A DNA stretch of 64,000 nt. Source: Curtobacterium aurantiacum. Its GTDB lineage: Bacteria; Actinomycetota; Actinomycetes; Actinomycetales; Microbacteriaceae. Shown piece by piece: positions 1-64,000 of this stretch. The notes beneath the pieces were generated by a model. That model was not told the DNA's origin, made no database searches, and saw only the letters and a list, made by a program, of their open reading frames with translations. Position 1 is the stretch's first letter; each line of letters starts with the position of its first letter. Both the position numbers and the translations under genes were made by a program. The stretch is taken from positions 1 through 64,000 of the forward strand of contig NZ_JAHEWN010000015.1 of the NCBI RefSeq assembly GCF_018598555.1. Reading direction: 5' to 3'.

Positions 1-130
1 GGACCCGCGTCCCGCCACTCGTACGAAATTGCTCACGGCGTGCGGGGCAGTTCGGACCCGCGTCCCGCCACTCGTACGAAATTGCTCACGGCGTGCGGGG
101 CAGTTCGGACCCGCGTCCCGCCACTCGTAC
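1..130. repeat. 53-bp tandem repeat, about 2.5 identical copies
   Basis: Copies begin at 1, 54 and 107. The first two are complete and identical. The third is cut after 24 bases, where the sequence changes to CAAGCATCG just before the regulator promoter. Because the window opens on the first base of a unit, the array probably continues upstream. The unit contains the string GTACGAAATTGCTCACGG, which is AT-richer than its surroundings. I see no CRISPR architecture, because the repeats abut without spacers, and no complete tRNA fold. Confidence 0.93.
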
Positions 131-177
131 CAAGCATCGTTCTGCGTGGTCTGGGATACGGCACTTCCGGCGTCTAG

Positions 178-183
178 TAGGCT
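178..183 (+). promoter_or_regulatory. -10 element TAGGCT, leaderless promoter of the ANTAR regulator
   Basis: TAGGCT is followed by 7 nt and then the GTG start at 191. No Shine-Dalgarno is visible. The spacing puts the transcription start at or next to the start codon, the geometry known for leaderless actinobacterial mRNAs. Confidence 0.6.
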
Positions 184-190
184 TTCGTCC

Positions 191-796
191 GTGAGTGACA
201 CAGAAGCAACAGCACCAGCACCCCGTCGCGTCGTCGTCGCCGAGGACGAGTCGCTCATCCGCCTCGACATCGTGGAGATCCTCCGCGACAACGGGTTCGA
301 CGTGGTCGGTGAAGCCGGTGACGGTGAGACCGCCGTCCAGCTCGCGACCGACCTCCGCCCCGACCTCGTCGTGATGGACGTCAAGATGCCCCAGCTCGAC
401 GGCATCTCCGCAGCCGAGAAGCTGTCCAAGAACCACATCGCGCCCGTCGTCCTGCTGACCGCGTTCAGCCAGAAGGACCTCGTCGAGCGTGCGACCGAGG
501 CCGGCGCGCTGGCCTACGTGGTCAAGCCCTTCACCCCGAACGACCTGCTCCCCGCGATCGAGATCGCCCTCTCGCGGTACCAGCAGATCATCACGCTCGA
601 AGCCGAGGTCGCCGACCTCGTCGAGCGCTTCGAGACCCGCAAGCTCGTCGACCGTGCCAAGGGCCTGCTGAACGAGAAGATGGGCCTCACCGAGCCCGAG
701 GCCTTCCGCTGGATCCAGAAGGCCTCGATGGACCGCCGCCTGACCATGCACGACGTCGCGAAGGCGATCATCGAGCAGCTCAGCGCCAAGAAGTAG
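191..796 (+). CDS. pdtaR: ANTAR-domain response regulator (PdtaR-like)
   Basis: This 201-residue two-component response regulator has an N-terminal receiver domain (residues about 13-130). It shows the acidic pair E18/D19, phospho-acceptor D63 in the VVMDVKMP strand, and a conserved Lys in VVKPF near residue 113. The C-terminal part (about 140-200) is a three-helix ANTAR RNA-binding domain containing KGLLNEKMGLTEPEAFRWIQ. ANTAR regulators act as antiterminators by binding paired hairpins in nascent RNA. The family, and the position shortly before polA, rpsA and coaE, match Mycobacterium Rv1626 (PdtaR). The frame stays open upstream through the tandem repeat. I start at GTG 191 because the receiver domain begins just after it and a leaderless -10 precedes it. 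No partner kinase is visible here. Confidence 0.9.
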   Translation: MSDTEATAPAPRRVVVAEDESLIRLDIVEILRDNGFDVVGEAGDGETAVQLATDLRPDLVVMDVKMPQLDGISAAEKLSKNHIAPVVLLTAFSQKDLVERATEAGALAYVVKPFTPNDLLPAIEIALSRYQQIITLEAEVADLVERFETRKLVDRAKGLLNEKMGLTEPEAFRWIQKASMDRRLTMHDVAKAIIEQLSAKK

Positions 797-818
797 TCCA
801 CGCACCACCGTCGCTCAC

Positions 819-855
819 GGAACGCCGCCGGACCCCCTGGGGTCGGCGGCGTTCC
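819..855 (+). terminator. Hairpin terminator after the ANTAR regulator
   Basis: GGAACGCCGCC pairs with GGCGGCGTTCC, and the stem continues as GACCCC/GGGGTC with a one-base bulge and a very small loop. It lies 23 nt after the regulator stop and ahead of the GNAT gene. Confidence 0.75.
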
Positions 856-892
856 TGCGTCCGGGGGCGGGGCGTGTTCCGCGACCACCTGG

Positions 893-898
893 CAGGCT
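893..898 (+). promoter_or_regulatory. -10-like CAGGCT, 6 nt before the GNAT start
   Basis: CAGGCT is one base off the TAGGCT seen at polA and pdtaR and has the same 6-nt spacing to the start codon. GGAGG at 899-903 is too close to the ATG (1 nt) to be a normal ribosome binding site. Confidence 0.45.
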
Positions 899-904
899 GG
901 AGGC

Positions 905-1375
905 ATGGACGACGTGGTGATCCGAGCCTCCCGGCCTGACGACATGGCGGCCGTGGCCGACCTGCGGTGGCGGTGGAGCGTGGACGAGGGCGGCGCGCAG
1001 CCGGCGACGAGCGTCGAGGCGTACCGCGATGCCATGACGGCGTTCGCCGCTGCCCACGCGGAGTCGCACCGGTGCGTCGTCGCGGAGCGGGACGGTGTGG
1101 TGCTCGGCATGGCGTGGCTCGGGCTCGTCGCGCGACCGCCGCTGCCGGACCGGCCGGGGCGTCGACTGACTGCTGACGTGCAGACGGTCTACGTGCACCC
1201 GGAGCTGCGAGGTTCCGGCGTCGCCGGACGCCTCGTGACGGCCCTCCTCGAGCTCGCCGACGAACTCGGCGTGGAGCGGACGTCGGTGCACTCGAGCGTG
1301 GACGGCGAACGGCTCTACCGGCGGCTCGGGTTCGGCGACGCGCGCCTGCTCCTGCAGCGGCCGCCGGAGGACTGA
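905..1375 (+). CDS. GNAT-family N-acetyltransferase
   Basis: A 156-residue single-domain GNAT acetyltransferase. Near residue 95 it has the acetyl-CoA-binding motif A, VQTVYVHPELRGSGVAGRLV. This carries the R/Q-x-x-G-x-G/A pyrophosphate loop (RGSGVAGR) after a beta-4 strand. The C-terminal YRRLGFGDARLLLQR matches the final strands of the fold. The family acetylates amines on antibiotics, polyamines, amino acids or protein N-termini. The substrate cannot be told from sequence. It stands alone between a terminator and a convergent thioesterase gene. Confidence 0.85.
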   Translation: MDDVVIRASRPDDMAAVADLRWRWSVDEGGAQPATSVEAYRDAMTAFAAAHAESHRCVVAERDGVVLGMAWLGLVARPPLPDRPGRRLTADVQTVYVHPELRGSGVAGRLVTALLELADELGVERTSVHSSVDGERLYRRLGFGDARLLLQRPPED

Positions 1376-1391
1376 GCGGTCCGTCGGTCGG

Positions 1392-1814
1392 TCAGCGACG
1401 CTCGCGGATCATGTTCGTGATCCGCACGGTGGAGCACCGGCGACCCTGGTCGTCGGTCAGGACGATCTCGTGCGTGGTGAGCGTGCCGCCCAGGTGGATG
1501 GCGGTGCACGTGCCCGTGACGATCCCGCTCGTGGCGCTCCTGGAGTGCGAGGCGTTGAGCTCGATGCCGACGGCGTAGCGGCCGGGCCCGGCGTGCACGT
1601 TCGCGGCCATCGAACCGAGGCTCTCCGCGAGCACGACGTAGGCGCCGCCGTGCAGCAGCCCGACCGGCTGGCGGTTGCCCTCGACGGGGATCGAACCGAC
1701 CGCCCGCTCGGCCGAGAGCTCGGTGATGACCATGCCCATCTTCTCGGCCAGCTCGCCCATGCCGCGTTCGTCGAGGCGGGGATCGATCGTGGTCGATGTG
1801 GTGTCGTCGGTCAC
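1392..1814 (-). CDS. PaaI-type hotdog-fold thioesterase
   Basis: This 140-residue protein has the hotdog thioesterase signature HGGAYVVLAESLGSMAA, followed by GIELNASHSRSATSGIVTGT and a C-terminal strand CSTVRITNMI. It should hydrolyse an acyl- or aryl-CoA thioester in the cytoplasm, acting as a PaaI/YbgC-like housekeeping hydrolase. The substrate is not predictable. The GTG at 1814 is the first plausible start in frame. A weak GGAAGG lies about 12 nt upstream, so the start is uncertain by a few codons. It diverges from polA with 47 bp between starts and converges on the GNAT gene. Confidence 0.85.
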   Translation of the reverse strand: MTDDTTSTTIDPRLDERGMGELAEKMGMVITELSAERAVGSIPVEGNRQPVGLLHGGAYVVLAESLGSMAANVHAGPGRYAVGIELNASHSRSATSGIVTGTCTAIHLGGTLTTHEIVLTDDQGRRCSTVRITNMIRERR

Positions 1815-1849
1815 GGTCTGCGTCGACCTTCCGTGTCAGCGGGCGTCGG

Positions 1850-1855
1850 TAGGCT
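1850..1855 (+). promoter_or_regulatory. -10 element TAGGCT, leaderless promoter of polA
   Basis: TAGGCT, 6 nt, then GTG at 1862. There is no Shine-Dalgarno in the interval. Confidence 0.6.
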
Positions 1856-1861
1856 GTCCGG

Positions 1862-4531
1862 GTGTCGGACTCCGCAAAGCCTACCCTCATGGTCATCGAC
1901 GGCCACTCGCTCGCCTTCCGGGCCTTCTACGCGCTGCCGGTCGACAGCTTCGTGAACCGCGAGGGGCAGCACACCAACGCGATCCACGGCTTCATCTCGA
2001 TGCTGCTGATGCTCCTGCAGCGTGAGAAGCCCACCCACCTGGCGGTGGCGTTCGACATCTCCCGGTTCTCGTTCCGCACGCGTGAGTACGCGGAGTACAA
2101 GGGCACCCGCTCCGAGACCCCGGCCGAGTTCAAGGGCCAGATCCCGCTCCTGCAGCAGGCGCTCGAGGCGATGGGGATCACCACCGTCACGAAGGAGGAC
2201 TACGAGGCCGACGACATCCTCGCGACCCTCTCCAAGCAGGGTGCCGACCAGGGTTTCCAGGTCTACGTGGTCTCCGGCGACCGCGACTCGATCCAGCTCG
2301 TCAACGACGACGTCACGCTGCTCTACCCGTCGGTCCGCGGTGTCTCCGAGCTCACCCGCTACGACCGCGACAAGGTCTACGAGCGGTACGGCATCGAGCC
2401 CCACCAGTACCCGGACATCGCCGCCCTCGTCGGTGAGACCAGCGACAACCTGATCGGCATCGACAAGGTCGGCGAGAAGACCGCGGTCAAGTGGGTGACG
2501 CAGTACGGGTCACTCGACGGCGTCCTCGAGCACGCCGACGAGATCAAGGGCGTCGTGGGCAACAACCTGCGCGAGCAGCGGGACCGGGCGATCCGGAACC
2601 GCCGGCTCAACCGCCTGGTCACCGACGTCGAGCTGCCCGTCGGTCCCGCCGACGTCGCGCTCCGCCCGGTCGACGAGACCGCGGTGCGCGAGCTCTTCGC
2701 CAAGCTGCAGTTCCGCACGCTGCTCGACCGCGTCTTCAAGGTCGCCGGATCGGGCGACCCCGCCGAGCCCGCGGCCGAGGGCACCGTCACCGACGGCGCG
2801 CCGACCCCGCCGCCCGTCAAGACCCTGATCGACGAAGAGCTCGGCTACTGGCTCGAGCGCCGCAACGCGACCGAGGCGGCGAACGGCTACGGCGTCGCGG
2901 TCGAGGTCATCGACGGCCGCCTCAGCGCCATCGGCATCGCGACCCACGACGACGCCGTGCTCGTGCCGGGCGGCAGCGGTGCGAAGGACTACGAGCAGCT
3001 CTCGGCCTGGTTCGCCTCCGACGCCCCGAAGCACTTCCACGACGCCAAGGCCGCGATCAAGGCGCTCGGTACCGCCGGCTTCGTCGTGAACGGCATCGCC
3101 GGCGACGCCCGGATCATGGGGTGGCTCGCGCAGCCCGGCAAGCAGGGGCAGCCGCTGTCCGACCTCGTCTACCAGGAGCTCGGCGAAGAGCTGCCGACGG
3201 CCGACCCGAACCAGCTCGTCCCCGAGACCGACCCGGTCAACGTCGGGGTGCACGCCTGGTTCGTGCTCCGCGTCACCACGGCCCTGCGTGCCCGGATCGA
3301 CGCGTCCTCGCTGCAGGTCCTCGACGACATCGAGCTGCCGCTCGTGTCCGTGCTCGCCGGCATGGAGACCATCGGTGTCGGCATCGACCGCCCGGTGCTC
3401 ACCGGCCTGTCGAAGGAGCTGGGGGAGCGCGCCGCCGAACTCGCGCAGCAGGCCTTCGCCGAGATCGGGCACGAGGTCAACCTCGGGTCGCCGAAGCAGC
3501 TGCAGGAAGTCCTGTTCACCGAGCTCGCGATGCCGAAGACCCGCAAGACCAAGACCGGGTTCTCGACCGACGCCGCGAGCCTCGCCGACCTGCAGGAACA
3601 GCACCCGCACCCGTTCCTCGGGCTCCTGCTGCAGCACCGTGACGCCACCAAGCTCCGCCAGATCGTGGACACGCTCGACGCCGCCGTCGTCGACGGTCGC
3701 ATCCACACCCGGTACGAGCAGACCGGCACGAGCACCGGCCGCGTGTCGTCGACCGACCCGAACCTGCAGAACATCCCGGTGAAGACCGCCGTCGGCCGTC
3801 GGATCCGTTCGGCCTTCGCGGTCGCCGAGCCGTTCACGACGCTCGTCACCGCCGACTACTCGCAGATCGAGATGCGCATCATGGCGCACCTGTCCGGCGA
3901 CCCCGGGCTCATCCAGGCCTTCAACGAGGGCGAGGACCTGCACCGCTTCGTCGGCGCCCGGGTCTTCGGGGTCGACCCGTCCGAGGTCTCCAACGAGATG
4001 CGCACCAAGGTGAAGGCGATGTCGTACGGACTGGCCTACGGCCTGAGCGCCTTCGGTCTGTCGAAGCAGCTGCGCATCGAGCAGTCCGAGGCGCGCACGC
4101 TGATGACCGAGTACTTCGCCCGCTTCGGCGCCGTGCGCGACTACCTGCGCAACGTCGTCGAGCAGGCCCGCGAAGACGGCTACACCGAGACGATCTTCGG
4201 TCGCCGTCGTCCGTTCCCGGACCTGAAGAGCCCGAACCGGGTCCTGCGTGAGAACGCCGAGCGGGCCGCGCTGAACGCCCCGATCCAGGGTTCGGCCGCC
4301 GACATCATCAAGATCGCGATGCTCGGTGTCGCCGACGACCTGCGCGAGGGCGAGCTGCAGTCCCACCTGCTGCTCCAGGTGCACGACGAGCTCATCCTCG
4401 AGGTCGCTCCCGGTGAACAGGAGCGCGTCGAGGACATCCTGCGCACCCGGATGGGCAACGCCGCCGAGCTGAGCGTCCCGCTCGACGTCTCGGTCGGCGT
4501 GGGGCCGAACTGGGAGATCGCCGCCCACTGA
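1862..4531 (+). CDS. polA: DNA polymerase I
   Basis: An 889-residue family A polymerase for Okazaki-fragment processing and repair synthesis. Residues 1-300 form the 5'-3' exonuclease/flap domain, with the DGHSLAFRAFYAL start, DYEADDILAT, VSGDRDSIQLV and the GVGEKTA-like helix-hairpin-helix (GIDKVGEKTA). Residues about 330-500 are a 3'-5' exonuclease-like domain in which the catalytic acidic motifs are not recognisable (VAVEVIDGR replaces the D-x-E motif). Proofreading is therefore probably lost, as in Taq and mycobacterial Pol I. The polymerase domain has motif A DYSQIEMRIMAHLSGD (D665), motif B around RTKVKAMSYGLAYG and motif C LQVHDEL (D842). The start is the leaderless GTG at 1862. Confidence 0.98.
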   Translation: MSDSAKPTLMVIDGHSLAFRAFYALPVDSFVNREGQHTNAIHGFISMLLMLLQREKPTHLAVAFDISRFSFRTREYAEYKGTRSETPAEFKGQIPLLQQALEAMGITTVTKEDYEADDILATLSKQGADQGFQVYVVSGDRDSIQLVNDDVTLLYPSVRGVSELTRYDRDKVYERYGIEPHQYPDIAALVGETSDNLIGIDKVGEKTAVKWVTQYGSLDGVLEHADEIKGVVGNNLREQRDRAIRNRRLNRLVTDVELPVGPADVALRPVDETAVRELFAKLQFRTLLDRVFKVAGSGDPAEPAAEGTVTDGAPTPPPVKTLIDEELGYWLERRNATEAANGYGVAVEVIDGRLSAIGIATHDDAVLVPGGSGAKDYEQLSAWFASDAPKHFHDAKAAIKALGTAGFVVNGIAGDARIMGWLAQPGKQGQPLSDLVYQELGEELPTADPNQLVPETDPVNVGVHAWFVLRVTTALRARIDASSLQVLDDIELPLVSVLAGMETIGVGIDRPVLTGLSKELGERAAELAQQAFAEIGHEVNLGSPKQLQEVLFTELAMPKTRKTKTGFSTDAASLADLQEQHPHPFLGLLLQHRDATKLRQIVDTLDAAVVDGRIHTRYEQTGTSTGRVSSTDPNLQNIPVKTAVGRRIRSAFAVAEPFTTLVTADYSQIEMRIMAHLSGDPGLIQAFNEGEDLHRFVGARVFGVDPSEVSNEMRTKVKAMSYGLAYGLSAFGLSKQLRIEQSEARTLMTEYFARFGAVRDYLRNVVEQAREDGYTETIFGRRRPFPDLKSPNRVLRENAERAALNAPIQGSAADIIKIAMLGVADDLREGELQSHLLLQVHDELILEVAPGEQERVEDILRTRMGNAAELSVPLDVSVGVGPNWEIAAH

Positions 4532-4587
4532 CCCGGGGGCGGCGCGGACTCCGCTCTGCCCGGGGGCCGTCCCGCCCCGCGGGTCGG

Positions 4588-4593
4588 TAGGGT
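4588..4593 (+). promoter_or_regulatory. -10 element TAGGGT, leaderless promoter of the DUF885 gene
   Basis: TAGGGT, 6 nt, then ATG at 4600, with no Shine-Dalgarno. Confidence 0.58.
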
Positions 4594-4599
4594 CGGGGC

Positions 4600-6279
4600 A
4601 TGAGCGAAGAGCGTCCTGTCCGCCAGCCGTCCGCCGTCGACCGCGTCGCCGAGGACTGGGTCACCACCCTCGTCGACCTCGACCCCACGACCGCCACGTA
4701 CATCGGCGTCCCGGGGCGCACGGGGGAGTACGGCGACACCTCGCCCGCCGGTGCCGCCGCGATGGCCGAGGCCGCGCGCGGTGCGAAGCGTGCGCTCGAC
4801 GCCGCGCCCGCCGTCGACTCCGTGGACCAGGTGACGAAGGCCGACCTCGGCGCCGAACTCGACCTGGTGCAGGAGTCGTACGAGCGCAAGCTGCACCTCC
4901 GCGACCTCAACGTCATCGCGAGCCCGGCGCAGTCGGTCCGCGAGATCATCGACCTGATGCCGACCGCGACCGAGGGCGACTGGCAGGACATCGCGAGCCG
5001 ACTGCACGCGCTGCCCGATGCGCTCGAGGGCATCCGCGAGACCCTGCTCGAGGGCACCCGTGAAGACGTCACCCCGGCCAAGCGCCAGGTCGCCCTGGTC
5101 GCCGAGCAGGCAGCCCGGAACGGTGCCGAGGACGGCTTCTTCGCACGCCTCGCCGAAGGTGCCGCGTTCGACGACGGTTCGCCGGTGCCGGACACGCTCC
5201 GCGCCGAGCTCACCCGCGGAGCCCAGGTCGCCTCGGCCGCGTACCGCTCCCTCGGGCAGTTCCTCGAGCACGAGCTGCTGCCGCTCGCCACCCCGGTCGA
5301 CGCGGTCGGGCGCGAAGCCTACGAGCTGCACTCGCGCCGGTTCCTCGGTGCGGTCGTCGACCTCGACGAGACCTACGAGTGGGGCCTCGAGGAACTCGCG
5401 CGCATGCGGGACGAGCAGGAGCGCATCGCCGACCGCATCGAGTCCGGCGCGAGCGTCGCCCGTGCGATCGAGGTGCTCGACACCGACCCGTCCCGGATCC
5501 TGCACGGAACCGACGCCCTGCAGCGGTGGATGCAGGAGACCAGTGATGCGTCGATCGCCGCGATGGCCGGGACCTACTTCGACATCCCGGACCCGATCCG
5601 TCGCCTGGAGTGCCGGATCGCCCCCACGCAAGAGGGCGGCATCTACTACAGCGGCCCCTCCGACGACTTCTCCCGTGCCGGCCGCATGTGGTGGTCCGTG
5701 CCCGAGGGCGTCACCGAGTTCGGCACCTGGCGCGAGAAGACGACGGTCTACCACGAGGGCGTCCCCGGACACCACCTGCAGATCAGCCAGGGCGTCTACA
5801 ACCGCGGCGAGCTGAACACCTGGCGCCGGCAGCTGTCCGGGTCCTCCGGGCACGTCGAGGGCTGGGCGCTGTACGCCGAGCGGCTGATGGAGCAGCTCGG
5901 GTTCCTCGACGACGACGGCGACCGGCTCGGCATGCTCGACGGCCAGCGGATGCGGGCGGCCCGTGTGGTGCTCGACATCGGCGTGCACCTGCAGAAGACC
6001 AACCCGGACGGCGGGGGCTGGACGTGGGAGTACGCCCTCGACTTCATGGGGCAGAACGTCAACATGGACCCGGCGTTCGTCCGGTTCGAGGTCGCCCGGT
6101 ACTTCGGGTGGCCGGGGCAGGCACCGTCGTACAAGGTCGGCCAGCGCGTGTGGGAGTCCATCCGCGACGAGGTCGCCGCGCGCGAGGGGGCCGAGTTCGA
6201 CCTGAAGGCGTTCCACCACCGTGCGCTCTCGCTCGGCAGCATCGGCCTCGACACCCTCCGGACCGCCCTGGTCGGGTGA
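4600..6279 (+). CDS. DUF885-family metallopeptidase-like protein
   Basis: A 559-residue DUF885 protein. The family is mostly helical and related to M32-type or gluzincin-like carboxypeptidases. The key motif is HEGVPGHH at residues 385-392 (H-E-x3-G-H-H), which would bind zinc. GHVEGWALYAERLMEQ follows about 30 residues later and supplies the further glutamate. There is no signal peptide, so it is likely a cytoplasmic peptidase. The substrate is unknown. It sits alone between polA and rpsA with its own leaderless promoter, and no terminator is obvious after it. Confidence 0.88.
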   Translation: MSEERPVRQPSAVDRVAEDWVTTLVDLDPTTATYIGVPGRTGEYGDTSPAGAAAMAEAARGAKRALDAAPAVDSVDQVTKADLGAELDLVQESYERKLHLRDLNVIASPAQSVREIIDLMPTATEGDWQDIASRLHALPDALEGIRETLLEGTREDVTPAKRQVALVAEQAARNGAEDGFFARLAEGAAFDDGSPVPDTLRAELTRGAQVASAAYRSLGQFLEHELLPLATPVDAVGREAYELHSRRFLGAVVDLDETYEWGLEELARMRDEQERIADRIESGASVARAIEVLDTDPSRILHGTDALQRWMQETSDASIAAMAGTYFDIPDPIRRLECRIAPTQEGGIYYSGPSDDFSRAGRMWWSVPEGVTEFGTWREKTTVYHEGVPGHHLQISQGVYNRGELNTWRRQLSGSSGHVEGWALYAERLMEQLGFLDDDGDRLGMLDGQRMRAARVVLDIGVHLQKTNPDGGGWTWEYALDFMGQNVNMDPAFVRFEVARYFGWPGQAPSYKVGQRVWESIRDEVAAREGAEFDLKAFHHRALSLGSIGLDTLRTALVG

Positions 6280-6323
6280 CGCGCCGTCGACACGCCCGGT
6301 TGTGGGGCCTCCGCCGGTGCGGT

Positions 6324-6329
6324 TAGACT
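6324..6329 (+). promoter_or_regulatory. Probable rpsA promoter -10 (TAGACT) with a leader of about 100 nt
   Basis: TAGACT is preceded, 18 nt upstream, by TTGTGG (6300-6305) as a candidate -35. Unlike the neighbouring genes, the start codon is about 108 nt further on, leaving a 5' leader. S1 genes are often autoregulated through their leader, but I see no specific conserved fold here. Confidence 0.5.
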
Positions 6330-6437
6330 TGTGCGGCGCAATCCGCGCCACTCAATCAATCGCCACGGCGGTGCACCACGGGGGCCGAGTCCCCGCACGC
6401 CATGGCCCGACTCATGTCCGTTCGGAGCAATCTCTAC

Positions 6438-7925
6438 ATGACAACCACTACGACCAAGGCTCCTAAGCAGGTCGCCATCAACGACATCGGTTCGGCTGAT
6501 GACTTCCTGGCCGAGGTCGAGAAGACCCTGAAGTTCTTCAACGACGGTGATCTCATCTCCGGCACCGTCGTGAAGATCGACCGCGACGAGGTCCTCCTCG
6601 ACGTCGGTTACAAGACCGAGGGCGTCATCCCCTCGCGCGAGCTCTCGATCAAGCACGACGTCGACCCCAACGAGGTCGTCAACGTCGGCGACGAGGTCGA
6701 GGCCCTGGTTCTCCAGAAGGAGGACAAGGAAGGCCGCCTCATCCTGTCGAAGAAGCGCGCGCAGTACGAGCGTGCGTGGGGCGACGTCGAGAAGATCAAG
6801 GAGTCCGACGGCGTCGTGACCGGCACGGTCATCGAGGTCGTCAAGGGCGGCCTCATCGTCGACATCGGCCTCCGTGGCTTCCTCCCCGCCTCGCTCATCG
6901 AGCTCCGTCGTGTCCGCGACCTCACGCCGTACCTCGGCCAGGAGATCGAGGCCAAGATCCTCGAGCTCGACAAGAACCGCAACAACGTGGTCCTGTCGCG
7001 CCGTGCGCTCCTCGAGCAGACGCAGTCCGAGTCCCGGACCACGTTCCTCAACAACCTCCACAAGGGCCAGGTCCGCAAGGGCATCGTGTCCTCGATCGTC
7101 AACTTCGGTGCGTTCGTGGACCTCGGCGGCGTCGACGGTCTCGTCCACGTCTCCGAGCTCAGCTGGAAGCACATCGAGCACGCCAGCGAGGTCGTCGAGG
7201 TCGGTCAGGAAGTCACCGTCGAGATCCTCGAGGTCGACCTGGACCGCGAGCGCGTGTCGCTCTCGCTCAAGGCGACGCAGGAGGACCCGTGGCAGGTCTT
7301 CGCCCGCACCCACGCGATCGGTCAGATCGCACCGGGCAAGGTCACGAAGCTCGTCCCGTTCGGTGCCTTCGTCCGCGTTGCCGACGGCATCGAGGGCCTC
7401 GTGCACATCTCGGAGCTCTCGAACAAGCACGTCGAGCTCGCCGAGCAGGTCGTCTCGGTCAACGACGAGGTCTTCGTCAAGATCATCGACATCGACCTCG
7501 ACCGTCGCCGCATCTCGCTCAGCCTCAAGCAGGCGAACGAGGGCGTGGACCCGGAGAGCGACGAGTTCGACCCGGCGCTCTACGGCATGCCGACCGAGTA
7601 CGACGAGAAGGGTGACTACAAGTACCCCGAGGGCTTCGACCCGGAGACCAACGAGTGGCTCGAGGGCTACGACACCCAGCGCACCGAGTGGGAAGGCCAG
7701 TACGCGGCCGCCCAGGGTCGTTGGGAAGCCCACAAGGCGCAGGTCGCGAAGACCATCGCCGACGAGGCGCAGGGTGGTTTCGACCTCCCGGCCGGCGCTT
7801 CCTCCTCGTCGTCGTCGTCTTCCTCCTCCTCGTCGTTCGCCGGCGAGACCGGTGGCGCGAGCCCCCTGGCCGACGACGCCTCGCTCGCAGCACTCCGCGA
7901 GAAGCTCAGCTCGACCAACAACTGA
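6438..7925 (+). CDS. rpsA: 30S ribosomal protein S1
   Basis: A 495-residue actinobacterial S1 that brings mRNA to the 30S subunit. Four S1 OB-fold repeats occupy roughly residues 35-105, 120-190, 205-278 and 292-363. For example, GTVVKIDRDEVLLDVGYKTEG in repeat 1 and GIVSSIVNFGAFVDLGGVDG in repeat 3. The C-terminal 130 residues are acidic and Tyr/Trp-rich, and contain an uninterrupted run of about 12 serines followed by DDASLAALREKLSS. I choose ATG 6438 because MTTTTTKAPKQVAINDIGSA is the typical family start and GGAG lies 10 nt upstream. An in-frame ATG at 6402 would add 12 atypical residues. Confidence 0.97.
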   Translation: MTTTTTKAPKQVAINDIGSADDFLAEVEKTLKFFNDGDLISGTVVKIDRDEVLLDVGYKTEGVIPSRELSIKHDVDPNEVVNVGDEVEALVLQKEDKEGRLILSKKRAQYERAWGDVEKIKESDGVVTGTVIEVVKGGLIVDIGLRGFLPASLIELRRVRDLTPYLGQEIEAKILELDKNRNNVVLSRRALLEQTQSESRTTFLNNLHKGQVRKGIVSSIVNFGAFVDLGGVDGLVHVSELSWKHIEHASEVVEVGQEVTVEILEVDLDRERVSLSLKATQEDPWQVFARTHAIGQIAPGKVTKLVPFGAFVRVADGIEGLVHISELSNKHVELAEQVVSVNDEVFVKIIDIDLDRRRISLSLKQANEGVDPESDEFDPALYGMPTEYDEKGDYKYPEGFDPETNEWLEGYDTQRTEWEGQYAAAQGRWEAHKAQVAKTIADEAQGGFDLPAGASSSSSSSSSSSSFAGETGGASPLADDASLAALREKLSSTNN

Positions 7926-7943
7926 TCGAGCGGTTCGTCCCGA

Positions 7944-7983
7944 CCGGAAGCCCGGCACCCCTGACAGGGTGCCGGGCTTCCGG
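7944..7983 (+). terminator. Strong rpsA terminator
   Basis: A perfect 17-bp stem (7944-7960 with 7967-7983) closes a 6-nt loop CTGACA, and the stem is followed by CGTTTCC. It lies 19 nt after the rpsA stop. Confidence 0.88.
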
Positions 7984-8005
7984 CGTTTCCGGCGGCCCGG
8001 GTCGT

Positions 8006-8011
8006 TACCCT
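8006..8011 (+). promoter_or_regulatory. -10 element TACCCT, leaderless promoter of coaE
   Basis: TACCCT, 6 nt, then GTG at 8018, directly after the rpsA terminator. No Shine-Dalgarno is present. Confidence 0.58.
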
Positions 8012-8017
8012 GTTGCC

Positions 8018-8620
8018 GTGCACATCATCGGACTCACGGGCGGCATCGCCGCGGGCAAGTCGACGGTCTCCCGGCGCTGGGCCGAACACGGGGCGGTCGT
8101 CGTCGATGCCGACCGGCTGGCGCGGGACGCCGTGGCACCGGGAAGCCCCGGCCTGACGCAGGTCGCGGAGCGGTTCGGTCCGTCCGTCATCGCTGCGGAC
8201 GGCTCGCTCGACCGGCCGGCACTCGGTTCGGTCGTGTTCGCGGACCCCTCGGCGCGGAAGGACCTCGAGGCGATCACCCACCCCGAGGTCTGGCGCCTCG
8301 CGCAGCAGGCCTTCGATGCGGCCGAGTCCGCCGATCCCGACGCCGTCGTCGTGTACGACGTGCCACTGCTCGCCGAGGCCCGGGGATCCCGCCCGCTCCG
8401 GTTCGACGCGGTCGTGGTCGTCGATGCGCCCGCCGCGCAGCGCATCGAACGGCTCGTCGAGCACCGCGGCATGCCACGGGACGAGGCCGAGCGTCGCGTC
8501 GCCGCGCAGGCCAGCGATGCGGACCGTCTCGCCCTCGCGGACCACGTCGTCGACGCCACCGGAACGCTCGAGCAGACGATCCGCTCCGCTGACGAGGTCT
8601 GGACGCGGATCACGGCATGA
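8018..8620 (+). CDS. coaE: Dephospho-CoA kinase
   Basis: A 200-residue kinase for the last step of CoA synthesis, phosphorylating the 3'-hydroxyl of dephospho-CoA with ATP. The Walker A motif GGIAAGKST is at residues 8-16. It is followed by VVVDADRLARDAVAPG in the substrate site and YDVPLLAEARG in the lid region. Length is that of a stand-alone CoaE. The C-terminal GrpB-like extension found in mycobacterial CoaE is absent. Its stop overlaps the start of the next gene (ATGA at 8617-8620), so the downstream hydrolase is probably translationally coupled. Confidence 0.96.
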   Translation: MHIIGLTGGIAAGKSTVSRRWAEHGAVVVDADRLARDAVAPGSPGLTQVAERFGPSVIAADGSLDRPALGSVVFADPSARKDLEAITHPEVWRLAQQAFDAAESADPDAVVVYDVPLLAEARGSRPLRFDAVVVVDAPAAQRIERLVEHRGMPRDEAERRVAAQASDADRLALADHVVDATGTLEQTIRSADEVWTRITA

Positions 8621-9714
8621 GTCACCGCCTGCTCCTGGTGCTCGCCGCGATCGTCCTCGTGGCGATCGGGGCGGGCTCACTCGTCGCCGCGAACGTCCTC
8701 GGCGCCCAGCGCGTGGCGGACAACGGGCGGGTCGCGGTGCACGAGGAGCCCAGGTCCGACGACCGGCCGGCAGCCGGAGCCGGTCCGTCGGGCGACGAGG
8801 GGCCGTCCGGTGACGAGTACGGGCCCGACGGGGAGTTCCACCGGTTCCGGCTCGGGACGGTGAACGGGGAGCGGCTCACCCCGAACCGGGACGACTTCGC
8901 CGCCCGGACCTCGTCCGACGGCCCGCTGCTGCTGTTCCTGCCGGCGACCCGTTCGCGCCCGGCCGAGTACCAGCGGTTCCTGGCTGCCGCGCTGGCGGAC
9001 GGGTACCACGTGCTCGGACTCGACTACTGGAACCTCGGCCGCACGTTGTCCGGCACCTGCGAGGCGAACGCCCGCTGCTACGGCATGGTGCAGCGGAACC
9101 GTTTCGACGGCACCCGACCGTCCGAGTTCAGCGCCGTCAGCCCGGCCGGGTCCATCGTCTCGCGCTTCCGTGACGCCGTCGCCTACCTCGACGACCACGA
9201 CCCCGACGGTGGCTGGGGCCGGTTCGTGCAGGGCGACGACCGGATCATCTGGAAGGACATCGTCGTGGCCGGTCACTCGCAGGGCGGCGGCGAGGCCGCG
9301 TACATCGCGCACATCCGCAGTGTCCGCGGTGCGCTGATGTTCTCATCGCCGGTCGAGTCCCGCGGCCCGGCGCACGCCGCGTGGATGGACCGACCCGGGA
9401 GGACACCCGTCGACCGCATGTACGCCATCGACGACGTCCGCGACACCTTCGGCCCCCGCATCACCGGTTCGTGGGACGTCCTCGGGCTGAGCGGGGTGAC
9501 CGGCCCGTTCGAGACGGACACCGCACCGCCCCTCGCCGGCGCCGACCCGCACGCGATCCTCACGGACATCGGTGGTGACGGCAAGGCGCACTCCGTGATC
9601 ATCAAGGACTCGACCCCGCTCGGCAGCGACGGGGTGCCCCGGATGCTCCCGCTCTGGCAGTGGATGCTGCAGCGGTTCTCCACAGATCCCGCTGCTCCCT
9701 CCGACCGCTCATAG
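8617..9714 (+). CDS. Membrane-anchored or secreted alpha/beta-hydrolase-like protein
   Basis: A 365-residue protein with an N-terminal hydrophobic segment (LLLVLAAIVLVAIGAGSLVAA, about 5-25). This is either a signal anchor or an uncleaved signal peptide, followed by a disordered Gly/Asp/Pro-rich linker to about residue 70. The extracytoplasmic domain has the strand LLLFLPATRSRP and the nucleophile elbow AGHSQGGGEAAYIA (Gly-x-Ser-x-Gly). A late Asp and His (around GADPHA and GKAHSVI) could complete the triad. CEANARC suggests a disulfide. Family assignment below alpha/beta hydrolase is uncertain: esterase or lipase. Coupling to coaE by ATGA overlap is unusual for an exported enzyme. Confidence 0.75.
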   Translation: MSHRLLLVLAAIVLVAIGAGSLVAANVLGAQRVADNGRVAVHEEPRSDDRPAAGAGPSGDEGPSGDEYGPDGEFHRFRLGTVNGERLTPNRDDFAARTSSDGPLLLFLPATRSRPAEYQRFLAAALADGYHVLGLDYWNLGRTLSGTCEANARCYGMVQRNRFDGTRPSEFSAVSPAGSIVSRFRDAVAYLDDHDPDGGWGRFVQGDDRIIWKDIVVAGHSQGGGEAAYIAHIRSVRGALMFSSPVESRGPAHAAWMDRPGRTPVDRMYAIDDVRDTFGPRITGSWDVLGLSGVTGPFETDTAPPLAGADPHAILTDIGGDGKAHSVIIKDSTPLGSDGVPRMLPLWQWMLQRFSTDPAAPSDRS

Positions 9715-9724
9715 GGTCGCGCAA

Positions 9725-9730
9725 TACGCT
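9725..9730 (+). promoter_or_regulatory. -10 element TACGCT, leaderless promoter of the AMP-ligase gene
   Basis: TACGCT, 6 nt, then GTG at 9737. TAGGGT at 9712-9717 overlaps the previous stop codon and is a second candidate. Confidence 0.55.
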
Positions 9731-9736
9731 TTCTCC

Positions 9737-11233
9737 GTGCAGCCCGTTCGTCACGAACCCGACCTGCGCTCGCTCATCCGGGCCCGTGCGGCCGACGGGG
9801 GCGAGCGCCACTTCCTCGAGGACGCCCGGTCCGGACGCGTCCTCACCTACCGCGTGCTCGACGACGCGGTGACCGCCTGGTCGCGCACCTTCGACGCAAT
9901 CGGCATCGCCCCGTCCGGCGCCGTGCTGGTCGACGTCGGGGACCCACTCGCGTTCGCGGTCGTGCACCTCGGCGCCGTCGCGTCCGGCCGCCGGGCGATC
10001 CCCGTCGACACCGGGCAGCCGACCACCGAGCCCGGCCGTCTCGCCGACCTCATCGGCGGCGCGTCGATGGTCGTGTCGGACCGCGCGGTGGACGCGACCG
10101 TCCCCGGGGCGCCGGCCAGCGGGATCGACCCGGCCACGTTCCTCCCGGCCACCGTCCGTGACGGCGACCTGCCCGCCGTGAGCCCGCACGCACCGGGCGA
10201 GGGCTCCGTCGTGCTCTTCACCTCCGGCTCGACCGGTACCCCCAAGGGCGTCGAACTGCCGGAGACACAGCTCCTGTTCGTCGCCCGGGCCGTCGCGCGG
10301 CACAACCGGCTCACGCCGGACGACCGCGGCTTCAACTCGCTGCCGCTGTTCCACGTCAACGCCGAGGTGGTCGGACTGCTCGCGACCCTCGTGGCGGGCG
10401 CGACGCTCGTCCTCGACCGCCGGTTCCGACGTACCGGGTTCTGGGAGCTGCTGGCGGAACGGCGCATCACCTGGCTGAACGCGGTCCCCGCGGTCCTCGC
10501 GGTCCTTGCGAAGACCGGGCCCCTCGCGTTCCCGCCGGGGTTGCGGTTCGTGCGCAGCGCGTCGGCGCCGCTCCCCGATCCCGTCCGCGCGGCCCTCGGC
10601 GACGTGCCGCTCGTCGTCAGCTGGGGCATGACCGAGGGGGCCTCGCAGATCACCGCGACCCCGCTCGACGAGCCCGCCCGGCCCGGGACCGTCGGGGTGC
10701 CGGTCGGGTCCGAGGTGCAGGTCCGCGGCGAGGACGGCTCGGTGCTGCCCGTCGACGAGGTCGGCGCGCTGTGGGTGCGGGGCGAGGGGATCGTCCGGGG
10801 CTACCTGGGTGGCCGGGCCGCCGAGCGCTTCGACGCGGACGGCTGGCTCCACACCGGCGATGTCGGTTCCGTCGGTGCCGACGGCTGGGTGTCACTCGCC
10901 GGACGCTCCGACGACGTCATCAACCGCGGCGGTGAGAAGGTCTACCCGTCCGAGGTCGAGGACGTCCTGCTCGGCGACCCGCGCGTGCTCGAGGCGGTCG
11001 TCGTCGGTCGCCCCGACGACGTGCTCGGATCCGTGCCGGTCGCCTACGTGATCCCGCAGCCCGACGAACCGGTCGACCCCGCCACCCTCGTCGCCGATCT
11101 CGTGGCGCGGGCCGAAGCTCGGCTGACGCGGTTCCGCCGCCCCGTCGAGGTCATCGTGGTGCCCGACCTCCCGCGTGCGCCGACCGGCAAGGTGCAGCGC
11201 GCGAAGGTCCGGACGATGGCCAGTCCGTCGTGA
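9737..11233 (+). CDS. Class I adenylate-forming enzyme (acyl-CoA synthetase / AMP ligase)
   Basis: A 498-residue ANL-superfamily enzyme that activates a carboxylic acid with ATP to an acyl-adenylate and usually transfers it to CoA. The P-loop-like motif SGSTGTPKG is at residues 163-171. WGMTEGASQITATP is motif A5. LHTGDVGSVGADGWVSLAGRSDD gives the A7/A8 Asp and hinge, and APTGKVQRAKV carries the catalytic C-terminal Lys. The acid substrate is not predictable. The gene ends in a GTGA overlap with a membrane acyltransferase, so the two may activate and transfer the same acyl group (inference). Confidence 0.88.
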   Translation: MQPVRHEPDLRSLIRARAADGGERHFLEDARSGRVLTYRVLDDAVTAWSRTFDAIGIAPSGAVLVDVGDPLAFAVVHLGAVASGRRAIPVDTGQPTTEPGRLADLIGGASMVVSDRAVDATVPGAPASGIDPATFLPATVRDGDLPAVSPHAPGEGSVVLFTSGSTGTPKGVELPETQLLFVARAVARHNRLTPDDRGFNSLPLFHVNAEVVGLLATLVAGATLVLDRRFRRTGFWELLAERRITWLNAVPAVLAVLAKTGPLAFPPGLRFVRSASAPLPDPVRAALGDVPLVVSWGMTEGASQITATPLDEPARPGTVGVPVGSEVQVRGEDGSVLPVDEVGALWVRGEGIVRGYLGGRAAERFDADGWLHTGDVGSVGADGWVSLAGRSDDVINRGGEKVYPSEVEDVLLGDPRVLEAVVVGRPDDVLGSVPVAYVIPQPDEPVDPATLVADLVARAEARLTRFRRPVEVIVVPDLPRAPTGKVQRAKVRTMASPS

Positions 11234-12444
11234 CCGGACCGTCGTCCGCGCTCTCGACGGCGGACGCCGGCCGGAGCGCCGGCACTGGGGTACAGACGCC
11301 GACACGGACCGCCGAGGGCAAGCCGCGGCACCTGTACGAGGTCGACGTGCTGCGCATCCTCACGTTCGCGTGCGTCATCGGGGTGCACACCACGAGCCAC
11401 ACCGCAGCCACCGACGACGTCGGGCTGAACGCGCTGCTCGCCCTGCTCCACTTCACGCGGCTGGTCTTCTTCTCGCTGACCGCGTTCGTGCTCGTCTACA
11501 GCTACACGTTGCGCCCGCGGCCGATGGCGCAGTTCTGGCCGAAGCGCTTCCTGCTCGTCGGCGTGCCGTACCTGGCGTGGTCGTTCGTCTACGTGGCATC
11601 GGCCTGGCTGCTCAGCCAGACCCGACGCGGTGACGTCCCCGACCTGGTGCGGACCGCGGCCGAGGGCATCGTGACCGGGACGTCGTGGTACCACCTGTAC
11701 TTCCTGCTCGTGACGATGCAGGTGTACCTGCTCCTCCCGGTGATCGTGTGGTTGGTACGACGCACCCGCGGGCACCACGTCACGGTGCTGGTCGTCGCCC
11801 TCGTCGTGCAGCTGGTGGTCTTCGCCGGGTACAAGTACTTCCCGGCGAGTGACGCCTGGATGCACGGGTACCAGAAGCAGTTCTTCTTCTCGTACGTCTT
11901 CTTCATCGTCTCGGGAGCGATCGCCGCCGACCACGCGGACGCCTTCCTGCGGTTCGTCCGGGTCCACCGGCGCGCGGTGCTCTGGGCGTTCGCCGGCGTC
12001 GGCGGGCTGACCCTCGGCGGGTGGGCGCTGCAGGTGGGGCTCGGCCAGTCGCTCTACGCAGCCGGCACGCCGCTGCAGCCGATGCAGGTGATCTGGAGCA
12101 CCGCCGTGTTCGTCGGCTTCCTGGCGATCGGTGCCGCGTGGGCCGACCGACGTCGGGCAGGCAGCCGGATCGCCCGCTTCGTCGACTACGCGTCCGATCG
12201 GTCGTTCGGCATCTTCCTGAGTCACCCGTTCATGATCTGGGTCCTGCTGTACGGCGACAGCTGGCTCGAGGCCGTGGTGCCGCGGCCGTGGCTCACCCTG
12301 GTGACCTACCTGCTCGTGCTGGTGCTGTCGGTCGCCGTGACCGAGCTGTTCCGGTGGACCCCGCTCAGCGTGCCGCTGACCGGGCGTCCCTCGCTCGCCT
12401 CGCGCGGGCAGCGCGCGGCGCGGGCGCGTCGCGCCGACCGCTGA
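11230..12444 (+). CDS. Acyltransferase 3 family integral membrane protein
   Basis: A 404-residue polytopic protein of the Acyltransferase 3 (OafA/YrhL/WecH-like) family with about ten hydrophobic segments. The family N-terminal signature YEVDVLRILTFACVIGVHTTSH begins near residue 36 and carries the conserved R and catalytic-type His. It is followed by FSLTAFVLVYSY and later SFGIFLSHPFMIWVLL. Such enzymes O-acylate sugars, cell-wall polymers or lipids at the membrane. The GTG start overlaps the ligase stop, giving tight coupling. The N-terminal 35 residues are polar and disordered. Confidence 0.86.
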   Translation: MTGPSSALSTADAGRSAGTGVQTPTRTAEGKPRHLYEVDVLRILTFACVIGVHTTSHTAATDDVGLNALLALLHFTRLVFFSLTAFVLVYSYTLRPRPMAQFWPKRFLLVGVPYLAWSFVYVASAWLLSQTRRGDVPDLVRTAAEGIVTGTSWYHLYFLLVTMQVYLLLPVIVWLVRRTRGHHVTVLVVALVVQLVVFAGYKYFPASDAWMHGYQKQFFFSYVFFIVSGAIAADHADAFLRFVRVHRRAVLWAFAGVGGLTLGGWALQVGLGQSLYAAGTPLQPMQVIWSTAVFVGFLAIGAAWADRRRAGSRIARFVDYASDRSFGIFLSHPFMIWVLLYGDSWLEAVVPRPWLTLVTYLLVLVLSVAVTELFRWTPLSVPLTGRPSLASRGQRAARARRADR

Positions 12445-12466
12445 GCGCTCGCACGGCGCAGCTCTC

Positions 12467-12527
12467 GTGCGAGGTTCCGTTCGTCGTGCGATGGCGGCTC
12501 CGCCGCACGGAGTCCGGAACCTCGCAC
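12467..12527. repeat. Inverted repeat with GAGGTTCC/GGAACCTC arms
   Basis: Thirteen-bp perfect arms GTGCGAGGTTCCG (12467-12479) and CGGAACCTCGCAC (12515-12527) flank 35 nt. The spacer itself holds a small GGCGG/CCGCC hairpin. It lies just after the acyltransferase stop. The same GAGGTTCC core recurs at 28482-28578. Confidence 0.8.
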
Positions 12528-12564
12528 CAGCCGTGCGCGTGCGGCGCGGTGGACCCGTGGCGGG

Positions 12565-12610
12565 GCGGTCTGGAGGCGCGGGGCGGGCCCGACCCGGGCC
12601 TCCAGACCGC
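12565..12610. terminator. Bidirectional terminator between the acyltransferase and the MFS gene
   Basis: Perfect 13-bp arms GCGGTCTGGAGGC and GCCTCCAGACCGC enclose 20 nt of G/C-rich sequence that can also pair. It sits between two convergent genes and shares the GGAGGC...GCCTCC core of the dispersed palindrome family. Confidence 0.7.
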
Positions 12611-12657
12611 GCGTGCGGACCACCAGGGCACGGCACACGTCCCGTGCGCACCGCGCG

Positions 12658-13986
12658 TCAGGCCGAGCGCTGCTCGGCCTTCGGGGTGCCGATCTCGAGC
12701 ACGCCGTCCGTCGACGTCAGCCGCTGTGGCTTCATGAACCAGGCGACGACGGCAGCGGCCCCGAGCAGGACGCAGGAGAGCGCGAAGGGCAGCTGCCATC
12801 CGGAGGCGTCGATGAGCAGGCCGAAGACCACCGGGGAGACCACACCCGCGATCCCGAACCCGGTGTTCATGAAGCCGGAGGCCGTGCCGGACCACTGCGG
12901 TGCGACGTCCATCGGGATCGCCCAGAGGTTGGCGTTGCAGAGCTCGAGGAAGAAGAACGACAGGGCGAGCGAGACCGTTGCGACGAGCAGGCCCTGGCCG
13001 ACCACGAGCGGGATGAGGCAGAGCAGCGAGCCGCCGAGGCCGATCACCAGGATCACCCGTCGAGCGTTCCGGGTGTCCCCGCCGCGGTGGATGATCCGGT
13101 CGCTGAGCATCCCGCCGACGGTGTCCCCGACGACACCGGCGAGCAGGATGAGGGTGGTGAAGAGCGCGAAGTCGGCGATCTCGAGTCCGTAGGTCGAACT
13201 GAGGAACGTCGGCAGCCACGTGAGGAACACCCAGAGGGTCCACCCGTAGCCGAAGTCGACGAACGTGACCGGCAGGATCTGCTTCGCCATCTGCCGCCAC
13301 GGCACCGGGGGACGGGTCGCCCGGGTCTCGACCGGCGGGAGCTCGGCGAGTTCGACCTGCGTGATGCCCTTCGCGGACTCGGGCTTGTCGCGGAACCAGA
13401 CGAACCAGACGATCGCCCACGCCAGGGAGAGCACCGCGGTGGCGAAGAACGCCCAGCGCCAACTCCCCGTCGCGCCGATCACCCACGCGACGATGAGCGG
13501 GGCCAGGGCGTTCCCGAGTCGCGCCGCCGAGTGCACGACGCCCTGGGCGAAGCCGTTCCGGTCACGGGGGATCCACCGGCTCATCGCCTGGGTCGCGGTC
13601 GGGAACGCGGCGGCCTCGCTGAGTCCGAGGAGCGCCCGCGCGGCGAAGAGGGTCCAGAAACCGACGGCGAACCCGGTCCAGAGCGTGGCGACGCCCCAGA
13701 TCACCGTGATGACGAAGAGCGCCCTCCGCGGACCGAACTTCTCGCTGATGGTGCCCCCGAACACCTGCAGCAGGGCGTACGGCAGCGAGAACGCGGAGAC
13801 GATGAGCCCCGCGGTGGCCTCGTTGAAGCCGAACTCCTCGGTGATGTGCGGCAGGGCGGTGGAGATGTTCGTCCGGTCGATGTACGAGATCGCGTACATG
13901 AAGCAGAGCAGGACGAGCACGCGGCCGCGGATGCGTCCGCGGAACGGGGTGCCCTTGGACGGTGCGGCCGGGGTCGCCGTGGTCAT
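12658..13986 (-). CDS. MFS transporter, anion:cation symporter type
   Basis: A 442-residue transporter with twelve predicted membrane segments. The start FMYAISYIDRTNISTALPHI (about residues 33-52) is characteristic of the ACS branch of the major facilitator family (galactonate, glucarate and phthalate carriers). KFGPRRALFVITVIWG is the loop 2-3 motif and WRWAFFATAVLSLAWAIVWF is helix 6. The likely role is uptake of a small organic or sugar acid with protons. No catabolic gene or regulator lies beside it. It diverges from uvrB. AGAGG 4 nt upstream of the ATG serves as the ribosome binding site. ACGGT(N7)ACCGT at 14036-14052 near its presumed promoter is a weak operator candidate. Confidence 0.85.
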   Translation of the reverse strand: MTTATPAAPSKGTPFRGRIRGRVLVLLCFMYAISYIDRTNISTALPHITEEFGFNEATAGLIVSAFSLPYALLQVFGGTISEKFGPRRALFVITVIWGVATLWTGFAVGFWTLFAARALLGLSEAAAFPTATQAMSRWIPRDRNGFAQGVVHSAARLGNALAPLIVAWVIGATGSWRWAFFATAVLSLAWAIVWFVWFRDKPESAKGITQVELAELPPVETRATRPPVPWRQMAKQILPVTFVDFGYGWTLWVFLTWLPTFLSSTYGLEIADFALFTTLILLAGVVGDTVGGMLSDRIIHRGGDTRNARRVILVIGLGGSLLCLIPLVVGQGLLVATVSLALSFFFLELCNANLWAIPMDVAPQWSGTASGFMNTGFGIAGVVSPVVFGLLIDASGWQLPFALSCVLLGAAAVVAWFMKPQRLTSTDGVLEIGTPKAEQRSA

Positions 13987-14131
13987 GAGGCCTCTTCGGG
14001 GGAGTGGGAAGGAGTCGGGGTGCTGAACAGATCGGACGGTATGCCTGACCGTTAGCAGTGGACTTGGAGCCTGCTTGCAGCGGACAATACGCCCAGGGCG
14101 AGCAACGTCCTCCCGTGTCAGGGGTGCCGAC

Positions 14132-14137
14132 TACCGT
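14132..14137 (+). promoter_or_regulatory. -10 element TACCGT, leaderless promoter of uvrB
   Basis: TACCGT, 7 nt, then ATG at 14145. No LexA-type palindrome is evident in the 158-bp divergent region. Confidence 0.55.
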
Positions 14138-14144
14138 TGTGCCC

Positions 14145-16229
14145 ATGGGTGTTGCGATCGAACCGACCCGAGCGGTGCGTCCGTTCGAGGTCATCAGCGA
14201 GTACTCGCCGAGCGGCGACCAGCCCGCGGCCATCGCCGAACTCGCCGGGCGGATCAACGCCGGTGAGACCGACGTCGTGCTGCTCGGTGCGACCGGTACC
14301 GGCAAGTCGGCGACGACGGCGTGGCTCATCGAGCAGGTGCAGCGGCCGACGCTCGTGCTCGCGCACAACAAGACCCTCGCGGCGCAGCTCGCGAACGAGT
14401 TCCGCAGCCTGATGCCGAACAACGCGGTCGAGTACTTCGTCTCGTACTACGACTACTACCAGCCAGAGGCGTACGTCCCGCAGACGGACACGTTCATCGA
14501 GAAGGACTCCTCCGTCAACGCCGAGGTCGAACGCCTCCGGCACTCGACGACGAACTCGCTGCTCAGCCGTCGGGACACCGTGGTGGTGTCGACCGTGTCG
14601 TGCATCTACGGTCTCGGCACCCCTGAGCAGTACATGAACGCCTCGGTCGCGCTCCACGTCGGTCAGACGATCTCGCGCGACCAGCTCGTCCGCAAGTTCG
14701 TCGCCATGCAGTACCAGCGCAACGACGTCGACTTCGCCCGCGGCACCTTCCGTGTGCGCGGCGACACCATCGAGATCATCCCGATGTACGAAGAGCACGC
14801 GATCCGCATCGAGATGTTCGGTGACGAGATCGAAGCGCTCTCCTCGCTGCACCCCCTCACCGGCAACGTCATCGACGACCTGCCCGCCGTCTCGATCTTC
14901 CCGGCATCGCACTACGTCGCCGACACCGACGTGATGCACCGGGCGATCGTCTCCATCAAGGAAGAACTCGCGGAGCGGCTCGCCGAGCTCGAGGGCCAGG
15001 GCAAGCTGCTCGAAGCGCAGCGCCTCCGCATGCGCACGACGTTCGACATCGAGATGATGGAGCAGATCGGCTTCTGCTCCGGCATCGAGAACTACTCGCG
15101 CCACATGGACGGCCGTGGGCCGGGCGAAGCACCGCACTGCCTCATCGACTACTTCCCGGACGACTTCCTCATCGTCATCGACGAGTCGCACGTCACCGTG
15201 CCGCAGATCGGCGCGATGTACGAAGGCGACGCCTCCCGCAAGCGGACCCTCGTCGAGCACGGTTTCCGCCTGCCCAGCGCGATGGACAACCGTCCGCTGA
15301 AGTGGGAAGAGTTCCTCGAGCGCGTCGGGCAGAAGGTCTACCTGTCGGCCACCCCGGGCCGCTACGAGCTCGGTGTCACCGACAGCGTGGTGGAGCAGAT
15401 CATCCGCCCGACCGGCCTGATCGACCCCGAGATCGTGGTGAAGCCGAGCGACGGCCAGATCGACGACCTGCTCGAGGAGATCAAGCAGCGCGTCGAGAAG
15501 GACGAGCGCGTCCTCGTCACGACGCTCACCAAGCGCATGGCCGAGGAGCTCACCGACTTCCTCGGGAACGCCGGCGTGCGCGTCCGGTACCTGCACTCCG
15601 ACGTCGACACCCTCAAGCGCGTCGAACTGCTCACCGAGCTGCGGCAGGGCGTGTACGACGTCCTCGTGGGCATCAACCTGCTGCGTGAGGGCCTCGACCT
15701 GCCCGAGGTGTCGCTCGTCGCGATCCTCGACGCCGACAAGGAAGGCTTCCTCCGCTCGTCGACGTCCCTGATCCAGACGATCGGCCGCGCTGCCCGCAAC
15801 GTCTCGGGGCAGGTGCTCATGTACGCCGACAAGATGACCGACTCGATGAAGACCGCGATCGAGGAGACCGATCGCCGTCGCGAGAAGCAGGTCGCGTACA
15901 ACCTGGAGCGCGGCATCGACCCGCAGCCGCTGCGCAAGAAGATCGCCGACATCACCGAGGTGCTGCAGCGCGAGAACGACGACACGAAGGCGCTGCTGCA
16001 GGGCCGCCCCGGGACCGATGGTCGTCGGTCACCGACGCCGAACCTCAAGCGAGGGGGCATCGCCGGCGAGGGCGCCACGCAGCTCGGTGCCACCATCGCC
16101 GACCTCAACGACCAGATGCTGCAGGCAGCCGCCGAACTGAAGTTCGAGCTCGCCGCCCGCCTGCGCGACGAGGTGCAGGACCTGAAGAAGGCCCTGCGGC
16201 AGATGGAGTCCGCCGGGCATGTCAGCTGA
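14145..16229 (+). CDS. uvrB: Excinuclease ABC subunit B
   Basis: A 694-residue helicase-like damage-verification subunit of nucleotide excision repair. Walker A GATGTGKS is at residues 48-55. The beta-hairpin region contains [20 protein letters not shown], which inserts between DNA strands. [17 protein letters not shown] holds the DESH box. Helicase motifs [20 protein letters not shown] and QTIGRAARN follow. The C-terminal UVR motif is [21 protein letters not shown], which contacts UvrC. I start at ATG 14145. Upstream in-frame codons (to 14058) would add 29 residues unlike the family and lie beyond the -10 element. Confidence 0.98.
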
Positions 16230-17136
16230 TGACCGTCGTACGGTCGTCGTCACCGGTGCGAGCGCCGGCCTCGGCTACCACGCTGCCGAGCAGCTGGCAG
16301 CGGCCGGGCACCGCGTCGTGCTCGCGACCCGTGACGGGGATCGGGCGGCGTCGGCCGAGCGCAGCATCCGCCGCCACGTCGACGGTGCGTCGCTCGCCCA
16401 CGTGCACCTCGACCTCGCCGACCTCGACTCGGTCCACGCTGCCGCCGACGAGCTCGCCGTGCTCGAACCCGACGGCGTCGACGCCGTCGTCAACAACGCC
16501 GGTGTCGTCGGGTCGTCCACCCGAGGGAGCACGGCCCAGGGCACGGAGCTGCAGATCGGCACGAACCACCTCGGGCACTTCGCCTGGACCGGCCTGGTCC
16601 TGCCCCTGCTCGAACGGCGCGCCGGCCGTGTCGTGCACCTCGGGTCGATCGCCCACCGGTTCGCGCGCCTCGACCCGGTCGACCCGCTCGGGGTCGGCCG
16701 GTACTCGAACCACCGCCAGTACGCACGCAGCAAGCTCGCCGTGATGCTGTTCGGGTTCGAGCTCGCCGAACGCCTTGCCGACTCGGGTTCGTCGGTGTCG
16801 AGCGTCGTCGCGCACCCCGGTCTGTCGCTCGAGCGCCTCTCACCCGCCCGTCCGGACATCGCGCCCAGCCGACCGGAGCCGTCGTGGATCCGTCCGCCGC
16901 AGCGGCTGGCCGCCCAGGGCAAGGACGTCGGTGCACAGCCGCTCGTGCACGCAGCCGTCGGCACCGACGTCCGTTCGGGGGAGTACTGGGGCCCGGCCGG
17001 CCGGATGCAACTGCGCGGGCCCGCAGCGGTCGTCCGCGCCGAGCCGCGGGCGCACGACCGCACCGCCGCTGCCCGGCTCTGGGCCGCCAGCGAGCAGGCC
17101 TCGGGCGTCGCGTTCGCTCTCGACGCACTCGTCTGA
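16219..17136 (+). CDS. Short-chain dehydrogenase/reductase
   Basis: A 305-residue SDR of the retinol-dehydrogenase/WWOX-like branch. The cofactor loop TGASAGLG is at residues 12-19, NNAG at 92-95, catalytic Ser143 (HLGSIAH), and Tyr168/Lys172 in YARSK. Basic residues after the second strand (ATRDGDR) suggest NADP(H). The ATG overlaps the end of uvrB by 11 nt, so it is translated from the same message between uvrB and uvrA. There is no obvious link to DNA repair. The substrate is unknown. Confidence 0.88.
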
Positions 17137-17170
17137 CCCTCCCTCCCGGCCGAATGTCGGTGCGGCTTCG

Positions 17171-17176
17171 TAGAAT
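17171..17176 (+). promoter_or_regulatory. -10-like TAGAAT, 8 nt before uvrA
   Basis: TAGAAT, 8 nt, then ATG at 17185. The spacing is one or two bases longer than at most other leaderless candidates here. No Shine-Dalgarno is visible. Confidence 0.5.
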
Positions 17177-17184
17177 CGACGGCG

Positions 17185-20100
17185 ATGACCATCACCTCTG
17201 ATCCCGGTACCTCGACGTCGGGCCGGAACGCCTTCGGCGAGCCCGCTGACCTCCACCTCCCCGGCGGCACCGCACCGCACAGCACCTCCACGCTCAGCGT
17301 GCGAGGTGCGCGCGTGCACAACCTCCGCGACGTCGACCTCGAGATCCCGCGTGACTCGCTCGTCGTCTTCACCGGGCTGTCCGGCTCCGGCAAGTCCTCG
17401 CTGGCGTTCGACACGATCTTCGCCGAGGGGCAGCGTCGGTACGTCGAGTCGCTGTCCGCGTACGCGCGCCAGTTCCTCGGCCAGGTCGACCGCCCCGACG
17501 TCGACTTCATCGAGGGGCTCTCGCCCGCGGTGTCGATCGACCAGAAGTCGACCAACCGCAACCCGCGGTCGACGGTCGGCACGATCACCGAGGTCTACGA
17601 CTACATGCGTCTGCTCTGGGCGCGCATCGGGGTCCCGCACTGCCCGACCTGTGGCGAGGTGATCAGCAAGCAGACCGTGCAGCAGATCGCCGACCAGCTC
17701 ATGCAGTTCGAGACCGGTACCCGGTTCCAGGTCCTGGCACCCGTCATCTCCAAGAAGAAGGGCGAGTTCGTCGACCTCTTCCAGGAACTCGCGGCGTCCG
17801 GTTACGCACGCGCGATCGTCGACGGTGAACGCATCCAGCTCAGCGACCCGCCCAAGCTGAAGAAGCAGGTCAAGCACGACATCTCGGTGATCGTCGACCG
17901 CCTGGTGGCGAGCGACGACATCCTCGGTCGTCTCACCGACTCGCTCGAGACCGCCCTGCGCCTGACCGACGGCACCGTCGGCATCGACCTGGTCGACCAC
18001 GAGGGGCCAGGAGCGGTCCGGACGTACTCCGAGAACCTCTCGTGCCCGAACAACCACCCGCTGGCGCTCACCGAGATCGAGCCCCGCACGTTCTCGTTCA
18101 ACGCGCCGTTCGGTGCCTGCCCCGAGTGCTCCGGCCTGGGCACCCGCATGTCGGTCGATCCCGACCTGGTGCTCGGCGACCCCGAGGCCTCGCTGCGCGA
18201 CGGCGTCCTGCTGCCCTGGACGGGGACGAGCGGGCTGTACTCCTACTTCGAGAAGCTGCTCGGTGGTCTCGGCAAGGAGCTCGGCTTCTCGCTCGACACC
18301 CCGTGGAACCAGCTCGACCCGGCGGTCCAGGCCTCGATCCTGACCGGCAAGGACTTCCAGGTGTCCGTCTCCTGGCGCAACCGCTTCGGTCGCGAGATGC
18401 GGTACACGAGCGGGTTCGAGGGCGTCATGCCCTACATCGAGCGCAAGTTCGCCGAAGCCGAGTCCGACTCGCAGCGCCAGCGGTTCCAGGGGTACCTGCG
18501 CGAGGTCCCGTGCCCGGTGTGCGAGGGCACCCGCCTCAAGCCCGAGGTGCTCGCGGTGACGGTCAACGACCGCAGCATCGCGGACGTCACCGACATGTCG
18601 CTCGACAACGCGTACGCGTTCATGGACGACCTGACCCTGACCGACCGCGAAGCGCACATCGCCGCGGCGGTGCTCCGCGAGATCCGTGCCCGTCTCGAGT
18701 TCCTGCTCGAGGTCGGCCTGAACTACCTCACGCTGGCGCGCGGTGCGGGTGGCCTCTCCGGCGGCGAGGCGCAGCGCATCCGCCTCGCGACCCAGATCGG
18801 CTCCGGCCTGACGGGCGTGCTCTACGTCCTCGACGAGCCGAGCATCGGGCTGCACCAGCGTGACAACCGTCGCCTCATCGACACCCTGGTCAAGCTGAAG
18901 GACCTCGGCAACACGCTCATCGTCGTCGAGCACGACGAAGACACGATCCGCACGGCCGACTGGGTCGTCGACATCGGTCCGGGCGCGGGTGTGAACGGCG
19001 GCAACGTCGTGCACTCCGGTTCGTACGAGGGCATGATCGAGAACCGCGAGTCGATCACCGGCGACTACCTGGCCGGCCGACGTGCGATCGAGGTGCCTGC
19101 CGAGCGCCGCAAGGTCAACCTCAAGCGTGCCATCACGGTGCAGGGTGCCCGGGCGAACAACCTCAAGTCGATCGACGCCGACTTCCCCCTCGGTGTCTTC
19201 ACGGCCGTCACCGGTGTCAGCGGCTCCGGCAAGTCGACGCTGGTGAACGACATCCTGTACAAGGTGCTGGCCAACCAGCTCAACGGCGCACGGCACATCG
19301 CGGGCAAGCACACCCGCGTCAAGGGCCTCGACCAGCTCGACAAGGTCGTGCACGTCGACCAGGCCCCGATCGGCCGCACGCCGCGATCCAACCCGGCGAC
19401 CTACACGGGTGTGTTCGACCGCATCCGTCAGCTCTTCGCCGAGACGCAGGAGGCCAAGACCCGCGGCTACCAGCCCGGACGCTTCAGCTTCAACGTCAAG
19501 GGCGGCCGCTGCGAGAACTGCGCGGGCGACGGCACGATCAAGATCGAGATGAACTTCCTGCCCGACGTCTACGTCGCGTGCGAGGTCTGCGGCGGTGCGC
19601 GCTACAACCGCGAGACGCTCCAGGTGCACTACAAGGGCAAGAACATCTCCGAGGTCCTCGACATGCCGATCAGCGAGGCGGCCGAGTTCTTCGAGCCGAT
19701 CTCCGCGATCCACCGCTACATGGCGACCCTCGTCGACGTCGGCCTCGGCTACGTGCGACTCGGGCAGAGCGCCACCACGCTCTCCGGCGGCGAGGCACAG
19801 CGCGTCAAGCTCGCCACCGAGCTGCAGCGTCGTTCCAACGGTCGCACGGTCTACGTGCTCGACGAGCCGACCACCGGTCTGCACTTCGAGGACGTCCGCA
19901 AGCTGCTCCTCGTGCTGCAGAGCCTGGTCGACAAGGGCAACACCGTCGTCACGATCGAGCACAACCTCGACGTGATCAAGTCCGCCGACTGGGTGATCGA
20001 CATGGGCCCCGAGGGTGGTTCGGGTGGCGGCACGGTGCTCGCGACCGGCACACCGGAGCACGTGGCGACCGTGCCGGAGAGCCACACCGGCGTCTTCCTG

Positions 20101-20241
20101 CGCGAGATCTTCGACGCGCAGGACGCCCGGGTCGGCAAGCAGCTGGCCGTCGGCGCGCGTCAGGCCACCCAGAAGCAGGGCGCGACCAAGCAGGGCACGG
20201 GCAAGCAGGGCACCGGCAAGCAGAAGGCGGGTGCTCGGTAG
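17185..20241 (+). CDS. uvrA: Excinuclease ABC subunit A
   Basis: A 1018-residue ABC-type DNA damage sensor. The first Walker [10 protein letters not shown] begins at residue 64 and the second GVSGSGKST at about 677. The ABC signatures are [16 protein letters not shown] and [15 protein letters not shown]. Zinc-binding Cys pairs are visible as CPTC, CPEC, CPVC, and CENC/CEVC in [19 protein letters not shown]. The N-terminus has about 35 extra polar residues and the C-terminus ends in a [16 protein letters not shown] basic repeat beyond the usual end. Its TAG stop is immediately followed by the GTG of uvrC. Confidence 0.98.
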
Positions 20242-22320
20242 GTGGCGGACACCGTCCCGTGGCGTCCGAAGGCGGGGGAGATCCCGACCGACCCGGGCGT
20301 CTACCGATGGCGTGACGAGGCCGGTCGGGTGCTCTACGTCGGCAAGGCGAAGAACCTCCGCGCGCGGCTGAGCAACTACTTCGCCCCGCTGCCGACGCTG
20401 CACGAGCGAACCCGGCGCATGGTCCTCACGGCCCGCAGCGTCGAGTGGACGACGGTCGGCTCCGAGATCGAGGCACTCCAGCTGGAGTACACCTGGATCA
20501 AGGAGTTCGACCCGCCGTTCAACGTCAAGTTCCGCGACGACAAGTCCTACCCGTACATGGCGGTCACCCTCGGGGACGAGGCGCCGCGGGTGATGGTGAC
20601 GCGCAACCGCAAGATCAAGGGCGCGAAGTACTTCGGTCCGTACCCGAAGATCTGGGCCGTGCACGACACCATCGACCTGATGATCAAGGTGTTCCCGATC
20701 CGGACGTGTTCGGACTCCTCGTACAAGAAGGCGATGCAGACCGGGCGCCCGTGCTTCCCAGGGCAGATCGGCAAGTGCGGTGGCCCCTGCTCGCAGAAGG
20801 TCACGATCGAGGAGCACCGCGCCCTCGTCGAGGAGTTCGTGCGCTTCATGAACTCCTACGATCGCCGCGTCATCACCGAACTCCGGCAGCGCATGGGGGC
20901 CTCGGCCGATGCGATGCAGTACGAGCAGGCCGCCAGGTACCGTGACCAGGTCGAGGCGCTCGAAGCCGTGCTCGAGAAGTCCGCCGTGGTCCTCCGAGAC
21001 TCGGTCGACCTCGACCTGTTCGGCATCGCGGAAGACGAGCTCGCCGCCGCCGTCCAGCTGTTCTCGGTCCGTGGCGGCCGCATCCGCGGTGTCCGCGGCT
21101 GGGTGGTCGACAAGGAGCTCGACATCGCCACCGGCGACCTCGTCGAGCAGATCGTCCAGGGCGTCTACGTCACCGACGAGCCGCCGCGCGAGGTCGTCGT
21201 CCCCGAGCTGCCGGAGGACGCCGACGCACTGCAGCAGTGGCTCAGCGAGCGCCGGAGCGGGCGTGGCACCAAGCTCAGCACCGCGCAGCGCGGCGACCGA
21301 GCGGGTCTCGCCCGGACCGCCGCGCAGAACGCCGGCCAGGCGCTCATGCTCTACAAGACCAAGCGCTCCGCCGACTACACGACCCGCGCGGCCGCACTCG
21401 CGGACATCCAGGACGCCCTCGGCATGACCGAGGCGCCGCTCCGCATGGAGTGCTACGACATCTCCCACCTGCAGGGCACGAACGTCGTCGCGTCGATGGT
21501 GGTGTTCGAGGACGGCCTCCCGCGCAAGGACCAGTACCGGCGGTACTCGATCGCCGAGACCACCGACGACACCGACAGCATGTACCAGGTGCTGTCGCGG
21601 CGTCTGGCCCGGCTGGACGAGGACGCCGAGCTGCCGGACGTCCCCGACGTCACGACGGACGAGGTCGTCGAGGGGTCGAAGCCCACGAAGCGGTTCGCCT
21701 ACCGCCCGCAGCTGCTCATCGTGGACGGCGGCCAGCCCCAGGTGCAGGCCGCGAAGCGTGCGATGGACGAAGCCGGAGTGCACGACATCGCCCTGGTGGG
21801 CATCGCGAAGCGTCTCGAGGAGCTCTGGCTGCCCGACGACGACTTCCCGGTCATCCTGCCCCGCAACTCCGAGGCGCTGTTCCTCATCCAGCGCATCCGT
21901 GACGAGGCGCACCGGTTCGCCATCACGCACCAGCGCAGCAAGCGCAAGCGTGACGTCCGCTCCCGGCTCTCGGAGATCCCCGGTCTGGGGCCGAGCCGTG
22001 TCAACGCCCTGCTGAAGCACTTCGGGTCGGTCGCACGGTTGCGTGAGGCCACGGCCGCGGACATCGGCGAGGTGAACGGCATCGGCCCGGCGACCGCTGC
22101 CGCGGTCGTGTCGAAGCTCGCGCAGACGCCGACGAGCGCGCCGGCGACGAGCGCGTCCAGCGCCCCTGAACCGGACGCCGACGCGATCTCGGACACCGGA
22201 ACGGACGCGATCGCGGACGCCGGACCCGAGAACGCGGCCACCGAGCAGACCGCCACCCACCCGGGAGGCCCGGTGCGGGTCCCCGAGGTGACCAGCGACG
22301 GTCCGCAGCGACCTTCGTGA
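20242..22320 (+). CDS. uvrC: Excinuclease ABC subunit C
   Basis: A 692-residue dual-incision nuclease. Residues about 8-90 are the GIY-YIG domain ([20 protein letters not shown]), followed by a Cys cluster with [32 protein letters not shown] motif near [14 protein letters not shown] binds UvrB. The RNase H-like endonuclease domain contains [21 protein letters not shown] and [14 protein letters not shown]. Tandem helix-hairpin-helix motifs ([28 protein letters not shown]) end at about residue 626. The last 66 residues are an Ala/Asp/Thr-rich acidic tail with no recognisable domain. GTG abuts the uvrA stop with no spacer, so expression must be coupled. Confidence 0.97.
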
Positions 22321-22353
22321 CGGTCCCCGTGCCTCCAGGGCGAGACCGGGCGG

Positions 22354-22359
22354 TAGCCT
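22354..22359 (+). promoter_or_regulatory. Candidate rapZ promoter -10 (TAGCCT)
   Basis: TAGCCT lies 34 nt after the uvrC stop, leaving a leader of about 60 nt. The leader contains a CCGGGCG/CGCCCGG hairpin at 22381-22397. Confidence 0.4.
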
Positions 22360-22423
22360 GGTCCGGCAGCCGAGACCTCCCCGGGCGACGCGCCCGGGCC
22401 GCCACGACGGAGCCCACTCCCAG

Positions 22424-23323
22424 ATGACCGACAGCGCCACCGCGACCACGCACGCGTCGCAGCACGACATCCTCATCGTCACCGGCATGTCCGGCGCCGG
22501 GCGTTCCACCGTCGGCAAGGCCCTCGAAGACCTGGGCTGGTACGTCGTCGACAACCTCCCCACGCAGATGCTGGCACCGCTGACCGAGCTCGCCGACCGT
22601 GCGGGGGAGAAGATCCCGAAGATCGCCACCGTTGTCGACGTGCGGGGCGGGCGGTTCTTCACCGACCCCGAGCACGCGGTCGAACAGGTCCGGTCCAGCA
22701 CGTCCGCGCGGGTCCGGGTGCTGTTCCTCGAGGCGACCGACGCCGTGCTGGTCCGGCGCTTCGAGCAGGTCCGACGACCTCACCCGCTCCAGGGCGAGGA
22801 CACCCTGCTCGACGGCATCGCACGTGAGCGGGCCCGTCTCGCCGGCCTGCGCGAGGCGTCCGACGTGGTGATCGACACGTCCGACCTGAACATCCACCAG
22901 CTCGCGAACACCGTCATCGAGCAGTTCGCCGACGAGCACTTCGTGGGTGTCCAGGTCACGCTGATGAGCTTCGGCTTCAAGTACGGGCTGCCCGCCGACG
23001 CCGACATGGTGGCCGACGTGCGGTTCCTCCCGAACCCCTACTGGGTGCCGGAACTCCGGCCCCACACCGGCCTCGACCAGCCCGTCTCGGACTACGTCCT
23101 GGCCCAGGCCGGGGCCCGTCCGTTCGTCGACCGCTACGCCTCCGTGCTCGAGCCGGTGTTCGAGGGGTACCAGCGCGAGAACAAAAGACACGCTACGATC
23201 GCCATCGGCTGTACCGGCGGGAAGCACCGCTCGGTCGCCATCGTCGCCGAGTTGGCGAACCTCCTCCGCGGGATGCCAGGCGTCGCCGTGCGTGTGAAGA
23301 ACCGAGATCTCGGCCGGGAGTGA
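22424..23323 (+). CDS. rapZ: RNase adapter RapZ / YvcJ-family nucleotide-binding protein
   Basis: A 299-residue P-loop protein. The Walker A variant GMSGAGRST is at residues 21-29, with Arg replacing the usual Lys, a substitution normal in actinobacterial members. [12 protein letters not shown] follows. The C-terminal RapZ domain includes [28 protein letters not shown] and [20 protein letters not shown]. In E. coli RapZ guides RNase E to the GlmZ sRNA. In actinobacteria the function is not established. In many actinobacteria yvcK lies between rapZ and whiA. It is absent here. Confidence 0.95.
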
Positions 23324-23385
23324 CCGTCCCTCCGGCCGCTCCCACGCCCGTGCCGCCGGATCTGCGGGAACCACTGAACGAAGTT

Positions 23386-23390
23386 AGGAA
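23386..23390 (+). promoter_or_regulatory. Ribosome binding site deciding the whiA start
   Basis: AGGAA sits 7 nt before GTG 23398. This favours that start over the in-frame GTG at 23320 that overlaps the rapZ stop. Confidence 0.6.
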
Positions 23391-23397
23391 TGATGCT

Positions 23398-24378
23398 GTG
23401 CCGTTGACTGCCGAAGTCAAGGACGAACTGGCCAGGGTCGCCGTGAACCGCAACACGGTCCGCGCCGCCGAACTGGCCACGATCCTCCGGTTCGCAGGTG
23501 GTCTGCACGTCATCTCGGGCCGCATCGCGGTCGAGGTCGAGCTCGACACCCGGATCATCGTGCACCGGGTCCGCAAGGACCTCGCCGAGCTCTACGGGGT
23601 GCGCAGCGAGGCCTCGGTGGGGTCGTCCGCGTCCTCCCGCCGTGGCACCCGGTACCTGGTCCGTGTGCTCGAGGCGGGGGAGACCCTCGCGCGCCAGACC
23701 GGGCTGATGGACGCCCGTCGCCGCCCCGTCCGCGGGCTGCCGAACCGGCTCACCACCGGCAACCGTGAGGACCTCGCCGCCATCTGGCGCGGCGCATTCC
23801 TCGCCTCCGGCACGCTGACCGACCCGGGTCGCGCCGCAGCGCTCGAGGTCACCTGCCCCGGCAACGAGGCAGCCATGGCCCTCGTCGGTGCCGCGTCGCG
23901 CCTCGGCGTCGCCGCCAAGGGCCGCGAGGTCCGCGGGGTGCACCGGGTCGTCATCCGCGACGGCGAGGCCATCGGTCAGATGCTCACCGTCATGGGCGCC
24001 GCACGCACCACCGCCGACTGGGAGGAGATGCGCCAGCGCCGCGAGGTCCGTGCGACCGCGAACCGCCTGGTCAACTTCGACGACGCGAACCTGCGCCGTT
24101 CCGCGCAGGCCGCCGTGGCCGCCTGCGCCCGGGTCGAGCGTGCGCTCGAGATCCTCGGCGACGAGGTCCCCGACCACCTCAAGTACGCCGGCGCGCTGCG
24201 TCTGCAGCACCGCGACGCATCGCTCGACGAGCTCGGTCAGCACGCGGACCCGCCCATGACGAAGGACGCCATCGCCGGGCGCATCCGCCGCCTGCTCGCG
24301 ATGGCCGACAAGCGGGCGTCGGACCTCGGCGTCCCCGGTACCGAGGCGAGCGTCCCGGAAGAGCTCGAAGGGGTCTGA
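23398..24378 (+). CDS. whiA: Sporulation/cell-division transcription factor WhiA
   Basis: A 326-residue DNA-binding protein, exactly the usual WhiA length from this start ([18 protein letters not shown]). The N-terminal two thirds resemble a LAGLIDADG homing-endonuclease fold that has lost catalysis ([36 protein letters not shown]). The C-terminal third is a helix-turn-helix ([29 protein letters not shown]). In Streptomyces it activates sporulation genes with WhiB. In non-sporulating actinobacteria it is linked to division and chromosome control. It is followed by a perfect palindromic terminator. Confidence 0.95.
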
Positions 24379-24397
24379 GCGCGGGCTGTCGACCCTG

Positions 24398-24441
24398 CGG
24401 ACAGGAGGCGCGGTGCCAGCTGGCACCGCGCCTCCTGTCCG
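24398..24441. terminator. Perfect 44-bp palindrome, terminator after whiA
   Basis: Twenty-two-bp arms meet at the central AGCT with no unpaired loop. The core GGAGGCGCGGTGCCAG and its complement is shared with 44284-44321, and nearly shared with 28616-28655. It follows the whiA stop by 19 nt. Confidence 0.85.
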
Positions 24442-24531
24442 TCTCCCGACCGTTCTCGGGCCCGTTCCCTGCCCGGTCGGTGACCGTCCGGACGGACCGT
24501 CATCCCGCTCGGGCACGCAGTGTCCGACTGC

Positions 24532-25650
<1,119 letters not shown>

Positions 25651-25653
25651 CAC

Positions 25654-26871
25654 ATGGCCCTCCGCACCCTCGAGGACCTCGGCGACCTCGCCGGCAAGCG
25701 CGTCGTCGTCCGTTGTGACCTGAACGTCCCGCTCAAGGACGGCACGATCACGGATGACGGCCGCGTCCGCGCGTCGCTGACCACGCTGAACACCCTCGTG
25801 AACGCCGGCGCACGCGTCATCGTGATCTCGCACCTGGGCCGCCCCGACGGGGAGCCCAAGCCCGAGTTCTCGCTCGCACCGGTGGCCCAGCGGCTCTCCG
25901 AGCTGCTCGGCAAAGAGGTCACGTTCGTCGGCGAGACCGTCGGCGACGAAGCGACCGCCGCGGCCGAGGCCCTCGAGGACGGCGACGTCCTGCTGCTCGA
26001 GAACCTCCGCTTCAACCCGGAGGAGACCTCGAAGGACGCCGCCGAGCGCGGTGCCTTCGCGGACCGCATCGCCGCCCTCGGTGATGCCTTCGTCTCCGAC
26101 GGCTTCGGTGTCGTGCACCGCAAGCAGGCCTCGGTCTACGAGCTCGCGTCCGCACTGCCCAGTGCGGCCGGTTCGTTGATCGAGACCGAGCTGCGCGTGC
26201 TCGAGCGCCTGACCAAGGACCCGGAGCGGCCGTACACGGTCGTGCTCGGCGGGTCGAAGGTCAGCGACAAGCTCGGTGTCATCGACCACATCCTGCCGAA
26301 GGTCGACACCCTCTGCATCGGTGGCGGCATGCTCTTCACGTTCCTCGCGGCCCAGGGCCACGGGGTCGCGAAGTCGCTGCTCGAGGCGGACCAGCTCGAC
26401 GTCGTCCGCGAGTACCTCTCGCGGGCGAAGGAGCTCGGTGTCACCATCGACCTGCCGACCGACGTCGTGGTGGCCTCCGGCTTCGCGGCCGACGCCGACC
26501 ACGAGACCGTGGCGGCCGACGCCATCGAGTCCTCGTCGTTCGGCACGGACGGCATCGGCCTCGACATCGGCCCGGAGACCGCCGCGCGGTTCGCCTCGGC
26601 CGTCTCGGGTTCGGAGACCGTGTTCTGGAACGGCCCGATGGGCGTGTTCGAGTTCCCGGCCTTCGCCGCCGGCACGAAGACCGTTGCCCAGGCGCTGACC
26701 GAGGTCGACGGCCTCGGCGTCGTCGGTGGTGGCGACTCCGCTGCCGCCGTGCGCTCGCTCGGGTTCTCGGACGACCGGTTCGGGCACATCTCGACCGGCG
26801 GCGGCGCGAGCCTCGAGTTCCTCGAGGGCAAGTCGCTGCCCGGTCTCGAAGCACTGGGGTGGACCGCATGA
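25654..26871 (+). CDS. pgk: Phosphoglycerate kinase
   Basis: A 405-residue two-domain kinase making ATP from 1,3-bisphosphoglycerate. [13 protein letters not shown] is the N-terminal substrate loop, [18 protein letters not shown] carries the His/Arg pair, and [11 protein letters not shown] and [14 protein letters not shown] (hinge Lys) follow. The nucleotide-binding end [12 protein letters not shown] and [15 protein letters not shown] close the protein. [17 protein letters not shown] is the usual actinobacterial variant of the DAFGTAHR motif. Its stop overlaps the tpiA start (ATGA). Confidence 0.97.
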
Positions 26872-27647
26872 CCCGTACTCCTCTGATCGCCGGCAACTGG
26901 AAGATGAACCTGGACCATCTCCAGGCCATCGCCACCGTGCAGAAGCTCGCGTGGACGCTCAAGGACGCCCGGCACGACTTCGACGACGTCGAGGTCGCGG
27001 TCTTCCCCCCGTTCACCGACCTGCGGAGCGTGCAGACGCTCATCTCGGCCGACAAGCTGCCGATCCGCTTCGGCGCCCAGGACCTGTCGCAGTACGACTC
27101 CGGTGCCTACACCGGCGACGTCTCCGGTGCGTTCCTGGCGGCGCTCGACGCCCAGTACGTCATCGTCGGACACTCCGAGCGGCGCACGCTGCACGGTGAG
27201 ACCGACGAGGTCGTCGCGGCGAAGACCGGCGCGGCCGTCAAGCACGGTCTCGTGCCGGTGGTCTGTGTCGGCGAGACCGGTGCGCAGCGCGAGGAGCGCG
27301 GCCCCGGTGTCGTGCCGGTCGAGCAGCTCCGCGTCGTGCTCGACGCGGTCAAGCCCGCCGAGATCGTCGTCGCGTACGAGCCGGTCTGGGCCATCGGTTC
27401 CGGCCAGGCGGCCACGGCCGAGCAGGCGCAGGACGAGTGTGCGGCCATCCGTCGCGGGATCGCCGCGGCCTGGGGCGACCAGGCCGCTACCGACACCCGC
27501 GTGCTCTACGGCGGCTCGGTGAAGTCCGGCAACATCGCGGGGTTCCTCCGCGAGCCGGACATCGACGGTGCCCTCGTCGGCGGCGCCTCCCTCGACGTGC
27601 AGGAGTTCGCGGCGATCGCCCGGTTCCGGCAGCACGTCGGGCTGTAG
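26868..27647 (+). CDS. tpiA: Triosephosphate isomerase
   Basis: A 259-residue TIM barrel interconverting dihydroxyacetone phosphate and glyceraldehyde-3-phosphate. Catalytic Lys12 lies in AGNWKMN, His102 in VGHSERR, and Glu171 in [11 protein letters not shown]. The phosphate loop YGGSVKSGN is near the C-terminus. I use ATG 26868, which overlaps the pgk stop, rather than an ATG three codons upstream. Confidence 0.97.
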
Positions 27648-27701
27648 CCCCCACGAGCTGGGGCCGGCTGCCGGCTGCAGTTCTGCACCACTCCCGTCCG
27701 T

Positions 27702-27733
27702 GTACCGGCCGTGCTCCGCGCGGCCGGTACACT
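27702..27733 (+). promoter_or_regulatory. Inverted repeat overlapping the secG -10
   Basis: GTACCGGCC (27702-27710) and GGCCGGTAC (27722-27730) are perfect 9-bp arms with an 11-nt spacer. The right arm runs into TACACT (27728-27733), the best -10 for secG. It could act as the tpiA terminator, as a secG operator, or as both. Confidence 0.5.
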
Positions 27734-27763
27734 GGTACGGCTGACTGACACGAAAGGTACGTC

Positions 27764-28015
27764 GTGGCGATACTCTCCGTCGTGCTGCAGGTCCTGCTCG
27801 CAATCACGAGCCTCCTGCTCACGCTCCTCATCCTGCTGCACAAGGGCCGCGGTGGTGGCCTCTCCGACATGTTCGGCGGTGGGGTCACGAGCAACCTCGG
27901 TGCGTCCGGCGTGGCCGAGCGCAACCTCAACCGCATCACGGTGATCCTCGGTCTGGTCTGGATCGTGTCCATCATCGTGCTCGGTCTCATCAACAAGTTC
28001 ACGGCGGGGGTCTGA
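27764..28015 (+). CDS. secG: Preprotein translocase subunit SecG
   Basis: An 83-residue membrane protein of the SecYEG channel. It has two transmembrane helices (about 5-25 and 53-75), separated by the conserved cytoplasmic loop LLHKGRGGGLSDMFGGG. GTG start, with GAAAGG 6 nt upstream. rbpA follows 3 nt after the stop, as in many actinobacteria. Confidence 0.95.
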   Translation: MAILSVVLQVLLAITSLLLTLLILLHKGRGGGLSDMFGGGVTSNLGASGVAERNLNRITVILGLVWIVSIIVLGLINKFTAGV

Positions 28016-28018
28016 TCC

Positions 28019-28387
28019 ATGGCAAGCGGAGGCAGTGCAATCCGAGGGTCTCGCGTCGGCGCGGGCCCGATGGGGGAGCAGGACCGTGGGGTCCAGGCAG
28101 AACGTGTGGCGATCTCGTACTGGGATGCCCTCGGCAACGAGGTCGTGCGGTACTTCGCCGCCAACCTGCCGGAAGAAGAGATCCCCGAGACGGTGGACTC
28201 GCCGTCGAGCGGTCTCCCGGCTGGGCGCGACAAGGAGAACCCTCCCGTGGTCTCCAAGACGGAGCCCTACAAGACCCACCTCGCGTACGTCAAGGAACGC
28301 CGCACCGAGGAAGAGGCAGCGCAGCTCCTCGAAGACGCGCTCCAGCAGCTCCGCGAGCGTCGCGGCACCGCGGCCAAGAAGGCGTAG
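28019..28387 (+). CDS. rbpA: RNA polymerase-binding protein RbpA
   Basis: A 122-residue actinobacteria-specific transcription factor. It binds the primary sigma factor and the beta subunit and stabilises the open complex. GSAIRGSRVGAGPMGEQDRG is the N-terminal tail and basic linker. The core domain has the pattern VAISYWDALGNEVVRYFAA. The sigma-interaction helix near the C-terminus is RRTEEEAAQLLEDALQQLRE. The core domain lacks the Cys ligands found in Streptomyces RbpA. Cotranscribed with secG. Confidence 0.95.
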   Translation: MASGGSAIRGSRVGAGPMGEQDRGVQAERVAISYWDALGNEVVRYFAANLPEEEIPETVDSPSSGLPAGRDKENPPVVSKTEPYKTHLAYVKERRTEEEAAQLLEDALQQLRERRGTAAKKA

Positions 28388-28405
28388 CGAACACACACTG
28401 ACGAG

Positions 28406-28434
28406 AGGCCCTCGCACCGATGGTGCGGGGGCCT
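28406..28434 (+). terminator. rbpA terminator
   Basis: Stem AGGCCCTCGCACC with GGTGCGGGGGCCT (one G-T pair), loop GAT, 18 nt after the rbpA stop. Confidence 0.78.
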
Positions 28435-28481
28435 TCGTGCGTCGCGGCAGGGTCTCGAGATCCATGGCACGCCACGTGCGC

Positions 28482-28578
28482 CCCGCCGAGGTTCCACGAC
28501 ATGCCGCGCACATCCCGCCGAGGTTCCGCGGCCCGGCGGAGCGAGGGCCGAGATGCCGAGATTTCGGAACCTGGGGCG
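28482..28578. repeat. GAGGTTCC repeat cluster (two direct copies, one inverted)
   Basis: CCCGCCGAGGTTCC occurs at 28482-28495 and 28514-28527. The inverted form GGAACCTGGGGCG is at 28566-28578. The core is the same as in the inverted repeat at 12467-12527. It lies between the rbpA terminator and the pgl terminator. Confidence 0.75.
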
Positions 28579-28615
28579 ACGGGGGCGGGGCGTGCGGTGG
28601 GCGAGACCACCGACA

Positions 28616-28655
28616 GACGGGAGGCCCGGTGCCAGCTGGCACCGGGCCTCCCGTC
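28616..28655. terminator. Perfect 40-bp palindrome, terminator between convergent rbpA and pgl
   Basis: Twenty-bp arms GACGGGAGGCCCGGTGCCAG and complement meet at AGCT. The pgl stop is 17 nt away on the other strand. A member of the dispersed palindrome family. Confidence 0.85.
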
Positions 28656-28671
28656 CGTCTGGAACGCGCGT

Positions 28672-29442
28672 CTAGTACGTCGACGCGATGAGGTTCTCGG
28701 GGACGTCGCGTGCGGCGTCCTGGTCCACGAAGAAGACGGTGCGCTTGCGGCCCTGCACGCCGCCGACCGGGACGTCGTCGACGGACGCGCCGGCGAGGGC
28801 GAGACCGAGGACCGAGGCCTTCTCGGCGCCGGAGAGGATGACCCAGACACGCTGCGAGGCGTTGATCACCGGGAAGGTGACGGTCAGGCGCTGCGGCGGC
28901 GGCTTGGGGGAGTCGTCCACCGACACGACGGCGCGGTCGGTGACGGTGAGCTGCGGGAACTCCGGGAAGAGCGACGCGGTGTGCCCGTCGGGGCCGACAC
29001 CGAGCAGCGTGATGTCGAAGCGCGGGGCGACGGCCCCCTCGGGAGCGGCCTCCTGCAGCTCGCGCTCGTACTGCGTCGCCGCTGCCTCGATGTCGAGGGG
29101 CCCGTCCGACGCGGGCATCGGGTGGATGTTCGCCGCCGGGATGTCGACGTGGTCGAAGAAGTCGGTCTGCGTGCCGGTGGTGTTGCGGTCGGCGTCGTCG
29201 GACGGCACCCAGCGCTCGTCGACCCACCAGACGTGCACCTTCGACCAGTCGACGCTCTCGCGGGCCGGCGACTGGCCGATCGCGGCGAGGACGAGGGAGG
29301 AGACCGAGCCACCGCTGATCGCGATGTCGGCACGCTCCTGCTCGTCGAGCACGTCGATGATCTTCGTGATGAAGCGTGCGGCGACCGAAGCGCCGAGGGC
29401 CTGCTTGTCCGGGTGCACGAGCACCCGCCGTTCGTTGGTCAC
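28672..29442 (-). CDS. pgl: 6-phosphogluconolactonase
   Basis: A 256-residue lactonase of the oxidative pentose phosphate pathway (SOL/DevB family). ISGGSVSSLVLAAIG is the phosphate-binding start, KVHVWWVDERWVPSDDADRN is the active-site strand, and LLGVGPDGHTASLFP contains the catalytic Asp/His. It completes the zwf-opcA-pgl set. GTG 29442 with GGGAG 4 nt upstream is chosen. A 15-bp hairpin separates it from opcA. Confidence 0.93.
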   Translation of the reverse strand: MTNERRVLVHPDKQALGASVAARFITKIIDVLDEQERADIAISGGSVSSLVLAAIGQSPARESVDWSKVHVWWVDERWVPSDDADRNTTGTQTDFFDHVDIPAANIHPMPASDGPLDIEAAATQYERELQEAAPEGAVAPRFDITLLGVGPDGHTASLFPEFPQLTVTDRAVVSVDDSPKPPPQRLTVTFPVINASQRVWVILSGAEKASVLGLALAGASVDDVPVGGVQGRKRTVFFVDQDAARDVPENLIASTY

Positions 29443-29492
29443 GTGACTCCCGTGTTCGTGGCGGCCGACCGGTCGTCCGACCGCCTTCGGTC

Positions 29493-29529
29493 CGGTCGGG
29501 CCGCCTGCACCAGACAGGCGGCCCGACCG
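29493..29529 (-). terminator. Strong hairpin between opcA and pgl
   Basis: Perfect 15-bp arms (29493-29507 and 29515-29529) with a 7-nt loop, 14 nt after the opcA stop. It would end or attenuate the tkt-to-opcA message before pgl. Confidence 0.75.
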
Positions 29530-29542
29530 TGTGGGGTGTGGA

Positions 29543-30487
29543 TCAGCGGGCGATGGTCTCGCGCAGCTGGGGCACCCCGTGCTTGACGACGTCTCCGAAG
29601 AGGACGTCCGGGTCGAGTCTACGGAGTTCCTCGGCCAGGCAGTCGCGCAGGTTGCGGCGTGGCAGCGACAGGTCGTGCGTCGGCTGCCCGGGCATCGAGA
29701 GCGTCGCGACGTCCACCAGGGACCGCTCGAGCTCGATGGTGCCGGAATCCCGCACGAGCTTGACGCCGTGGATGCCACTGGATCCCGTCGCGCGGGGCGA
29801 CGTGACGACGGACACCGGCACCTTGAGCTGCAGCTGAAGCCAGGCGGCGAGGAGGATCGTCGACGGGCTGTCCGACGCTCCGGAGACCTCCACCGCGGTG
29901 ATCGGCTCGTACGGCGGCTGGTCGAGCGCCGCGGCGAGCTGGTTCCGCCACAGCGTCAGACGGGTCCACGCGAAGTCGGTGTCACCCGGCACGTACGAGG
30001 CTCCGAGCGCCTCGATCGCACCGTTCGGGTCCCGCTGCGCGGCCGCGTCGGTGATCCGGCGCTGGGCGATGCGACCCAGGGCCGACGCCGCGGGCTGCTC
30101 CGGAGCGATCTGCGGCCACCAGGCCACGACGGGTGCGTCCGGCAGCAGGAGGCCGGTGACCAGGCTCTCCTCGTCGGTCGCGGTCTCACCGTACGCGCGG
30201 AGGACGATGACCTCACTGGCCCCGGCGTCGCTGCCGACGCGGATCTGCGCGTCGAGGCGACCGGGGGACTTCGTGTCCCCGCTGTTCTTCGACACGATGA
30301 TGACGCGCATCGGGTGCTCGCGGGACGCCTCGTTCGCGGCCTCGATCGCCTCTTCCTCGTGGCCGAGGGCCGTCGAGATGATGAGGGTCAGCACACGGCC
30401 GAGGGCGACGGCGCCGCCCTCTTCGCGGATGCGGACGAGCTTCTTCTGGATCTTCGACACCGTGGTGTCGGGCATGTCGATCTTCAC
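29543..30487 (-). CDS. opcA: OpcA, glucose-6-phosphate dehydrogenase assembly/allosteric subunit
   Basis: A 314-residue OpcA-family protein. In actinobacteria and cyanobacteria OpcA binds Zwf and is needed for its assembly or redox control. Family-typical segments are LTLIISTALGHEEEAIEAAN, VIVLRAYGETATDEESLVTG, LLPDAPVVAWWP and DFAWTRLTLWRNQLAAALD. The GTG at 30487 overlaps the zwf stop (GTGA), so the two subunits are translationally coupled. ATG at 30475 is an alternative. Confidence 0.93.
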   Translation of the reverse strand: MKIDMPDTTVSKIQKKLVRIREEGGAVALGRVLTLIISTALGHEEEAIEAANEASREHPMRVIIVSKNSGDTKSPGRLDAQIRVGSDAGASEVIVLRAYGETATDEESLVTGLLLPDAPVVAWWPQIAPEQPAASALGRIAQRRITDAAAQRDPNGAIEALGASYVPGDTDFAWTRLTLWRNQLAAALDQPPYEPITAVEVSGASDSPSTILLAAWLQLQLKVPVSVVTSPRATGSSGIHGVKLVRDSGTIELERSLVDVATLSMPGQPTHDLSLPRRNLRDCLAEELRRLDPDVLFGDVVKHGVPQLRETIAR

Positions 30488-32022
30488 GGACGCCTCCAGG
30501 TCCGACCGTCGCGGGCGAGCAGGGCGTCGGCGGATGCCGGACCCCACGTGCCGGGACGGTACTGCTCGGGCTGGCCCTGCGTGGCCCAGAACTCCTCGAT
30601 CGGGTCGAGGATCTTCCAGGACAGCTCGACCTCCTGGTGCCGCGGGAACAGCGGCGGGTCGCCGAGGAGCACGTCGAGGATGAGTCGCTCGTACGCCTCG
30701 GGGGATGCTTCGGTGAACGCGTGGCCGTAGCCGAAGTCCATCGTCACGTCGCGCACCTGGGTGCCGACGCCGGGGACCTTCGAGCCGAAGCGGAGCGTGA
30801 CCCCCTCGTCCGGCTGGACGCGGATCACGAGTGCGTTCTGGCCGAGCGGGGACTGCGAGTTGCCGTACACGTCCTCGGGGACGCGCTTGAACACGATCGC
30901 GATCTCGGTCACACGACGGCCGAGGCGCTTGCCGGCGCGCAGGTAGAACGGGACGCCCTGCCAACGCCGGGTCGCGATGTCGAGCTTGATGGCCGCGTAC
31001 GTCTCGGTGCCGGACTCGGGGTCCATGCCGCCTTCCTCGAGGAAGCCGAGCACCTTCTCGCCGCCCTGCCAGCCGCCCGCGTACTGGCCACGGGCGGTCG
31101 CGGTCGACAGGTCCTCGGGCAGTCGCACGGCGGAGAGCACCTTCTCCTTCTCGGCGCGGAGGTCCGCGGCCTTGAACGAGACGGGTTCCTCCATCGCGGT
31201 GAGCGCGAGGAGCTGCAGGAGGTGGTTCTGGATGACGTCCCGCGCCGCACCGATGCCGTCGTAGTACGCGGCACGTCCGGCGACGCCGATGTCCTCCGCC
31301 ATCGTGATCTGCACGTGGTCGACGTAGTTCGAGTTCCAGATGGGTTCGTACATCTGGTTCGCGAACCGGAGCGTCAGGAGGTTCTGGACGGTCTCCTTGC
31401 CGAGGTAGTGGTCGATGCGGAACACGTCGTCGGGCGCGAAGACGCTCTCGACGATCGCATTGAGCTCGCGCGCGGTGCGGAGGTCGGAACCGAACGGCTT
31501 CTCGACGACCACGCGGCTCCAGGAGCCCTCGCGCTTCTCGGTCAGCCCGGACAGCTTGAGCTGCTCGGTGACGACCGGGAACATCTTCGGCGGGATGGAC
31601 AGGTAGAACGCGTGGTTGCCCAGCGTCCCGCGCTCGGCGTCGAGGTCGTCGACGGTGCGCTTGAGCTCGCGGAACGCCTCGGGGTCGTCGAACGAGCCCT
31701 GCACGAAGCGGATGCCCTGTTCGAGCTGACGCCAGACGTCCTCGTCGAACGGGGTGCGCGAGTGTTCCTTGACGGCGTCGTGCACGAGCTGGGAGAAGTC
31801 TTGGTCCTCCCAGTCGCGACGGGCGAACCCGACGAGCGCGAACCCCGGGGGCAGCAGCCCCCGGTTGGCCAGGTCGTAGACCGCGGGCATCAGCTTCTTG
31901 CGTGACAGGTCGCCCGTCACGCCGAAGATGATGAGCGTGCTCGGTCCCGCGATCCGGTTCAGTCGACGATCCGTCGGCAGCCGGAGCGGGTTGTGCTCCG
32001 GGGTGATTGCCACCGGTGACAT
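30484..32022 (-). CDS. zwf: Glucose-6-phosphate 1-dehydrogenase
   Basis: A 512-residue NADP-dependent enzyme and the entry to the pentose phosphate pathway. The nucleotide-binding loop GVTGDLSRKK is at residues 34-43. The active-site signature RIDHYLGKE is at 202-210, with catalytic-type Asp204 and Lys209. VVVEKPFGSDL and FYLRAGKRLGRRVTEIAI are further family strands. An AAGGAG about 11 nt upstream supports ATG 32022. It follows pgi after 22 nt. Confidence 0.97.
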   Translation of the reverse strand: MSPVAITPEHNPLRLPTDRRLNRIAGPSTLIIFGVTGDLSRKKLMPAVYDLANRGLLPPGFALVGFARRDWEDQDFSQLVHDAVKEHSRTPFDEDVWRQLEQGIRFVQGSFDDPEAFRELKRTVDDLDAERGTLGNHAFYLSIPPKMFPVVTEQLKLSGLTEKREGSWSRVVVEKPFGSDLRTARELNAIVESVFAPDDVFRIDHYLGKETVQNLLTLRFANQMYEPIWNSNYVDHVQITMAEDIGVAGRAAYYDGIGAARDVIQNHLLQLLALTAMEEPVSFKAADLRAEKEKVLSAVRLPEDLSTATARGQYAGGWQGGEKVLGFLEEGGMDPESGTETYAAIKLDIATRRWQGVPFYLRAGKRLGRRVTEIAIVFKRVPEDVYGNSQSPLGQNALVIRVQPDEGVTLRFGSKVPGVGTQVRDVTMDFGYGHAFTEASPEAYERLILDVLLGDPPLFPRHQEVELSWKILDPIEEFWATQGQPEQYRPGTWGPASADALLARDGRTWRRP

Positions 32023-32044
32023 GAGTCGGTGAACTCCTTACGAG

Positions 32045-33643
32045 TCAGTGGGAGACGGCGGACGTGATCGCCGCGGTGGCGGCGTGGACGTCCGACGTCG
32101 TGAGGGTGAGGACCGGCCGGCGGTGCTCGGCGAGGACACTCGCGTCGCCGGCGGCCTGGGCCTGGAGGAGCTGCCCGAACGTGAACGGCCGGCCCGGGAT
32201 CGCCAGGTCGTCCGCTTCGTCGGCCACGATCTGCAGGAACACTCCCGTGGCGGGGCCGCCCTTGTGGTACTGGCCGGTCGAGTGCAGGAACCGCGGGCCG
32301 TACCCGAAGGTGACGGGGCGCTCGGTGCGCGCCGCGATCGCGTCGCGCAGCGACTCGAGGTCGCCGTTCGCGGTGCGGTCGACGTACGCCTGCACCGACA
32401 CGTAGCCGGTCGGGTCGAGTGCGGACAGGAGGCCCGACACGGCTTCTGCGAGCGAGGTCCCGACCGCGAGTCCGGGGGTCGCGCGGACGGCGATGCCGTC
32501 CTCGGTGAACGCCGGCTCCGCGGGCGCGGGACGGTCGTCGAGCAGTGCGCGGGTCGCGACCTTGGCGGCCTCGACGTCGGGCTGGTCGAACGGGTTGATC
32601 CCGAGCAGTCGACCGGCGACGGCGACGGCGTACTCCCAGACGAGGATCTGGCCACCGAGGGTTCCGGTGATCTCGACCTCGCCCTCGGCCACGTGGCGCT
32701 CGTCCTCGCGCGAACCGACCAGGCGGATGACCTGGACGTCGGGCAGGGCGGCGGTGAGCTCGGGGGAGTCGGTGTGCAGCACGACGGGCAGCAGGCCGCG
32801 ACCGTCCTTGCCGGTGGACTCGGCGATCAGCTGCTCGACCCAGTCGCCGAAGCCGACGATGTGGGTTCCGTCGGCCACGATCGCGATCTTGTCGCGCAGC
32901 GGTTCGGTGCCGGCGAGGACCGCTCCGAGCACGAGCCCGGGGTTCTCGTCCAGGTCGACCGAGAGCAGCGCGGAGATGGCGTCGGCTTCGTCGAGGAGCT
33001 CCGCGATGTCCGCACCCACGAGCCCGGACGGCACGAGGCCGAAGGCGGTCAGCGCGGAGTAGCGGCCGCCGACGGTCGGGTCGGCGGTGAAGACGCGGTA
33101 GCCGGCGTCGACCGCTGCGGCCTCGAGCGCGGAGCCCGGGTCGGTGACGACGACGATGCGGCGGGCCGGGTCGATGCCGGCGTCGCGGAAGGCCTGCTCG
33201 TAGACGCGGCGCTGCGAGTCGGTCTCCAGTGTGGAGCCGGACTTCGACGACACGACGAGCACGGTGCGCTCGAGGTCGGTCGAGACGGCGGCACGGACCT
33301 GCGCCGGGTCGGTCGAGTCGAGGACCGTGAGCGGCACCCCGGCGGTGCGGGTGATGACCTCGGGCGCGAGGGACGAGCCGCCCATGCCGGCGAGGACGAC
33401 GTGGTCGACCCCTTCGGCACGGAGCGACTCGCGGAGCGCGGCGACCTCGGCGACGAGCGGGCGGGAGACCGAGACGGCCTCCACCCAGCCGAGGCGCTTC
33501 GACGCCTCGGCCTCGGCGTCGGTTCCCCACAGATCGGCGTCCTGGGCGGTGATGCCCGAGGCCACCAGGTCAGCGACGAGCCGCGGGACCACCTGTTCGA
33601 TGGCCCGCGCGGCATCGCCGCTGGCTGCGATGGAAACCGTCAC
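32045..33643 (-). CDS. pgi: Glucose-6-phosphate isomerase
   Basis: A 532-residue isomerase made of two SIS folds. VLAGMGGSSLAPEVI and VLVVSSKSGSTLET are the sugar-phosphate loops, GGRYSALTAFGLVPSGL carries the conserved Arg, and LLGINPFDQPDVEAAK the catalytic segment. RFLHSTGQYHKGGPATGVFL contains the C-terminal His/Lys. This is the actinobacterial type that in other taxa occurs fused behind transaldolase. Here tal and pgi are separate but their stop and start share one base (TAGTG). Confidence 0.95.
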   Translation of the reverse strand: MTVSIAASGDAARAIEQVVPRLVADLVASGITAQDADLWGTDAEAEASKRLGWVEAVSVSRPLVAEVAALRESLRAEGVDHVVLAGMGGSSLAPEVITRTAGVPLTVLDSTDPAQVRAAVSTDLERTVLVVSSKSGSTLETDSQRRVYEQAFRDAGIDPARRIVVVTDPGSALEAAAVDAGYRVFTADPTVGGRYSALTAFGLVPSGLVGADIAELLDEADAISALLSVDLDENPGLVLGAVLAGTEPLRDKIAIVADGTHIVGFGDWVEQLIAESTGKDGRGLLPVVLHTDSPELTAALPDVQVIRLVGSREDERHVAEGEVEITGTLGGQILVWEYAVAVAGRLLGINPFDQPDVEAAKVATRALLDDRPAPAEPAFTEDGIAVRATPGLAVGTSLAEAVSGLLSALDPTGYVSVQAYVDRTANGDLESLRDAIAARTERPVTFGYGPRFLHSTGQYHKGGPATGVFLQIVADEADDLAIPGRPFTFGQLLQAQAAGDASVLAEHRRPVLTLTTSDVHAATAAITSAVSH

Positions 33644-34755
33644 TACTTGGCGCCCTCGAGCGCGTTCTTCACGGTGTCGACGAGCTCGCCCCAGGAGACG
33701 TTGAACTTGTCCACGCCTTCCTTCTCGAGCAGTGCGACGACTTCGTCGTAGTCGACGCCCTGCGCGGCGAGCTGGTCGAGGACCTGCTGGGCCTGGTCGA
33801 ACGTGCCGGCGATGGCGTCGCCGTGGATCTCACCGTGGTCGAACGTGGCGTCGAGCGTCTTGCCCGGCATCGTGTTGACGGTGTTCGGGGCGGCGAGCTC
33901 GGTCACGTAGAGCGTGTCGGGCAGCGACGGGTCCTTGACACCGGTCGAGGCCCAGAGCGGACGCTGCGTGTTGGCACCGGACTCGAGCAGGCCGAGGGCG
34001 CGCTCGGAGGCGAACGCCTCGGTCCAGACCTGGTAGGCGAGCTGCGCGTTGGCGATGCCGGCCTTCGACTTGAGGGCCTTGGCCTCGTCGGTGCCGACGG
34101 CGTCGAGACGCTTGTCGATCTCGGAGTCGACCCGCGAGACGAAGAACGAGGCGACCGAGTGGATCTTCGAGAGGTCGTGGCCGGCGGCCTTGGCCTTCTC
34201 GAGGCCACCGAGGTAGGCGTCGATGACGGCGCGGTAGCGCTCGAGCGAGAAGATCAGGGTGACGTTGACGGAGATGCCGGCGCCGATGACCTCGGTGATC
34301 GCCTCGAGGCCCTCGAGCGTCGCCGGGATCTTGATGAGGACGTTCTCCTTGCCGACCTTCTCGAACAGGAACTTCGCCTGCTCGATGGTCTTGGCGGTGT
34401 CGTGCGCGAGGCCCGGCTCCACCTCGATCGAGACGCGGCCGTCGAAGCCCTTGGTCTCGTCGTAGATCGGCTTGAAGACGTCGGAGGCGTTCGCGACGTC
34501 CTGCGTGGTGATCTCGAAGATCGCCTCGGTGACCTCGGTGCCCGCAGCGGCGAGCTCCTTGACCTGGGCGTCGTAGCGCTCACCCTTGGCGAGGGCCGAC
34601 GCGAAGATCGTCGGGTTGGTCGTCACACCGACGACGTTCTTCTGCTCGATGAGCTCGGTGAGCTTGCCGGTCTCGAGGAGCTCGCGGGAGAGGTCGTCGA
34701 GCCAGATGCTCACGCCGACCGCGGAGAGGGCGGCGGTGGGGGTGTTGTCAGCCAT
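33643..34755 (-). CDS. tal: Transaldolase
   Basis: A 370-residue TIM-barrel transaldolase of the long actinobacterial type. [13 protein letters not shown] is near residues 43-55. The Schiff-base Lys is K142 in [21 protein letters not shown] and [15 protein letters not shown] follow. [28 protein letters not shown] is typical of the C-terminal half. Start ATG 34755, preceded by an AAGAAGAG ribosome binding site. About 140 nt with two hairpins separate it from tkt. Confidence 0.96.
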
Positions 34756-34816
34756 GTGTTTCTCTTCTTCTTTCATCGACGGGTCCGTGGGGACCGTGAG
34801 TCGGGGTCTTGGGGGA

Positions 34817-34852
34817 CGGGAGGCCCGTGGCGGAACCGAGCCGGGCCTCCCG
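34817..34852 (-). terminator. Hairpin between tkt and tal (distal)
   Basis: Arms CGGGAGGCCCG and CGGGCCTCCCG (11 bp) with a 14-nt loop. The arms match the outer half of the dispersed palindrome family. Confidence 0.65.
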
Positions 34853-34857
34853 GAAGA

Positions 34858-34889
34858 AGGGCCGGATCCGGCAAACCGGACCCGGCCCT
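34858..34889 (-). terminator. Hairpin just after tkt
   Basis: A fourteen-bp stem with one mismatch (AGGGCCGGATCCGG with CCGGACCCGGCCCT) and loop CAAA, beginning 7 nt after the tkt stop. It may end tkt transcripts or adjust tkt/tal ratios. Confidence 0.7.
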
Positions 34890-34895
34890 CGCAGG

Positions 34896-36989
34896 TCAGG
34901 AAGCTGCGATCGATTCCTTCGCGGCGGCCACGACGTGCTCCGTCGTGAAGCCGAACTCCTTGAAGAGCGTCTGGTAGTCGGCCGAGGCACCGAAGTGCTC
35001 GATCGAGACGCTGCGGCCCTTGTCGCCGACGATGTCGCGCCAGCTCATGGCGATGCCGGCCTCGACCGACACGCGAGCGGTGACGTCCTTCGGGAGCACC
35101 TGGTCCTGGTAGTTCTCGGACTGGGCGCGGAACCACTCGATCGACGGGGCGCTCACGACGCGGGCGTTGATGCCCTCGGCCTTGAGCTGCTCGCGAGCCT
35201 CGACCGCGATCTGGACCTCGGAACCGGTCGCGATGAGGATGACGTCCGGGGTGCCGTTCGGCGCCTCGGCCAGGATGTACGCACCCTTGGCGACGTTCTT
35301 CGCCGAGGCGAAGACCTCACCGGCGGCGTCACCCTCGCCACGCTCGAACACGGGGAGGTTCTGACGGCTCAGCGCGATGCCCGCCGGGCGGTCCGTGTGC
35401 TTGAGCATCTCGAGCCACGCGTACGCGACCTCGTTGGCGTCGGCGGGGCGGACCACGTCGAGACCCGGGATCGCACGGAGCGACGAGACCTGCTCGATCG
35501 GCTGGTGCGTCGGGCCGTCCTCGCCGAGGGCGACGGAGTCGTGGGTCCAGACGTAGATCGCCGGCGCCTGCATGAGCGCGGCGAGACGGACCGCCGGACG
35601 CATGTAGTCGCTGAAGATCAGGAACGTGCCGCCGAAGGGGCGGGTGTTCCCGTGCAGGACGATGCCGTTGAGGATCGAGCCCATGGCGTGCTCGCGGATG
35701 CCGAAGTGCAGCACGCGGCCGTACGGGTCGGTGCTCCAGGTCGACGTCGAGGCCTCGGCCGGACCGAAGGACTTGGCGCCCTCGATCGTGGTGAGGTTCG
35801 ACTCGGCGAGGTCGGCCGAACCGCCCCAGAACTCGGGCATCAGCGGCGCGATGGCGTTGATGACCTTGCCGGAAGCGGCACGGGTCGAGACGGCCTTGTC
35901 CGTCGGGAAGACCGGGAGCGCTGCTTCGAGGCCCTCCGGGAGCTCCTTCGACTGCACACGGTCGAACAGGGCCTTCTTGTCGGCGTTGGCCGCGGCCCAT
36001 GCGTCGAAGGACTTCTGCCACTCGGCGTGCTCGGCCTGGCCCTTGGCGACGGCGCCGCGGGTGTACTCGAGGACCTCGGGGGCGACCTCGAAGGTCTTGT
36101 CGGTGTCGAATCCGAGGACCTCCTTGAGGCCCTTGATCTCGTCGGCGCCGAGCGCCGAACCGTGGATCTTGCCCGAGTTCTGCTTGGTCGGCGACGGCCA
36201 GCCGATGATCGTCTTGAGGACGATGAGCGACGGCTTGTCGGTGACCTGCTTGGCGGCCTCGATCGCGGCGTGGAGCTCCTCGGCGTCTTCCGAGTACTCG
36301 CCGTTCTTCTTCCAGTCGACGATCTGGACGTGCCAGCCGAGCGCCTCGTAGCGCTCGGGGACGCTCTCGGAGAACGCGATGTCGGTGTTGTCCTCGATCG
36401 AGATCTGGTTCGAGTCGTAGAACGCGATGAGGTTGCCGAGCTGCTGACGGCCGGCGAGCGAGCCCGCCTCGTTCGTCACGCCCTCCTGCATGTCACCGTC
36501 GCCGGCGATCACGTAGGTGAAGTGGTCGAACGGCGACTGACCGGCCGGGGTCTCCGGGTCGAACAGGCCGCGCTCGAAGCGCTGGGCGTAGGCGAAGCCG
36601 ACCGAGGACGCGAGGCCCTGGCCGAGCGGGCCGGTGGTGATCTCGACACCGTCGGTGTGGCCGTACTCCGGGTGACCCGGGGTCTTCGAGCCCCACTTGC
36701 GCAGGTGCTGCAGGTCCTCGAGCTCGAGGCCGTAGCCGTGCAGGTAGAACTGCACGTACTGGAGGATCGAGGCGTGACCGGCGGAGAGGATGAAGCGGTC
36801 GCGGCCGATCCAGGTGGCGTCGCTGGGGTCGCGACGCATCACCTTCTGGAAGAGCAGGTGGGCGAGCGGAGCGAGGCTCATCGCGGTGCCGGGGTGACCG
36901 TTGCCGGCGGCCTCGACCGAGTCGGCGGCGAGAACGCGGGCCGTGTCGACGGCCTTCCGGTCGATGGCGTCCCAGGTGAATTCAGCCAC
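34896..36989 (-). CDS. tkt: Transketolase
   Basis: A 697-residue thiamine-diphosphate enzyme of the non-oxidative pentose phosphate pathway. [20 protein letters not shown] is the N-terminal signature. The ThDP motif is [20 protein letters not shown], beginning with GDG and ending in N-rich helices. [20 protein letters not shown] is the pyrimidine-domain signature, and LSRQNLPVF follows. Start GTG 36989 gives the usual N-terminus [20 protein letters not shown]. An AAGGG about 11 nt upstream is the only ribosome binding site candidate. It is the first gene of the reverse operon. Confidence 0.97.
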
Positions 36990-37398
36990 TTGGATGTTGA
37001 CCCTTCTTGATGCGACATGTGCGAGGGCTCGTGCCATCGCACGGACATGTGGCCATCCCGGGGCCGAGTCGTGTCGCCGTCTGACGGCGGCCGACCGGCT
37101 CATCGCGGCCGACGTCATCGGGGCGCGCACTGCGGGAGGGCGTGTCCAGCATAGTGACCCGGTACTCAGAAGGGGTTCAGGTGACCCCCGATGTTCACGC
37201 CGGGGTGGACGTCGACGGGCGATCCGGGCGTGTCGGACGCGTCCGGATCACGCCGGGATGTCGGAGCGGGGCACCGTCGCGGCGCTTCCATCCCGTAAAG
37301 TGGTCGTGACCCGTGGACATTCCGGGTCAGCGCATGCCCGGACGCCGCCGCAGTCGTCCACCGAGTGTGCGAGCTGATGCGAACAGACTGAGGTTCCC
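36990..37398. promoter_or_regulatory. Divergent intergenic region between tkt and ctaB
   Basis: These 409 bp contain no gene that I can support. AGCATA at 37149-37154 reads TATGCT on the reverse strand and is a -10 candidate for tkt, giving a leader of about 150 nt. TAAAGT at 37296-37301 is a -10 candidate for ctaB, with a leader of about 90 nt. CGGACGCGTCCG at 37234-37245 is a perfect 12-bp palindrome lying between the two promoters, a possible operator. Confidence 0.45.
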
Positions 37399-38340
37399 TT
37401 GCCGACTGCCACCGTGACCCGGCCAGACACCGATCGACCCCGATCGCCGCTGTCCCGCAAGGTCCGTGCGTACGTCTCGTTGACGAAGCCGCGCGTGATG
37501 GAGCTGCTGCTCGTCACCACGGCGCCGACGATGTTCCTCGCCGAGCGCGGCGTCCCCGACCTGTGGCTCGTCTTCTGGACCATGCTCGGCGGTGCGATGT
37601 CGGCCGGTTCGGCTTCGGCCTTCAACTGCTACATCGACCGTGACATCGACCGGCTGATGAAGCGGACGAGCACCCGCCCGCTCGTCACCGGTGAGTTGTC
37701 CGACCGCGAGGCCCTCGTGTTCTCGTGGGTGCTCGGCATCCTGTCGACGGCGGTCCTCGGGTTCCTGGTGAACTGGCTCGCCGCGGCGCTGAGCGTCATC
37801 GCGATCCTCATCTACGTCTTCCTGTACACGCTGTGGCTCAAGCGCCGGACCCCGCAGAACATCGTGTGGGGCGGTTCGGCCGGCTGCATGCCCGTGCTCA
37901 TCGGCTGGGCGGGCGTGACCGGGTCGCTGACCTGGACCCCGGTCATCCTGTTCATGGTGATCTTCCTCTGGACGCCGCCGCACTACTGGCCGCTGTCGAT
38001 GAAGTACCGCGACGACTACGACGCGGCCGACGTGCCGATGCTCGCCGTGGTACGCGGCCGCACCGTCGTCGGCCTGCAGGTCGTGCTGTACGCCTGGGCG
38101 ACGCTCGTCTGCTCGCTCCTGCTCATCCCCGTCGGGCACATGGGGCCGCTCTACACGGTGGTCGCGCTGGCCGGCGGCATCTGGTTCGTGGTCGAGTCGC
38201 ACCGTCTGTACTCGCGGGCGATCCAGCACGTCGAGCACGTGCACCCGATGCGGGTGTTCCACAGCTCGATCACGTACCTGACGCTGCTCTTCATCGCCGT
38301 GGGCATCGACCCGCTGCTCCCGCAGGTCTTCACCTTCTAG
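37399..38340 (+). CDS. ctaB: Protoheme IX farnesyltransferase (heme O synthase)
   Basis: A 313-residue UbiA-superfamily prenyltransferase that adds a farnesyl group to heme B for cytochrome oxidase. It has about nine membrane helices. The first Asp-rich motif is [20 protein letters not shown] and the second region is [27 protein letters not shown] is family specific. The TTG start at 37399 has GAGG 8 nt upstream. An internal start is possible, but [15 protein letters not shown] is conserved near residue 27. It is divergent from tkt. Confidence 0.95.
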
Positions 38341-38390
38341 GTCGGTCGCGCCCGGGTCCGCGTCCGCGCCCGCGCGAGCTCGGTCTGCAG

Positions 38391-38485
38391 GACGCCGTCG
38401 TGTCCGTTTGACGCCGTCGTGTCGCCGCGGTGCGGTCGTTTCCGTACGACGCCGTCGTGTCGGCATGACGCCACCCATCCGCCGA
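38391..38485. repeat. 19-bp tandem array after ctaB
   Basis: GACGCCGTCGTGTC is exact at 38391, 38410 and 38448. A degenerate copy lies at 38429 and a partial GACGCC copy at 38467. The period is 19 bp throughout. The core GACGCCGTC is itself nearly palindromic. The surrounding 486 bp (38341-38826) hold no supported gene. Confidence 0.85.
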
Positions 38486-38512
38486 GACGCCGCCGAAACC
38501 GGCGGCGTCTCG
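38483..38512. terminator. Hairpin following the 19-bp array
   Basis: Perfect 12-bp arms CGAGACGCCGCC and GGCGGCGTCTCG with loop GAAACC. Possibly a ctaB terminator, although 143 nt from the stop. Confidence 0.6.
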
Positions 38513-38755
38513 AGCGTTCGGCGGCGTTCTCGGACGACGCCGGCGTCCTGTACAGGGCACGAGGCGGCCTGGAGGCACGGTGCGAGCCCGCCACGGGCCT
38601 CCCGTCCGGTGCGGACTGCGTGGGCCGCGGGGCGGACGCGAGTGGCCGCGGATCGCGGATGGTGCGGTCGTGGTGCGACGGAGTCGATGTCGTACGACGT
38701 CGGCGGTGTCGTTCCGCGTCAGCAGCGCCTCGCCCGACCCCGCCCACTGCAAACA

Positions 38756-38791
38756 CGACACCCCACGAGTCGAGCGACTCGTGGGGTGTCG
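38756..38791. terminator. Perfect 17-bp stem, terminator of ctaA
   Basis: CGACACCCCACGAGTCG pairs with CGACTCGTGGGGTGTCG across two bases. It lies 35 nt after the ctaA stop on the reverse strand and is followed there by TGTTTG. Confidence 0.82.
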
Positions 38792-38826
38792 GAGAACGGA
38801 TGTCGTGCGTTCGACGCGCCCGGGCG

Positions 38827-39801
38827 TCAGGCGTCGATGGGTTCCCGCACGGCACTGCGGCCGGCCGCGGCCCGCGTCGAGAGCACCACGGCGGTCACGG
38901 CACCGACGAGCAGCCCGGCGAGCACCATGTGCGTGCCGACGAGTCCGACGGGCAGGCCCGTCCGTGCCTGGGTGAGCCCGACGGCGATCTGCAGGAACTC
39001 GACGACGAGCAGCATGAGCGGCCACTTGCTCGGGCGGCCCAGGCGGACGGCGCCGATGACGAGCACCAGGGTCAGTGCGAAGAGCGCGTACGCGGGCCAG
39101 GCGTGCACGTGCTCCATCACCGCGGGGTCGAACCCGGTGCGGTGCAGGCGTCCGCCGTCGACCGCCGCGTCGGCTCCGGCGTGCGGCCCGCTGCCGGTGG
39201 TGAGGATGCCGACCAGCACGGTCACGACGACGGCGGCCACGGTGCCCCGGACGACACCCCTGTACCAGCCGGGGACGAGGCGCTCCGCGGTGCGGGGGCC
39301 GTTCGTCGTGCGGTAGACCAGGGCAGCGGTCACCGAGGTGAGCGCCGCGGAGACCACGAAGTGCAGCCCGACCACGAAGGGGTTCAGGTTCGTCCAGACG
39401 CTCATGCCGCCGATGACGGCCTGCACGGGGATCGCGACGCCCTGAGCGAACGCCAGCCAGAAGAGTTCGGGGCGCGTGCGGAGCATCCGGACGACCGCGA
39501 GGAACATCGCGACGGCGACGATCACGAGCACGAAGGTGAGCAGACGGTTGCCGAACTCGATGACGCCGTGGATGCCCATCTCCGGCGTGGAGACCAGCGA
39601 ATCCGCCGTGCACTTGGGCCAGGTGGGGCATCCGAGGCCCGAGGCGGTGAGGCGCACGAGGCCTCCGGTGCCGATCAGCACGACCTCGACCACGAAGGAC
39701 GCCCAGGCCAGTGCGACGACGCGACGGTCGACCACGCGGGGGAGCGACCACCACCGTCCGGTCCGGAGATCCTGCTCGACGGGGGATCCGACGCGTGTCA
39801 C
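38827..39801 (-). CDS. ctaA: Heme A synthase (COX15/CtaA)
   Basis: A 324-residue, eight-helix membrane oxygenase that converts heme O to heme A. The first helix pair contains [23 protein letters not shown], with the conserved Cys pair of Gram-positive CtaA. The next helices supply heme-ligand His residues in [14 protein letters not shown] and [29 protein letters not shown] and [18 protein letters not shown] repeat the pattern in the second half. GTG start at 39801, with AGGAAGG about 10 nt upstream. It faces ctaB tail to tail and diverges from sufB. Confidence 0.94.
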
Positions 39802-39840
39802 GAGGGTGGTGCCTTCCTGTTGTTCCGTGCAGTGAACCTG

Positions 39841-39873
39841 TAGGATTCGAGGGTTCAGCAGCAGTCAAGTCTA
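39841..39873. promoter_or_regulatory. Overlapping divergent -10 elements for ctaA and sufB
   Basis: TAGGAT at 39841-39846 points to sufB (leader about 200 nt). AGTCTA at 39868-39873 reads TAGACT towards ctaA (leader about 60 nt). The 251-bp region has no regulator gene. A TCCACG-N5-CGTGGA inverted repeat is at 39914-39930. Confidence 0.35.
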
Positions 39874-40052
39874 GGCAGGCGCCGGCTCCGAATGAGCCGA
39901 GATCGCCGATCACTCCACGGACTGCGTGGAACCATTGTCGTTGCGAGGGAGCAGCACCGGGTCCGCATGTCAGCGGTCCGCGGTGGAATGGCGTCCAGAC
40001 GCCACGGGTTGACACCTGCAACGCTGTCCCGCGAGAAGGAAACGAGGAGACC

Positions 40053-41471
40053 ATGTCCGACGTGCTCATCGACCGTCCCGAGCTCGAAGGTCTCGGCCAA
40101 TACGAGTTCGGCTGGTCCGACTCCGACTCGGCAGGGTCCTCCGCCCGTCGTGGGATCTCGGAAGAGGTCGTCACCGACATCTCGAACCTCAAGAACGAGC
40201 CCGAGTGGATGCTGAAGAACCGCCTCAAGGGGTTGTCGCTCTTCGGCCGCAAGCCGATGCCGACGTGGGGTGCCGACCTGACGGGCATCGACTTCGACAA
40301 CATCAAGTACTTCGTCCGCTCCACCGAGAAGCAGGCGCAGTCGTGGGAAGACCTCCCCGAGGACATCCGTGCGACCTACGAGAAGCTCGGCATCCCCGAG
40401 GCCGAGCGCCAGCGCCTGGTCGCCGGCGTCGCCGCGCAGTACGAGTCCGAGGTCGTCTACCACCAGATCCGCGAGGACCTGGAGCAGCAGGGCGTCATCT
40501 TCATGGACACCGACACGGCGCTCCGTGAGCACCCGGAGCTGTTCGAGGAGTACTTCGGCACCGTGATCCCGGCCGGCGACAACAAGTTCGCCGCGCTGAA
40601 CACGGCCGTGTGGTCCGGTGGCTCGTTCGTCTACGTCCCGAAGGGCGTCCACGTCGAGATCCCGCTGCAGGCCTACTTCCGGATCAACACCGAGAACATG
40701 GGTCAGTTCGAGCGGACGCTGATCATCGCGGACGAGGACTCGTACGTCCACTACATCGAGGGCTGCACCGCCCCGATCTACAAGTCCGACTCCCTGCACT
40801 CGGCCGTCGTCGAGATCATCGTGAAGAAGAACGCCCGCGTTCGCTACACGACGATCCAGAACTGGTCGAACAACGTCTACAACCTCGTCACCAAGCGCGC
40901 GATCGCGCACGAGGGCGCGACGATGGAGTGGATCGACGGCAACATCGGCTCCAAGGTCACGATGAAGTACCCGTCGATCTACCTCGCCGGTGAGCACGCC
41001 AAGGGCGAGACGCTCTCCGTCGCCTTCGCAGGCCCCGGTCAGCACCAGGACGCCGGCGCGAAGATGATCCACATGGCGCCGTACACGACGTCGTCGATCG
41101 TCTCGAAGTCGATCGCCCGTGGCGGCGGTCGTGCGGGCTACCGCGGAGAGGTCCGGGTGGACCCGGGAGCGCACCACGCCGCCAACACCGTGCGCTGTGA
41201 CGCCCTGCTCGTCGACACGATCAGCCGGAGCGACACGTACCCGGCGATCGACATCCGCGTCGACGACGTCCAGCTGGGCCACGAGGCCACGGTCTCGCGT
41301 GTCAGCGAGGAGCAGCTCTTCTACCTCATGTCCCGTGGCATGGCCGAGGACGAGGCGATGGCGATGATCGTCCGTGGCTTCATCGAGCCGATCGCCCGCG
41401 AGCTCCCCATGGAGTACGCACTCGAACTCAACAAGCTCATCGAGATGAGCATGGAAGGATCCGTCGGCTAG
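40053..41471 (+). CDS. sufB: Fe-S cluster assembly protein SufB
   Basis: A 472-residue scaffold subunit of the SufBCD complex. [29 protein letters not shown] is the N-terminal helical part. The beta-helix core contains [20 protein letters not shown] and [21 protein letters not shown], whose Cys is the likely assembly residue. [28 protein letters not shown] is the C-terminal interface. ATG 40053 follows a GAGGAGA ribosome binding site. It is intein-free, unlike mycobacterial SufB. sufD starts on the next base after the stop. Confidence 0.97.
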
Positions 41472-42782
41472 ATGTCCAGCACCACCCCTCCCCACATCGA
41501 CCAGCCGATCGAGCCCGCTGCCGCAGCGCAGGGCGGTACCCAGCACGGCGCCGGAGCCCACTCCGACGGCGGCTGGGACGCCCCCGACAAGAAGGTGCCG
41601 GTCCAGACCCGCTCGGAGCGGTTCCAGTCCGGCGACGTCGAGGCGTTCCCGAAGGTCACCGGCCGAGAGGTCAACTGGAAGTTCGCGCCGCTGACCAAGC
41701 TCCAGCCGCTGCTGGACGGCGCGCTCGACGGATCCGCCTACCCGTACCTCGCAAGGCAGTCCGAGGGCGCCGACGTCGAGTGGGGTCGCAGCGACGACCC
41801 CCGTGTCGGCACCGCCGGTCTCCCCGAAGACCGAGCTGCGGCCGCAGCCTGGAGCGCTCGTGACGCGGTGCTCGCGATCACGATCAAGGCCACCGAAGAG
41901 CACGAGTTCATCACGGTGACCCGTTCCGACTTCGGGTCGCAGCCCCGCGCCGCGCACACGGTCATCACGGCCGAGCCGAACGCGCAGGGCATCGTCGTGC
42001 TCGACAACCGCGGCAGCGCCCTGCTCAGCGAGAACGTCGAGATCGTCGCGCAGCAGAACGCACGACTGACCGTCGTCAGCCTGCAGGACTGGGACGACGA
42101 CGCGGTGCACGTCTCGACGCACTTCGCCGAGGTCGGCCGCGACGCCTTCCTGAAGCACGTCGTGGTCTCGCTCGGCGGCGACGTCATCCGGGTCAACCCC
42201 TCGACGCACCTCGGTGCGCAGGGTGCCGACACGGAGATGTACGGCGTGTACTTCGCCGACGCCGGCCAGTACATCGAGCAGCAGGTCTACGTGAACCACG
42301 ACGCGCCGAACACGCGCGGTCGGGTCAACTACAAGGGCGCGCTGCAGGGCCAGGGTGCGCACACCGTCTGGATCGGCGACGTGCTGATCGGTCGTGCCGG
42401 TGACGGCACCGACTCGTACGAGCAGAACCGCAACCTCGTGCTGACGGACGGCACCCGTGCCGACAGCATCCCGAACCTCGAGATCGAGACGGGCAACATC
42501 GAGGGCGCCGGCCACGCGAGTGCGACCGGTCGCTTCGACGACGAGCAGCTGTTCTACCTGCAGTCCCGCGGAGTCCCGGAAGAAGAAGCACGGCGCCTCG
42601 TCGTGCTCGGCTTCCTGGTCGAGGTCATCCAGAAGATCGGTGCGCCCGAGCTCGAGGAACGCCTCATCGCGGCGGTCGAGCAGGAGCTGGCCGAGGGCCG
42701 TTCGGTCATCGCCGCACCGGCTGAGCCCAGCACAACGGCGGCCAACGCGACGGAGGCCAACGGCTCGGAGGCCAACGCCTGA
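41472..42782 (+). CDS. sufD: Fe-S cluster assembly protein SufD
   Basis: A 436-residue SufB paralogue in the SufBC2D complex. The N-terminal 45 residues are low complexity. The beta-helix then runs from about residue 130, with HVVVSLGGDVIRVNPSTHLGAQGADTEMYGVY and NHDAPNTRGRVNYKGALQGQGAHTVW. It carries the conserved C-terminal His (ATGRFDDEQLFYLQSRGVPEEEAR near residue 350). The Ala/Asn/Thr-rich C-terminal tail (NATEANGSEANA) is dispensable-looking. The stop overlaps the next start (TGATG). Confidence 0.95.
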   Translation: MSSTTPPHIDQPIEPAAAAQGGTQHGAGAHSDGGWDAPDKKVPVQTRSERFQSGDVEAFPKVTGREVNWKFAPLTKLQPLLDGALDGSAYPYLARQSEGADVEWGRSDDPRVGTAGLPEDRAAAAAWSARDAVLAITIKATEEHEFITVTRSDFGSQPRAAHTVITAEPNAQGIVVLDNRGSALLSENVEIVAQQNARLTVVSLQDWDDDAVHVSTHFAEVGRDAFLKHVVVSLGGDVIRVNPSTHLGAQGADTEMYGVYFADAGQYIEQQVYVNHDAPNTRGRVNYKGALQGQGAHTVWIGDVLIGRAGDGTDSYEQNRNLVLTDGTRADSIPNLEIETGNIEGAGHASATGRFDDEQLFYLQSRGVPEEEARRLVVLGFLVEVIQKIGAPELEERLIAAVEQELAEGRSVIAAPAEPSTTAANATEANGSEANA

Positions 42783-43108
42783 TGGCCGAGAAGGTCTGCG
42801 CCGAAGCCGACATCGCGGTGGACAGCCCGATGCGGGTGGTCGTCGACGGCACGGCGGTCGCGATCGTCAAGGACTCGTCCGGCACGGTCCACGCCATCGG
42901 CGACACCTGCACGCACGGCGACATCTCGCTGGCCGAGGGCTTCGTCGAGGGTGACTCGCTGGAGTGCTGGGCCCACGGGTCCCGCTTCTCGCTGAGCACC
43001 GGCAAGCCGCAGAACTTCCCGGCCTACGAGCCCGTCCCGGTCTTCCGGGTCGAGGTCCGCGACGGCGATGTCTACGTCGACGTGCAGGACGTCGTCCCGG
43101 TCGACTGA
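42782..43108 (+). CDS. Rieske [2Fe-2S] ferredoxin-type protein
   Basis: A 108-residue non-heme-oxygenase-type Rieske protein. The cluster ligands are C43-x-H45 (CTHGDISL) and C62-x-x-H65 (CWAHGSRF), with 16 residues between H45 and C62. It lacks a membrane anchor, so it is a soluble electron carrier. Its place between sufD and sufC, one base overlapping sufD, suggests a role as electron donor to, or client of, the SUF machinery. This is inference. No oxygenase partner is nearby. Confidence 0.92.
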   Translation: MAEKVCAEADIAVDSPMRVVVDGTAVAIVKDSSGTVHAIGDTCTHGDISLAEGFVEGDSLECWAHGSRFSLSTGKPQNFPAYEPVPVFRVEVRDGDVYVDVQDVVPVD

Positions 43109-43165
43109 GCACCCCCAACACTTCCCGCGGCTGACGCCGCACACAGCTGCAACCGAAGGAACGCA

Positions 43166-43939
43166 ATGTCCACTCTGGAAATCCGTGACCTCAAGGTCTC
43201 GATCGACACCGATCAGGGCACCAAGGAGATCCTGAAGGGTGTCGACCTCACCATCAACGAGGGCGAGATCCACGCGATCATGGGGCCGAACGGCTCCGGC
43301 AAGTCCACCCTGGCGTACACGATCGCCGGGCACCCCCGGTACAACGTCGTCGGTGGCACGATCACCCTCGACGGCGAGGACGTCCTCGCGATGAGCGTCG
43401 ACGAGCGTGCCCGTGCCGGCATGTTCCTCGCGATGCAGTACCCGGTCGAGATCCCCGGCGTCACGGTGTCGAACTTCCTCCGTACCGCGAAGACGGCGAT
43501 CGACGGCGAGGCCCCGGCCCTGCGCGGCTGGATCAAGGAGCTCCGCCAGTCGATGGCCGACCTCAAGATGGACTCGTCGTTCGCCGAGCGCAACGTCAAC
43601 GAGGGCTTCTCCGGTGGTGAGAAGAAGCGCCACGAGATCATGCAGCTCGAGCTCCTCAAGCCGAAGTTCGCCGTCCTCGACGAGACCGACTCCGGCCTCG
43701 ACGTCGACGCGCTGAAGATCGTGTCCGAGGGCGTCAACCGTGCGAAGGCCGCGACCGGCCTCGGCGTGCTGCTCATCACCCACTACACCCGCATCCTCCG
43801 CTACATCAAGCCGGACTTCGTGCACGTGTTCGTCGCCGGCAAGATCGCGGAGCAGGGCGGCCCCGAGCTCGCCGACCGCCTCGAGAACGAGGGCTACGAC
43901 CGCTACGTGCAGGTCGCCGCCGCCGAGGCGCAGGCCTGA
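43166..43939 (+). CDS. sufC: Fe-S cluster assembly ATPase SufC
   Basis: A 257-residue ABC ATPase driving the SufBC2D scaffold. Walker [10 protein letters not shown] is at residues 40-48. The Q-loop region [12 protein letters not shown], signature [13 protein letters not shown] and Walker [15 protein letters not shown] with the SufC-typical D after LDE are all present. AAGGA lies upstream with good spacing. Its stop overlaps the next start by one base. Confidence 0.97.
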
Positions 43940-44268
43940 TGATCGCCGCACTCGCTCCCGACAAGTTCGACGAGGTCGTCGAGGGCCTGAAGGAGGTCCA
44001 GGACCCGGAGCTCGGCGTGAACATCGTCGACCTCGGCCTGATCTACGACCTCGCCTGGGACGACGACGCCAACGCGCTCGTCATCAGCATGACGCTCACC
44101 AGCGCCGGCTGCCCCCTGACCGACGTCATCGAGGGTGACACCGCGAACGCCCTCGACGGCATCGTGGACGCCTTCCGGATCAACTGGGTCTGGATGCCGC
44201 CGTGGGGTCCGGAACGGATCACCGACGACGGACGCGAGATGATGCGCGCCCTCGGGTTCGCGATCTAG
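43939..44268 (+). CDS. sufT: SufT-like DUF59 (MIP18) Fe-S assembly factor
   Basis: A 109-residue MIP18/PaaD-like protein. LKEVQDPELGVNIVDLGLIYDL is the family start, and MTLTSAGCPLTDVIE contains the conserved Cys58. WMPPWGPERITDDGREMM closes the domain. DUF59 proteins help deliver clusters from the scaffold to targets. It ends the suf operon directly, with no sufS or sufU between sufC and sufT as many actinobacteria have. A perfect palindromic terminator follows. Confidence 0.92.
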   Translation: MIAALAPDKFDEVVEGLKEVQDPELGVNIVDLGLIYDLAWDDDANALVISMTLTSAGCPLTDVIEGDTANALDGIVDAFRINWVWMPPWGPERITDDGREMMRALGFAI

Positions 44269-44283
44269 TCGCGACCCACCCGG

Positions 44284-44321
44284 ACGGGAGGCGCGGTGCC
44301 AGCTGGCACCGCGCCTCCCGT
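44284..44321. terminator. Perfect 38-bp palindrome, suf operon terminator
   Basis: Nineteen-bp arms ACGGGAGGCGCGGTGCCAG and complement, no loop, 15 nt after the sufT stop. The inner 32 bp are the same as in the whiA palindrome apart from an outer A/G change. Confidence 0.85.
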
Positions 44322-44392
44322 TCGTCTGTGCGCACGCCACGCGCGGGGCGCGACGCCGATCGGTCGCAACCGCCCGCTCACCTTCCCCGGGC

Positions 44393-44439
44393 GGTCACGT
44401 TCTGTCGGCTGGCCGTGCTCCAGGCGACGGAACGTGACC
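44393..44439. repeat. Imperfect 15-bp inverted repeat
   Basis: GGTCACGTTCTGTCG (44393-44407) and CGACGGAACGTGACC (44425-44439) pair with one mismatch across 17 nt. It lies in the 299-bp gap between sufT and bioY. Confidence 0.7.
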
Positions 44440-44472
44440 ACTCGGCGTCCGGGCGACGGGAAGTCATGACCG

Positions 44473-44510
44473 ACCGACACCCCGTCTCCGCACCGACACC
44501 CCGTCCCCGC
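44473..44510. repeat. 19-bp direct duplication
   Basis: ACCGACACCCCGTCTCCGC (44473-44491) is followed immediately by a second copy with one substitution (44492-44510). Confidence 0.8.
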
Positions 44511-44522
44511 GCCCGACGCAGA

Positions 44523-44553
44523 ACGGCCCCGCACCGAACCGGTGCGGGGCCGT
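44523..44553 (-). terminator. bioY terminator
   Basis: Perfect 13-bp arms ACGGCCCCGCACC and GGTGCGGGGCCGT with loop GAACC, 14 nt after the bioY stop on the reverse strand. Confidence 0.82.
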
Positions 44554-44567
44554 ACTCGTACGCGACG

Positions 44568-45167
44568 TCAGCGGCGGCCGACGGCCTTCCACGCGAGGGG
44601 CAGGATGCCGGCCGCGATGAGGGCCTTGGCGATGCCGCCGACGATGAACGGGTACAGGCCGGCGGCGAGCACCGACTGCAGGTCGTTCGGTGCACCGAGC
44701 TGACCGAGCGCCATGGCCAGGTACGGCAGGCCGGTCACGAACGGGATGGCACTCGCGAGCAGCATCGCGACCGCCGCACGGCCGACGTTGCGGTCCCAGT
44801 TGCGACGGGCGAGCCAGCCGACGAGCCCGGCGGCGGGGATGAACCCGATGACGTAGCCGAAGCTCGGCAGCGCGAGGGCCTGCAGCCCGCCCTGCATGTC
44901 GGCGAAGAACGGGGCACCCGCGAGTCCCGCGACCGCGTAGACGAGCAGCGAGAGCATGCCGCGGCGGGCACCGAGCGTCGCGCCGACGAGCACGACGGCG
45001 AGCGTCTGCCCGGTGATCGGGACCGGCCACATCGGGACCTCGAGCTGCGCCATCGCGGCGGTGAACAGGGCTCCGCCGGCGACGAGGGCGGCGTCGGTGG
45101 CCAGCCCGTGCGTGCGCAGACGGTCGGCGAGGACTGCGCGGGGAGCGAACCCGGTGGCGTTCGTCAT
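44568..45167 (-). CDS. bioY: Biotin transporter BioY
   Basis: A 199-residue S-component of an ECF vitamin transporter with six hydrophobic segments. LEVPMWPVPITGQTLAVVLVGATLGARRG is the BioY signature. GYVIGFIPAAGLVGWLARR and YPFIVGGIAKALIAAGILPLAW follow. ATG 45167 with AGGAG 6 nt upstream. The energising genes bioM/bioN are not adjacent, so it must use a module encoded elsewhere or work alone. The terminator lies before the next gene. Confidence 0.93.
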   Translation of the reverse strand: MTNATGFAPRAVLADRLRTHGLATDAALVAGGALFTAAMAQLEVPMWPVPITGQTLAVVLVGATLGARRGMLSLLVYAVAGLAGAPFFADMQGGLQALALPSFGYVIGFIPAAGLVGWLARRNWDRNVGRAAVAMLLASAIPFVTGLPYLAMALGQLGAPNDLQSVLAAGLYPFIVGGIAKALIAAGILPLAWKAVGRR

Positions 45168-45283
45168 GGATTCTCCTAGAATGGACTGCTGGTCCCGTTT
45201 CGGAACCATCGGTCCCGTCAGCGTAGCGGTGCACCTCACGCACACACCGTTGTGCAAACCCACCAACTGATTGGACGTCCACT

Positions 45284-46882
45284 GTGCTTGCCGTGCACGA
45301 ACTCGAGATCCGCGTCGGAGCTCGTCTCCTCATGGAGGACGTGTCCTTCCGTGTCGAGAAGGGCGACAAGATCGGACTCGTCGGCCGCAACGGCGCGGGG
45401 AAGACGACGATGACGAAGGCCCTCGCGGGCGAGACGCAGCCCACCGGCGGCAAGATCGAGCGCGGTGGTGAGATCGGTTACCTGCCGCAGGACCCCCGCT
45501 CCGGCGACCCGGAGGAGACCGCGCGCAAGCGCATCCTCGACGCCCGCGGGCTCGGTGAGCTCGTGGAGGGCATCCGCCTCGCGACCCTCGACATGGCGAG
45601 TGACGACGCGGCCGTGGCCGAGAAGGCGATGCGGCGCTACAGCCGCCTCGACGACCAGTTCAACGCGCTCGGTGGCTACGCGGCCGAGGCCGAGGCTGCC
45701 TCGATCGCGTCGAACCTCAAGTTGCCGGACCGCATCCTCGACCAGCAGCTCAAGACGCTCTCCGGTGGTCAGCGCCGTCGCATCGAACTCGCCCGGATCC
45801 TGTTCTCGGACGCCGAGACGATGATCCTCGACGAGCCGACCAACCACCTCGACGCCGACTCCGTCGTGTGGCTCCGCGAGCACCTGAAGACCTACCCCGG
45901 CGGCGTCATCATCATCTCCCACGACGTGGAGCTCGTCGACGAGGTCGTGAACCGCGTGTTCTACCTCGACGCCAACCGCCAGACCATCGACATCTACAAC
46001 ATGGGCTGGAAGCTGTACCAGCGACAGCGCGTCGCCGACGAGGATCGCCGTCGCAAGGAGCGCGCCGGCGCCGAGAAGAAGGCCGCGACCCTGAAGGACC
46101 AGGCCGCGCGCTTCGGTGCCAAGGCGTCCAAGGCCGCGGCAGCGCACCAGATGGTCGCCCGTGCCGACAAGCTGCTCGCCGGCCTCGAGGACGAGCGCGT
46201 CGCCGACCGGGTCGCGAAGATCCGCTTCCCGACGCCGGCTCCGTGCGGCCGCACCCCGCTGATGGCCGAGGGGCTGTCGAAGTCCTACGGGTCGCTCGAG
46301 ATCTTCGCGGGTGTCGACCTGGCGATCGACCGCGGTTCGCGCGTGGTCATCCTCGGGTTCAACGGTGCCGGCAAGACGACGCTGCTGCGCATCCTGGCGG
46401 GTGCCGACCAGCCCGACACCGGCGAGATCCAGCCCGGGCACGGTCTGCGCATCGGGTACTACGCGCAGGAGCACGAGAACATCGACATCAACCGCACGGT
46501 GATCGAGAACATGGTGTCGGCGTCGACCGACCTCAACGAGACCGAGGCCCGTCGGGTGCTCGGGTCGTTCCTGTTCACCGGCGACGACGGCTACAAGAAG
46601 GCCGGCGTGCTGTCCGGTGGCGAGAAGACGCGTCTGTCGCTCGCGATGATCGTCGTCTCGGGTGCGAACGTCCTGCTGCTCGACGAACCGACGAACAACC
46701 TGGACCCTGCATCGCGCGAGGAGATCCTCAACGCACTCGCCGGGTTCGAGGGCGCGGTCGTCCTGGTGTCCCACGACGCCGGTGCGGTCGAGGCACTCAA
46801 CCCCGAGCGTGTGCTGCTCCTGCCGGACGGCACCGAGGACCACTGGAACAAGGACTACGCGGAGCTCATCGAGCTCGCGTAG
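45284..46882 (+). CDS. ABC-F family ATPase (translation factor type)
   Basis: A 532-residue protein with two ABC ATPase domains and no membrane segments. The first Walker A GRNGAGKTT is near residues 34-42, with signature LSGGQRRRIELARILF and ILDEPTNHLDADSVVWL. The interdomain linker (about residues 225-310) is highly charged. The second domain has GFNGAGKTTLL, LSGGEKTRLSLAMIV and LLDEPTNNLDP. ABC-F proteins act on the ribosomal E site, and some give antibiotic protection. Position after the suf region matches Mycobacterium Rv1473, a reported macrolide-related ABC-F, but a resistance role here is not shown. Confidence 0.9.
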   Translation: MLAVHELEIRVGARLLMEDVSFRVEKGDKIGLVGRNGAGKTTMTKALAGETQPTGGKIERGGEIGYLPQDPRSGDPEETARKRILDARGLGELVEGIRLATLDMASDDAAVAEKAMRRYSRLDDQFNALGGYAAEAEAASIASNLKLPDRILDQQLKTLSGGQRRRIELARILFSDAETMILDEPTNHLDADSVVWLREHLKTYPGGVIIISHDVELVDEVVNRVFYLDANRQTIDIYNMGWKLYQRQRVADEDRRRKERAGAEKKAATLKDQAARFGAKASKAAAAHQMVARADKLLAGLEDERVADRVAKIRFPTPAPCGRTPLMAEGLSKSYGSLEIFAGVDLAIDRGSRVVILGFNGAGKTTLLRILAGADQPDTGEIQPGHGLRIGYYAQEHENIDINRTVIENMVSASTDLNETEARRVLGSFLFTGDDGYKKAGVLSGGEKTRLSLAMIVVSGANVLLLDEPTNNLDPASREEILNALAGFEGAVVLVSHDAGAVEALNPERVLLLPDGTEDHWNKDYAELIELA

Positions 46883-46910
46883 CTGCCGCGCGGGTGGTCG
46901 GGCGAGGCCC

Positions 46911-47174
46911 GTCCGCACGGTGCCGTGTTCGCGGGCCGGTGCGGCGTTGCGTGCTGGGTGCGCGCTTGTTGCGCGGCACGGTGCGTGGAAGCGCGCACGG
47001 GGCTGCGAGGTGCGCACGGTGCGGACGGGAGGCGCGGTGCCGGTCGTGCGCCGTGCCTCCCGTCCGCACGGTGCCGCGTTCGCGGGCCGGTGCGGCGTCG
47101 CGTGCTGGGTGCCCGTTTGCGGCGCTGCGCGGTGCGCGGAAGCGCGCACGGGGTTGCGGGATGCGCACGGTGCG
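46911..47174. repeat. Duplicated 113-bp block, period 151 bp
   Basis: 46911-47023 and 47062-47174 align without gaps, with 12 differences by my hand count (about 89 percent identity). Both begin GTCCGCACGGTGCCG and end GCGCACGGTGCG. Between them sits a hairpin (47019-47037 with 47051-47069, one mismatch) with the GGACGGGAGGC core of the dispersed palindrome family. The gap 46883-47198 holds no supported gene. Confidence 0.85.
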
Positions 47175-47198
47175 CTGACGCGCACGCTCGGCCGCGCG

Positions 47199-48179
47199 TC
47201 AGCGACGCGACGCGAGCAGCTCGTCCTCGATCTCGGCGTCGGTCTTCGGCTTCGCGTTCTTGCGGCGTTCGCGCTCCAGGGCACGCTCGCGTTCCTCCGG
47301 GTCGTCCTGGTTGAGGTTCCGGTACTCCTGCACCATCACGTACGCCAGGAACCCGAAGCCCCCGGCGGCGAACAGGAACCACTGGACGAAGTAGCTCATG
47401 TGCAGGCCGGTGTCGGCGTTCGGACGCTCCCAGCCGAGCGGGCGTGCCTCCGTCGGGGCGGGGGACTCCGACGCGAGTTGACCGTAGGCACCCGTCCAGA
47501 TCGGGTCGTCGACCTTGTCCGCGACGTCGGCCAGGGTGACCGACTGCACCTGGTCGGTGTCCTTCGGGTCCGAGCGGCCGGGGATGCGCGGTTCGCTCTC
47601 CTGCAGTCGGACGATCGCGGTGACCTCGCCGGACGGGGGAGCGGGCACGTGGTCGGGGGCGTCCTGCGTGTTGCCGGTCGGCACCCATCCGCGGTCGACG
47701 ACGAAGGCGCGCCCCTCGGGTGTCACCAGCGGCGTCAGGACCTCGAACCCGGGCTGGCCGTTGTGCACGCGGTTGCGGACGAGCAACTGGGAGTCGACGT
47801 CGTACCGGCCGGTCACGGACACCCGGAGCCACTCCTGCTCGTCCTGCCAGCTCGACGCCTTCGGCAGCGCCTGGTCGAGCGGGACCGGGGTGTGGTCGTA
47901 GTTCTGGGCGACCTGCTCGTTCTGCCGGACGGCCTCGTTCCGGCGGTCCCACTGCCACATGCCGAACAACGCGCACACGATGGCGAAGGCCACGGCGATC
48001 GCGAAGTAGCCGAGCCAGCGACGGCTGCGGACGAACCGCCAGCCGACGAAGGGCTCGTTCGCGTGGCGACCGGACTCGCCCGACCCGGAGTCGTCAGCCG
48101 GGCCGGAACCAGCGGCGCGCTGCAGCTTGGCGGCGTGCTTGCGGCCGTAGCGCGACTGCGGGTCGAAGCCCTCGGTCAT
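47199..48179 (-). CDS. SURF1-family cytochrome oxidase assembly protein
   Basis: A 326-residue membrane protein. After a polar N-terminus it has one helix (about 62-84, containing CALFGMWQWDRR). A large extracytoplasmic domain follows, with LLVRNRVHNGQPGFEVLTPLV and AFVVDRGWVPTG, both diagnostic of SURF1. A second helix near residues 267-290 (YFVQWFLFAAGGFGFLAYV) precedes a charged tail. SURF1 supports heme A insertion into cytochrome aa3, which fits ctaA/ctaB in the same window. ATG overlaps the preceding stop. Confidence 0.93.
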   Translation of the reverse strand: MTEGFDPQSRYGRKHAAKLQRAAGSGPADDSGSGESGRHANEPFVGWRFVRSRRWLGYFAIAVAFAIVCALFGMWQWDRRNEAVRQNEQVAQNYDHTPVPLDQALPKASSWQDEQEWLRVSVTGRYDVDSQLLVRNRVHNGQPGFEVLTPLVTPEGRAFVVDRGWVPTGNTQDAPDHVPAPPSGEVTAIVRLQESEPRIPGRSDPKDTDQVQSVTLADVADKVDDPIWTGAYGQLASESPAPTEARPLGWERPNADTGLHMSYFVQWFLFAAGGFGFLAYVMVQEYRNLNQDDPEERERALERERRKNAKPKTDAEIEDELLASRR

Positions 48180-48484
48180 CGCGAGGTGCCGGTGGAGCGC
48201 ACCCCGACGTCGTTCTTCGGCGTCGCGGTCGGGTCGCGCTCGTCGTCGAGGCGGTCCACGTCCTCGTGCATGCCCGTGACGCGCACGGGGAAGGATCGGG
48301 ATCGCAGGTAGTCGGCCAGGAAGTCGCGGTGCTCCTCGCACGCCGCCCAGATCTTCACGCGGTCGATCGCGTGGATCCGGGGGTTGCGCCAGTTCACGCG
48401 CCAGCCGGCCGTCGAGGTACAACCGGCCCGTGAGCACACCGGGGTGGACCCGGGTTCGGTCTGCAGGTCGAACGTCGCACCCAT
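48176..48484 (-). CDS. Small conserved-type protein with Cys/His cluster, unknown function
   Basis: A 102-residue soluble protein that I cannot name. Visible features: C17-x4-C22 (CSRAGC) and C49-x2-H52 (CEEH), which together could hold a metal. The segment WRVNWRNPRIHAIDRVKIWAACEEHRDFL looks like a small folded domain, and the polar C-terminal 30 residues look disordered. It is locked between two neighbours by overlaps: TGATG with the DUF3099 gene and ATGA with SURF1. A shared role with the SURF1/oxidase assembly operon is inferred. The start at ATG 48484 follows from the overlap. Confidence 0.75.
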   Translation of the reverse strand: MGATFDLQTEPGSTPVCSRAGCTSTAGWRVNWRNPRIHAIDRVKIWAACEEHRDFLADYLRSRSFPVRVTGMHEDVDRLDDERDPTATPKNDVGVRSTGTSR

Positions 48485-48906
48485 CAGCGGGGTCCCCACA
48501 TCTTCGATCGGTCGCCGTTGCGCTGCCACTCGTCCTGCGCGTGCTGCGCCTGCTGGCGGAGGCGGTCCTGCTCGTCGCGGTAGGCCTGGGCCCGGGCGTC
48601 CTCCTGCTGTTCGCGGAGACGCGGGTCGACGGCGTCGTAGAGCTCGATCGATCCGGCGGGGGAGATCATGTCGCTCTCGGTACGGCTGCCGGCGTTCGCG
48701 ATGACGACGGCGACCCACGGGATCACCGCGGCGAGCACGATCGGGATGACCGCGAGCCACGAGTGCCAGATGGAGTAGACGAGCACGGCAGAGATGAACA
48801 GGACCACCCGGATCGCCATCTGCCACACGTAGCGGGACAGGCGGTGCGCCCGGTCCTGCTCCGGTGAATCCGGCAGCGAGGTGATGCTCGTGTGCGTGCT
48901 CTTCAT
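48484..48906 (-). CDS. DUF3099 membrane protein
   Basis: A 140-residue actinobacterial DUF3099 protein. ITSLPDSPEQDRAHRLSRYVWQMAIRVV is the family signature. Two adjacent transmembrane helices span about residues 30-70, then ANAGSRTESD, then a Gln/Arg-rich probably coiled cytoplasmic tail (REQQEDARAQAYRDEQDRLRQQ). Function is unknown. It is the first gene of the reverse operon with the small Cys/His protein and SURF1. Confidence 0.88.
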   Translation of the reverse strand: MKSTHTSITSLPDSPEQDRAHRLSRYVWQMAIRVVLFISAVLVYSIWHSWLAVIPIVLAAVIPWVAVVIANAGSRTESDMISPAGSIELYDAVDPRLREQQEDARAQAYRDEQDRLRQQAQHAQDEWQRNGDRSKMWGPR

Positions 48907-48999
48907 ACAGATGGTCTCCGTCTACCCGTGGTCAAGCCTAATCCCGCGTGGCCGATCGTGGGTCCGCCGCGCGCGAACCGGCGGGGTGGACTGCTCCGG

Positions 49000-49005
49000 T
49001 ACGCT
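49000..49005 (+). promoter_or_regulatory. Candidate fabG promoter -10 (TACGCT)
   Basis: TACGCT lies 66 nt before the fabG ATG, giving a leader of about 60 nt. That ATG has its own Shine-Dalgarno, GGAG at 49063-49066. Confidence 0.4.
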
Positions 49006-49071
49006 CGTCCGGGCGTGTCAGCCGGACCTCCGGCACGGCGCGCCGAGCAGATCCCACCGAACGGAGCGACC

Positions 49072-49785
49072 ATGAGCACCCCCCGTACCGTCCTCATCAC
49101 CGGCGGCAACCGCGGCATCGGCCACGCGCTGGCCGAGCGGTTCGTCGCAGCCGGCCACCGGGTCGCCGTGACGTCGCGCAGCGGGCAGGGCGGGCCAGAG
49201 GGCGCGCTGACGGTGCAGGCCGACATCACCGACACGGCCTCCGTCGACGCGGCGTTCACCCGGGTCGAGGCCGAGTTCGGACCGATCGAGGTGCTCGTCG
49301 CCAACGCCGGAATCACGAACGACCAGCTGCTCCTCCGCATGTCCGAGGACGACTTCACCAGCGTCGTCGACACGAACCTCACGGGCACCTTCCGCGTCGT
49401 CAAGCGCGCGACGAAGGGCATGATGAAGGCGAAGTTCGGCCGCATCGTGCTGATGTCGAGCGTCGTCGGCGCCTACGGCCAGATCGGGCAGGTCAACTAC
49501 GCCTCGTCGAAGGCCGCCCTCGTCGGCATGGCCCGGTCGATCACCCGTGAGCTCGGTTCGCGCGGCATCACCGCGAACGTCGTCGCCCCCGGCTTCATCC
49601 AGACCGACATGACCGCGGCGCTCTCCGACGAGCTGCAGGCTGAGTTCAAGAAGGCGATCCCGGCCGCCCGCTACGGGACGGTGGACGACGTCGCCGACGC
49701 GACGCTGTTCCTGGCGAGCGACGGCGCCGGGTACGTCTCCGGCGCGATCATCCCCGTCGACGGCGGCCTCGGGATGGGGCACTAG
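49072..49785 (+). CDS. fabG: 3-oxoacyl-ACP reductase FabG (MabA-like)
   Basis: A 237-residue SDR that reduces 3-ketoacyl-ACP or -CoA with NADPH. ITGGNRGIG is at residues 9-17, NAG at 78-80, Ser130, Tyr143 and Lys147 (NYASSKAAL). The C-terminus IIPVDGGLGMGH closely resembles the mycobacterial MabA ending. The next gene is convergent, and no enoyl reductase (inhA) follows as it does in mycobacteria. Confidence 0.92.
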   Translation: MSTPRTVLITGGNRGIGHALAERFVAAGHRVAVTSRSGQGGPEGALTVQADITDTASVDAAFTRVEAEFGPIEVLVANAGITNDQLLLRMSEDDFTSVVDTNLTGTFRVVKRATKGMMKAKFGRIVLMSSVVGAYGQIGQVNYASSKAALVGMARSITRELGSRGITANVVAPGFIQTDMTAALSDELQAEFKKAIPAARYGTVDDVADATLFLASDGAGYVSGAIIPVDGGLGMGH

Positions 49786-49813
49786 CCGACGCTCGCCGAC
49801 GTCGTTCCGCGCC

Positions 49814-49855
49814 CAGCGACACCTCACGGGCCTTCGTGCGCGTGAGGTGTCGCTG
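49814..49855. terminator. Bidirectional terminator between fabG and serB
   Basis: Perfect 15-bp arms CAGCGACACCTCACG and CGTGAGGTGTCGCTG with a 12-nt loop, between convergent genes. Confidence 0.85.
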
Positions 49856-49891
49856 AGCGCGAAGAACCGGCGCGTCGGACGCTCGGAGCCG

Positions 49892-50530
49892 TCAGCCGCG
49901 CAGGCCGAGCGTCGCTAGGACAGCGGACAGGTCCCGGTCGACGACCGCGACGTCCGCCTGCTCCCGCACGCGGGGCTTCGCGTCGAACGCCACCGACAGG
50001 GCGGCGACGCGCATCATCTCGAGGTCGTTCGCACCGTCGCCGATCGCGACGGTGCGCGACGGGTCGACCCCGTCGGCAGCCGCCCACTCGCGGAGCGCGA
50101 CGGCCTTCGCGTGTGCGTCGACGACGTCGCCGAGCACCCGACCGGTCAGCACGCCGTCGGTGACCTCGAGGCGGTTCGCCCGGCAGTGGTCCAGGCCGAG
50201 TCGCGCGGCGAACGGGTCGAGCACCTCGTGGAACCCGCCGGACACGACACCGACGGTGCCGCCGGCGGCGTGCACGCCGCGGACGAGCTGGTCGGCGCCC
50301 CGCGTCACACGGACCGCCTGCTGCGCGCGCACGAAGACGTCGGTCTGGAGGCCCGCCAGGGTCGCGACACGCTCCCGGAGGCTCTCGGCGAAGTCGAGCT
50401 CCCCACGCATGGCGCGCTCCGTGATCGCCGCGACCTGTGGCCGGGTCCCGGCGCTGTCGGCGAGCAGCTCGATCACCTCGTCCTCGAGGAGGGTGGAATC
50501 AGCATCGAGGACGACGAGGAAGCGGGGCAC
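49892..50530 (-). CDS. serB: Phosphoserine phosphatase
   Basis: A 212-residue HAD-family phosphatase for the last step of serine synthesis. The nucleophile motif DADST is at residues 9-13. MRGELDFAESLRERV is the SerB cap. VGVVSGGFHEVLDPFA gives motif II and TVAIGDGANDLEMMRVA motif IV with its acidic pair. The N-terminal ACT regulatory domains found in many actinobacterial SerB proteins are absent. GTG start with a leaderless -10 six nt upstream. Confidence 0.94.
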   Translation of the reverse strand: MPRFLVVLDADSTLLEDEVIELLADSAGTRPQVAAITERAMRGELDFAESLRERVATLAGLQTDVFVRAQQAVRVTRGADQLVRGVHAAGGTVGVVSGGFHEVLDPFAARLGLDHCRANRLEVTDGVLTGRVLGDVVDAHAKAVALREWAAADGVDPSRTVAIGDGANDLEMMRVAALSVAFDAKPRVREQADVAVVDRDLSAVLATLGLRG

Positions 50531-50536
50531 GTACCA

Positions 50537-50542
50537 ACGGTA
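50537..50542 (-). promoter_or_regulatory. -10 element TACCGT, leaderless promoter of serB
   Basis: On the reverse strand TACCGT, 6 nt, then GTG at 50530. It lies between the glgC terminator and serB, so serB is independently transcribed. Confidence 0.58.
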
Positions 50543-50550
50543 CCGATTGA

Positions 50551-50590
50551 TGGAGGCACGGCCGCGTCCGTGACGCGAGCCGTGCCTCCA
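50551..50590 (-). terminator. glgC terminator
   Basis: Outer perfect 12-bp stem TGGAGGCACGGC/GCCGTGCCTCCA with an inner CGCGTC/GACGCG stem. It lies 21 nt after the glgC stop. Confidence 0.82.
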
Positions 50591-50611
50591 GTGTGTTCCC
50601 GGCTGTCGACG

Positions 50612-51853
50612 CTACGCGTCGACGCGGACGCCCTTGCCCACCACGGTGATGCCGGACTCGGTGACGGTGAAGCCGCGCGCCTCGTCGGCCTCGCGGTCGA
50701 CGCCGACCTGCGCACCCGGTGCGAGGACGACGTCCTTGTCGAGGATGGCGCGGTTGACGATCGCCCCGGCGCCGATGGTGGCACGCTCGAACACGATCGA
50801 GTCGAGGACCTTGGCACCGGAGTCGATCGAGCACCAGGGCCCGATCATGCTGCGCTCGACCTGCGCACCCGACACGAGGCAGCCGAGTGAGACGAGTGAG
50901 TCCACCGTGGAACCGGTGTTGCCGTTCGCGTCGCGGACGAACTTCGCCGGCGGCAGGTTCGTCTGCTGGTTGAAGATCGGCCAGTCCTGGTTGTACAGGT
51001 TGAAGACCGGGACCGGGGCGATGAGGTCCATGTGGGCGTCGAAGAACGAGTCGATCGTCCCCACGTCGCGCCAGTAGTACTTGTCGCGGTCGGTGGAGCC
51101 GGGGACCTCGTTGCGCTGCAGGTCGTACACGCCGGCGTCGCCGCGGTTCACGAAGTCCGGCACGATGTCGCCGCCCATGTCGTGGGCCGAGGTCTCGAGC
51201 TGGCCGTCCCGCAGGACCGCGTCGACGAGGGCGTCGGCGTTGAACACGTAGTTGCCCATCGAGGCCAGGATCTCGCCGGGGGAGTCGGCCAGGCCGATGG
51301 CGTCCTTCGGCTTCTCGAGGAACGCGTCGATCTTGGTCGGGTCGTCCTCGGCCACCTGGATCACGCCGAACTGGTCGGCGAGTCCGATCGGCTGGCGGAT
51401 CGCCGCCACGGTGGCGCTGCGGCCGGAGGCGATGTGCGCCTCGACCATCTGGTGGAAGTCCATCCGGTACACGTGGTCCGCGCCGACGACGACCACGATG
51501 TCGGGGCGTTCGTCGCGGAGCAGGTTGAGCGACTGCAGGATCGCGTCGGCCGAACCGGCGAACCAGCGCTTGCCGAGCCGCTGCTGCGCGGGGACGGACG
51601 CGACGTAGGAGCCGAGCAGCCCCTCCATGCGCCACGTCTCCGCGACGTGCCGGTCGAGACTGTGCGACTTGTACTGCGTCAGGACGACGATCTTCTGCAG
51701 ACCGGAGTTGACCAGGTTCGACAGTGCGAAGTCGATGAGACGGAAGTTGCCGCCGAACGGGACGGCGGGCTTCGCGCGGTCGGCCGTGAGCGGCATGAGT
51801 CGCTTGCCTTCGCCGCCGGCGAGCACGATGCCGAAGACCTTCTTTGGTGCCAT
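50612..51853 (-). CDS. glgC: Glucose-1-phosphate adenylyltransferase
   Basis: A 413-residue ADP-glucose pyrophosphorylase. [28 protein letters not shown] is the nucleotidyl-transfer signature. [17 protein letters not shown] has the metal Asp, and [11 protein letters not shown] the glucose-1-phosphate site. The C-terminal left-handed beta-helix contains [28 protein letters not shown]. It supplies ADP-glucose to the divergent glgA. ATG 51853 is chosen: the family starts [11 protein letters not shown], and a leaderless TACTGT lies 7 nt upstream. Confidence 0.96.
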
Positions 51854-51860
51854 GCCGCTC

Positions 51861-51894
51861 ACAGTAGGCGTCAGCACTGGGAACCGGTTACGTT
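51861..51894. promoter_or_regulatory. Back-to-back leaderless promoters of glgC and glgA
   Basis: ACAGTA (51861-51866) reads TACTGT towards glgC, 7 nt from its ATG. TACGTT (51889-51894) reads towards glgA, 6 nt from its GTG. The two starts are 47 nt apart, so each gene's -35 region must lie in or against the other's -10. Confidence 0.6.
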
Positions 51895-51900
51895 GAACCA

Positions 51901-53100
51901 GTGCGAGTCGATCTGCTGACCAGGGAGTATCCGCCGGAGGTCTACGGCGGAGCGGGTGTCCACGTGTCCGAACTCACCGCCGCGTTGCGGTCGGGGACGG
52001 ACACGGAAGTCCGTGTCCGGGCCTTCGGGGCCTTCCGTGACGAACCCGACGTGTGGGGCTACCGGACCCCGGACGGCCTCGGCCAGGCGAACGGCGCGCT
52101 GCAGGCGCTCGGCACCGACGTGGCCATCGCGGCCGACGTCGAAGGTGCCGACCTCGTGCACTCGCACACCTGGTACGCGAACTCCGCGGGCCGGATCGCG
52201 CAGCTCACCTACGGCATCCCCCACATCGTCACCGCCCACAGCCTCGAGCCCCTGCGCCCGTGGAAGGCCGAACAGCTCGGCGGCGGCTACCGCCTGTCCA
52301 GCTGGATGGAGCGCGAGGCGTTCGAACACGCCGACGGGGTCATCGCGGTCTCCAAGGCCATGCGCGCGGACATCCTGCGCTCGTACCCGTCGATCGACCC
52401 GGCGAAGGTGCACGTGGTCTACAACGGCATCGACATCGACGCGTGGAAGCCCACCGTCGACGAGGACGCCGTGCGCGCCCTCGGCATCGACCCGACGCGC
52501 CCGAGCGTCGTGTTCGTCGGACGCATCACCCGCCAGAAGGGCCTGCCGTACCTGCTCCGCGCGGTGGCGTCGCTGCCGTCGGACGTGCAGATCGTGCTGT
52601 GCGCCGGCGCGCCGGACACCCCCGAGATCCTGGCCGAGGTCACCGAGCTCGTCGAGGGACTCCGCGCGGAACGCGAGGGCGTCGTCTGGATCGACCGGAT
52701 GCTCGCGCACCAGGAGATCGTGAACGTGCTGTCCTCGGGCACCGTGTTCGTGTGCCCGTCGGTGTACGAGCCGCTCGGCATCGTGAACCTCGAGGCCATG
52801 GCGTGCGGCATCCCCGTCGTCGGCACCGGCACCGGGGGCATCCCCGAGGTCGTCGCCGACGGCCTCACCGGTCGGATCGTCCCGATCGACCAGGTGCAGG
52901 ACGGCACCGGCACGCCGACCGACCCCGACCGCTTCGTGGCCGACCTCGCCGCGACCCTCACCGAGGTGCTCGCCGACGAGGGTCTCGCGAAGCTCATGGG
53001 GCGTGCCGGGCGGCTCCGTGTCGAGACCGAGTTCACCTGGGATGCGATCGCCACCAGGACACGGCACGTCTACGACCAGGTGCTCGGCCAGAACCCGTAG
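51901..53100 (+). CDS. glgA: Glycogen synthase, GT4 (GlgA/GlgM type)
   Basis: A 399-residue GT-B glycosyltransferase using ADP-glucose. [26 protein letters not shown] is the N-terminal loop. [26 protein letters not shown] and [31 protein letters not shown] (E-x7-E motif) follow. It is the short GT4 form known from Corynebacterium and Mycobacterium. In mycobacteria this enzyme (GlgM) makes maltose-1-phosphate from ADP-glucose and glucose-1-phosphate for the GlgE pathway. Which product applies here cannot be read from sequence. Leaderless GTG start. Confidence 0.93.
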
Positions 53101-53103
53101 GCT
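53098..53103 (+). promoter_or_regulatory. -10 element TAGGCT whose first three bases are the glgA stop codon
   Basis: TAG (glgA stop, 53098-53100) plus GCT forms TAGGCT, 6 nt before the ATG of the ABC ATPase gene at 53110. Confidence 0.55.
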
Positions 53104-53109
53104 GGTCGC

Positions 53110-53892
53110 ATGCCCTCGGTCGTGCGCTTGTCAGACGTCTCCGTGGTCCGCAACGGGGCCACCATCCTCGACGCGATCTCGTGGGAGGTGCAGGACGACG
53201 AACGCTGGGTCGTGCTCGGTGCGAACGGTGCCGGCAAGACCACGCTGCTGCAGGTCGCCGGTGCCCAGACGTTCCCGACCTCGGGTGACGTCGAGGTGCT
53301 CGGCACCGAGCTCGGTGGCGCCGACCTGTTCGAGCTCCGTCCGCGCATCGGCTTCGCGTCGACCGCCCTGGCGCGGCGCATCCCGGTGACCGAGAAGGTC
53401 ATCGACGTCGTGCTCACCGCGGCGTACTCGGTCACGGGTCGCTGGAACGAGGAGTACGAGGAGCTCGACGTCCGCCGCGCGCAGCGCGTGCTCGAGGAGT
53501 GGGGCCTGGGGTCCTTCACCGATCGCACGTTCGGCGAGCTGAGCGACGGCGAGCAGAAGCGCGTCCAGATCGCCCGTGCCGTGATGACCGACCCCGAGAT
53601 CCTGTTCCTCGACGAACCGGCCGCGTCCCTCGACCTCGGCGCCCGCGAGAGCCTGGTCCGCACGCTCGGCGGGTACGCCCAGAGCGCGGACTCACCGGCC
53701 ATCGTCATCGTGACCCACCACGTCGAGGAGATCCCGGCCGGGTTCACGCACGCGCTCGTCCTCGCCGACGGCCACGTGCAGGCCGCCGGTCCGATCGACG
53801 AGGTCCTCACCGACCAGACCCTGACCGAGGCGTTCGGCATCGACCTCTCGGTCACGAAGGACGCCGGTCGCTACACGGCACGCGCCGCGTAG
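53110..53892 (+). CDS. ABC transporter ATP-binding protein, orphan
   Basis: A 260-residue single ABC ATPase. Walker A GANGAGKTT is at residues 37-45. The signature region is LSDGEQKRVQIARAV, with SDG instead of SGG, Walker B is ILFLDEPAASLDLG, and HHVEEIPAGFTHALVLADG carries the switch His. It resembles the YlmA/ModF-like group encoded without a permease. No membrane partner is next to it, so the substrate and even a transport role are unknown. Confidence 0.88.
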   Translation: MPSVVRLSDVSVVRNGATILDAISWEVQDDERWVVLGANGAGKTTLLQVAGAQTFPTSGDVEVLGTELGGADLFELRPRIGFASTALARRIPVTEKVIDVVLTAAYSVTGRWNEEYEELDVRRAQRVLEEWGLGSFTDRTFGELSDGEQKRVQIARAVMTDPEILFLDEPAASLDLGARESLVRTLGGYAQSADSPAIVIVTHHVEEIPAGFTHALVLADGHVQAAGPIDEVLTDQTLTEAFGIDLSVTKDAGRYTARAA

Positions 53893-53917
53893 CGCTGCGA
53901 TCCCGCCGTCTCTCTGG

Positions 53918-53923
53918 TATCGT
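53918..53923 (+). promoter_or_regulatory. rpmE2 promoter, extended -10 TGGTATCGT
   Basis: TATCGT preceded by TGG gives an extended -10, with a leader of about 65 nt. No AT-rich Zur-type palindrome is seen upstream. Confidence 0.45.
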
Positions 53924-53994
53924 GGACGGCTGGCGCAAGCCGACGACTTCCCGCGCAGTTCGCGCAATCCCACCACCGCTATCGAGGAATCTCC

Positions 53995-54243
53995 ATGAAG
54001 ACCGACACCCACCCCGAGTACCGCGCCATCGTCTTCCGCGACCTGGCTTCCGGTGAGACGTTCCTGACGCGTTCGACCGCGAACAGCAACAAGACCATCG
54101 AGCTCGACGGTGCGACCTACCCGGTCATCGACGTCGAGATCTCGTCCGCGTCGCACCCGTTCTACACGGGCAAGCAGCGCATCCTCGACTCGGCCGGTCG
54201 CGTCGAGAAGTTCAACCAGCGCTTCAAGGGCTTCAGCAAGTAA
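53995..54243 (+). CDS. rpmE2: 50S ribosomal protein L31, type B
   Basis: An 82-residue L31 with [28 protein letters not shown] and the end [25 protein letters not shown]. It has no cysteine, so it is the zinc-independent (C-minus) form, which in many bacteria replaces zinc-binding L31 when zinc is scarce. Here the promoter shows no obvious Zur site, so it may be the main L31. GAGGAA lies upstream of the ATG and a strong terminator follows. Confidence 0.95.
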
Positions 54244-54260
54244 GCAGCCCCGCAGCACGG

Positions 54261-54294
54261 AACGGGCGGTCCTCCTTCGGGAGGGCCGCCCGTT
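54261..54294 (+). terminator. rpmE2 terminator with TTCG tetraloop
   Basis: AACGGGCGGTCCTCC pairs with GGAGGGCCGCCCGTT (one wobble) around TTCG, 17 nt after the stop. Confidence 0.88.
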
Positions 54295-54320
54295 CGCGTT
54301 GTGCAGCCAGCGTCCTGACC

Positions 54321-54390
54321 GCAAGACACCGGTGTCCGTGCGTCGAACCGCGGTCTGCGGGTGTTCAACGCGCGAACACCGGTGTTTTGC
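54321..54390. repeat. Inverted repeat built on ACACCGGTGT
   Basis: GACACCGGTGTC (54325-54336) and AACACCGGTGTT (54375-54386) are each palindromic. With their flanks (GCAAGACACC and its counterpart TTTTGC) they form about 20-bp imperfect arms. It lies between rpmE2 and the convergent exonuclease gene. Confidence 0.7.
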
Positions 54391-54411
54391 GAAGACGGGC
54401 AGCGCGAGGGG

Positions 54412-55158
54412 TCAGGCGCCGTTGCGGTGGGGCCAGCGGCCGTCGGCGATGAACGAGGGGTCCCGCTTCTTGCGCATGTAGTCCTGGAACGAGGTGGCCT
54501 GCTCGGCACACCAGCCGACCTGCTTGCGGTGCAGCTCTTCGGCGGAGATGCCGAGCTCGTCGGGGTACTTGCCGGCGATGGCCTGAGCGACACGCCCGGC
54601 AGCGATCGCGTCGGCACCGGCGTCGTGCGCGTCGTCGAGGGTGACGCCGTACAGCTCGGACGCTGCCTCCAGCGTGCGCTTGCCCTTGCGGAACGTGTCG
54701 AGCGCCTTGTCGATCACCAGAGGGTCCACGACGTTGCCGATGACGGGTGAGGCGAACCCGTGTCGCTTGGCTTCGCGGTCGAGCACGGTGAGGTCGTACG
54801 GGGCGTTGTAGATCACCAGGGGGATGCCGCGGGCGAACACGGCCTCGATCGCGGCGATGATCTCGGCCACGACCTCGGCCGCAGGACGCCCTTCGGCCTG
54901 GGCTCGCTCGGTGGTGTACCCGTGCACCGCCGCTGCGCCCTCGGGGATCGGGACACCGGGGTCGGCGATCCACGCGCCCTCGACGATGGAGGCCCCGGTC
55001 ATGTCGATGAGGCCGACGTGGGCCGTGACGATGCGGGCCGTCTCGACGTCGACCCCGGTGGTCTCGAGGTCGAAGACCCCCAGAGCGTGCCACCAGGGGC
55101 GGCCCGTGAGGTCCTGGGACGGAGCGGGCGCGTCGAGCTGTGCTGTGGGGAACGTCAC
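54412..55158 (-). CDS. DEDDh-family 3'-5' exonuclease (DnaQ-like)
   Basis: A 248-residue exonuclease. Motif I is GVFDLETTGVD with D30 and E32. Motif II is PLVIYNAPYDLTVLDREAKRHG, and motif III HDAGADA has the His and Asp of the DEDDh type. The C-terminal CAEQATSFQDYMRKKRDPSF lies outside the domain. It resembles free-standing epsilon-like exonucleases, a proofreading or RNA/DNA-trimming role. GTG start with a leaderless TAGCCT 6 nt upstream. Confidence 0.9.
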   Translation of the reverse strand: MTFPTAQLDAPAPSQDLTGRPWWHALGVFDLETTGVDVETARIVTAHVGLIDMTGASIVEGAWIADPGVPIPEGAAAVHGYTTERAQAEGRPAAEVVAEIIAAIEAVFARGIPLVIYNAPYDLTVLDREAKRHGFASPVIGNVVDPLVIDKALDTFRKGKRTLEAASELYGVTLDDAHDAGADAIAAGRVAQAIAGKYPDELGISAEELHRKQVGWCAEQATSFQDYMRKKRDPSFIADGRWPHRNGA

Positions 55159-55164
55159 GCGGTC

Positions 55165-55170
55165 AGGCTA
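55165..55170 (-). promoter_or_regulatory. -10 element TAGCCT, leaderless promoter of the exonuclease gene
   Basis: On the reverse strand TAGCCT, 6 nt, then GTG at 55158, just after the treS stop. Confidence 0.55.
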
Positions 55171-55193
55171 ACGGGACGCACCGACACCCCCGA

Positions 55194-56903
55194 CTACCGG
55201 GTCGGCGCGCCGACGTGCAGCCAGTAGAACGACTGCGTGCCCATGGTGAGTGTGACGTTGCCGTCCTCGTCGAACGACGGGAACGAGCCGCCGCCGAACA
55301 GGTCGTACAGCGGCCGCCCCGCGAACTCCGGAGCGGACACCGTGACCGAGGTCGGGTTCGTCGCGAACGAGAACACGCACAGGACGTCCTCGGCGGAGGG
55401 GCCGAACTGTTGGCCGGAACCCTCCCACGAGCGGACGAAGGCGAGCACGGAGTCGTTCGAGGTCTCCTGCACGTGCAGCGTGCCGAGCCCGAACACCGGG
55501 TGCGCCTTGCGCGTGTGGATGACGTTGCGGACCCAGTGCAGCAGCGAGCGCGACTGGGCCAGCTGCGCCTCGACGTTGACCTGCGCGTAGTTGTAGACGA
55601 GCGACTGGACGACCGGCAGGTAGAGCTTGCCCGGGTCGGCGGTGGAGAAGCCCGCGTTCCGGTCCGGCGTCCACTGCATCGGCGTGCGCGACGAGTCGCG
55701 GTCCGGCAGCCAGATGTTGTCGCCCATCCCGATCTCGTCGCCGTAGTACAGGAACGGCGAGCCCGGCAGCGAGAACAGCAGCGCGTGGATGAGCTCGAGC
55801 TCGGCGCGCGAGTTGTCGAGCAGGGGAGCGAGGCGTCGCCGGATACCGATGTTCGAGCGCATCCGCGGGTCGTATCCGTACCAGCCGTACATCGCCTGGC
55901 GGTACTCCTCGCTCACCATCTCGAGCGTGAGCTCGTCGTGGTTGCGCAGGAAGACGCCCCACGCCGCGCTGGCCGGAACGTCGAGGGTCTCGGACAGGAT
56001 CGCCTTGAGCTCGGCGGCGTGCTGGGCACGGAGCGAGTAGAAGATGCGGGGCATCACCGGGAAGTCGAACGCCATGTGGCACTCGGGCTCCTCGTCGGTG
56101 CCGAAGAACGCCGCGGTCTCGCGCGGCCACTGGTTCGCCTCGGCGAGGAGCACCCGGCCGGGGTACTCGTCATCGACCATCGCGCGGAGCTTCTTGATGA
56201 ACTCGTGCGTCTCCGGCTCGCCCTCGCCGTTGCCCTCTTCCGACTCGAACAGGTAGGGGATCGCGTCGAGCCGGAGCCCGTCCACACCCATGTCGAGCCA
56301 GTGCCGGACGACGTCGTAGATGGCCTCGATGACCGCGGGGTTCTCGAAGTTCAGGTCGGGCTGGTGCGAGAAGAACCGGTGGAAGAAGAACTGGCGCCGG
56401 ACCGGGTCGAAGGTCCAGTTGGACTCCTCGGTGTCGACGAAGATGATGCGGATGTTCGAGTAGTCCTCGTCGGTGTCCCGCCACACGTAGAAGTCGCCGT
56501 AGGGGCCGTCCGGGTCCTCGCGGGACTGCTGGAACCACTCGTGCTGGTCGCTGGTGTGGTTGATCACCATGTCGATCACGATGCGCATGTTCCGCTCGTG
56601 CGACTTCGTGACGAGCTCGCGGAAGTCGTCGAGCGTGCCGAACTCGGGCAGGATCGCGCGGTAGTCGGCGATGTCGTAGCCGCCGTCGCGCATCGGTGAC
56701 TGGAAGAACGGCGGGAGCCACAGGGCGTCCACACCGAGCCACTGGAGGTAGTCGAGCTTGCCGATGACGCCCTGGATGTCGCCGATGCCGTCTCCGTTGG
56801 AGTCGACGAACGACCGGATCATGCACTCGTAGAAGACCGAGCGCTTGTACCACTGCGGGTCGAGCGTCAGGCCGGGCAGCTGGATCGGGGCTGTGAAGGT
56901 CAC
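55194..56903 (-). CDS. treS: Trehalose synthase (maltose alpha-D-glucosyltransferase)
   Basis: A 569-residue GH13 enzyme interconverting maltose and trehalose. The nucleophile is D213 (DGLRLDAIPYLF), the acid/base E255 (LLAEANQWP) and the third Asp D323 (FLRNHDELTLEM). DPQWYKRSVFYECMIRSF is a TreS-specific start. FLYYGDEIGMGDNIWLPDRDSSRTPMQW also marks the family. There is no C-terminal maltokinase (Pep2) fusion. GTG 56903 with AGGAG 4 nt upstream. With glgC and the GT4 synthase nearby it suggests trehalose-glycogen exchange. Confidence 0.94.
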   Translation of the reverse strand: MTFTAPIQLPGLTLDPQWYKRSVFYECMIRSFVDSNGDGIGDIQGVIGKLDYLQWLGVDALWLPPFFQSPMRDGGYDIADYRAILPEFGTLDDFRELVTKSHERNMRIVIDMVINHTSDQHEWFQQSREDPDGPYGDFYVWRDTDEDYSNIRIIFVDTEESNWTFDPVRRQFFFHRFFSHQPDLNFENPAVIEAIYDVVRHWLDMGVDGLRLDAIPYLFESEEGNGEGEPETHEFIKKLRAMVDDEYPGRVLLAEANQWPRETAAFFGTDEEPECHMAFDFPVMPRIFYSLRAQHAAELKAILSETLDVPASAAWGVFLRNHDELTLEMVSEEYRQAMYGWYGYDPRMRSNIGIRRRLAPLLDNSRAELELIHALLFSLPGSPFLYYGDEIGMGDNIWLPDRDSSRTPMQWTPDRNAGFSTADPGKLYLPVVQSLVYNYAQVNVEAQLAQSRSLLHWVRNVIHTRKAHPVFGLGTLHVQETSNDSVLAFVRSWEGSGQQFGPSAEDVLCVFSFATNPTSVTVSAPEFAGRPLYDLFGGGSFPSFDEDGNVTLTMGTQSFYWLHVGAPTR

Positions 56904-57004
56904 CGTGCTCCTCGTCGAAGGTCCACGGACCGGTCGACGGCCCGCCCCGGACACGATAGGCGCGAGATGCTGCGGGTGTCCGGGTTTTCGTGCGGTTGGC
57001 TCCC

Positions 57005-57010
57005 TAGACT
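57005..57010 (+). promoter_or_regulatory. -10 element TAGACT, leaderless promoter of the hydrolase gene
   Basis: TAGACT, 7 nt, then ATG at 57018. It lies in the 114-bp divergent region with treS. Confidence 0.57.
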
Positions 57011-57017
57011 GGCGCGG

Positions 57018-58010
57018 ATGCAACCGCCCGTGCTCTCCCCGTACCAGTCGCTGATGGCCGCAACCCCGGTCGTGCACCGGGCCGTCCAGGTCGACGGCCG
57101 GACCACCCACTACTGGGTCTACGGGCCTGAGGACTCGGATCGCACGGTCCTCGCGGTGCACGGGTTCCGCGGCGACCACCACGGGCTCGAGACGATCGCC
57201 GCGCACCTCGAGGGCGTCCGGGTGATCGTGCCGGACCTGCCCGGCTTCGGCGTGTCCGATCCGCTGCCGGTGTCCGACATCGACGCGTACGTGGCCTGGC
57301 TCACCGGCTTCCACGCCGCGCTCGGGCTCGGGCGCGACACGGTCGTGCTCGGCCACTCGTTCGGGTCGATCGTGGTGTCGGCCACCGTCGCCGCCGGACT
57401 CGACACCCGGCTGCTCGTGCTGGTCAACCCGATCGCCGCCCCGGCCCTGCAGGGTCCGCGCGCCGTCGGCACCGCGATCGCCATCGGGTACTACCGCGCC
57501 GGCGCTGTGCTGCCGAAGCCGATCGGGCTCGGGATCCTGCGGAACGCCGCGATCGTCCGGGCGATGAGCATCGCGATGCTCAAGTCGAACGACCCCGCGA
57601 TGCGACGGTGGGTGCACGACCAGCACGACCGCTACTTCTCGGCCTTCGCGAACCGGACGAGCGTGCTCGAGGCCTTCCGGACGTCCGTCACCCACGACGT
57701 GTCCGAGTACGCCGACCGCATCGGCGTGCCGGTGCTGCTCATCGCGGCCGAGCACGACGACATCACCGCGGTCCCCGAGCAGCGCGCGCTGGCCGAGCGG
57801 CTGCGCGACGCCGAGCTCGTCGTGATCCCGGGCGTCGGACACCTCGTCCACTACGAGACGCCGGCACCGGCCGCGGCGGCGGTGCTCCGCCGGATGGCGG
57901 ACACCCCCGGACGTGCCGGACGTGCCGGGCGCCCTGGACGCGGGGCCGCTGCCAGCGGGAGCCGGTCGTCCGGGGCGGGGCGGGCCTCCCGGAAGGCGGA
58001 CGCGTCGTGA
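57018..58010 (+). CDS. Alpha/beta hydrolase
   Basis: A 330-residue hydrolase fold protein. LAVHGFRGDHHGLETIA is the oxyanion strand. VIVPDLPGFGVSD follows. VVLGHSFGSIVVSATVAAG is the nucleophile elbow with Ser in GHSFG. LIAAEHDDITAVPEQ supplies the acid and VIPGVGHLVHYETP the catalytic His. The last 40 residues are Arg/Gly-rich and disordered. Substrate unknown. The stop overlaps the glycosyltransferase start (GTGA), so the two genes are coupled. Confidence 0.87.
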   Translation: MQPPVLSPYQSLMAATPVVHRAVQVDGRTTHYWVYGPEDSDRTVLAVHGFRGDHHGLETIAAHLEGVRVIVPDLPGFGVSDPLPVSDIDAYVAWLTGFHAALGLGRDTVVLGHSFGSIVVSATVAAGLDTRLLVLVNPIAAPALQGPRAVGTAIAIGYYRAGAVLPKPIGLGILRNAAIVRAMSIAMLKSNDPAMRRWVHDQHDRYFSAFANRTSVLEAFRTSVTHDVSEYADRIGVPVLLIAAEHDDITAVPEQRALAERLRDAELVVIPGVGHLVHYETPAPAAAAVLRRMADTPGRAGRAGRPGRGAAASGSRSSGAGRASRKADAS

Positions 58011-59128
58011 CGCGCCTGCGCATCGGCATCGACTGCCGGTACGTCCGGATCGGCCGGCACGACGGCATCAGCCGGTTCACCGCCGGGGTCGCGGCGCACC
58101 TGCCGGACCGGCACGAGTACGTGCTGCTCGTCAGTGACGAGCGCCAGCTCGAGTCGCTGCCGCGTGGGCTGCCGTGGGAGCTGCTGCCCGCGCCGACGGA
58201 CGCGGGGGAGCCCCTCGTCGCCCGGCGCGTCAACCGTCTGGGGCTCGACGCGGTGTTCTCGCCGATGCAGACGATGGGCTCGCGGGGGCGCGGGTACGCC
58301 CTCGTCCTGACGCTGCACGACCTGATCTACTACCGCAACCGCACGCCCCCGCGGGACTTCTCGTGGCCGCTGCGACTCGGCTGGCGGGCGTTCCACCTGT
58401 CGTGGGTGCCACAGCGGTTCCTGCTGAACGGTGCCGACGCGGTCGTGACCGTGTCGGAGACGACCGCCGGGCTGATCGCCGAGCACCGGCTCACGAAGCG
58501 TCCGGTGACGGTCGCCCACAACGCTGCGGACCCGGCGTCGCCGCGGGTGTCCGGCGCGCGGCGCGAACGCTCCCTCGTCTACATGGGCTCCTTCATGCCG
58601 TACAAGAACGTCGAGACCCTGGCGGCAGCGCTGCCGCTGCTCGGCGCGGACTGGACGCTGCACTGCATGTCGCGGGTGTCCGACGCCGACCGGGCTCGGC
58701 TCGAGGGACTCGCACCCGCCGGGACGATCGTGTTCCACGACGGGGCCACCGACGACGAGTACCTGTCGGTGCTCCGTTCGGCCACGGCGTTGGCGACGGC
58801 GTCGTACGACGAGGGGTTCGGCATCCCGCTGGTCGAGGCGATGGGGGTCGGGACGCCCGTCGTGGTGAGCGACATCCCCATCTTCCGGGAGATCGGCGGC
58901 TCCGCTGCGGAGTACTTCGACCCGGACTCGCCGTCCGCCGTCGCCGCTGCCGTGCGGCGGGTCGAGGAGCGGTGGGACGAGGCTTCGCGGCAGTCGCTCG
59001 AGCGTGCCGCGCGGTTCCGGTGGCAGGACTCGGCGGAGCAGGTCGTCCGGGCCGTCGAGCGGGCCGTGGCGGACCGGCGGGCCCGGGCGCGGGGCCGCCG
59101 CCGCAGCCTGGCGGACCGTCAGGCGTAG
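58007..59128 (+). CDS. Glycosyltransferase family 4 protein
   Basis: A 373-residue GT-B enzyme. RIGIDCRYVRIGRHDGISRFTAGVAAHLP is the N-terminal acceptor domain start. VLTLHDLIYYRNRTPPRD, DAVVTVSETTAGLI, and YMGSFMPYKNVETLAAAL follow in order. YDEGFGIPLVEAMGVGTPVVVSDIPIFREIGG holds the E-x7-E sugar-nucleotide motif. It resembles mannosyl- or rhamnosyl-transferases of cell-surface glycan synthesis. Donor and acceptor are not predictable. The basic Arg-rich C-terminus could bind membrane. Confidence 0.88.
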   Translation: MTRLRIGIDCRYVRIGRHDGISRFTAGVAAHLPDRHEYVLLVSDERQLESLPRGLPWELLPAPTDAGEPLVARRVNRLGLDAVFSPMQTMGSRGRGYALVLTLHDLIYYRNRTPPRDFSWPLRLGWRAFHLSWVPQRFLLNGADAVVTVSETTAGLIAEHRLTKRPVTVAHNAADPASPRVSGARRERSLVYMGSFMPYKNVETLAAALPLLGADWTLHCMSRVSDADRARLEGLAPAGTIVFHDGATDDEYLSVLRSATALATASYDEGFGIPLVEAMGVGTPVVVSDIPIFREIGGSAAEYFDPDSPSAVAAAVRRVEERWDEASRQSLERAARFRWQDSAEQVVRAVERAVADRRARARGRRRSLADRQA

Positions 59129-59150
59129 GCGCGGTGCCGCGGCCGCTCGC

Positions 59151-59882
59151 CTACTCGGGCGCGAGCACCTGCACGTCGGCGCCCGGGAACACCTTCTGCG
59201 TCTCCTCGGTCACCCGCGCGACGATGGGCGGCACCGCGGCGCCCCGTCCCGGCGTCCGCGCGACGACCGCCTGGTCACCGTCGTCGTCCGATGCGTCGCC
59301 GCCGCGCTCCCACGAGCAGCGGACCTCGGTGACCCCGCCGATGCGGTCGAGGGCGTCAGCCAGTGCCAGGCGCTTCGCCGCGACGGCGCCGGCCCCGGTG
59401 ACGCCCACCTCGAGGTTGCCGAGGTCGGCGATGGCGACGACCCGGACTCCGTTGCCACCGGCCTCGTCGGCTGCGCGGCTGATCGCCGCGACCAGGTCAC
59501 GACGGGCGCCGCGGTCGAGCGTCGGCTCGGCGCGGACGGTGGCGACGGCGTCGTAGCTCGCGAACGCGGTCTTCGATGCGGCGTGGTGCCGTACCCCGAG
59601 GACCCCGGGCAGGTCGGCGACCCGGTCGTCGAACCGGTCGAGCGCGACGTCCGGGTTGGGGAAGACCCCGCCGATGCCGTTCTGGACGCTCCCGATGATC
59701 GAACCGAGCACGACGGCGATGACCGCGGCGACGGCCAGGGTGCTGGCACCGATCACGAACCACGTCCGGGTGCGGAGCCGGGTCGGGACGCTCGCCGTCT
59801 CCGGTCCGAACACGCGGTCCAGGTCGTCTGCCTGCTGCTCCGGGGCACGCCGACCGTACCGGTCGGTTCCGTCGTCGGACAT
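59151..59882 (-). CDS. Single-pass membrane protein of unknown function
   Basis: A 243-residue protein that I do not recognise. The N-terminal 45 residues are polar and charged (probably cytoplasmic). One helix spans about 46-70 (WFVIGASTLAVAAVIAVVLGSIIG). An extracytoplasmic alpha/beta-like domain of about 170 residues follows, containing VRHHAASKTAFASYDAVATVRAEP and VRVVAIADLGNLEVGVTG. Length and layout suggest two similar ferredoxin-like halves, but this is impression only. ATG 59882 with GGGAG 5 nt upstream. It is convergent with the glycosyltransferase gene. Confidence 0.72.
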   Translation of the reverse strand: MSDDGTDRYGRRAPEQQADDLDRVFGPETASVPTRLRTRTWFVIGASTLAVAAVIAVVLGSIIGSVQNGIGGVFPNPDVALDRFDDRVADLPGVLGVRHHAASKTAFASYDAVATVRAEPTLDRGARRDLVAAISRAADEAGGNGVRVVAIADLGNLEVGVTGAGAVAAKRLALADALDRIGGVTEVRCSWERGGDASDDDGDQAVVARTPGRGAAVPPIVARVTEETQKVFPGADVQVLAPE

Positions 59883-59940
59883 GTCGCTCCCCTCACACGC
59901 GTGTGCGGGCTGGTCGGGTCCGTCGGAGCCTAGTCCCTGG

Positions 59941-60579
59941 TCAGGCCCGGCGTTCGAGCGGGTTCTGGTACTCGAAGGCCGAACCACCGGTGACCTCGGA
60001 GACGTCGTCGATCGGGTCGTCGAACCGGACCAGTTCGGCGTGGAAGCGTTCCGGGTCCCAGCGGAACGAGTGGATCGAGCCGTTCCGGATCGGGGTGTGG
60101 CGGCGGTCGGCGGTGCCCGGCGCTGCGGCGTTCACGACACTGCGGATCACGGCACCGTGCGTCGCGACCACGACGACGCCCGCGTCGAAGCGCACCGCGA
60201 TCTCGCCGAGCGTCTCGGTGACGCGGGCGAGCAGGGCGGAGCGGGATTCGCGACCGGGGATGTCGTCGTGCGGGTAGCGCGCCGACACCTCGTCGTCGGT
60301 GAGCCCCTCGGCCTCGCCGTAGGAGCGCTCGGCGAGCCCCGGGTACGTCGTCGGCACGTCGAGCCCCAGACGATCGGCGATGATCGCCCCCGTCTCGGCC
60401 GCGCGCGAGAGCGGCGACGCGACGACGGCGTCGAAGTGTCTTCGCGCCAGGAGTTCGGCGGCCTCGGCGGCCTGCCGTCGTCCGGTGTCGTTGAGCGGGA
60501 TGTCGGTGGAACCCTGGATGCGGCGCTGCGCGTTCCAGTCGGTCTCGCCGTGGCGGACGAGGTACAGGAGGGTCGTCAC
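59941..60579 (-). CDS. Histidine phosphatase family protein
   Basis: A 212-residue phosphoglycerate-mutase-like enzyme. LVRHGETDWNAQRRIQGSTDIPLNDTGRRQA has the catalytic His10 in RHG. VVASPLSRAAETGAII and VVVVATHGAVIRSVVN supply the second Arg and His. Substrates of this family range from 3-phosphoglycerate to cobalamin or sugar phosphates. GTG 60579 has a weak -10-like GAAGAT six nt upstream. Confidence 0.88.
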   Translation of the reverse strand: MTTLLYLVRHGETDWNAQRRIQGSTDIPLNDTGRRQAAEAAELLARRHFDAVVASPLSRAAETGAIIADRLGLDVPTTYPGLAERSYGEAEGLTDDEVSARYPHDDIPGRESRSALLARVTETLGEIAVRFDAGVVVVATHGAVIRSVVNAAAPGTADRRHTPIRNGSIHSFRWDPERFHAELVRFDDPIDDVSEVTGGSAFEYQNPLERRA

Positions 60580-60601
60580 CTGACGATCTTCGCAGACGCG
60601 C

Positions 60602-60686
60602 CCCGCGCGCCCGTCCGGCGGACGTGACCCGCGCGCCCGTCCGACACGACCCGCGCGCCCGTCCGACGCGACCCGCGCGCCCGTCC
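60602..60686. repeat. 22-bp tandem repeat, four copies of a 15-bp core
   Basis: CCCGCGCGCCCGTCC occurs exactly at 60602, 60628, 60650 and 60672, with spacings 26, 22 and 22. It fills the gap between the sirtuin stop and the phosphatase start. Confidence 0.85.
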
Positions 60687-60701
60687 AGCCGATGCGACCG
60701 G

Positions 60702-61556
60702 CTAGTCGGCGGATGCCACCGCGCTGAGTCGCTCCGCCAGGTGCACGAGCGTCTCGGTGGTGCCGGCGTCGATCTTCACGGCCGCGCGACGGTCGCTCCG
60801 GGTCTCGCCACGGTTCACGATCACGACGGGGTTCTTGCGCCGGGCGGCGTGGTCGACCAGGCGCACGCCGGAGTTCACGGTGAGGGACGACCCCACCACG
60901 AGCAGCGCATCGGCATCCGCCACGATCGACACCGCCTCACGGAACTTCTCGGCCGGCACGAACTCGCCGAAGAACACGACGTCGGGCTTGAGGTCGCCGC
61001 CGCACACCGAGCACGCAGGCACGACGAACCGTTCGACGTCGGTGATCTCGACGTCGCCGTCGGGCTGGAGCTGCACCGATCCGGGCTCGTCGATCCAGGG
61101 GTTCGCCCGGTCGATGGTGGCGGCGAGGTCGGAGCGGGAGAAGACCTGTCCGCAGGTCAGACAGACCGCGCGGTCCATCGACCCGTGGATCTCCACGACC
61201 CGGCGGGACCCGGCGCGCAGGTGCAGGCCGTCGACGTTCTGCGTGATGACGCCGGCGACGATCCCGGCGTCCTCGAGGGCGGCGAGCGCCCGGTGCCCGT
61301 CGTTCGGCACGGCCGCTGCGAAGCTCCGCCAACCCAGGTGCGATCCGGCCCAGTAGCGCTGGCGCTTGGCGGGGTCGGCCAGGAACTCCTGGAAGGTCAT
61401 CGGCTTCCGCACCACGCGACCGGCGCCGCGGTAGTCCGGGATGCCGGAGTCGGTGCTCAGACCGGCTCCGGAGAGCACGGCGATGCGCTTGCCCGCGAGC
61501 ACCTCGACGACGCGGTCGAGGTCGTCGGCGGTCGAGGTCGCAGCATCATCCAGCAC
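60702..61556 (-). CDS. Sirtuin NAD-dependent protein deacylase
   Basis: A 284-residue Sir2-family enzyme. GAGLSTDSGIPDYRG is at residues 30-44. VITQNVDGLHLRAGS and IHGSMDRAVC carry the catalytic His. The zinc site is CLTCGQ and CSVCGG. DVVFFGEFVPAEKFREAVSI and LLVVGSSLTVNSGVRLV follow. It removes acyl groups from lysines using NAD. In actinobacteria acetyl-CoA synthetase is a known target. GTG 61556 is chosen: it has a leaderless TACCGT 7 nt upstream. Confidence 0.93.
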   Translation of the reverse strand: MLDDAATSTADDLDRVVEVLAGKRIAVLSGAGLSTDSGIPDYRGAGRVVRKPMTFQEFLADPAKRQRYWAGSHLGWRSFAAAVPNDGHRALAALEDAGIVAGVITQNVDGLHLRAGSRRVVEIHGSMDRAVCLTCGQVFSRSDLAATIDRANPWIDEPGSVQLQPDGDVEITDVERFVVPACSVCGGDLKPDVVFFGEFVPAEKFREAVSIVADADALLVVGSSLTVNSGVRLVDHAARRKNPVVIVNRGETRSDRRAAVKIDAGTTETLVHLAERLSAVASAD

Positions 61557-61563
61557 CCTGTTC

Positions 61564-61569
61564 ACGGTA
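61564..61569 (-). promoter_or_regulatory. -10 element TACCGT, leaderless promoter of the sirtuin gene
   Basis: On the reverse strand TACCGT, 7 nt, then GTG at 61556. The 9-bp repeat array begins 31 bp upstream of it, where the -35 would lie close by. Confidence 0.55.
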
Positions 61570-61599
61570 CCCTCAACACCCGACCGCCCCGGGCACTTC

Positions 61600-61680
61600 C
61601 CGAACCGGCCGAACCGGCCGAACCGGCCGAACCGGCCGAACCGGCCGAACCGGCCGAACCGGCCGAACCGGCCGAACCGG
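61600..61680. repeat. CCGAACCGG x 9 tandem array
   Basis: Nine perfect 9-bp units fill 81 bp, followed by degenerate units and one isolated copy at 61717-61725. The length is a multiple of three, and the frame leading into the methyltransferase is open across it (Pro-Ala-Glu repeats) but has no start codon upstream near it. Confidence 0.95.
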
Positions 61681-61760
61681 CCGTGCCGCCGAGCCGGCCG
61701 TGCCGCCGCGCACCGGCCGAACCGGCCAGCCACCACCCGCACCACACCGAATCGAGCCCC

Positions 61761-62579
61761 GTGCACCCCGTCCGCATCGACTCCCTCGACGACCCGCGCC
61801 TCGACGACTTCGCCCGGCTCACCGACGTGGCGCTCCGCCGGGTCTCCGAGCCCGAGGGTGGCCTGTACATCGCCGAGTCGAACACGGTCATCGAGCGTGC
61901 GGTCCGCGCCGGGCACGTGCCGCGGAGCATCCTGGTGCAGGAGAAGTGGCTCGACAGCGTCCTGCCCCTGGTCGCTGACCACGACGGCCCCGTGTTCGTC
62001 GGTGCCGACGCCCTGCTCGAGGAGCTCACCGGCTTCCGCATGCACCGCGGGGCGATCGCCGCGATGCAGCGCCCCGAGCTGCCGAGCGTCGCCGACGTGG
62101 TGCGGGACGCGAAAGTCGTCGTCGTGCTCGAGGACATCGTCGACCACACGAACGTCGGCGCCGTGTTCCGGAGCGTCGCCGGCCTCGGTGCCGACGCCGT
62201 GCTGGTCAGTCCGCGCTGTGCGGACCCGCTCTACCGCCGCAGCGTCCGGGTGAGCATGGGCACGGTCCTGCAGGTGCCGTGGACCCGCATCGGCGACTGG
62301 CCCGCGGCTGGCGAGGAACTCCGCGAGCAGGGCTTCCACCTCGCCGCGATGGCGCTGACCGACGAGTCGATCGACCTCGACGCCTTCGTGGCGGACCTGC
62401 CCGACAAGGTCGCGCTCGTGATGGGCACCGAGGGACAGGGGCTGACACCGGCCGCGATCGCCTCGTCCGACACGACCGTCCGGATCCCGATGGCGCACGG
62501 CGTCGACTCGCTCAACGTCGCCGCGGCGAGCGCCGTCGGTCTGTGGGCAGTCACCCACGCCCGGCGGCTCGCCTCCTAG
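61761..62579 (+). CDS. SpoU/TrmH-family RNA 2'-O-methyltransferase
   Basis: A 272-residue SPOUT methyltransferase. The N-terminal part (about 1-105) resembles a substrate-binding domain (LYIAESNTVIERAVRAG). The trefoil-knot domain has HTNVGAVFRSVAGLGADAVL, ALVMGTEGQGLTP and IPMAHGVDSLNVAAASAVGLWA, the three SpoU motifs. It should methylate rRNA or tRNA ribose with S-adenosylmethionine. GTG 61761 fits the family start. Its stop shares the palindrome CTAG with the convergent amidase stop. Confidence 0.92.
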   Translation: MHPVRIDSLDDPRLDDFARLTDVALRRVSEPEGGLYIAESNTVIERAVRAGHVPRSILVQEKWLDSVLPLVADHDGPVFVGADALLEELTGFRMHRGAIAAMQRPELPSVADVVRDAKVVVVLEDIVDHTNVGAVFRSVAGLGADAVLVSPRCADPLYRRSVRVSMGTVLQVPWTRIGDWPAAGEELREQGFHLAAMALTDESIDLDAFVADLPDKVALVMGTEGQGLTPAAIASSDTTVRIPMAHGVDSLNVAAASAVGLWAVTHARRLAS

Positions 62580-64000
62580 CGCACCACCGAGACCCTCGGG
62601 AGGCCCGGGGCGGCCTGGTCCGGCAGCATCTGTCCGGCACGGATCACCAGGGCACGGTCGGTGGCCGGCCCGCCGACCAGGCAGACGCCGACGGGCGCGC
62701 CGTCCACGGTCAGCGCCGGTGCGCTCACCGCGGGCAGGCCGCCGATGCTCGCGAGCGCCGTCATCGCCGTGGTGGCGGTCCGGGTGCGCTCGAGCGCCGG
62801 GGCGTCGGCCCGGAGCAGCGGTGCGGGTCCCGGCACGGTCGGGAACAGCAGGGTCCGACCGGCGACGGCACCGCGGATCGTCGCACGCACCTCGTCGAGC
62901 CGTGCCACGGCGTCGGCGGTCGCGGCGGGGTCGTTCGCTCGGGCCGCCGCGAAGCGGTCACCCACGACGGCGCTCAGGGCACCCGGGTGGGCGTCGATCC
63001 AGTCGCCGTGGGCAGCGAGGGCCTCGGCCGCCTGCACGAGCCGCATCTGCTCCTGCAACACTGCGGGCGCGGGGACGCCGAGGTCGGTCAGCCGGACGGT
63101 GGCGACGGGTTCGCCGAGCGTGTCGAGGAACGTGGTGAAGGCCCGGGCGACGTCCGGTTCGACGAGCGCGACCAGTTCCTCGGGGACGACGAGCACGGTC
63201 GTGTCGACCGCCGCTCCCGGCCCGGGCGGCGGGACGGTGGCGTCGAGGGCAGCGAGCAGGACCTCGGCGGTCCGGGTTAGCCAGCCGACGGTGTCGAACG
63301 ACGGCGCCAGGGGGAGCAGCCCGTCGCGGGACACGGTGCCGTGGGTCGTCCGGAGGCCCCAGAGCCCCTGGTACGAGGCTGGGACCCGCACCGATCCCGC
63401 CGTGTCCGTGCCGATCCCGATCTCGGCCGTCCCGAGGCCGACGGCCGATGCGGAGCCGCTGGACGAGCCTCCAGGCAGTCGGGTGGGAGCCGCGCTGTTC
63501 GGCGGCGTGCCGTGGTGCGCGTTCCGGCCCGTCAGGTTGTAGGCGAACTCGTCGGTGCGCGCGATCCCGCGGATCGATGCGCCGGCGGCGAGGAGCGCGG
63601 CGACCGCTGCGGCGGGCGCGGCCTCGACCGGTGCCTCGCGCAGGTGGGTCGGGTTGCCGGCGCCGATCGGCTGGCCGGGGACGGCGTAGAGGTCCTTGAC
63701 GGCGACGCTCAGGCCGTCGAGCGGCCCTGCGGCGGTGGGGGCGACGAGCGGATCGCCGACGGCCCGCCAGACGGTGGTGTCGACGGCCTTCGGACGGCCC
63801 GTGACGTGGGCCGCTTCGATGCGCCAGCCGGTGTCGCCGTCGCGGCGCCAGAGCTGGGTCTGGAGGCCCTGCCCACCCGCGGCGAACCGGGACACCGACA
63901 CGACGAGGGCGCGGTCCTCGGTCAGGGGGCGGACCTCGACGTGCGTCAGCGACCGGGTCGCGACCCCACCCCGTGCCCCGCGGAACGCGCTGATCGCGTC
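62576..64000 (-). CDS. Amidase with N-terminal AtzH-like domain (5' end outside the window)
   Basis: At least 474 residues, open to the window edge. The visible N-terminal part (VEVRPLTEDRALVVSVSRF, then QLWRRDGDTGWRIEAAHVTG) matches the end of an AtzH-like/DUF3225 SnoaL-fold domain. The amidase-signature domain follows. It contains LSVAVKDLYAVPG (catalytic Lys), LPGGSSSGSASAVGLG and IGIGTDTAGSVRVPAS (the two catalytic Ser positions). The family hydrolyses amides or allophanate-like compounds. A GTG at 63901 would give a shorter protein but would cut the AtzH-like domain, so I treat the gene as partial. Confidence 0.88.
   Translation of the reverse strand, partial: DAISAFRGARGGVATRSLTHVEVRPLTEDRALVVSVSRFAAGGQGLQTQLWRRDGDTGWRIEAAHVTGRPKAVDTTVWRAVGDPLVAPTAAGPLDGLSVAVKDLYAVPGQPIGAGNPTHLREAPVEAAPAAAVAALLAAGASIRGIARTDEFAYNLTGRNAHHGTPPNSAAPTRLPGGSSSGSASAVGLGTAEIGIGTDTAGSVRVPASYQGLWGLRTTHGTVSRDGLLPLAPSFDTVGWLTRTAEVLLAALDATVPPPGPGAAVDTTVLVVPEELVALVEPDVARAFTTFLDTLGEPVATVRLTDLGVPAPAVLQEQMRLVQAAEALAAHGDWIDAHPGALSAVVGDRFAAARANDPAATADAVARLDEVRATIRGAVAGRTLLFPTVPGPAPLLRADAPALERTRTATTAMTALASIGGLPAVSAPALTVDGAPVGVCLVGGPATDRALVIRAGQMLPDQAAPGLPRVSVVR

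Follow-up and report, generated by a model that had tools for sequence, protein, structure and literature searches.

The 16 genes considered here lie within the window, that is, the whole 64,000-nucleotide stretch of the Curtobacterium aurantiacum contig NZ_JAHEWN010000015.1 that was analysed, and were named in an earlier note as carrying TANNNT-like hexamers 6–8 nt upstream of the start codon. All 16 were located and their hexamers are present as described (Table 1), 14 of them as strict TANNNT. Four of the strict genes, polA, uvrB, uvrA, and a DnaQ-like exonuclease gene, also carry the octamer TGTCRGNG upstream of the hexamer and separated from it by exactly 8 nt, a feature missed by the earlier note. 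The start called by a motif-blind gene caller, which uses coding bias only, matches the hexamer-adjacent start in nine of the 14 strict genes; for uvrB, glgC, glgA, the hydrolase, and the sirtuin, the caller picked a different start, and the starts used here are motif-guided.

Table 1. Hexamers preceding start codons and associated octamers in the window (spacing, nt between hexamer and start codon).
Feature	Sequence	Position	Strand	Start codon	Spacing	Remarks
pdtaR -10 box	TAGGCT	178..183	+	GTG 191	7	Response_reg + ANTAR
GNAT gene hexamer, doubtful	CAGGCT	893..898	+	ATG 905	6	not TANNNT
polA PafBC octamer, putative	TGTCAGCG	1834..1841	+			8 nt before polA -10
polA -10 box	TAGGCT	1850..1855	+	GTG 1862	6	DNA_pol_A
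DUF885 gene -10 box	TAGGGT	4588..4593	+	ATG 4600	6	PF05960
coaE -10 box	TACCCT	8006..8011	+	GTG 8018	6	CoaE
AMP-binding ligase gene -10 box	TACGCT	9725..9730	+	GTG 9737	6	PF00501
uvrB PafBC octamer, putative	TGTCAGGG	14116..14123	+			8 nt before uvrB -10
uvrB -10 box	TACCGT	14132..14137	+	ATG 14145	7	motif-guided; UvrB domains
uvrA PafBC octamer, putative	TGTCGGTG	17155..17162	+			8 nt before uvrA -10
uvrA -10 box	TAGAAT	17171..17176	+	ATG 17185	8	UvrA domains
serB-like HAD phosphatase -10 box	TACCGT	50537..50542	-	GTG 50530	6	PF12710
glgC -10 box	TACTGT	51861..51866	-	ATG 51853	7	motif-guided; nucleotidyl transferase
glgA-like glycosyltransferase -10 box	TACGTT	51889..51894	+	GTG 51901	6	motif-guided; Glyco_transf_4 + group 1
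ABC ATPase gene -10 box	TAGGCT	53098..53103	+	ATG 53110	6	ABC_tran
DnaQ-like exonuclease gene -10 box	TAGCCT	55165..55170	-	GTG 55158	6	PRK07942
Exonuclease PafBC octamer, putative	TGTCGGTG	55179..55186	-			8 nt before exonuclease -10
Alpha/beta hydrolase gene -10 box	TAGACT	57005..57010	+	ATG 57018	7	motif-guided; Abhydrolase
Histidine phosphatase gene hexamer, doubtful	GAAGAT	60586..60591	-	GTG 60579	6	not TANNNT
Sirtuin gene -10 box	TACCGT	61564..61569	-	GTG 61556	7	motif-guided; SIR2

The absence of a convincing Shine–Dalgarno (SD) sequence, also claimed previously, is borne out: no SD word of at least 4 bases precedes the start in 13 of the 14 strict genes, the sirtuin start being judged by eye only. 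Ordinary ribosome binding sites had been assigned to six other genes, and SD words at plausible spacing indeed precede gap, secG, bioY, the SufC-like ABC ATPase gene, and the FabG-like SDR gene; for whiA, an SD word lies ahead of GTG 23398 only, which is not the called start, and none lies ahead of the called start at 23443. The gene list itself proved two entries too long. The GNAT and histidine phosphatase genes have no TANNNT here and none conserved in relatives (GNAT, 0/8; histidine phosphatase, 1/23 at the nearest start and 2/23 at any nearby start), and both were dropped from the class. In the GNAT gene, GGAGG (899–903) ends 1 nt before ATG 905 and 10 nt before GTG 914, making an SD-led start at GTG 914 possible.

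The octamer and hexamer of polA, uvrB, uvrA, and the exonuclease gene resemble the published RecA-NDp motif, given as 'tTGTCRgtg - 8 nt - TannnT' in PMC5656591, and PMC8223512 and PMC6789036 name PafBC as the regulator acting on it. The likeness extends from the motif (TGTCR-g-N-g, 8 nt, TAnnnT) to the repair-rich targets and to the presence of PafB and PafC homologues. On the same contig, at about 88.3–90.4 kb, pafB and pafC form two overlapping ORFs (350 and 333 aa), and the best PDB matches of both products are PafBC chains (9fnd/7p5x/6sj9). Unlike the motif as PMC5656591 gives it, none of the four window sites has the leading T, a position that is weakly conserved. Exact TGTCRGNG-N8-TANNNT occurs in the window four times, always at these four genes; with one mismatch allowed, there are 6 matches against 2.49 expected, a number reached by 3 of 100 shuffles, so that near-matches taken alone are weak evidence. 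The whole genome holds 23 sites versus 0 for the reversed pattern, and 30 Microbacteriaceae genomes together hold 782 versus 38 controls, with 6 sites versus 5 controls in one of them (G065). At the same spacing, the polA octamer scores at least 6 of 7 in 51 of 80 relatives and 7 of 7 in 17; among relatives bearing the hexamer, the respective numbers are 28 and 26 of 34 for uvrB, 12 and 10 of 15 for uvrA, and 23 and 12 of 25 for the exonuclease gene. Taken together, the four promoters are likely DNA-damage promoters. As for a role of LexA (SOS) at these four genes, the SOS box has the motif GAACNNNNGTTC, and the window search found none in their promoters; its sole exact occurrence in the window (16134–16145; 0.84 expected by chance) is inside uvrB.

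Could the TGTCRGNG-N8 element belong to another regulator, such as ClgR? PMC5656591 cites a report that, in M. smegmatis, this P1 promoter is recognized by ClgR, yet PafBC is the protein named as acting on the motif (PMC8223512, PMC6789036), and a PafB–PafC pair is encoded on the very contig under study, which leaves the assignment to a different regulator unlikely.

The hexamers are widely retained in relatives, counted as TANNNT at spacing 6–8 and scored at the nearest start unless stated otherwise. The polA hexamer is found in all 80 Microbacteriaceae loci, and also in 17 of 20 genomes from other families of the order, where starts were picked for the motif. Retention is 74/75 for pdtaR, 61/68 for the DUF885 gene, 41/47 for coaE, 34/37 for uvrB, 24/27 usable relatives for glgC, 27/27 usable relatives for glgA, 41/46 locus rows for the ABC ATPase gene (some genomes counted twice), and 6/6 of the relatives found for the AMP-binding ligase gene, five of them Curtobacterium. 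For uvrA, the hexamer is present in 15/23, where only some of the starts are near the aligned first residue, and for the exonuclease gene in 19/30, rising to 25/30 when any in-frame start up to 25 codons away is allowed. Support is weaker for the hydrolase (7/10 locus rows, 9/10 at any nearby start), whose rows are homologues of no more than 56.1% identity with at least one genome counted twice. The serB-like HAD gene keeps the hexamer in 8/23 relatives, including all four Curtobacterium, which supports it within this genus and mostly not beyond; the sirtuin hexamer (4/30, and 7/30 at any nearby start) is likewise mostly absent outside Curtobacterium, the four relatives from that genus being among the listed rows that keep it. 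The motif-guided starts of uvrB, glgC, and glgA are thus backed by relatives, and that of the sirtuin gene by Curtobacterium only. Among control genes, the hexamer is found in 0/55 relatives for rpsA, 0/76 for the thioesterase, and 0/5 for the gene behind coaE.

The enrichment anticipated in the earlier note from a comparison with shuffled sequence is evident in a 464 kb sample of the genome, in which 420 genes were called and 419 were usable. With starts set by coding bias alone, TANNNT at spacing 6–8 precedes 72 of the 419 genes, compared with 6 of 8,623 intragenic ATG/GTG codons and with a mean of 2.4 and a maximum of 8 genes in dinucleotide shuffles; in the window, the motif-blind starts give 9 of 53. 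For the 290 genes of the sample that have no same-strand neighbour less than 30 nt upstream, the profile peaks at spacings 6 (34 genes), 7 (25), and 8 (4), with 0–4 genes at each of the other spacings from 0 to 44. Other Microbacteriaceae genera behave in the same manner, 181 of 752 genes having the hexamer, with 146 hexamers at spacing 6, 34 at 7, and at most 11 at any other printed spacing. SD words occur in 4 of the 72 TANNNT genes versus 176 of the remaining 347.

Leaderless transcription is supported: it agrees with the position of the hexamer, with the depletion of SD words, and with the family-wide conservation. The genes are very probably leaderless, with polA, uvrB, uvrA, and the exonuclease gene among them placed on PafBC damage promoters. 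In the proposed mechanism, a housekeeping-sigma -10 box (TANNNT) would precede the start codon by 6–7 nt (8 in one case), and RNA polymerase would probably start the transcript on, or 1–2 bases from, the A/G of ATG/GTG. The message, devoid of a 5' leader and of an SD sequence, would be translated in the leaderless manner already established for other actinobacteria. At the four repair genes, TGTCRGNG-N8-TANNNT would be read by RNA polymerase with sigma-A together with the activator PafBC; a PafBC promoter at these genes would therefore render their leaderless messages damage-induced in a manner independent of LexA/RecA. The transcript start, the way the message is translated, the binding of PafBC, and the induction by damage are all predictions of this sequence analysis.

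The closest competitor to leaderless transcription keeps the -10 box and moves the transcript start a few bases off the codon, leaving a leader of 1–5 nt or a codon partly lost, with a nearby downstream start being used. Spacing does vary, with 39, 28, and 5 of the 72 TANNNT genes at 6, 7, and 8 nt, and the 48 TANNNT hexamers located 11–12 nt before the start among the 75 pdtaR relatives would imply leaders about 5 nt long. However, the hexamer is fixed at 6–7 nt family-wide (for polA, spacing 6 in 76 loci and 7 in 4), and the TANNNT set has fewer SD words than shuffling predicts (4 observed, 8.3 expected), making such leaders improbable. Within the leaderless reading, spacings of 7 and 8 may correspond to a leader of 1–2 nt. 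Far less probable is that the genes are leadered, with the hexamers as their ordinary -10 boxes and the true start codons further downstream: SD-preceded in-frame codons do exist, for example GTG 914 in the GNAT gene and GTG 51964 in glgA, but the starts of polA, pdtaR, the DUF885 gene, coaE, glgA, and glgC that are nearest the aligned first residue keep the spacing in most relatives, and the first codon picked by coding bias agrees in nine of the 14 genes. That a degenerate motif of three fixed letters would be met before many codons by chance, with starts chosen to suit, as five of the 14 window starts were, is refuted by the motif-free counts in the sample and their intragenic and shuffled backgrounds.

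The leaderless class described here is that of the known actinobacterial leaderless genes, from which it shows no difference in kind. In 86 of 89 actinobacterial genomes, leaderless genes were put at 'around 20%' (Zheng et al. 2011, PMC3160421), and the share here is 17% (72/419). As in leaderless genes of M. tuberculosis, the same hexamer is used, about 12 bp separate its first T from the start codon, and there is no -35 consensus, according to Zheng et al. 2011 (PMC3160421) and Cortes et al. 2013 (PMC3898074). A -10 region directly before the ORF with leaderless mRNA is also described in PMC12340547 for Deinococcus-Thermus, which is, however, a different phylum. Literature searches found no transcript map for Microbacteriaceae or Curtobacterium. 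The present analysis offers this family a set of leaderless genes backed by conservation, proposes that the start codons of uvrB, glgC, and glgA be corrected, and ties four of the leaderless genes to the PafBC damage response.

In M. tuberculosis, Rv1955 has a RecA-NDp promoter with a leader of about 49–50 nt, as obtained by subtraction from PMC2897130, and the damage element alone therefore does not imply leaderlessness. Unlike in this mycobacterial case, most such promoters here abut the start codon: 15 of the 23 sites in the genome do so at 6–9 nt, and across the 30 Microbacteriaceae genomes, 480 matches have an ATG/GTG 6–8 nt past the hexamer, against 782 sites. It is conceivable, if rather less than an even prospect, that the Microbacteriaceae PafBC regulon operates mainly on leaderless promoters, with activator site, -10 box, and start codon forming a unit of about 31–33 bp, and that most PafBC-driven repair genes are then read from leaderless messages after damage. 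If true, the damage response may use a translation mode unlike that of most other genes, and, were the leaderless bias of PafBC targets confirmed, its role in making repair proteins under genotoxic stress would become directly testable.

With respect to arrangement, glgA and glgC are divergent, with 47 bp between their start codons, and the first three bases of the ABC ATPase -10 box are the TAG stop codon of glgA. The original finding, bounded by 178 and 61569, runs from the outer edge of the pdtaR hexamer to that of the sirtuin hexamer.

All 16 genes that had been named as leaderless in the earlier note were located in the window (C6 1-64000 of a 3.60 Mb draft genome in 35 contigs), and their names agree with family scans, which returned ANTAR response regulator (pdtaR), GNAT, DNA polymerase A, DUF885, CoaE, AMP-binding enzyme, UvrB, UvrA, HAD phosphatase (serB-like), nucleotidyl transferase (glgC), glycosyltransferase (glgA), ABC ATPase, exonuclease, alpha/beta hydrolase, histidine phosphatase, and SIR2. 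The PolA of the window shares 98% identity with its counterpart in Curtobacterium flaccumfaciens UCD-AKU, followed by other Curtobacterium and then Frigoribacterium, which marks the genome as Curtobacterium-like within the Microbacteriaceae. The window holds neither detectable tRNA genes nor Rfam families above threshold. The -10 hexamer TANNNT, said to lie 6-8 nt before the start codon, is present in strict form in 14 of the 16 genes, and its first and last copies have their outer edges at 178 and 61569, the limits of the finding. The other two genes carry CAGGCT (GNAT) and GAAGAT (histidine phosphatase) at spacing 6.

Enrichment of the hexamer at this spacing is borne out in a sample consisting of the window and 400 kb of the same genome (464 kb of 3.60 Mb), in which genes were called from codon bias alone, with upstream signals ignored (420 called, 419 usable). 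TANNNT stands at 6-8 nt before 72 of the 419 starts (ATG 39, GTG 33), and before 63 of 366 outside the window, compared with a mean of 2.4 and a maximum of 8 in dinucleotide shuffles, a mean of 3.5 and a maximum of 11 in base shuffles, and 6 of 8,623 ATG/GTG codons inside genes. Among the 290 genes with no same-strand neighbour less than 30 nt upstream, 34, 25, and 4 hexamers are found at spacings 6, 7, and 8, and only 0 to 4 at every other spacing from 0 to 44; the corresponding counts for the 129 operon-internal genes are 5, 3, and 1.

The accompanying claim, that these genes lack a convincing Shine-Dalgarno (SD) sequence, also stands. A 16S model search found no 16S gene in the draft genome from which to read the anti-Shine-Dalgarno; the SD core was taken as AAGGAGGT and the -35 box as TTGACA. 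Of the 72 leaderless-like genes, 4 have an SD word, where shuffling predicts 8.3; of the other 347, 176 have one, where it predicts 57. Neither of two further promoter elements is supported: the best TTGACA match 16-19 nt before the hexamer reaches at least 3 identities in 25/72 leaderless-like genes vs 172/347 others, giving no signal, and the positions of an extended -10 (TGN) carry T in 10% and G in 42%. Besides the genes of the earlier note, a two-domain ABC ATPase gene without an SD word has CACTGT at 45280-45285, 7 nt before its GTG at 45293, which from its sequence is an imperfect candidate of the leaderless kind.

For the left-hand genes, conservation was assessed in Microbacteriaceae loci around polA from the best 80 of 584 relatives, hence close ones; alignment, and not the motif, decided which start was taken. 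At 6-8 nt, TANNNT is kept in polA (80/80), pdtaR (74/75), DUF885 (61/68), coaE (41/47), uvrB (34/37), uvrA (15/23), and AMP ligase (6/6), and is not seen in the controls rpsA (0/55), a thioesterase (0/76), and the gene behind coaE (0/5). In 9 of the 15 relatives with the hexamer, the uvrA start falls 72-84 nt past the residue that aligns first, and uvrA thus appears to be shorter in them. Right-hand genes were compared in loci taken from 30 genomes with named records, at the nearest start or at any nearby in-frame start; matches beginning past query residue 40 (80-locus set) or 45 (30-genome set) and starts too close to a locus edge were dropped before counting. At the nearest start, the hexamer is found in glgA (27/27), glgC (24/27), the ABC ATPase (41/46 rows), the exonuclease (19/30; 25/30 with nearby starts), and the hydrolase (7/10 rows; 9/10 with nearby starts; maximum identity 56.1%), some genomes being counted twice in the ABC ATPase and hydrolase rows. 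It is found less often in serB-like relatives (8/23) and the sirtuin (4/30; 7/30 nearby). TANNNT is not conserved in relatives of GNAT (0/8, from the 80-locus set) or of the histidine phosphatase (1/23 nearest, 2/23 nearby). The gene at 59151-59882 has TANNNT in 0/4 relatives, and that at 55194-56903 gave 0 usable rows, its start falling outside the fetched flanks. The row for the MFS gene at 12658-13986 (9/20 nearest, 12/20 nearby) was set aside because 17/20 matches are at most 28% identical and so represent other MFS genes.

Beyond the family, an in-frame polA start preceded by TANNNT at 6-7 nt is found in 17/20 genomes of the same order and other families (20 of 23 same-order genomes, with starts picked for the motif). 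In loci from other genera (66 of 73; L084 and loci shorter than 12 kb were left out), the signal precedes 181 of 752 genes called blind to the motif, a set that shares many orthologues with the 80-locus set and is not independent of it.

A second element was missed in the earlier note. The relatives of polA, uvrB, and uvrA have a shared block upstream of the -10 box, and exactly four sites in the window conform fully to the pattern TGTCRGNG, 8 nt, TANNNT.

Exact octamer-hexamer sites in the window
Feature	Position	Strand	Match
polA octamer site	1834	+	exact pattern match
uvrB octamer site	14116	+	exact pattern match
uvrA octamer site	17155	+	exact pattern match
exonuclease octamer site	55186	-	exact pattern match

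With one mismatch allowed, the window has 6 matches vs 2.49 expected, a number reached in 3 of 100 shuffles. At exactly 8 nt, the octamer scores at least 6/7 in 51/80 polA, 28/34 uvrB, and 12/15 uvrA relatives, and never at spacings of 6, 7, 9, or 10; the same score is reached in 23/25 exonuclease relatives, and in 0/74, 3/61, and 0/41 relatives of pdtaR, DUF885, and coaE. LexA control is not supported: the single GAACNNNNGTTC in the window lies inside uvrB, at chance level. The form of the element is that of the mycobacterial RecA-independent DNA-damage promoter, the published consensus of which is 'tTGTCRgtg - 8 nt - TannnT' (PMC5656591), and which is read by PafBC via sigma adaptation (PMC11804915, PMC6789036, PMC8223512). 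For a hexamer at spacing 6 and a transcript beginning on the codon, the octamer would fall around -28 to -21, which agrees with the '-26 element' of PafBC (PMC10936776).

Approximately 24 kb past the window, on the same contig, lie two overlapping WYL-domain genes. Among solved structures, their products best match PafB and PafC, respectively, as present in 9fnd, 7p5x, and 6sj9, and the gene order is the one expected. The whole genome has 23 exact octamer-hexamer sites vs 0 for the reversed pattern. When starts are selected for following the hexamer, a plausible coding start is found at 6-9 nt in 15/23 (13/23 at 6-8), including those of polA, uvrB, uvrA, the exonuclease, a PcrA-like helicase, a second UvrD-like helicase, an Mfd-like protein, an AlkZ-like glycosylase, and a gyrase-B-type subunit, several of these proteins being truncated at locus ends and hence scoring under the cut-offs for full-length proteins. 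At one further site, the start of a RecB-like nuclease gene is 30 nt away; for 4 of the remaining 7 sites the best start is at a distance of 28-54 nt, and 3 have no convincing gene. Relative to the 63/290 genes with the hexamer at 6-8 (64 with spacing 9), 15/23 at 6-9 gives a rough Fisher p of 2.4e-5. Across 30 Microbacteriaceae genomes, the count is 782 sites vs 38 reversed-pattern controls. In 480 matches (controls 2), the hexamer is followed at 6-8 nt by ATG or GTG; as a number of sites this is a maximum, since a site with two start codons in range can be counted twice, as happens for one on contig C5 of genome G079 among the matches listed. The ratio of matches to sites ranges from 0.24 to 0.78 per genome, and one genome, G065, has no clear excess (6 sites vs 5 controls). 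Two exact PafBC-type promoters, each with a start at spacing 7, precede a 71-codon helix-turn-helix ORF (L148:1530-1742) and an AraC-type regulator gene (L145:1530-2486), which may act as secondary regulators in the response to damage.

The promoter arrangement is seen directly, and from it we infer the transcript start, the mode of translation, and the damage response. The -10 box would set the start of transcription on or beside the first codon, and a message with neither leader nor Shine-Dalgarno would be translated by the leaderless route. In polA, uvrB, uvrA, and the exonuclease gene, PafBC would replace the -35 contact, and DNA damage would therefore be expected to raise the expression of these four genes with no need for LexA or RecA. 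The finding belongs to the already known actinobacterial leaderless class: in 86/89 actinobacterial genomes, leaderless genes having TANNNT some 12 bp upstream of the start were reported to make up around 20% of genes (PMC3160421), which the 17% here fits, and in the M. tuberculosis transcript map, TANNNT lies 7-12 bp before 73% of primary starts, with no -35 motif (PMC3898074). Leaderlessness as a rule for PafBC promoters was not found in print in the literature searched, and the relevant passages of papers on both 'PafBC' and 'leaderless' draw no link between the two. Given that the leader of at least one RecA-NDp gene of M. tuberculosis is about 49-50 nt long (PMC2897130), a leaderless bias of PafBC promoters, if real, may belong to the Microbacteriaceae rather than to the regulator.

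Several loci have peculiarities of their own. Among 75 pdtaR relatives, 48 TANNNT hexamers lie at spacing 11-12, overlapping the -10 box (window 178-183), and the promoter rows listed often read TACCGTAGGNT; these extra hexamers may mark two start points or a regulator site. The genes glgC and glgA (51853-51901) are divergent, with start codons 47 bp apart that, judged by sequence, both look leaderless. The glgA stop TAG forms the first three bases of the ABC ATPase -10 box (53098-53103), and thus the operon-like ABC ATPase seems to own a leaderless promoter. For the sirtuin (60702-61556), four Curtobacterium relatives keep the hexamer before an in-frame start and 4/5 of the other rows listed have GGAG before the start, making the gene a candidate case of switched initiation mode. 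Just upstream of this gene, a tandem array of 14 copies of a 9-bp unit, CCGAACCGG, occupies 61600-61727 and probably misled the coding-bias caller into a sirtuin start at 62147. At the contig end before pdtaR, a perfect tandem repeat of a 53-bp unit in 2.5 copies spans 1-130.
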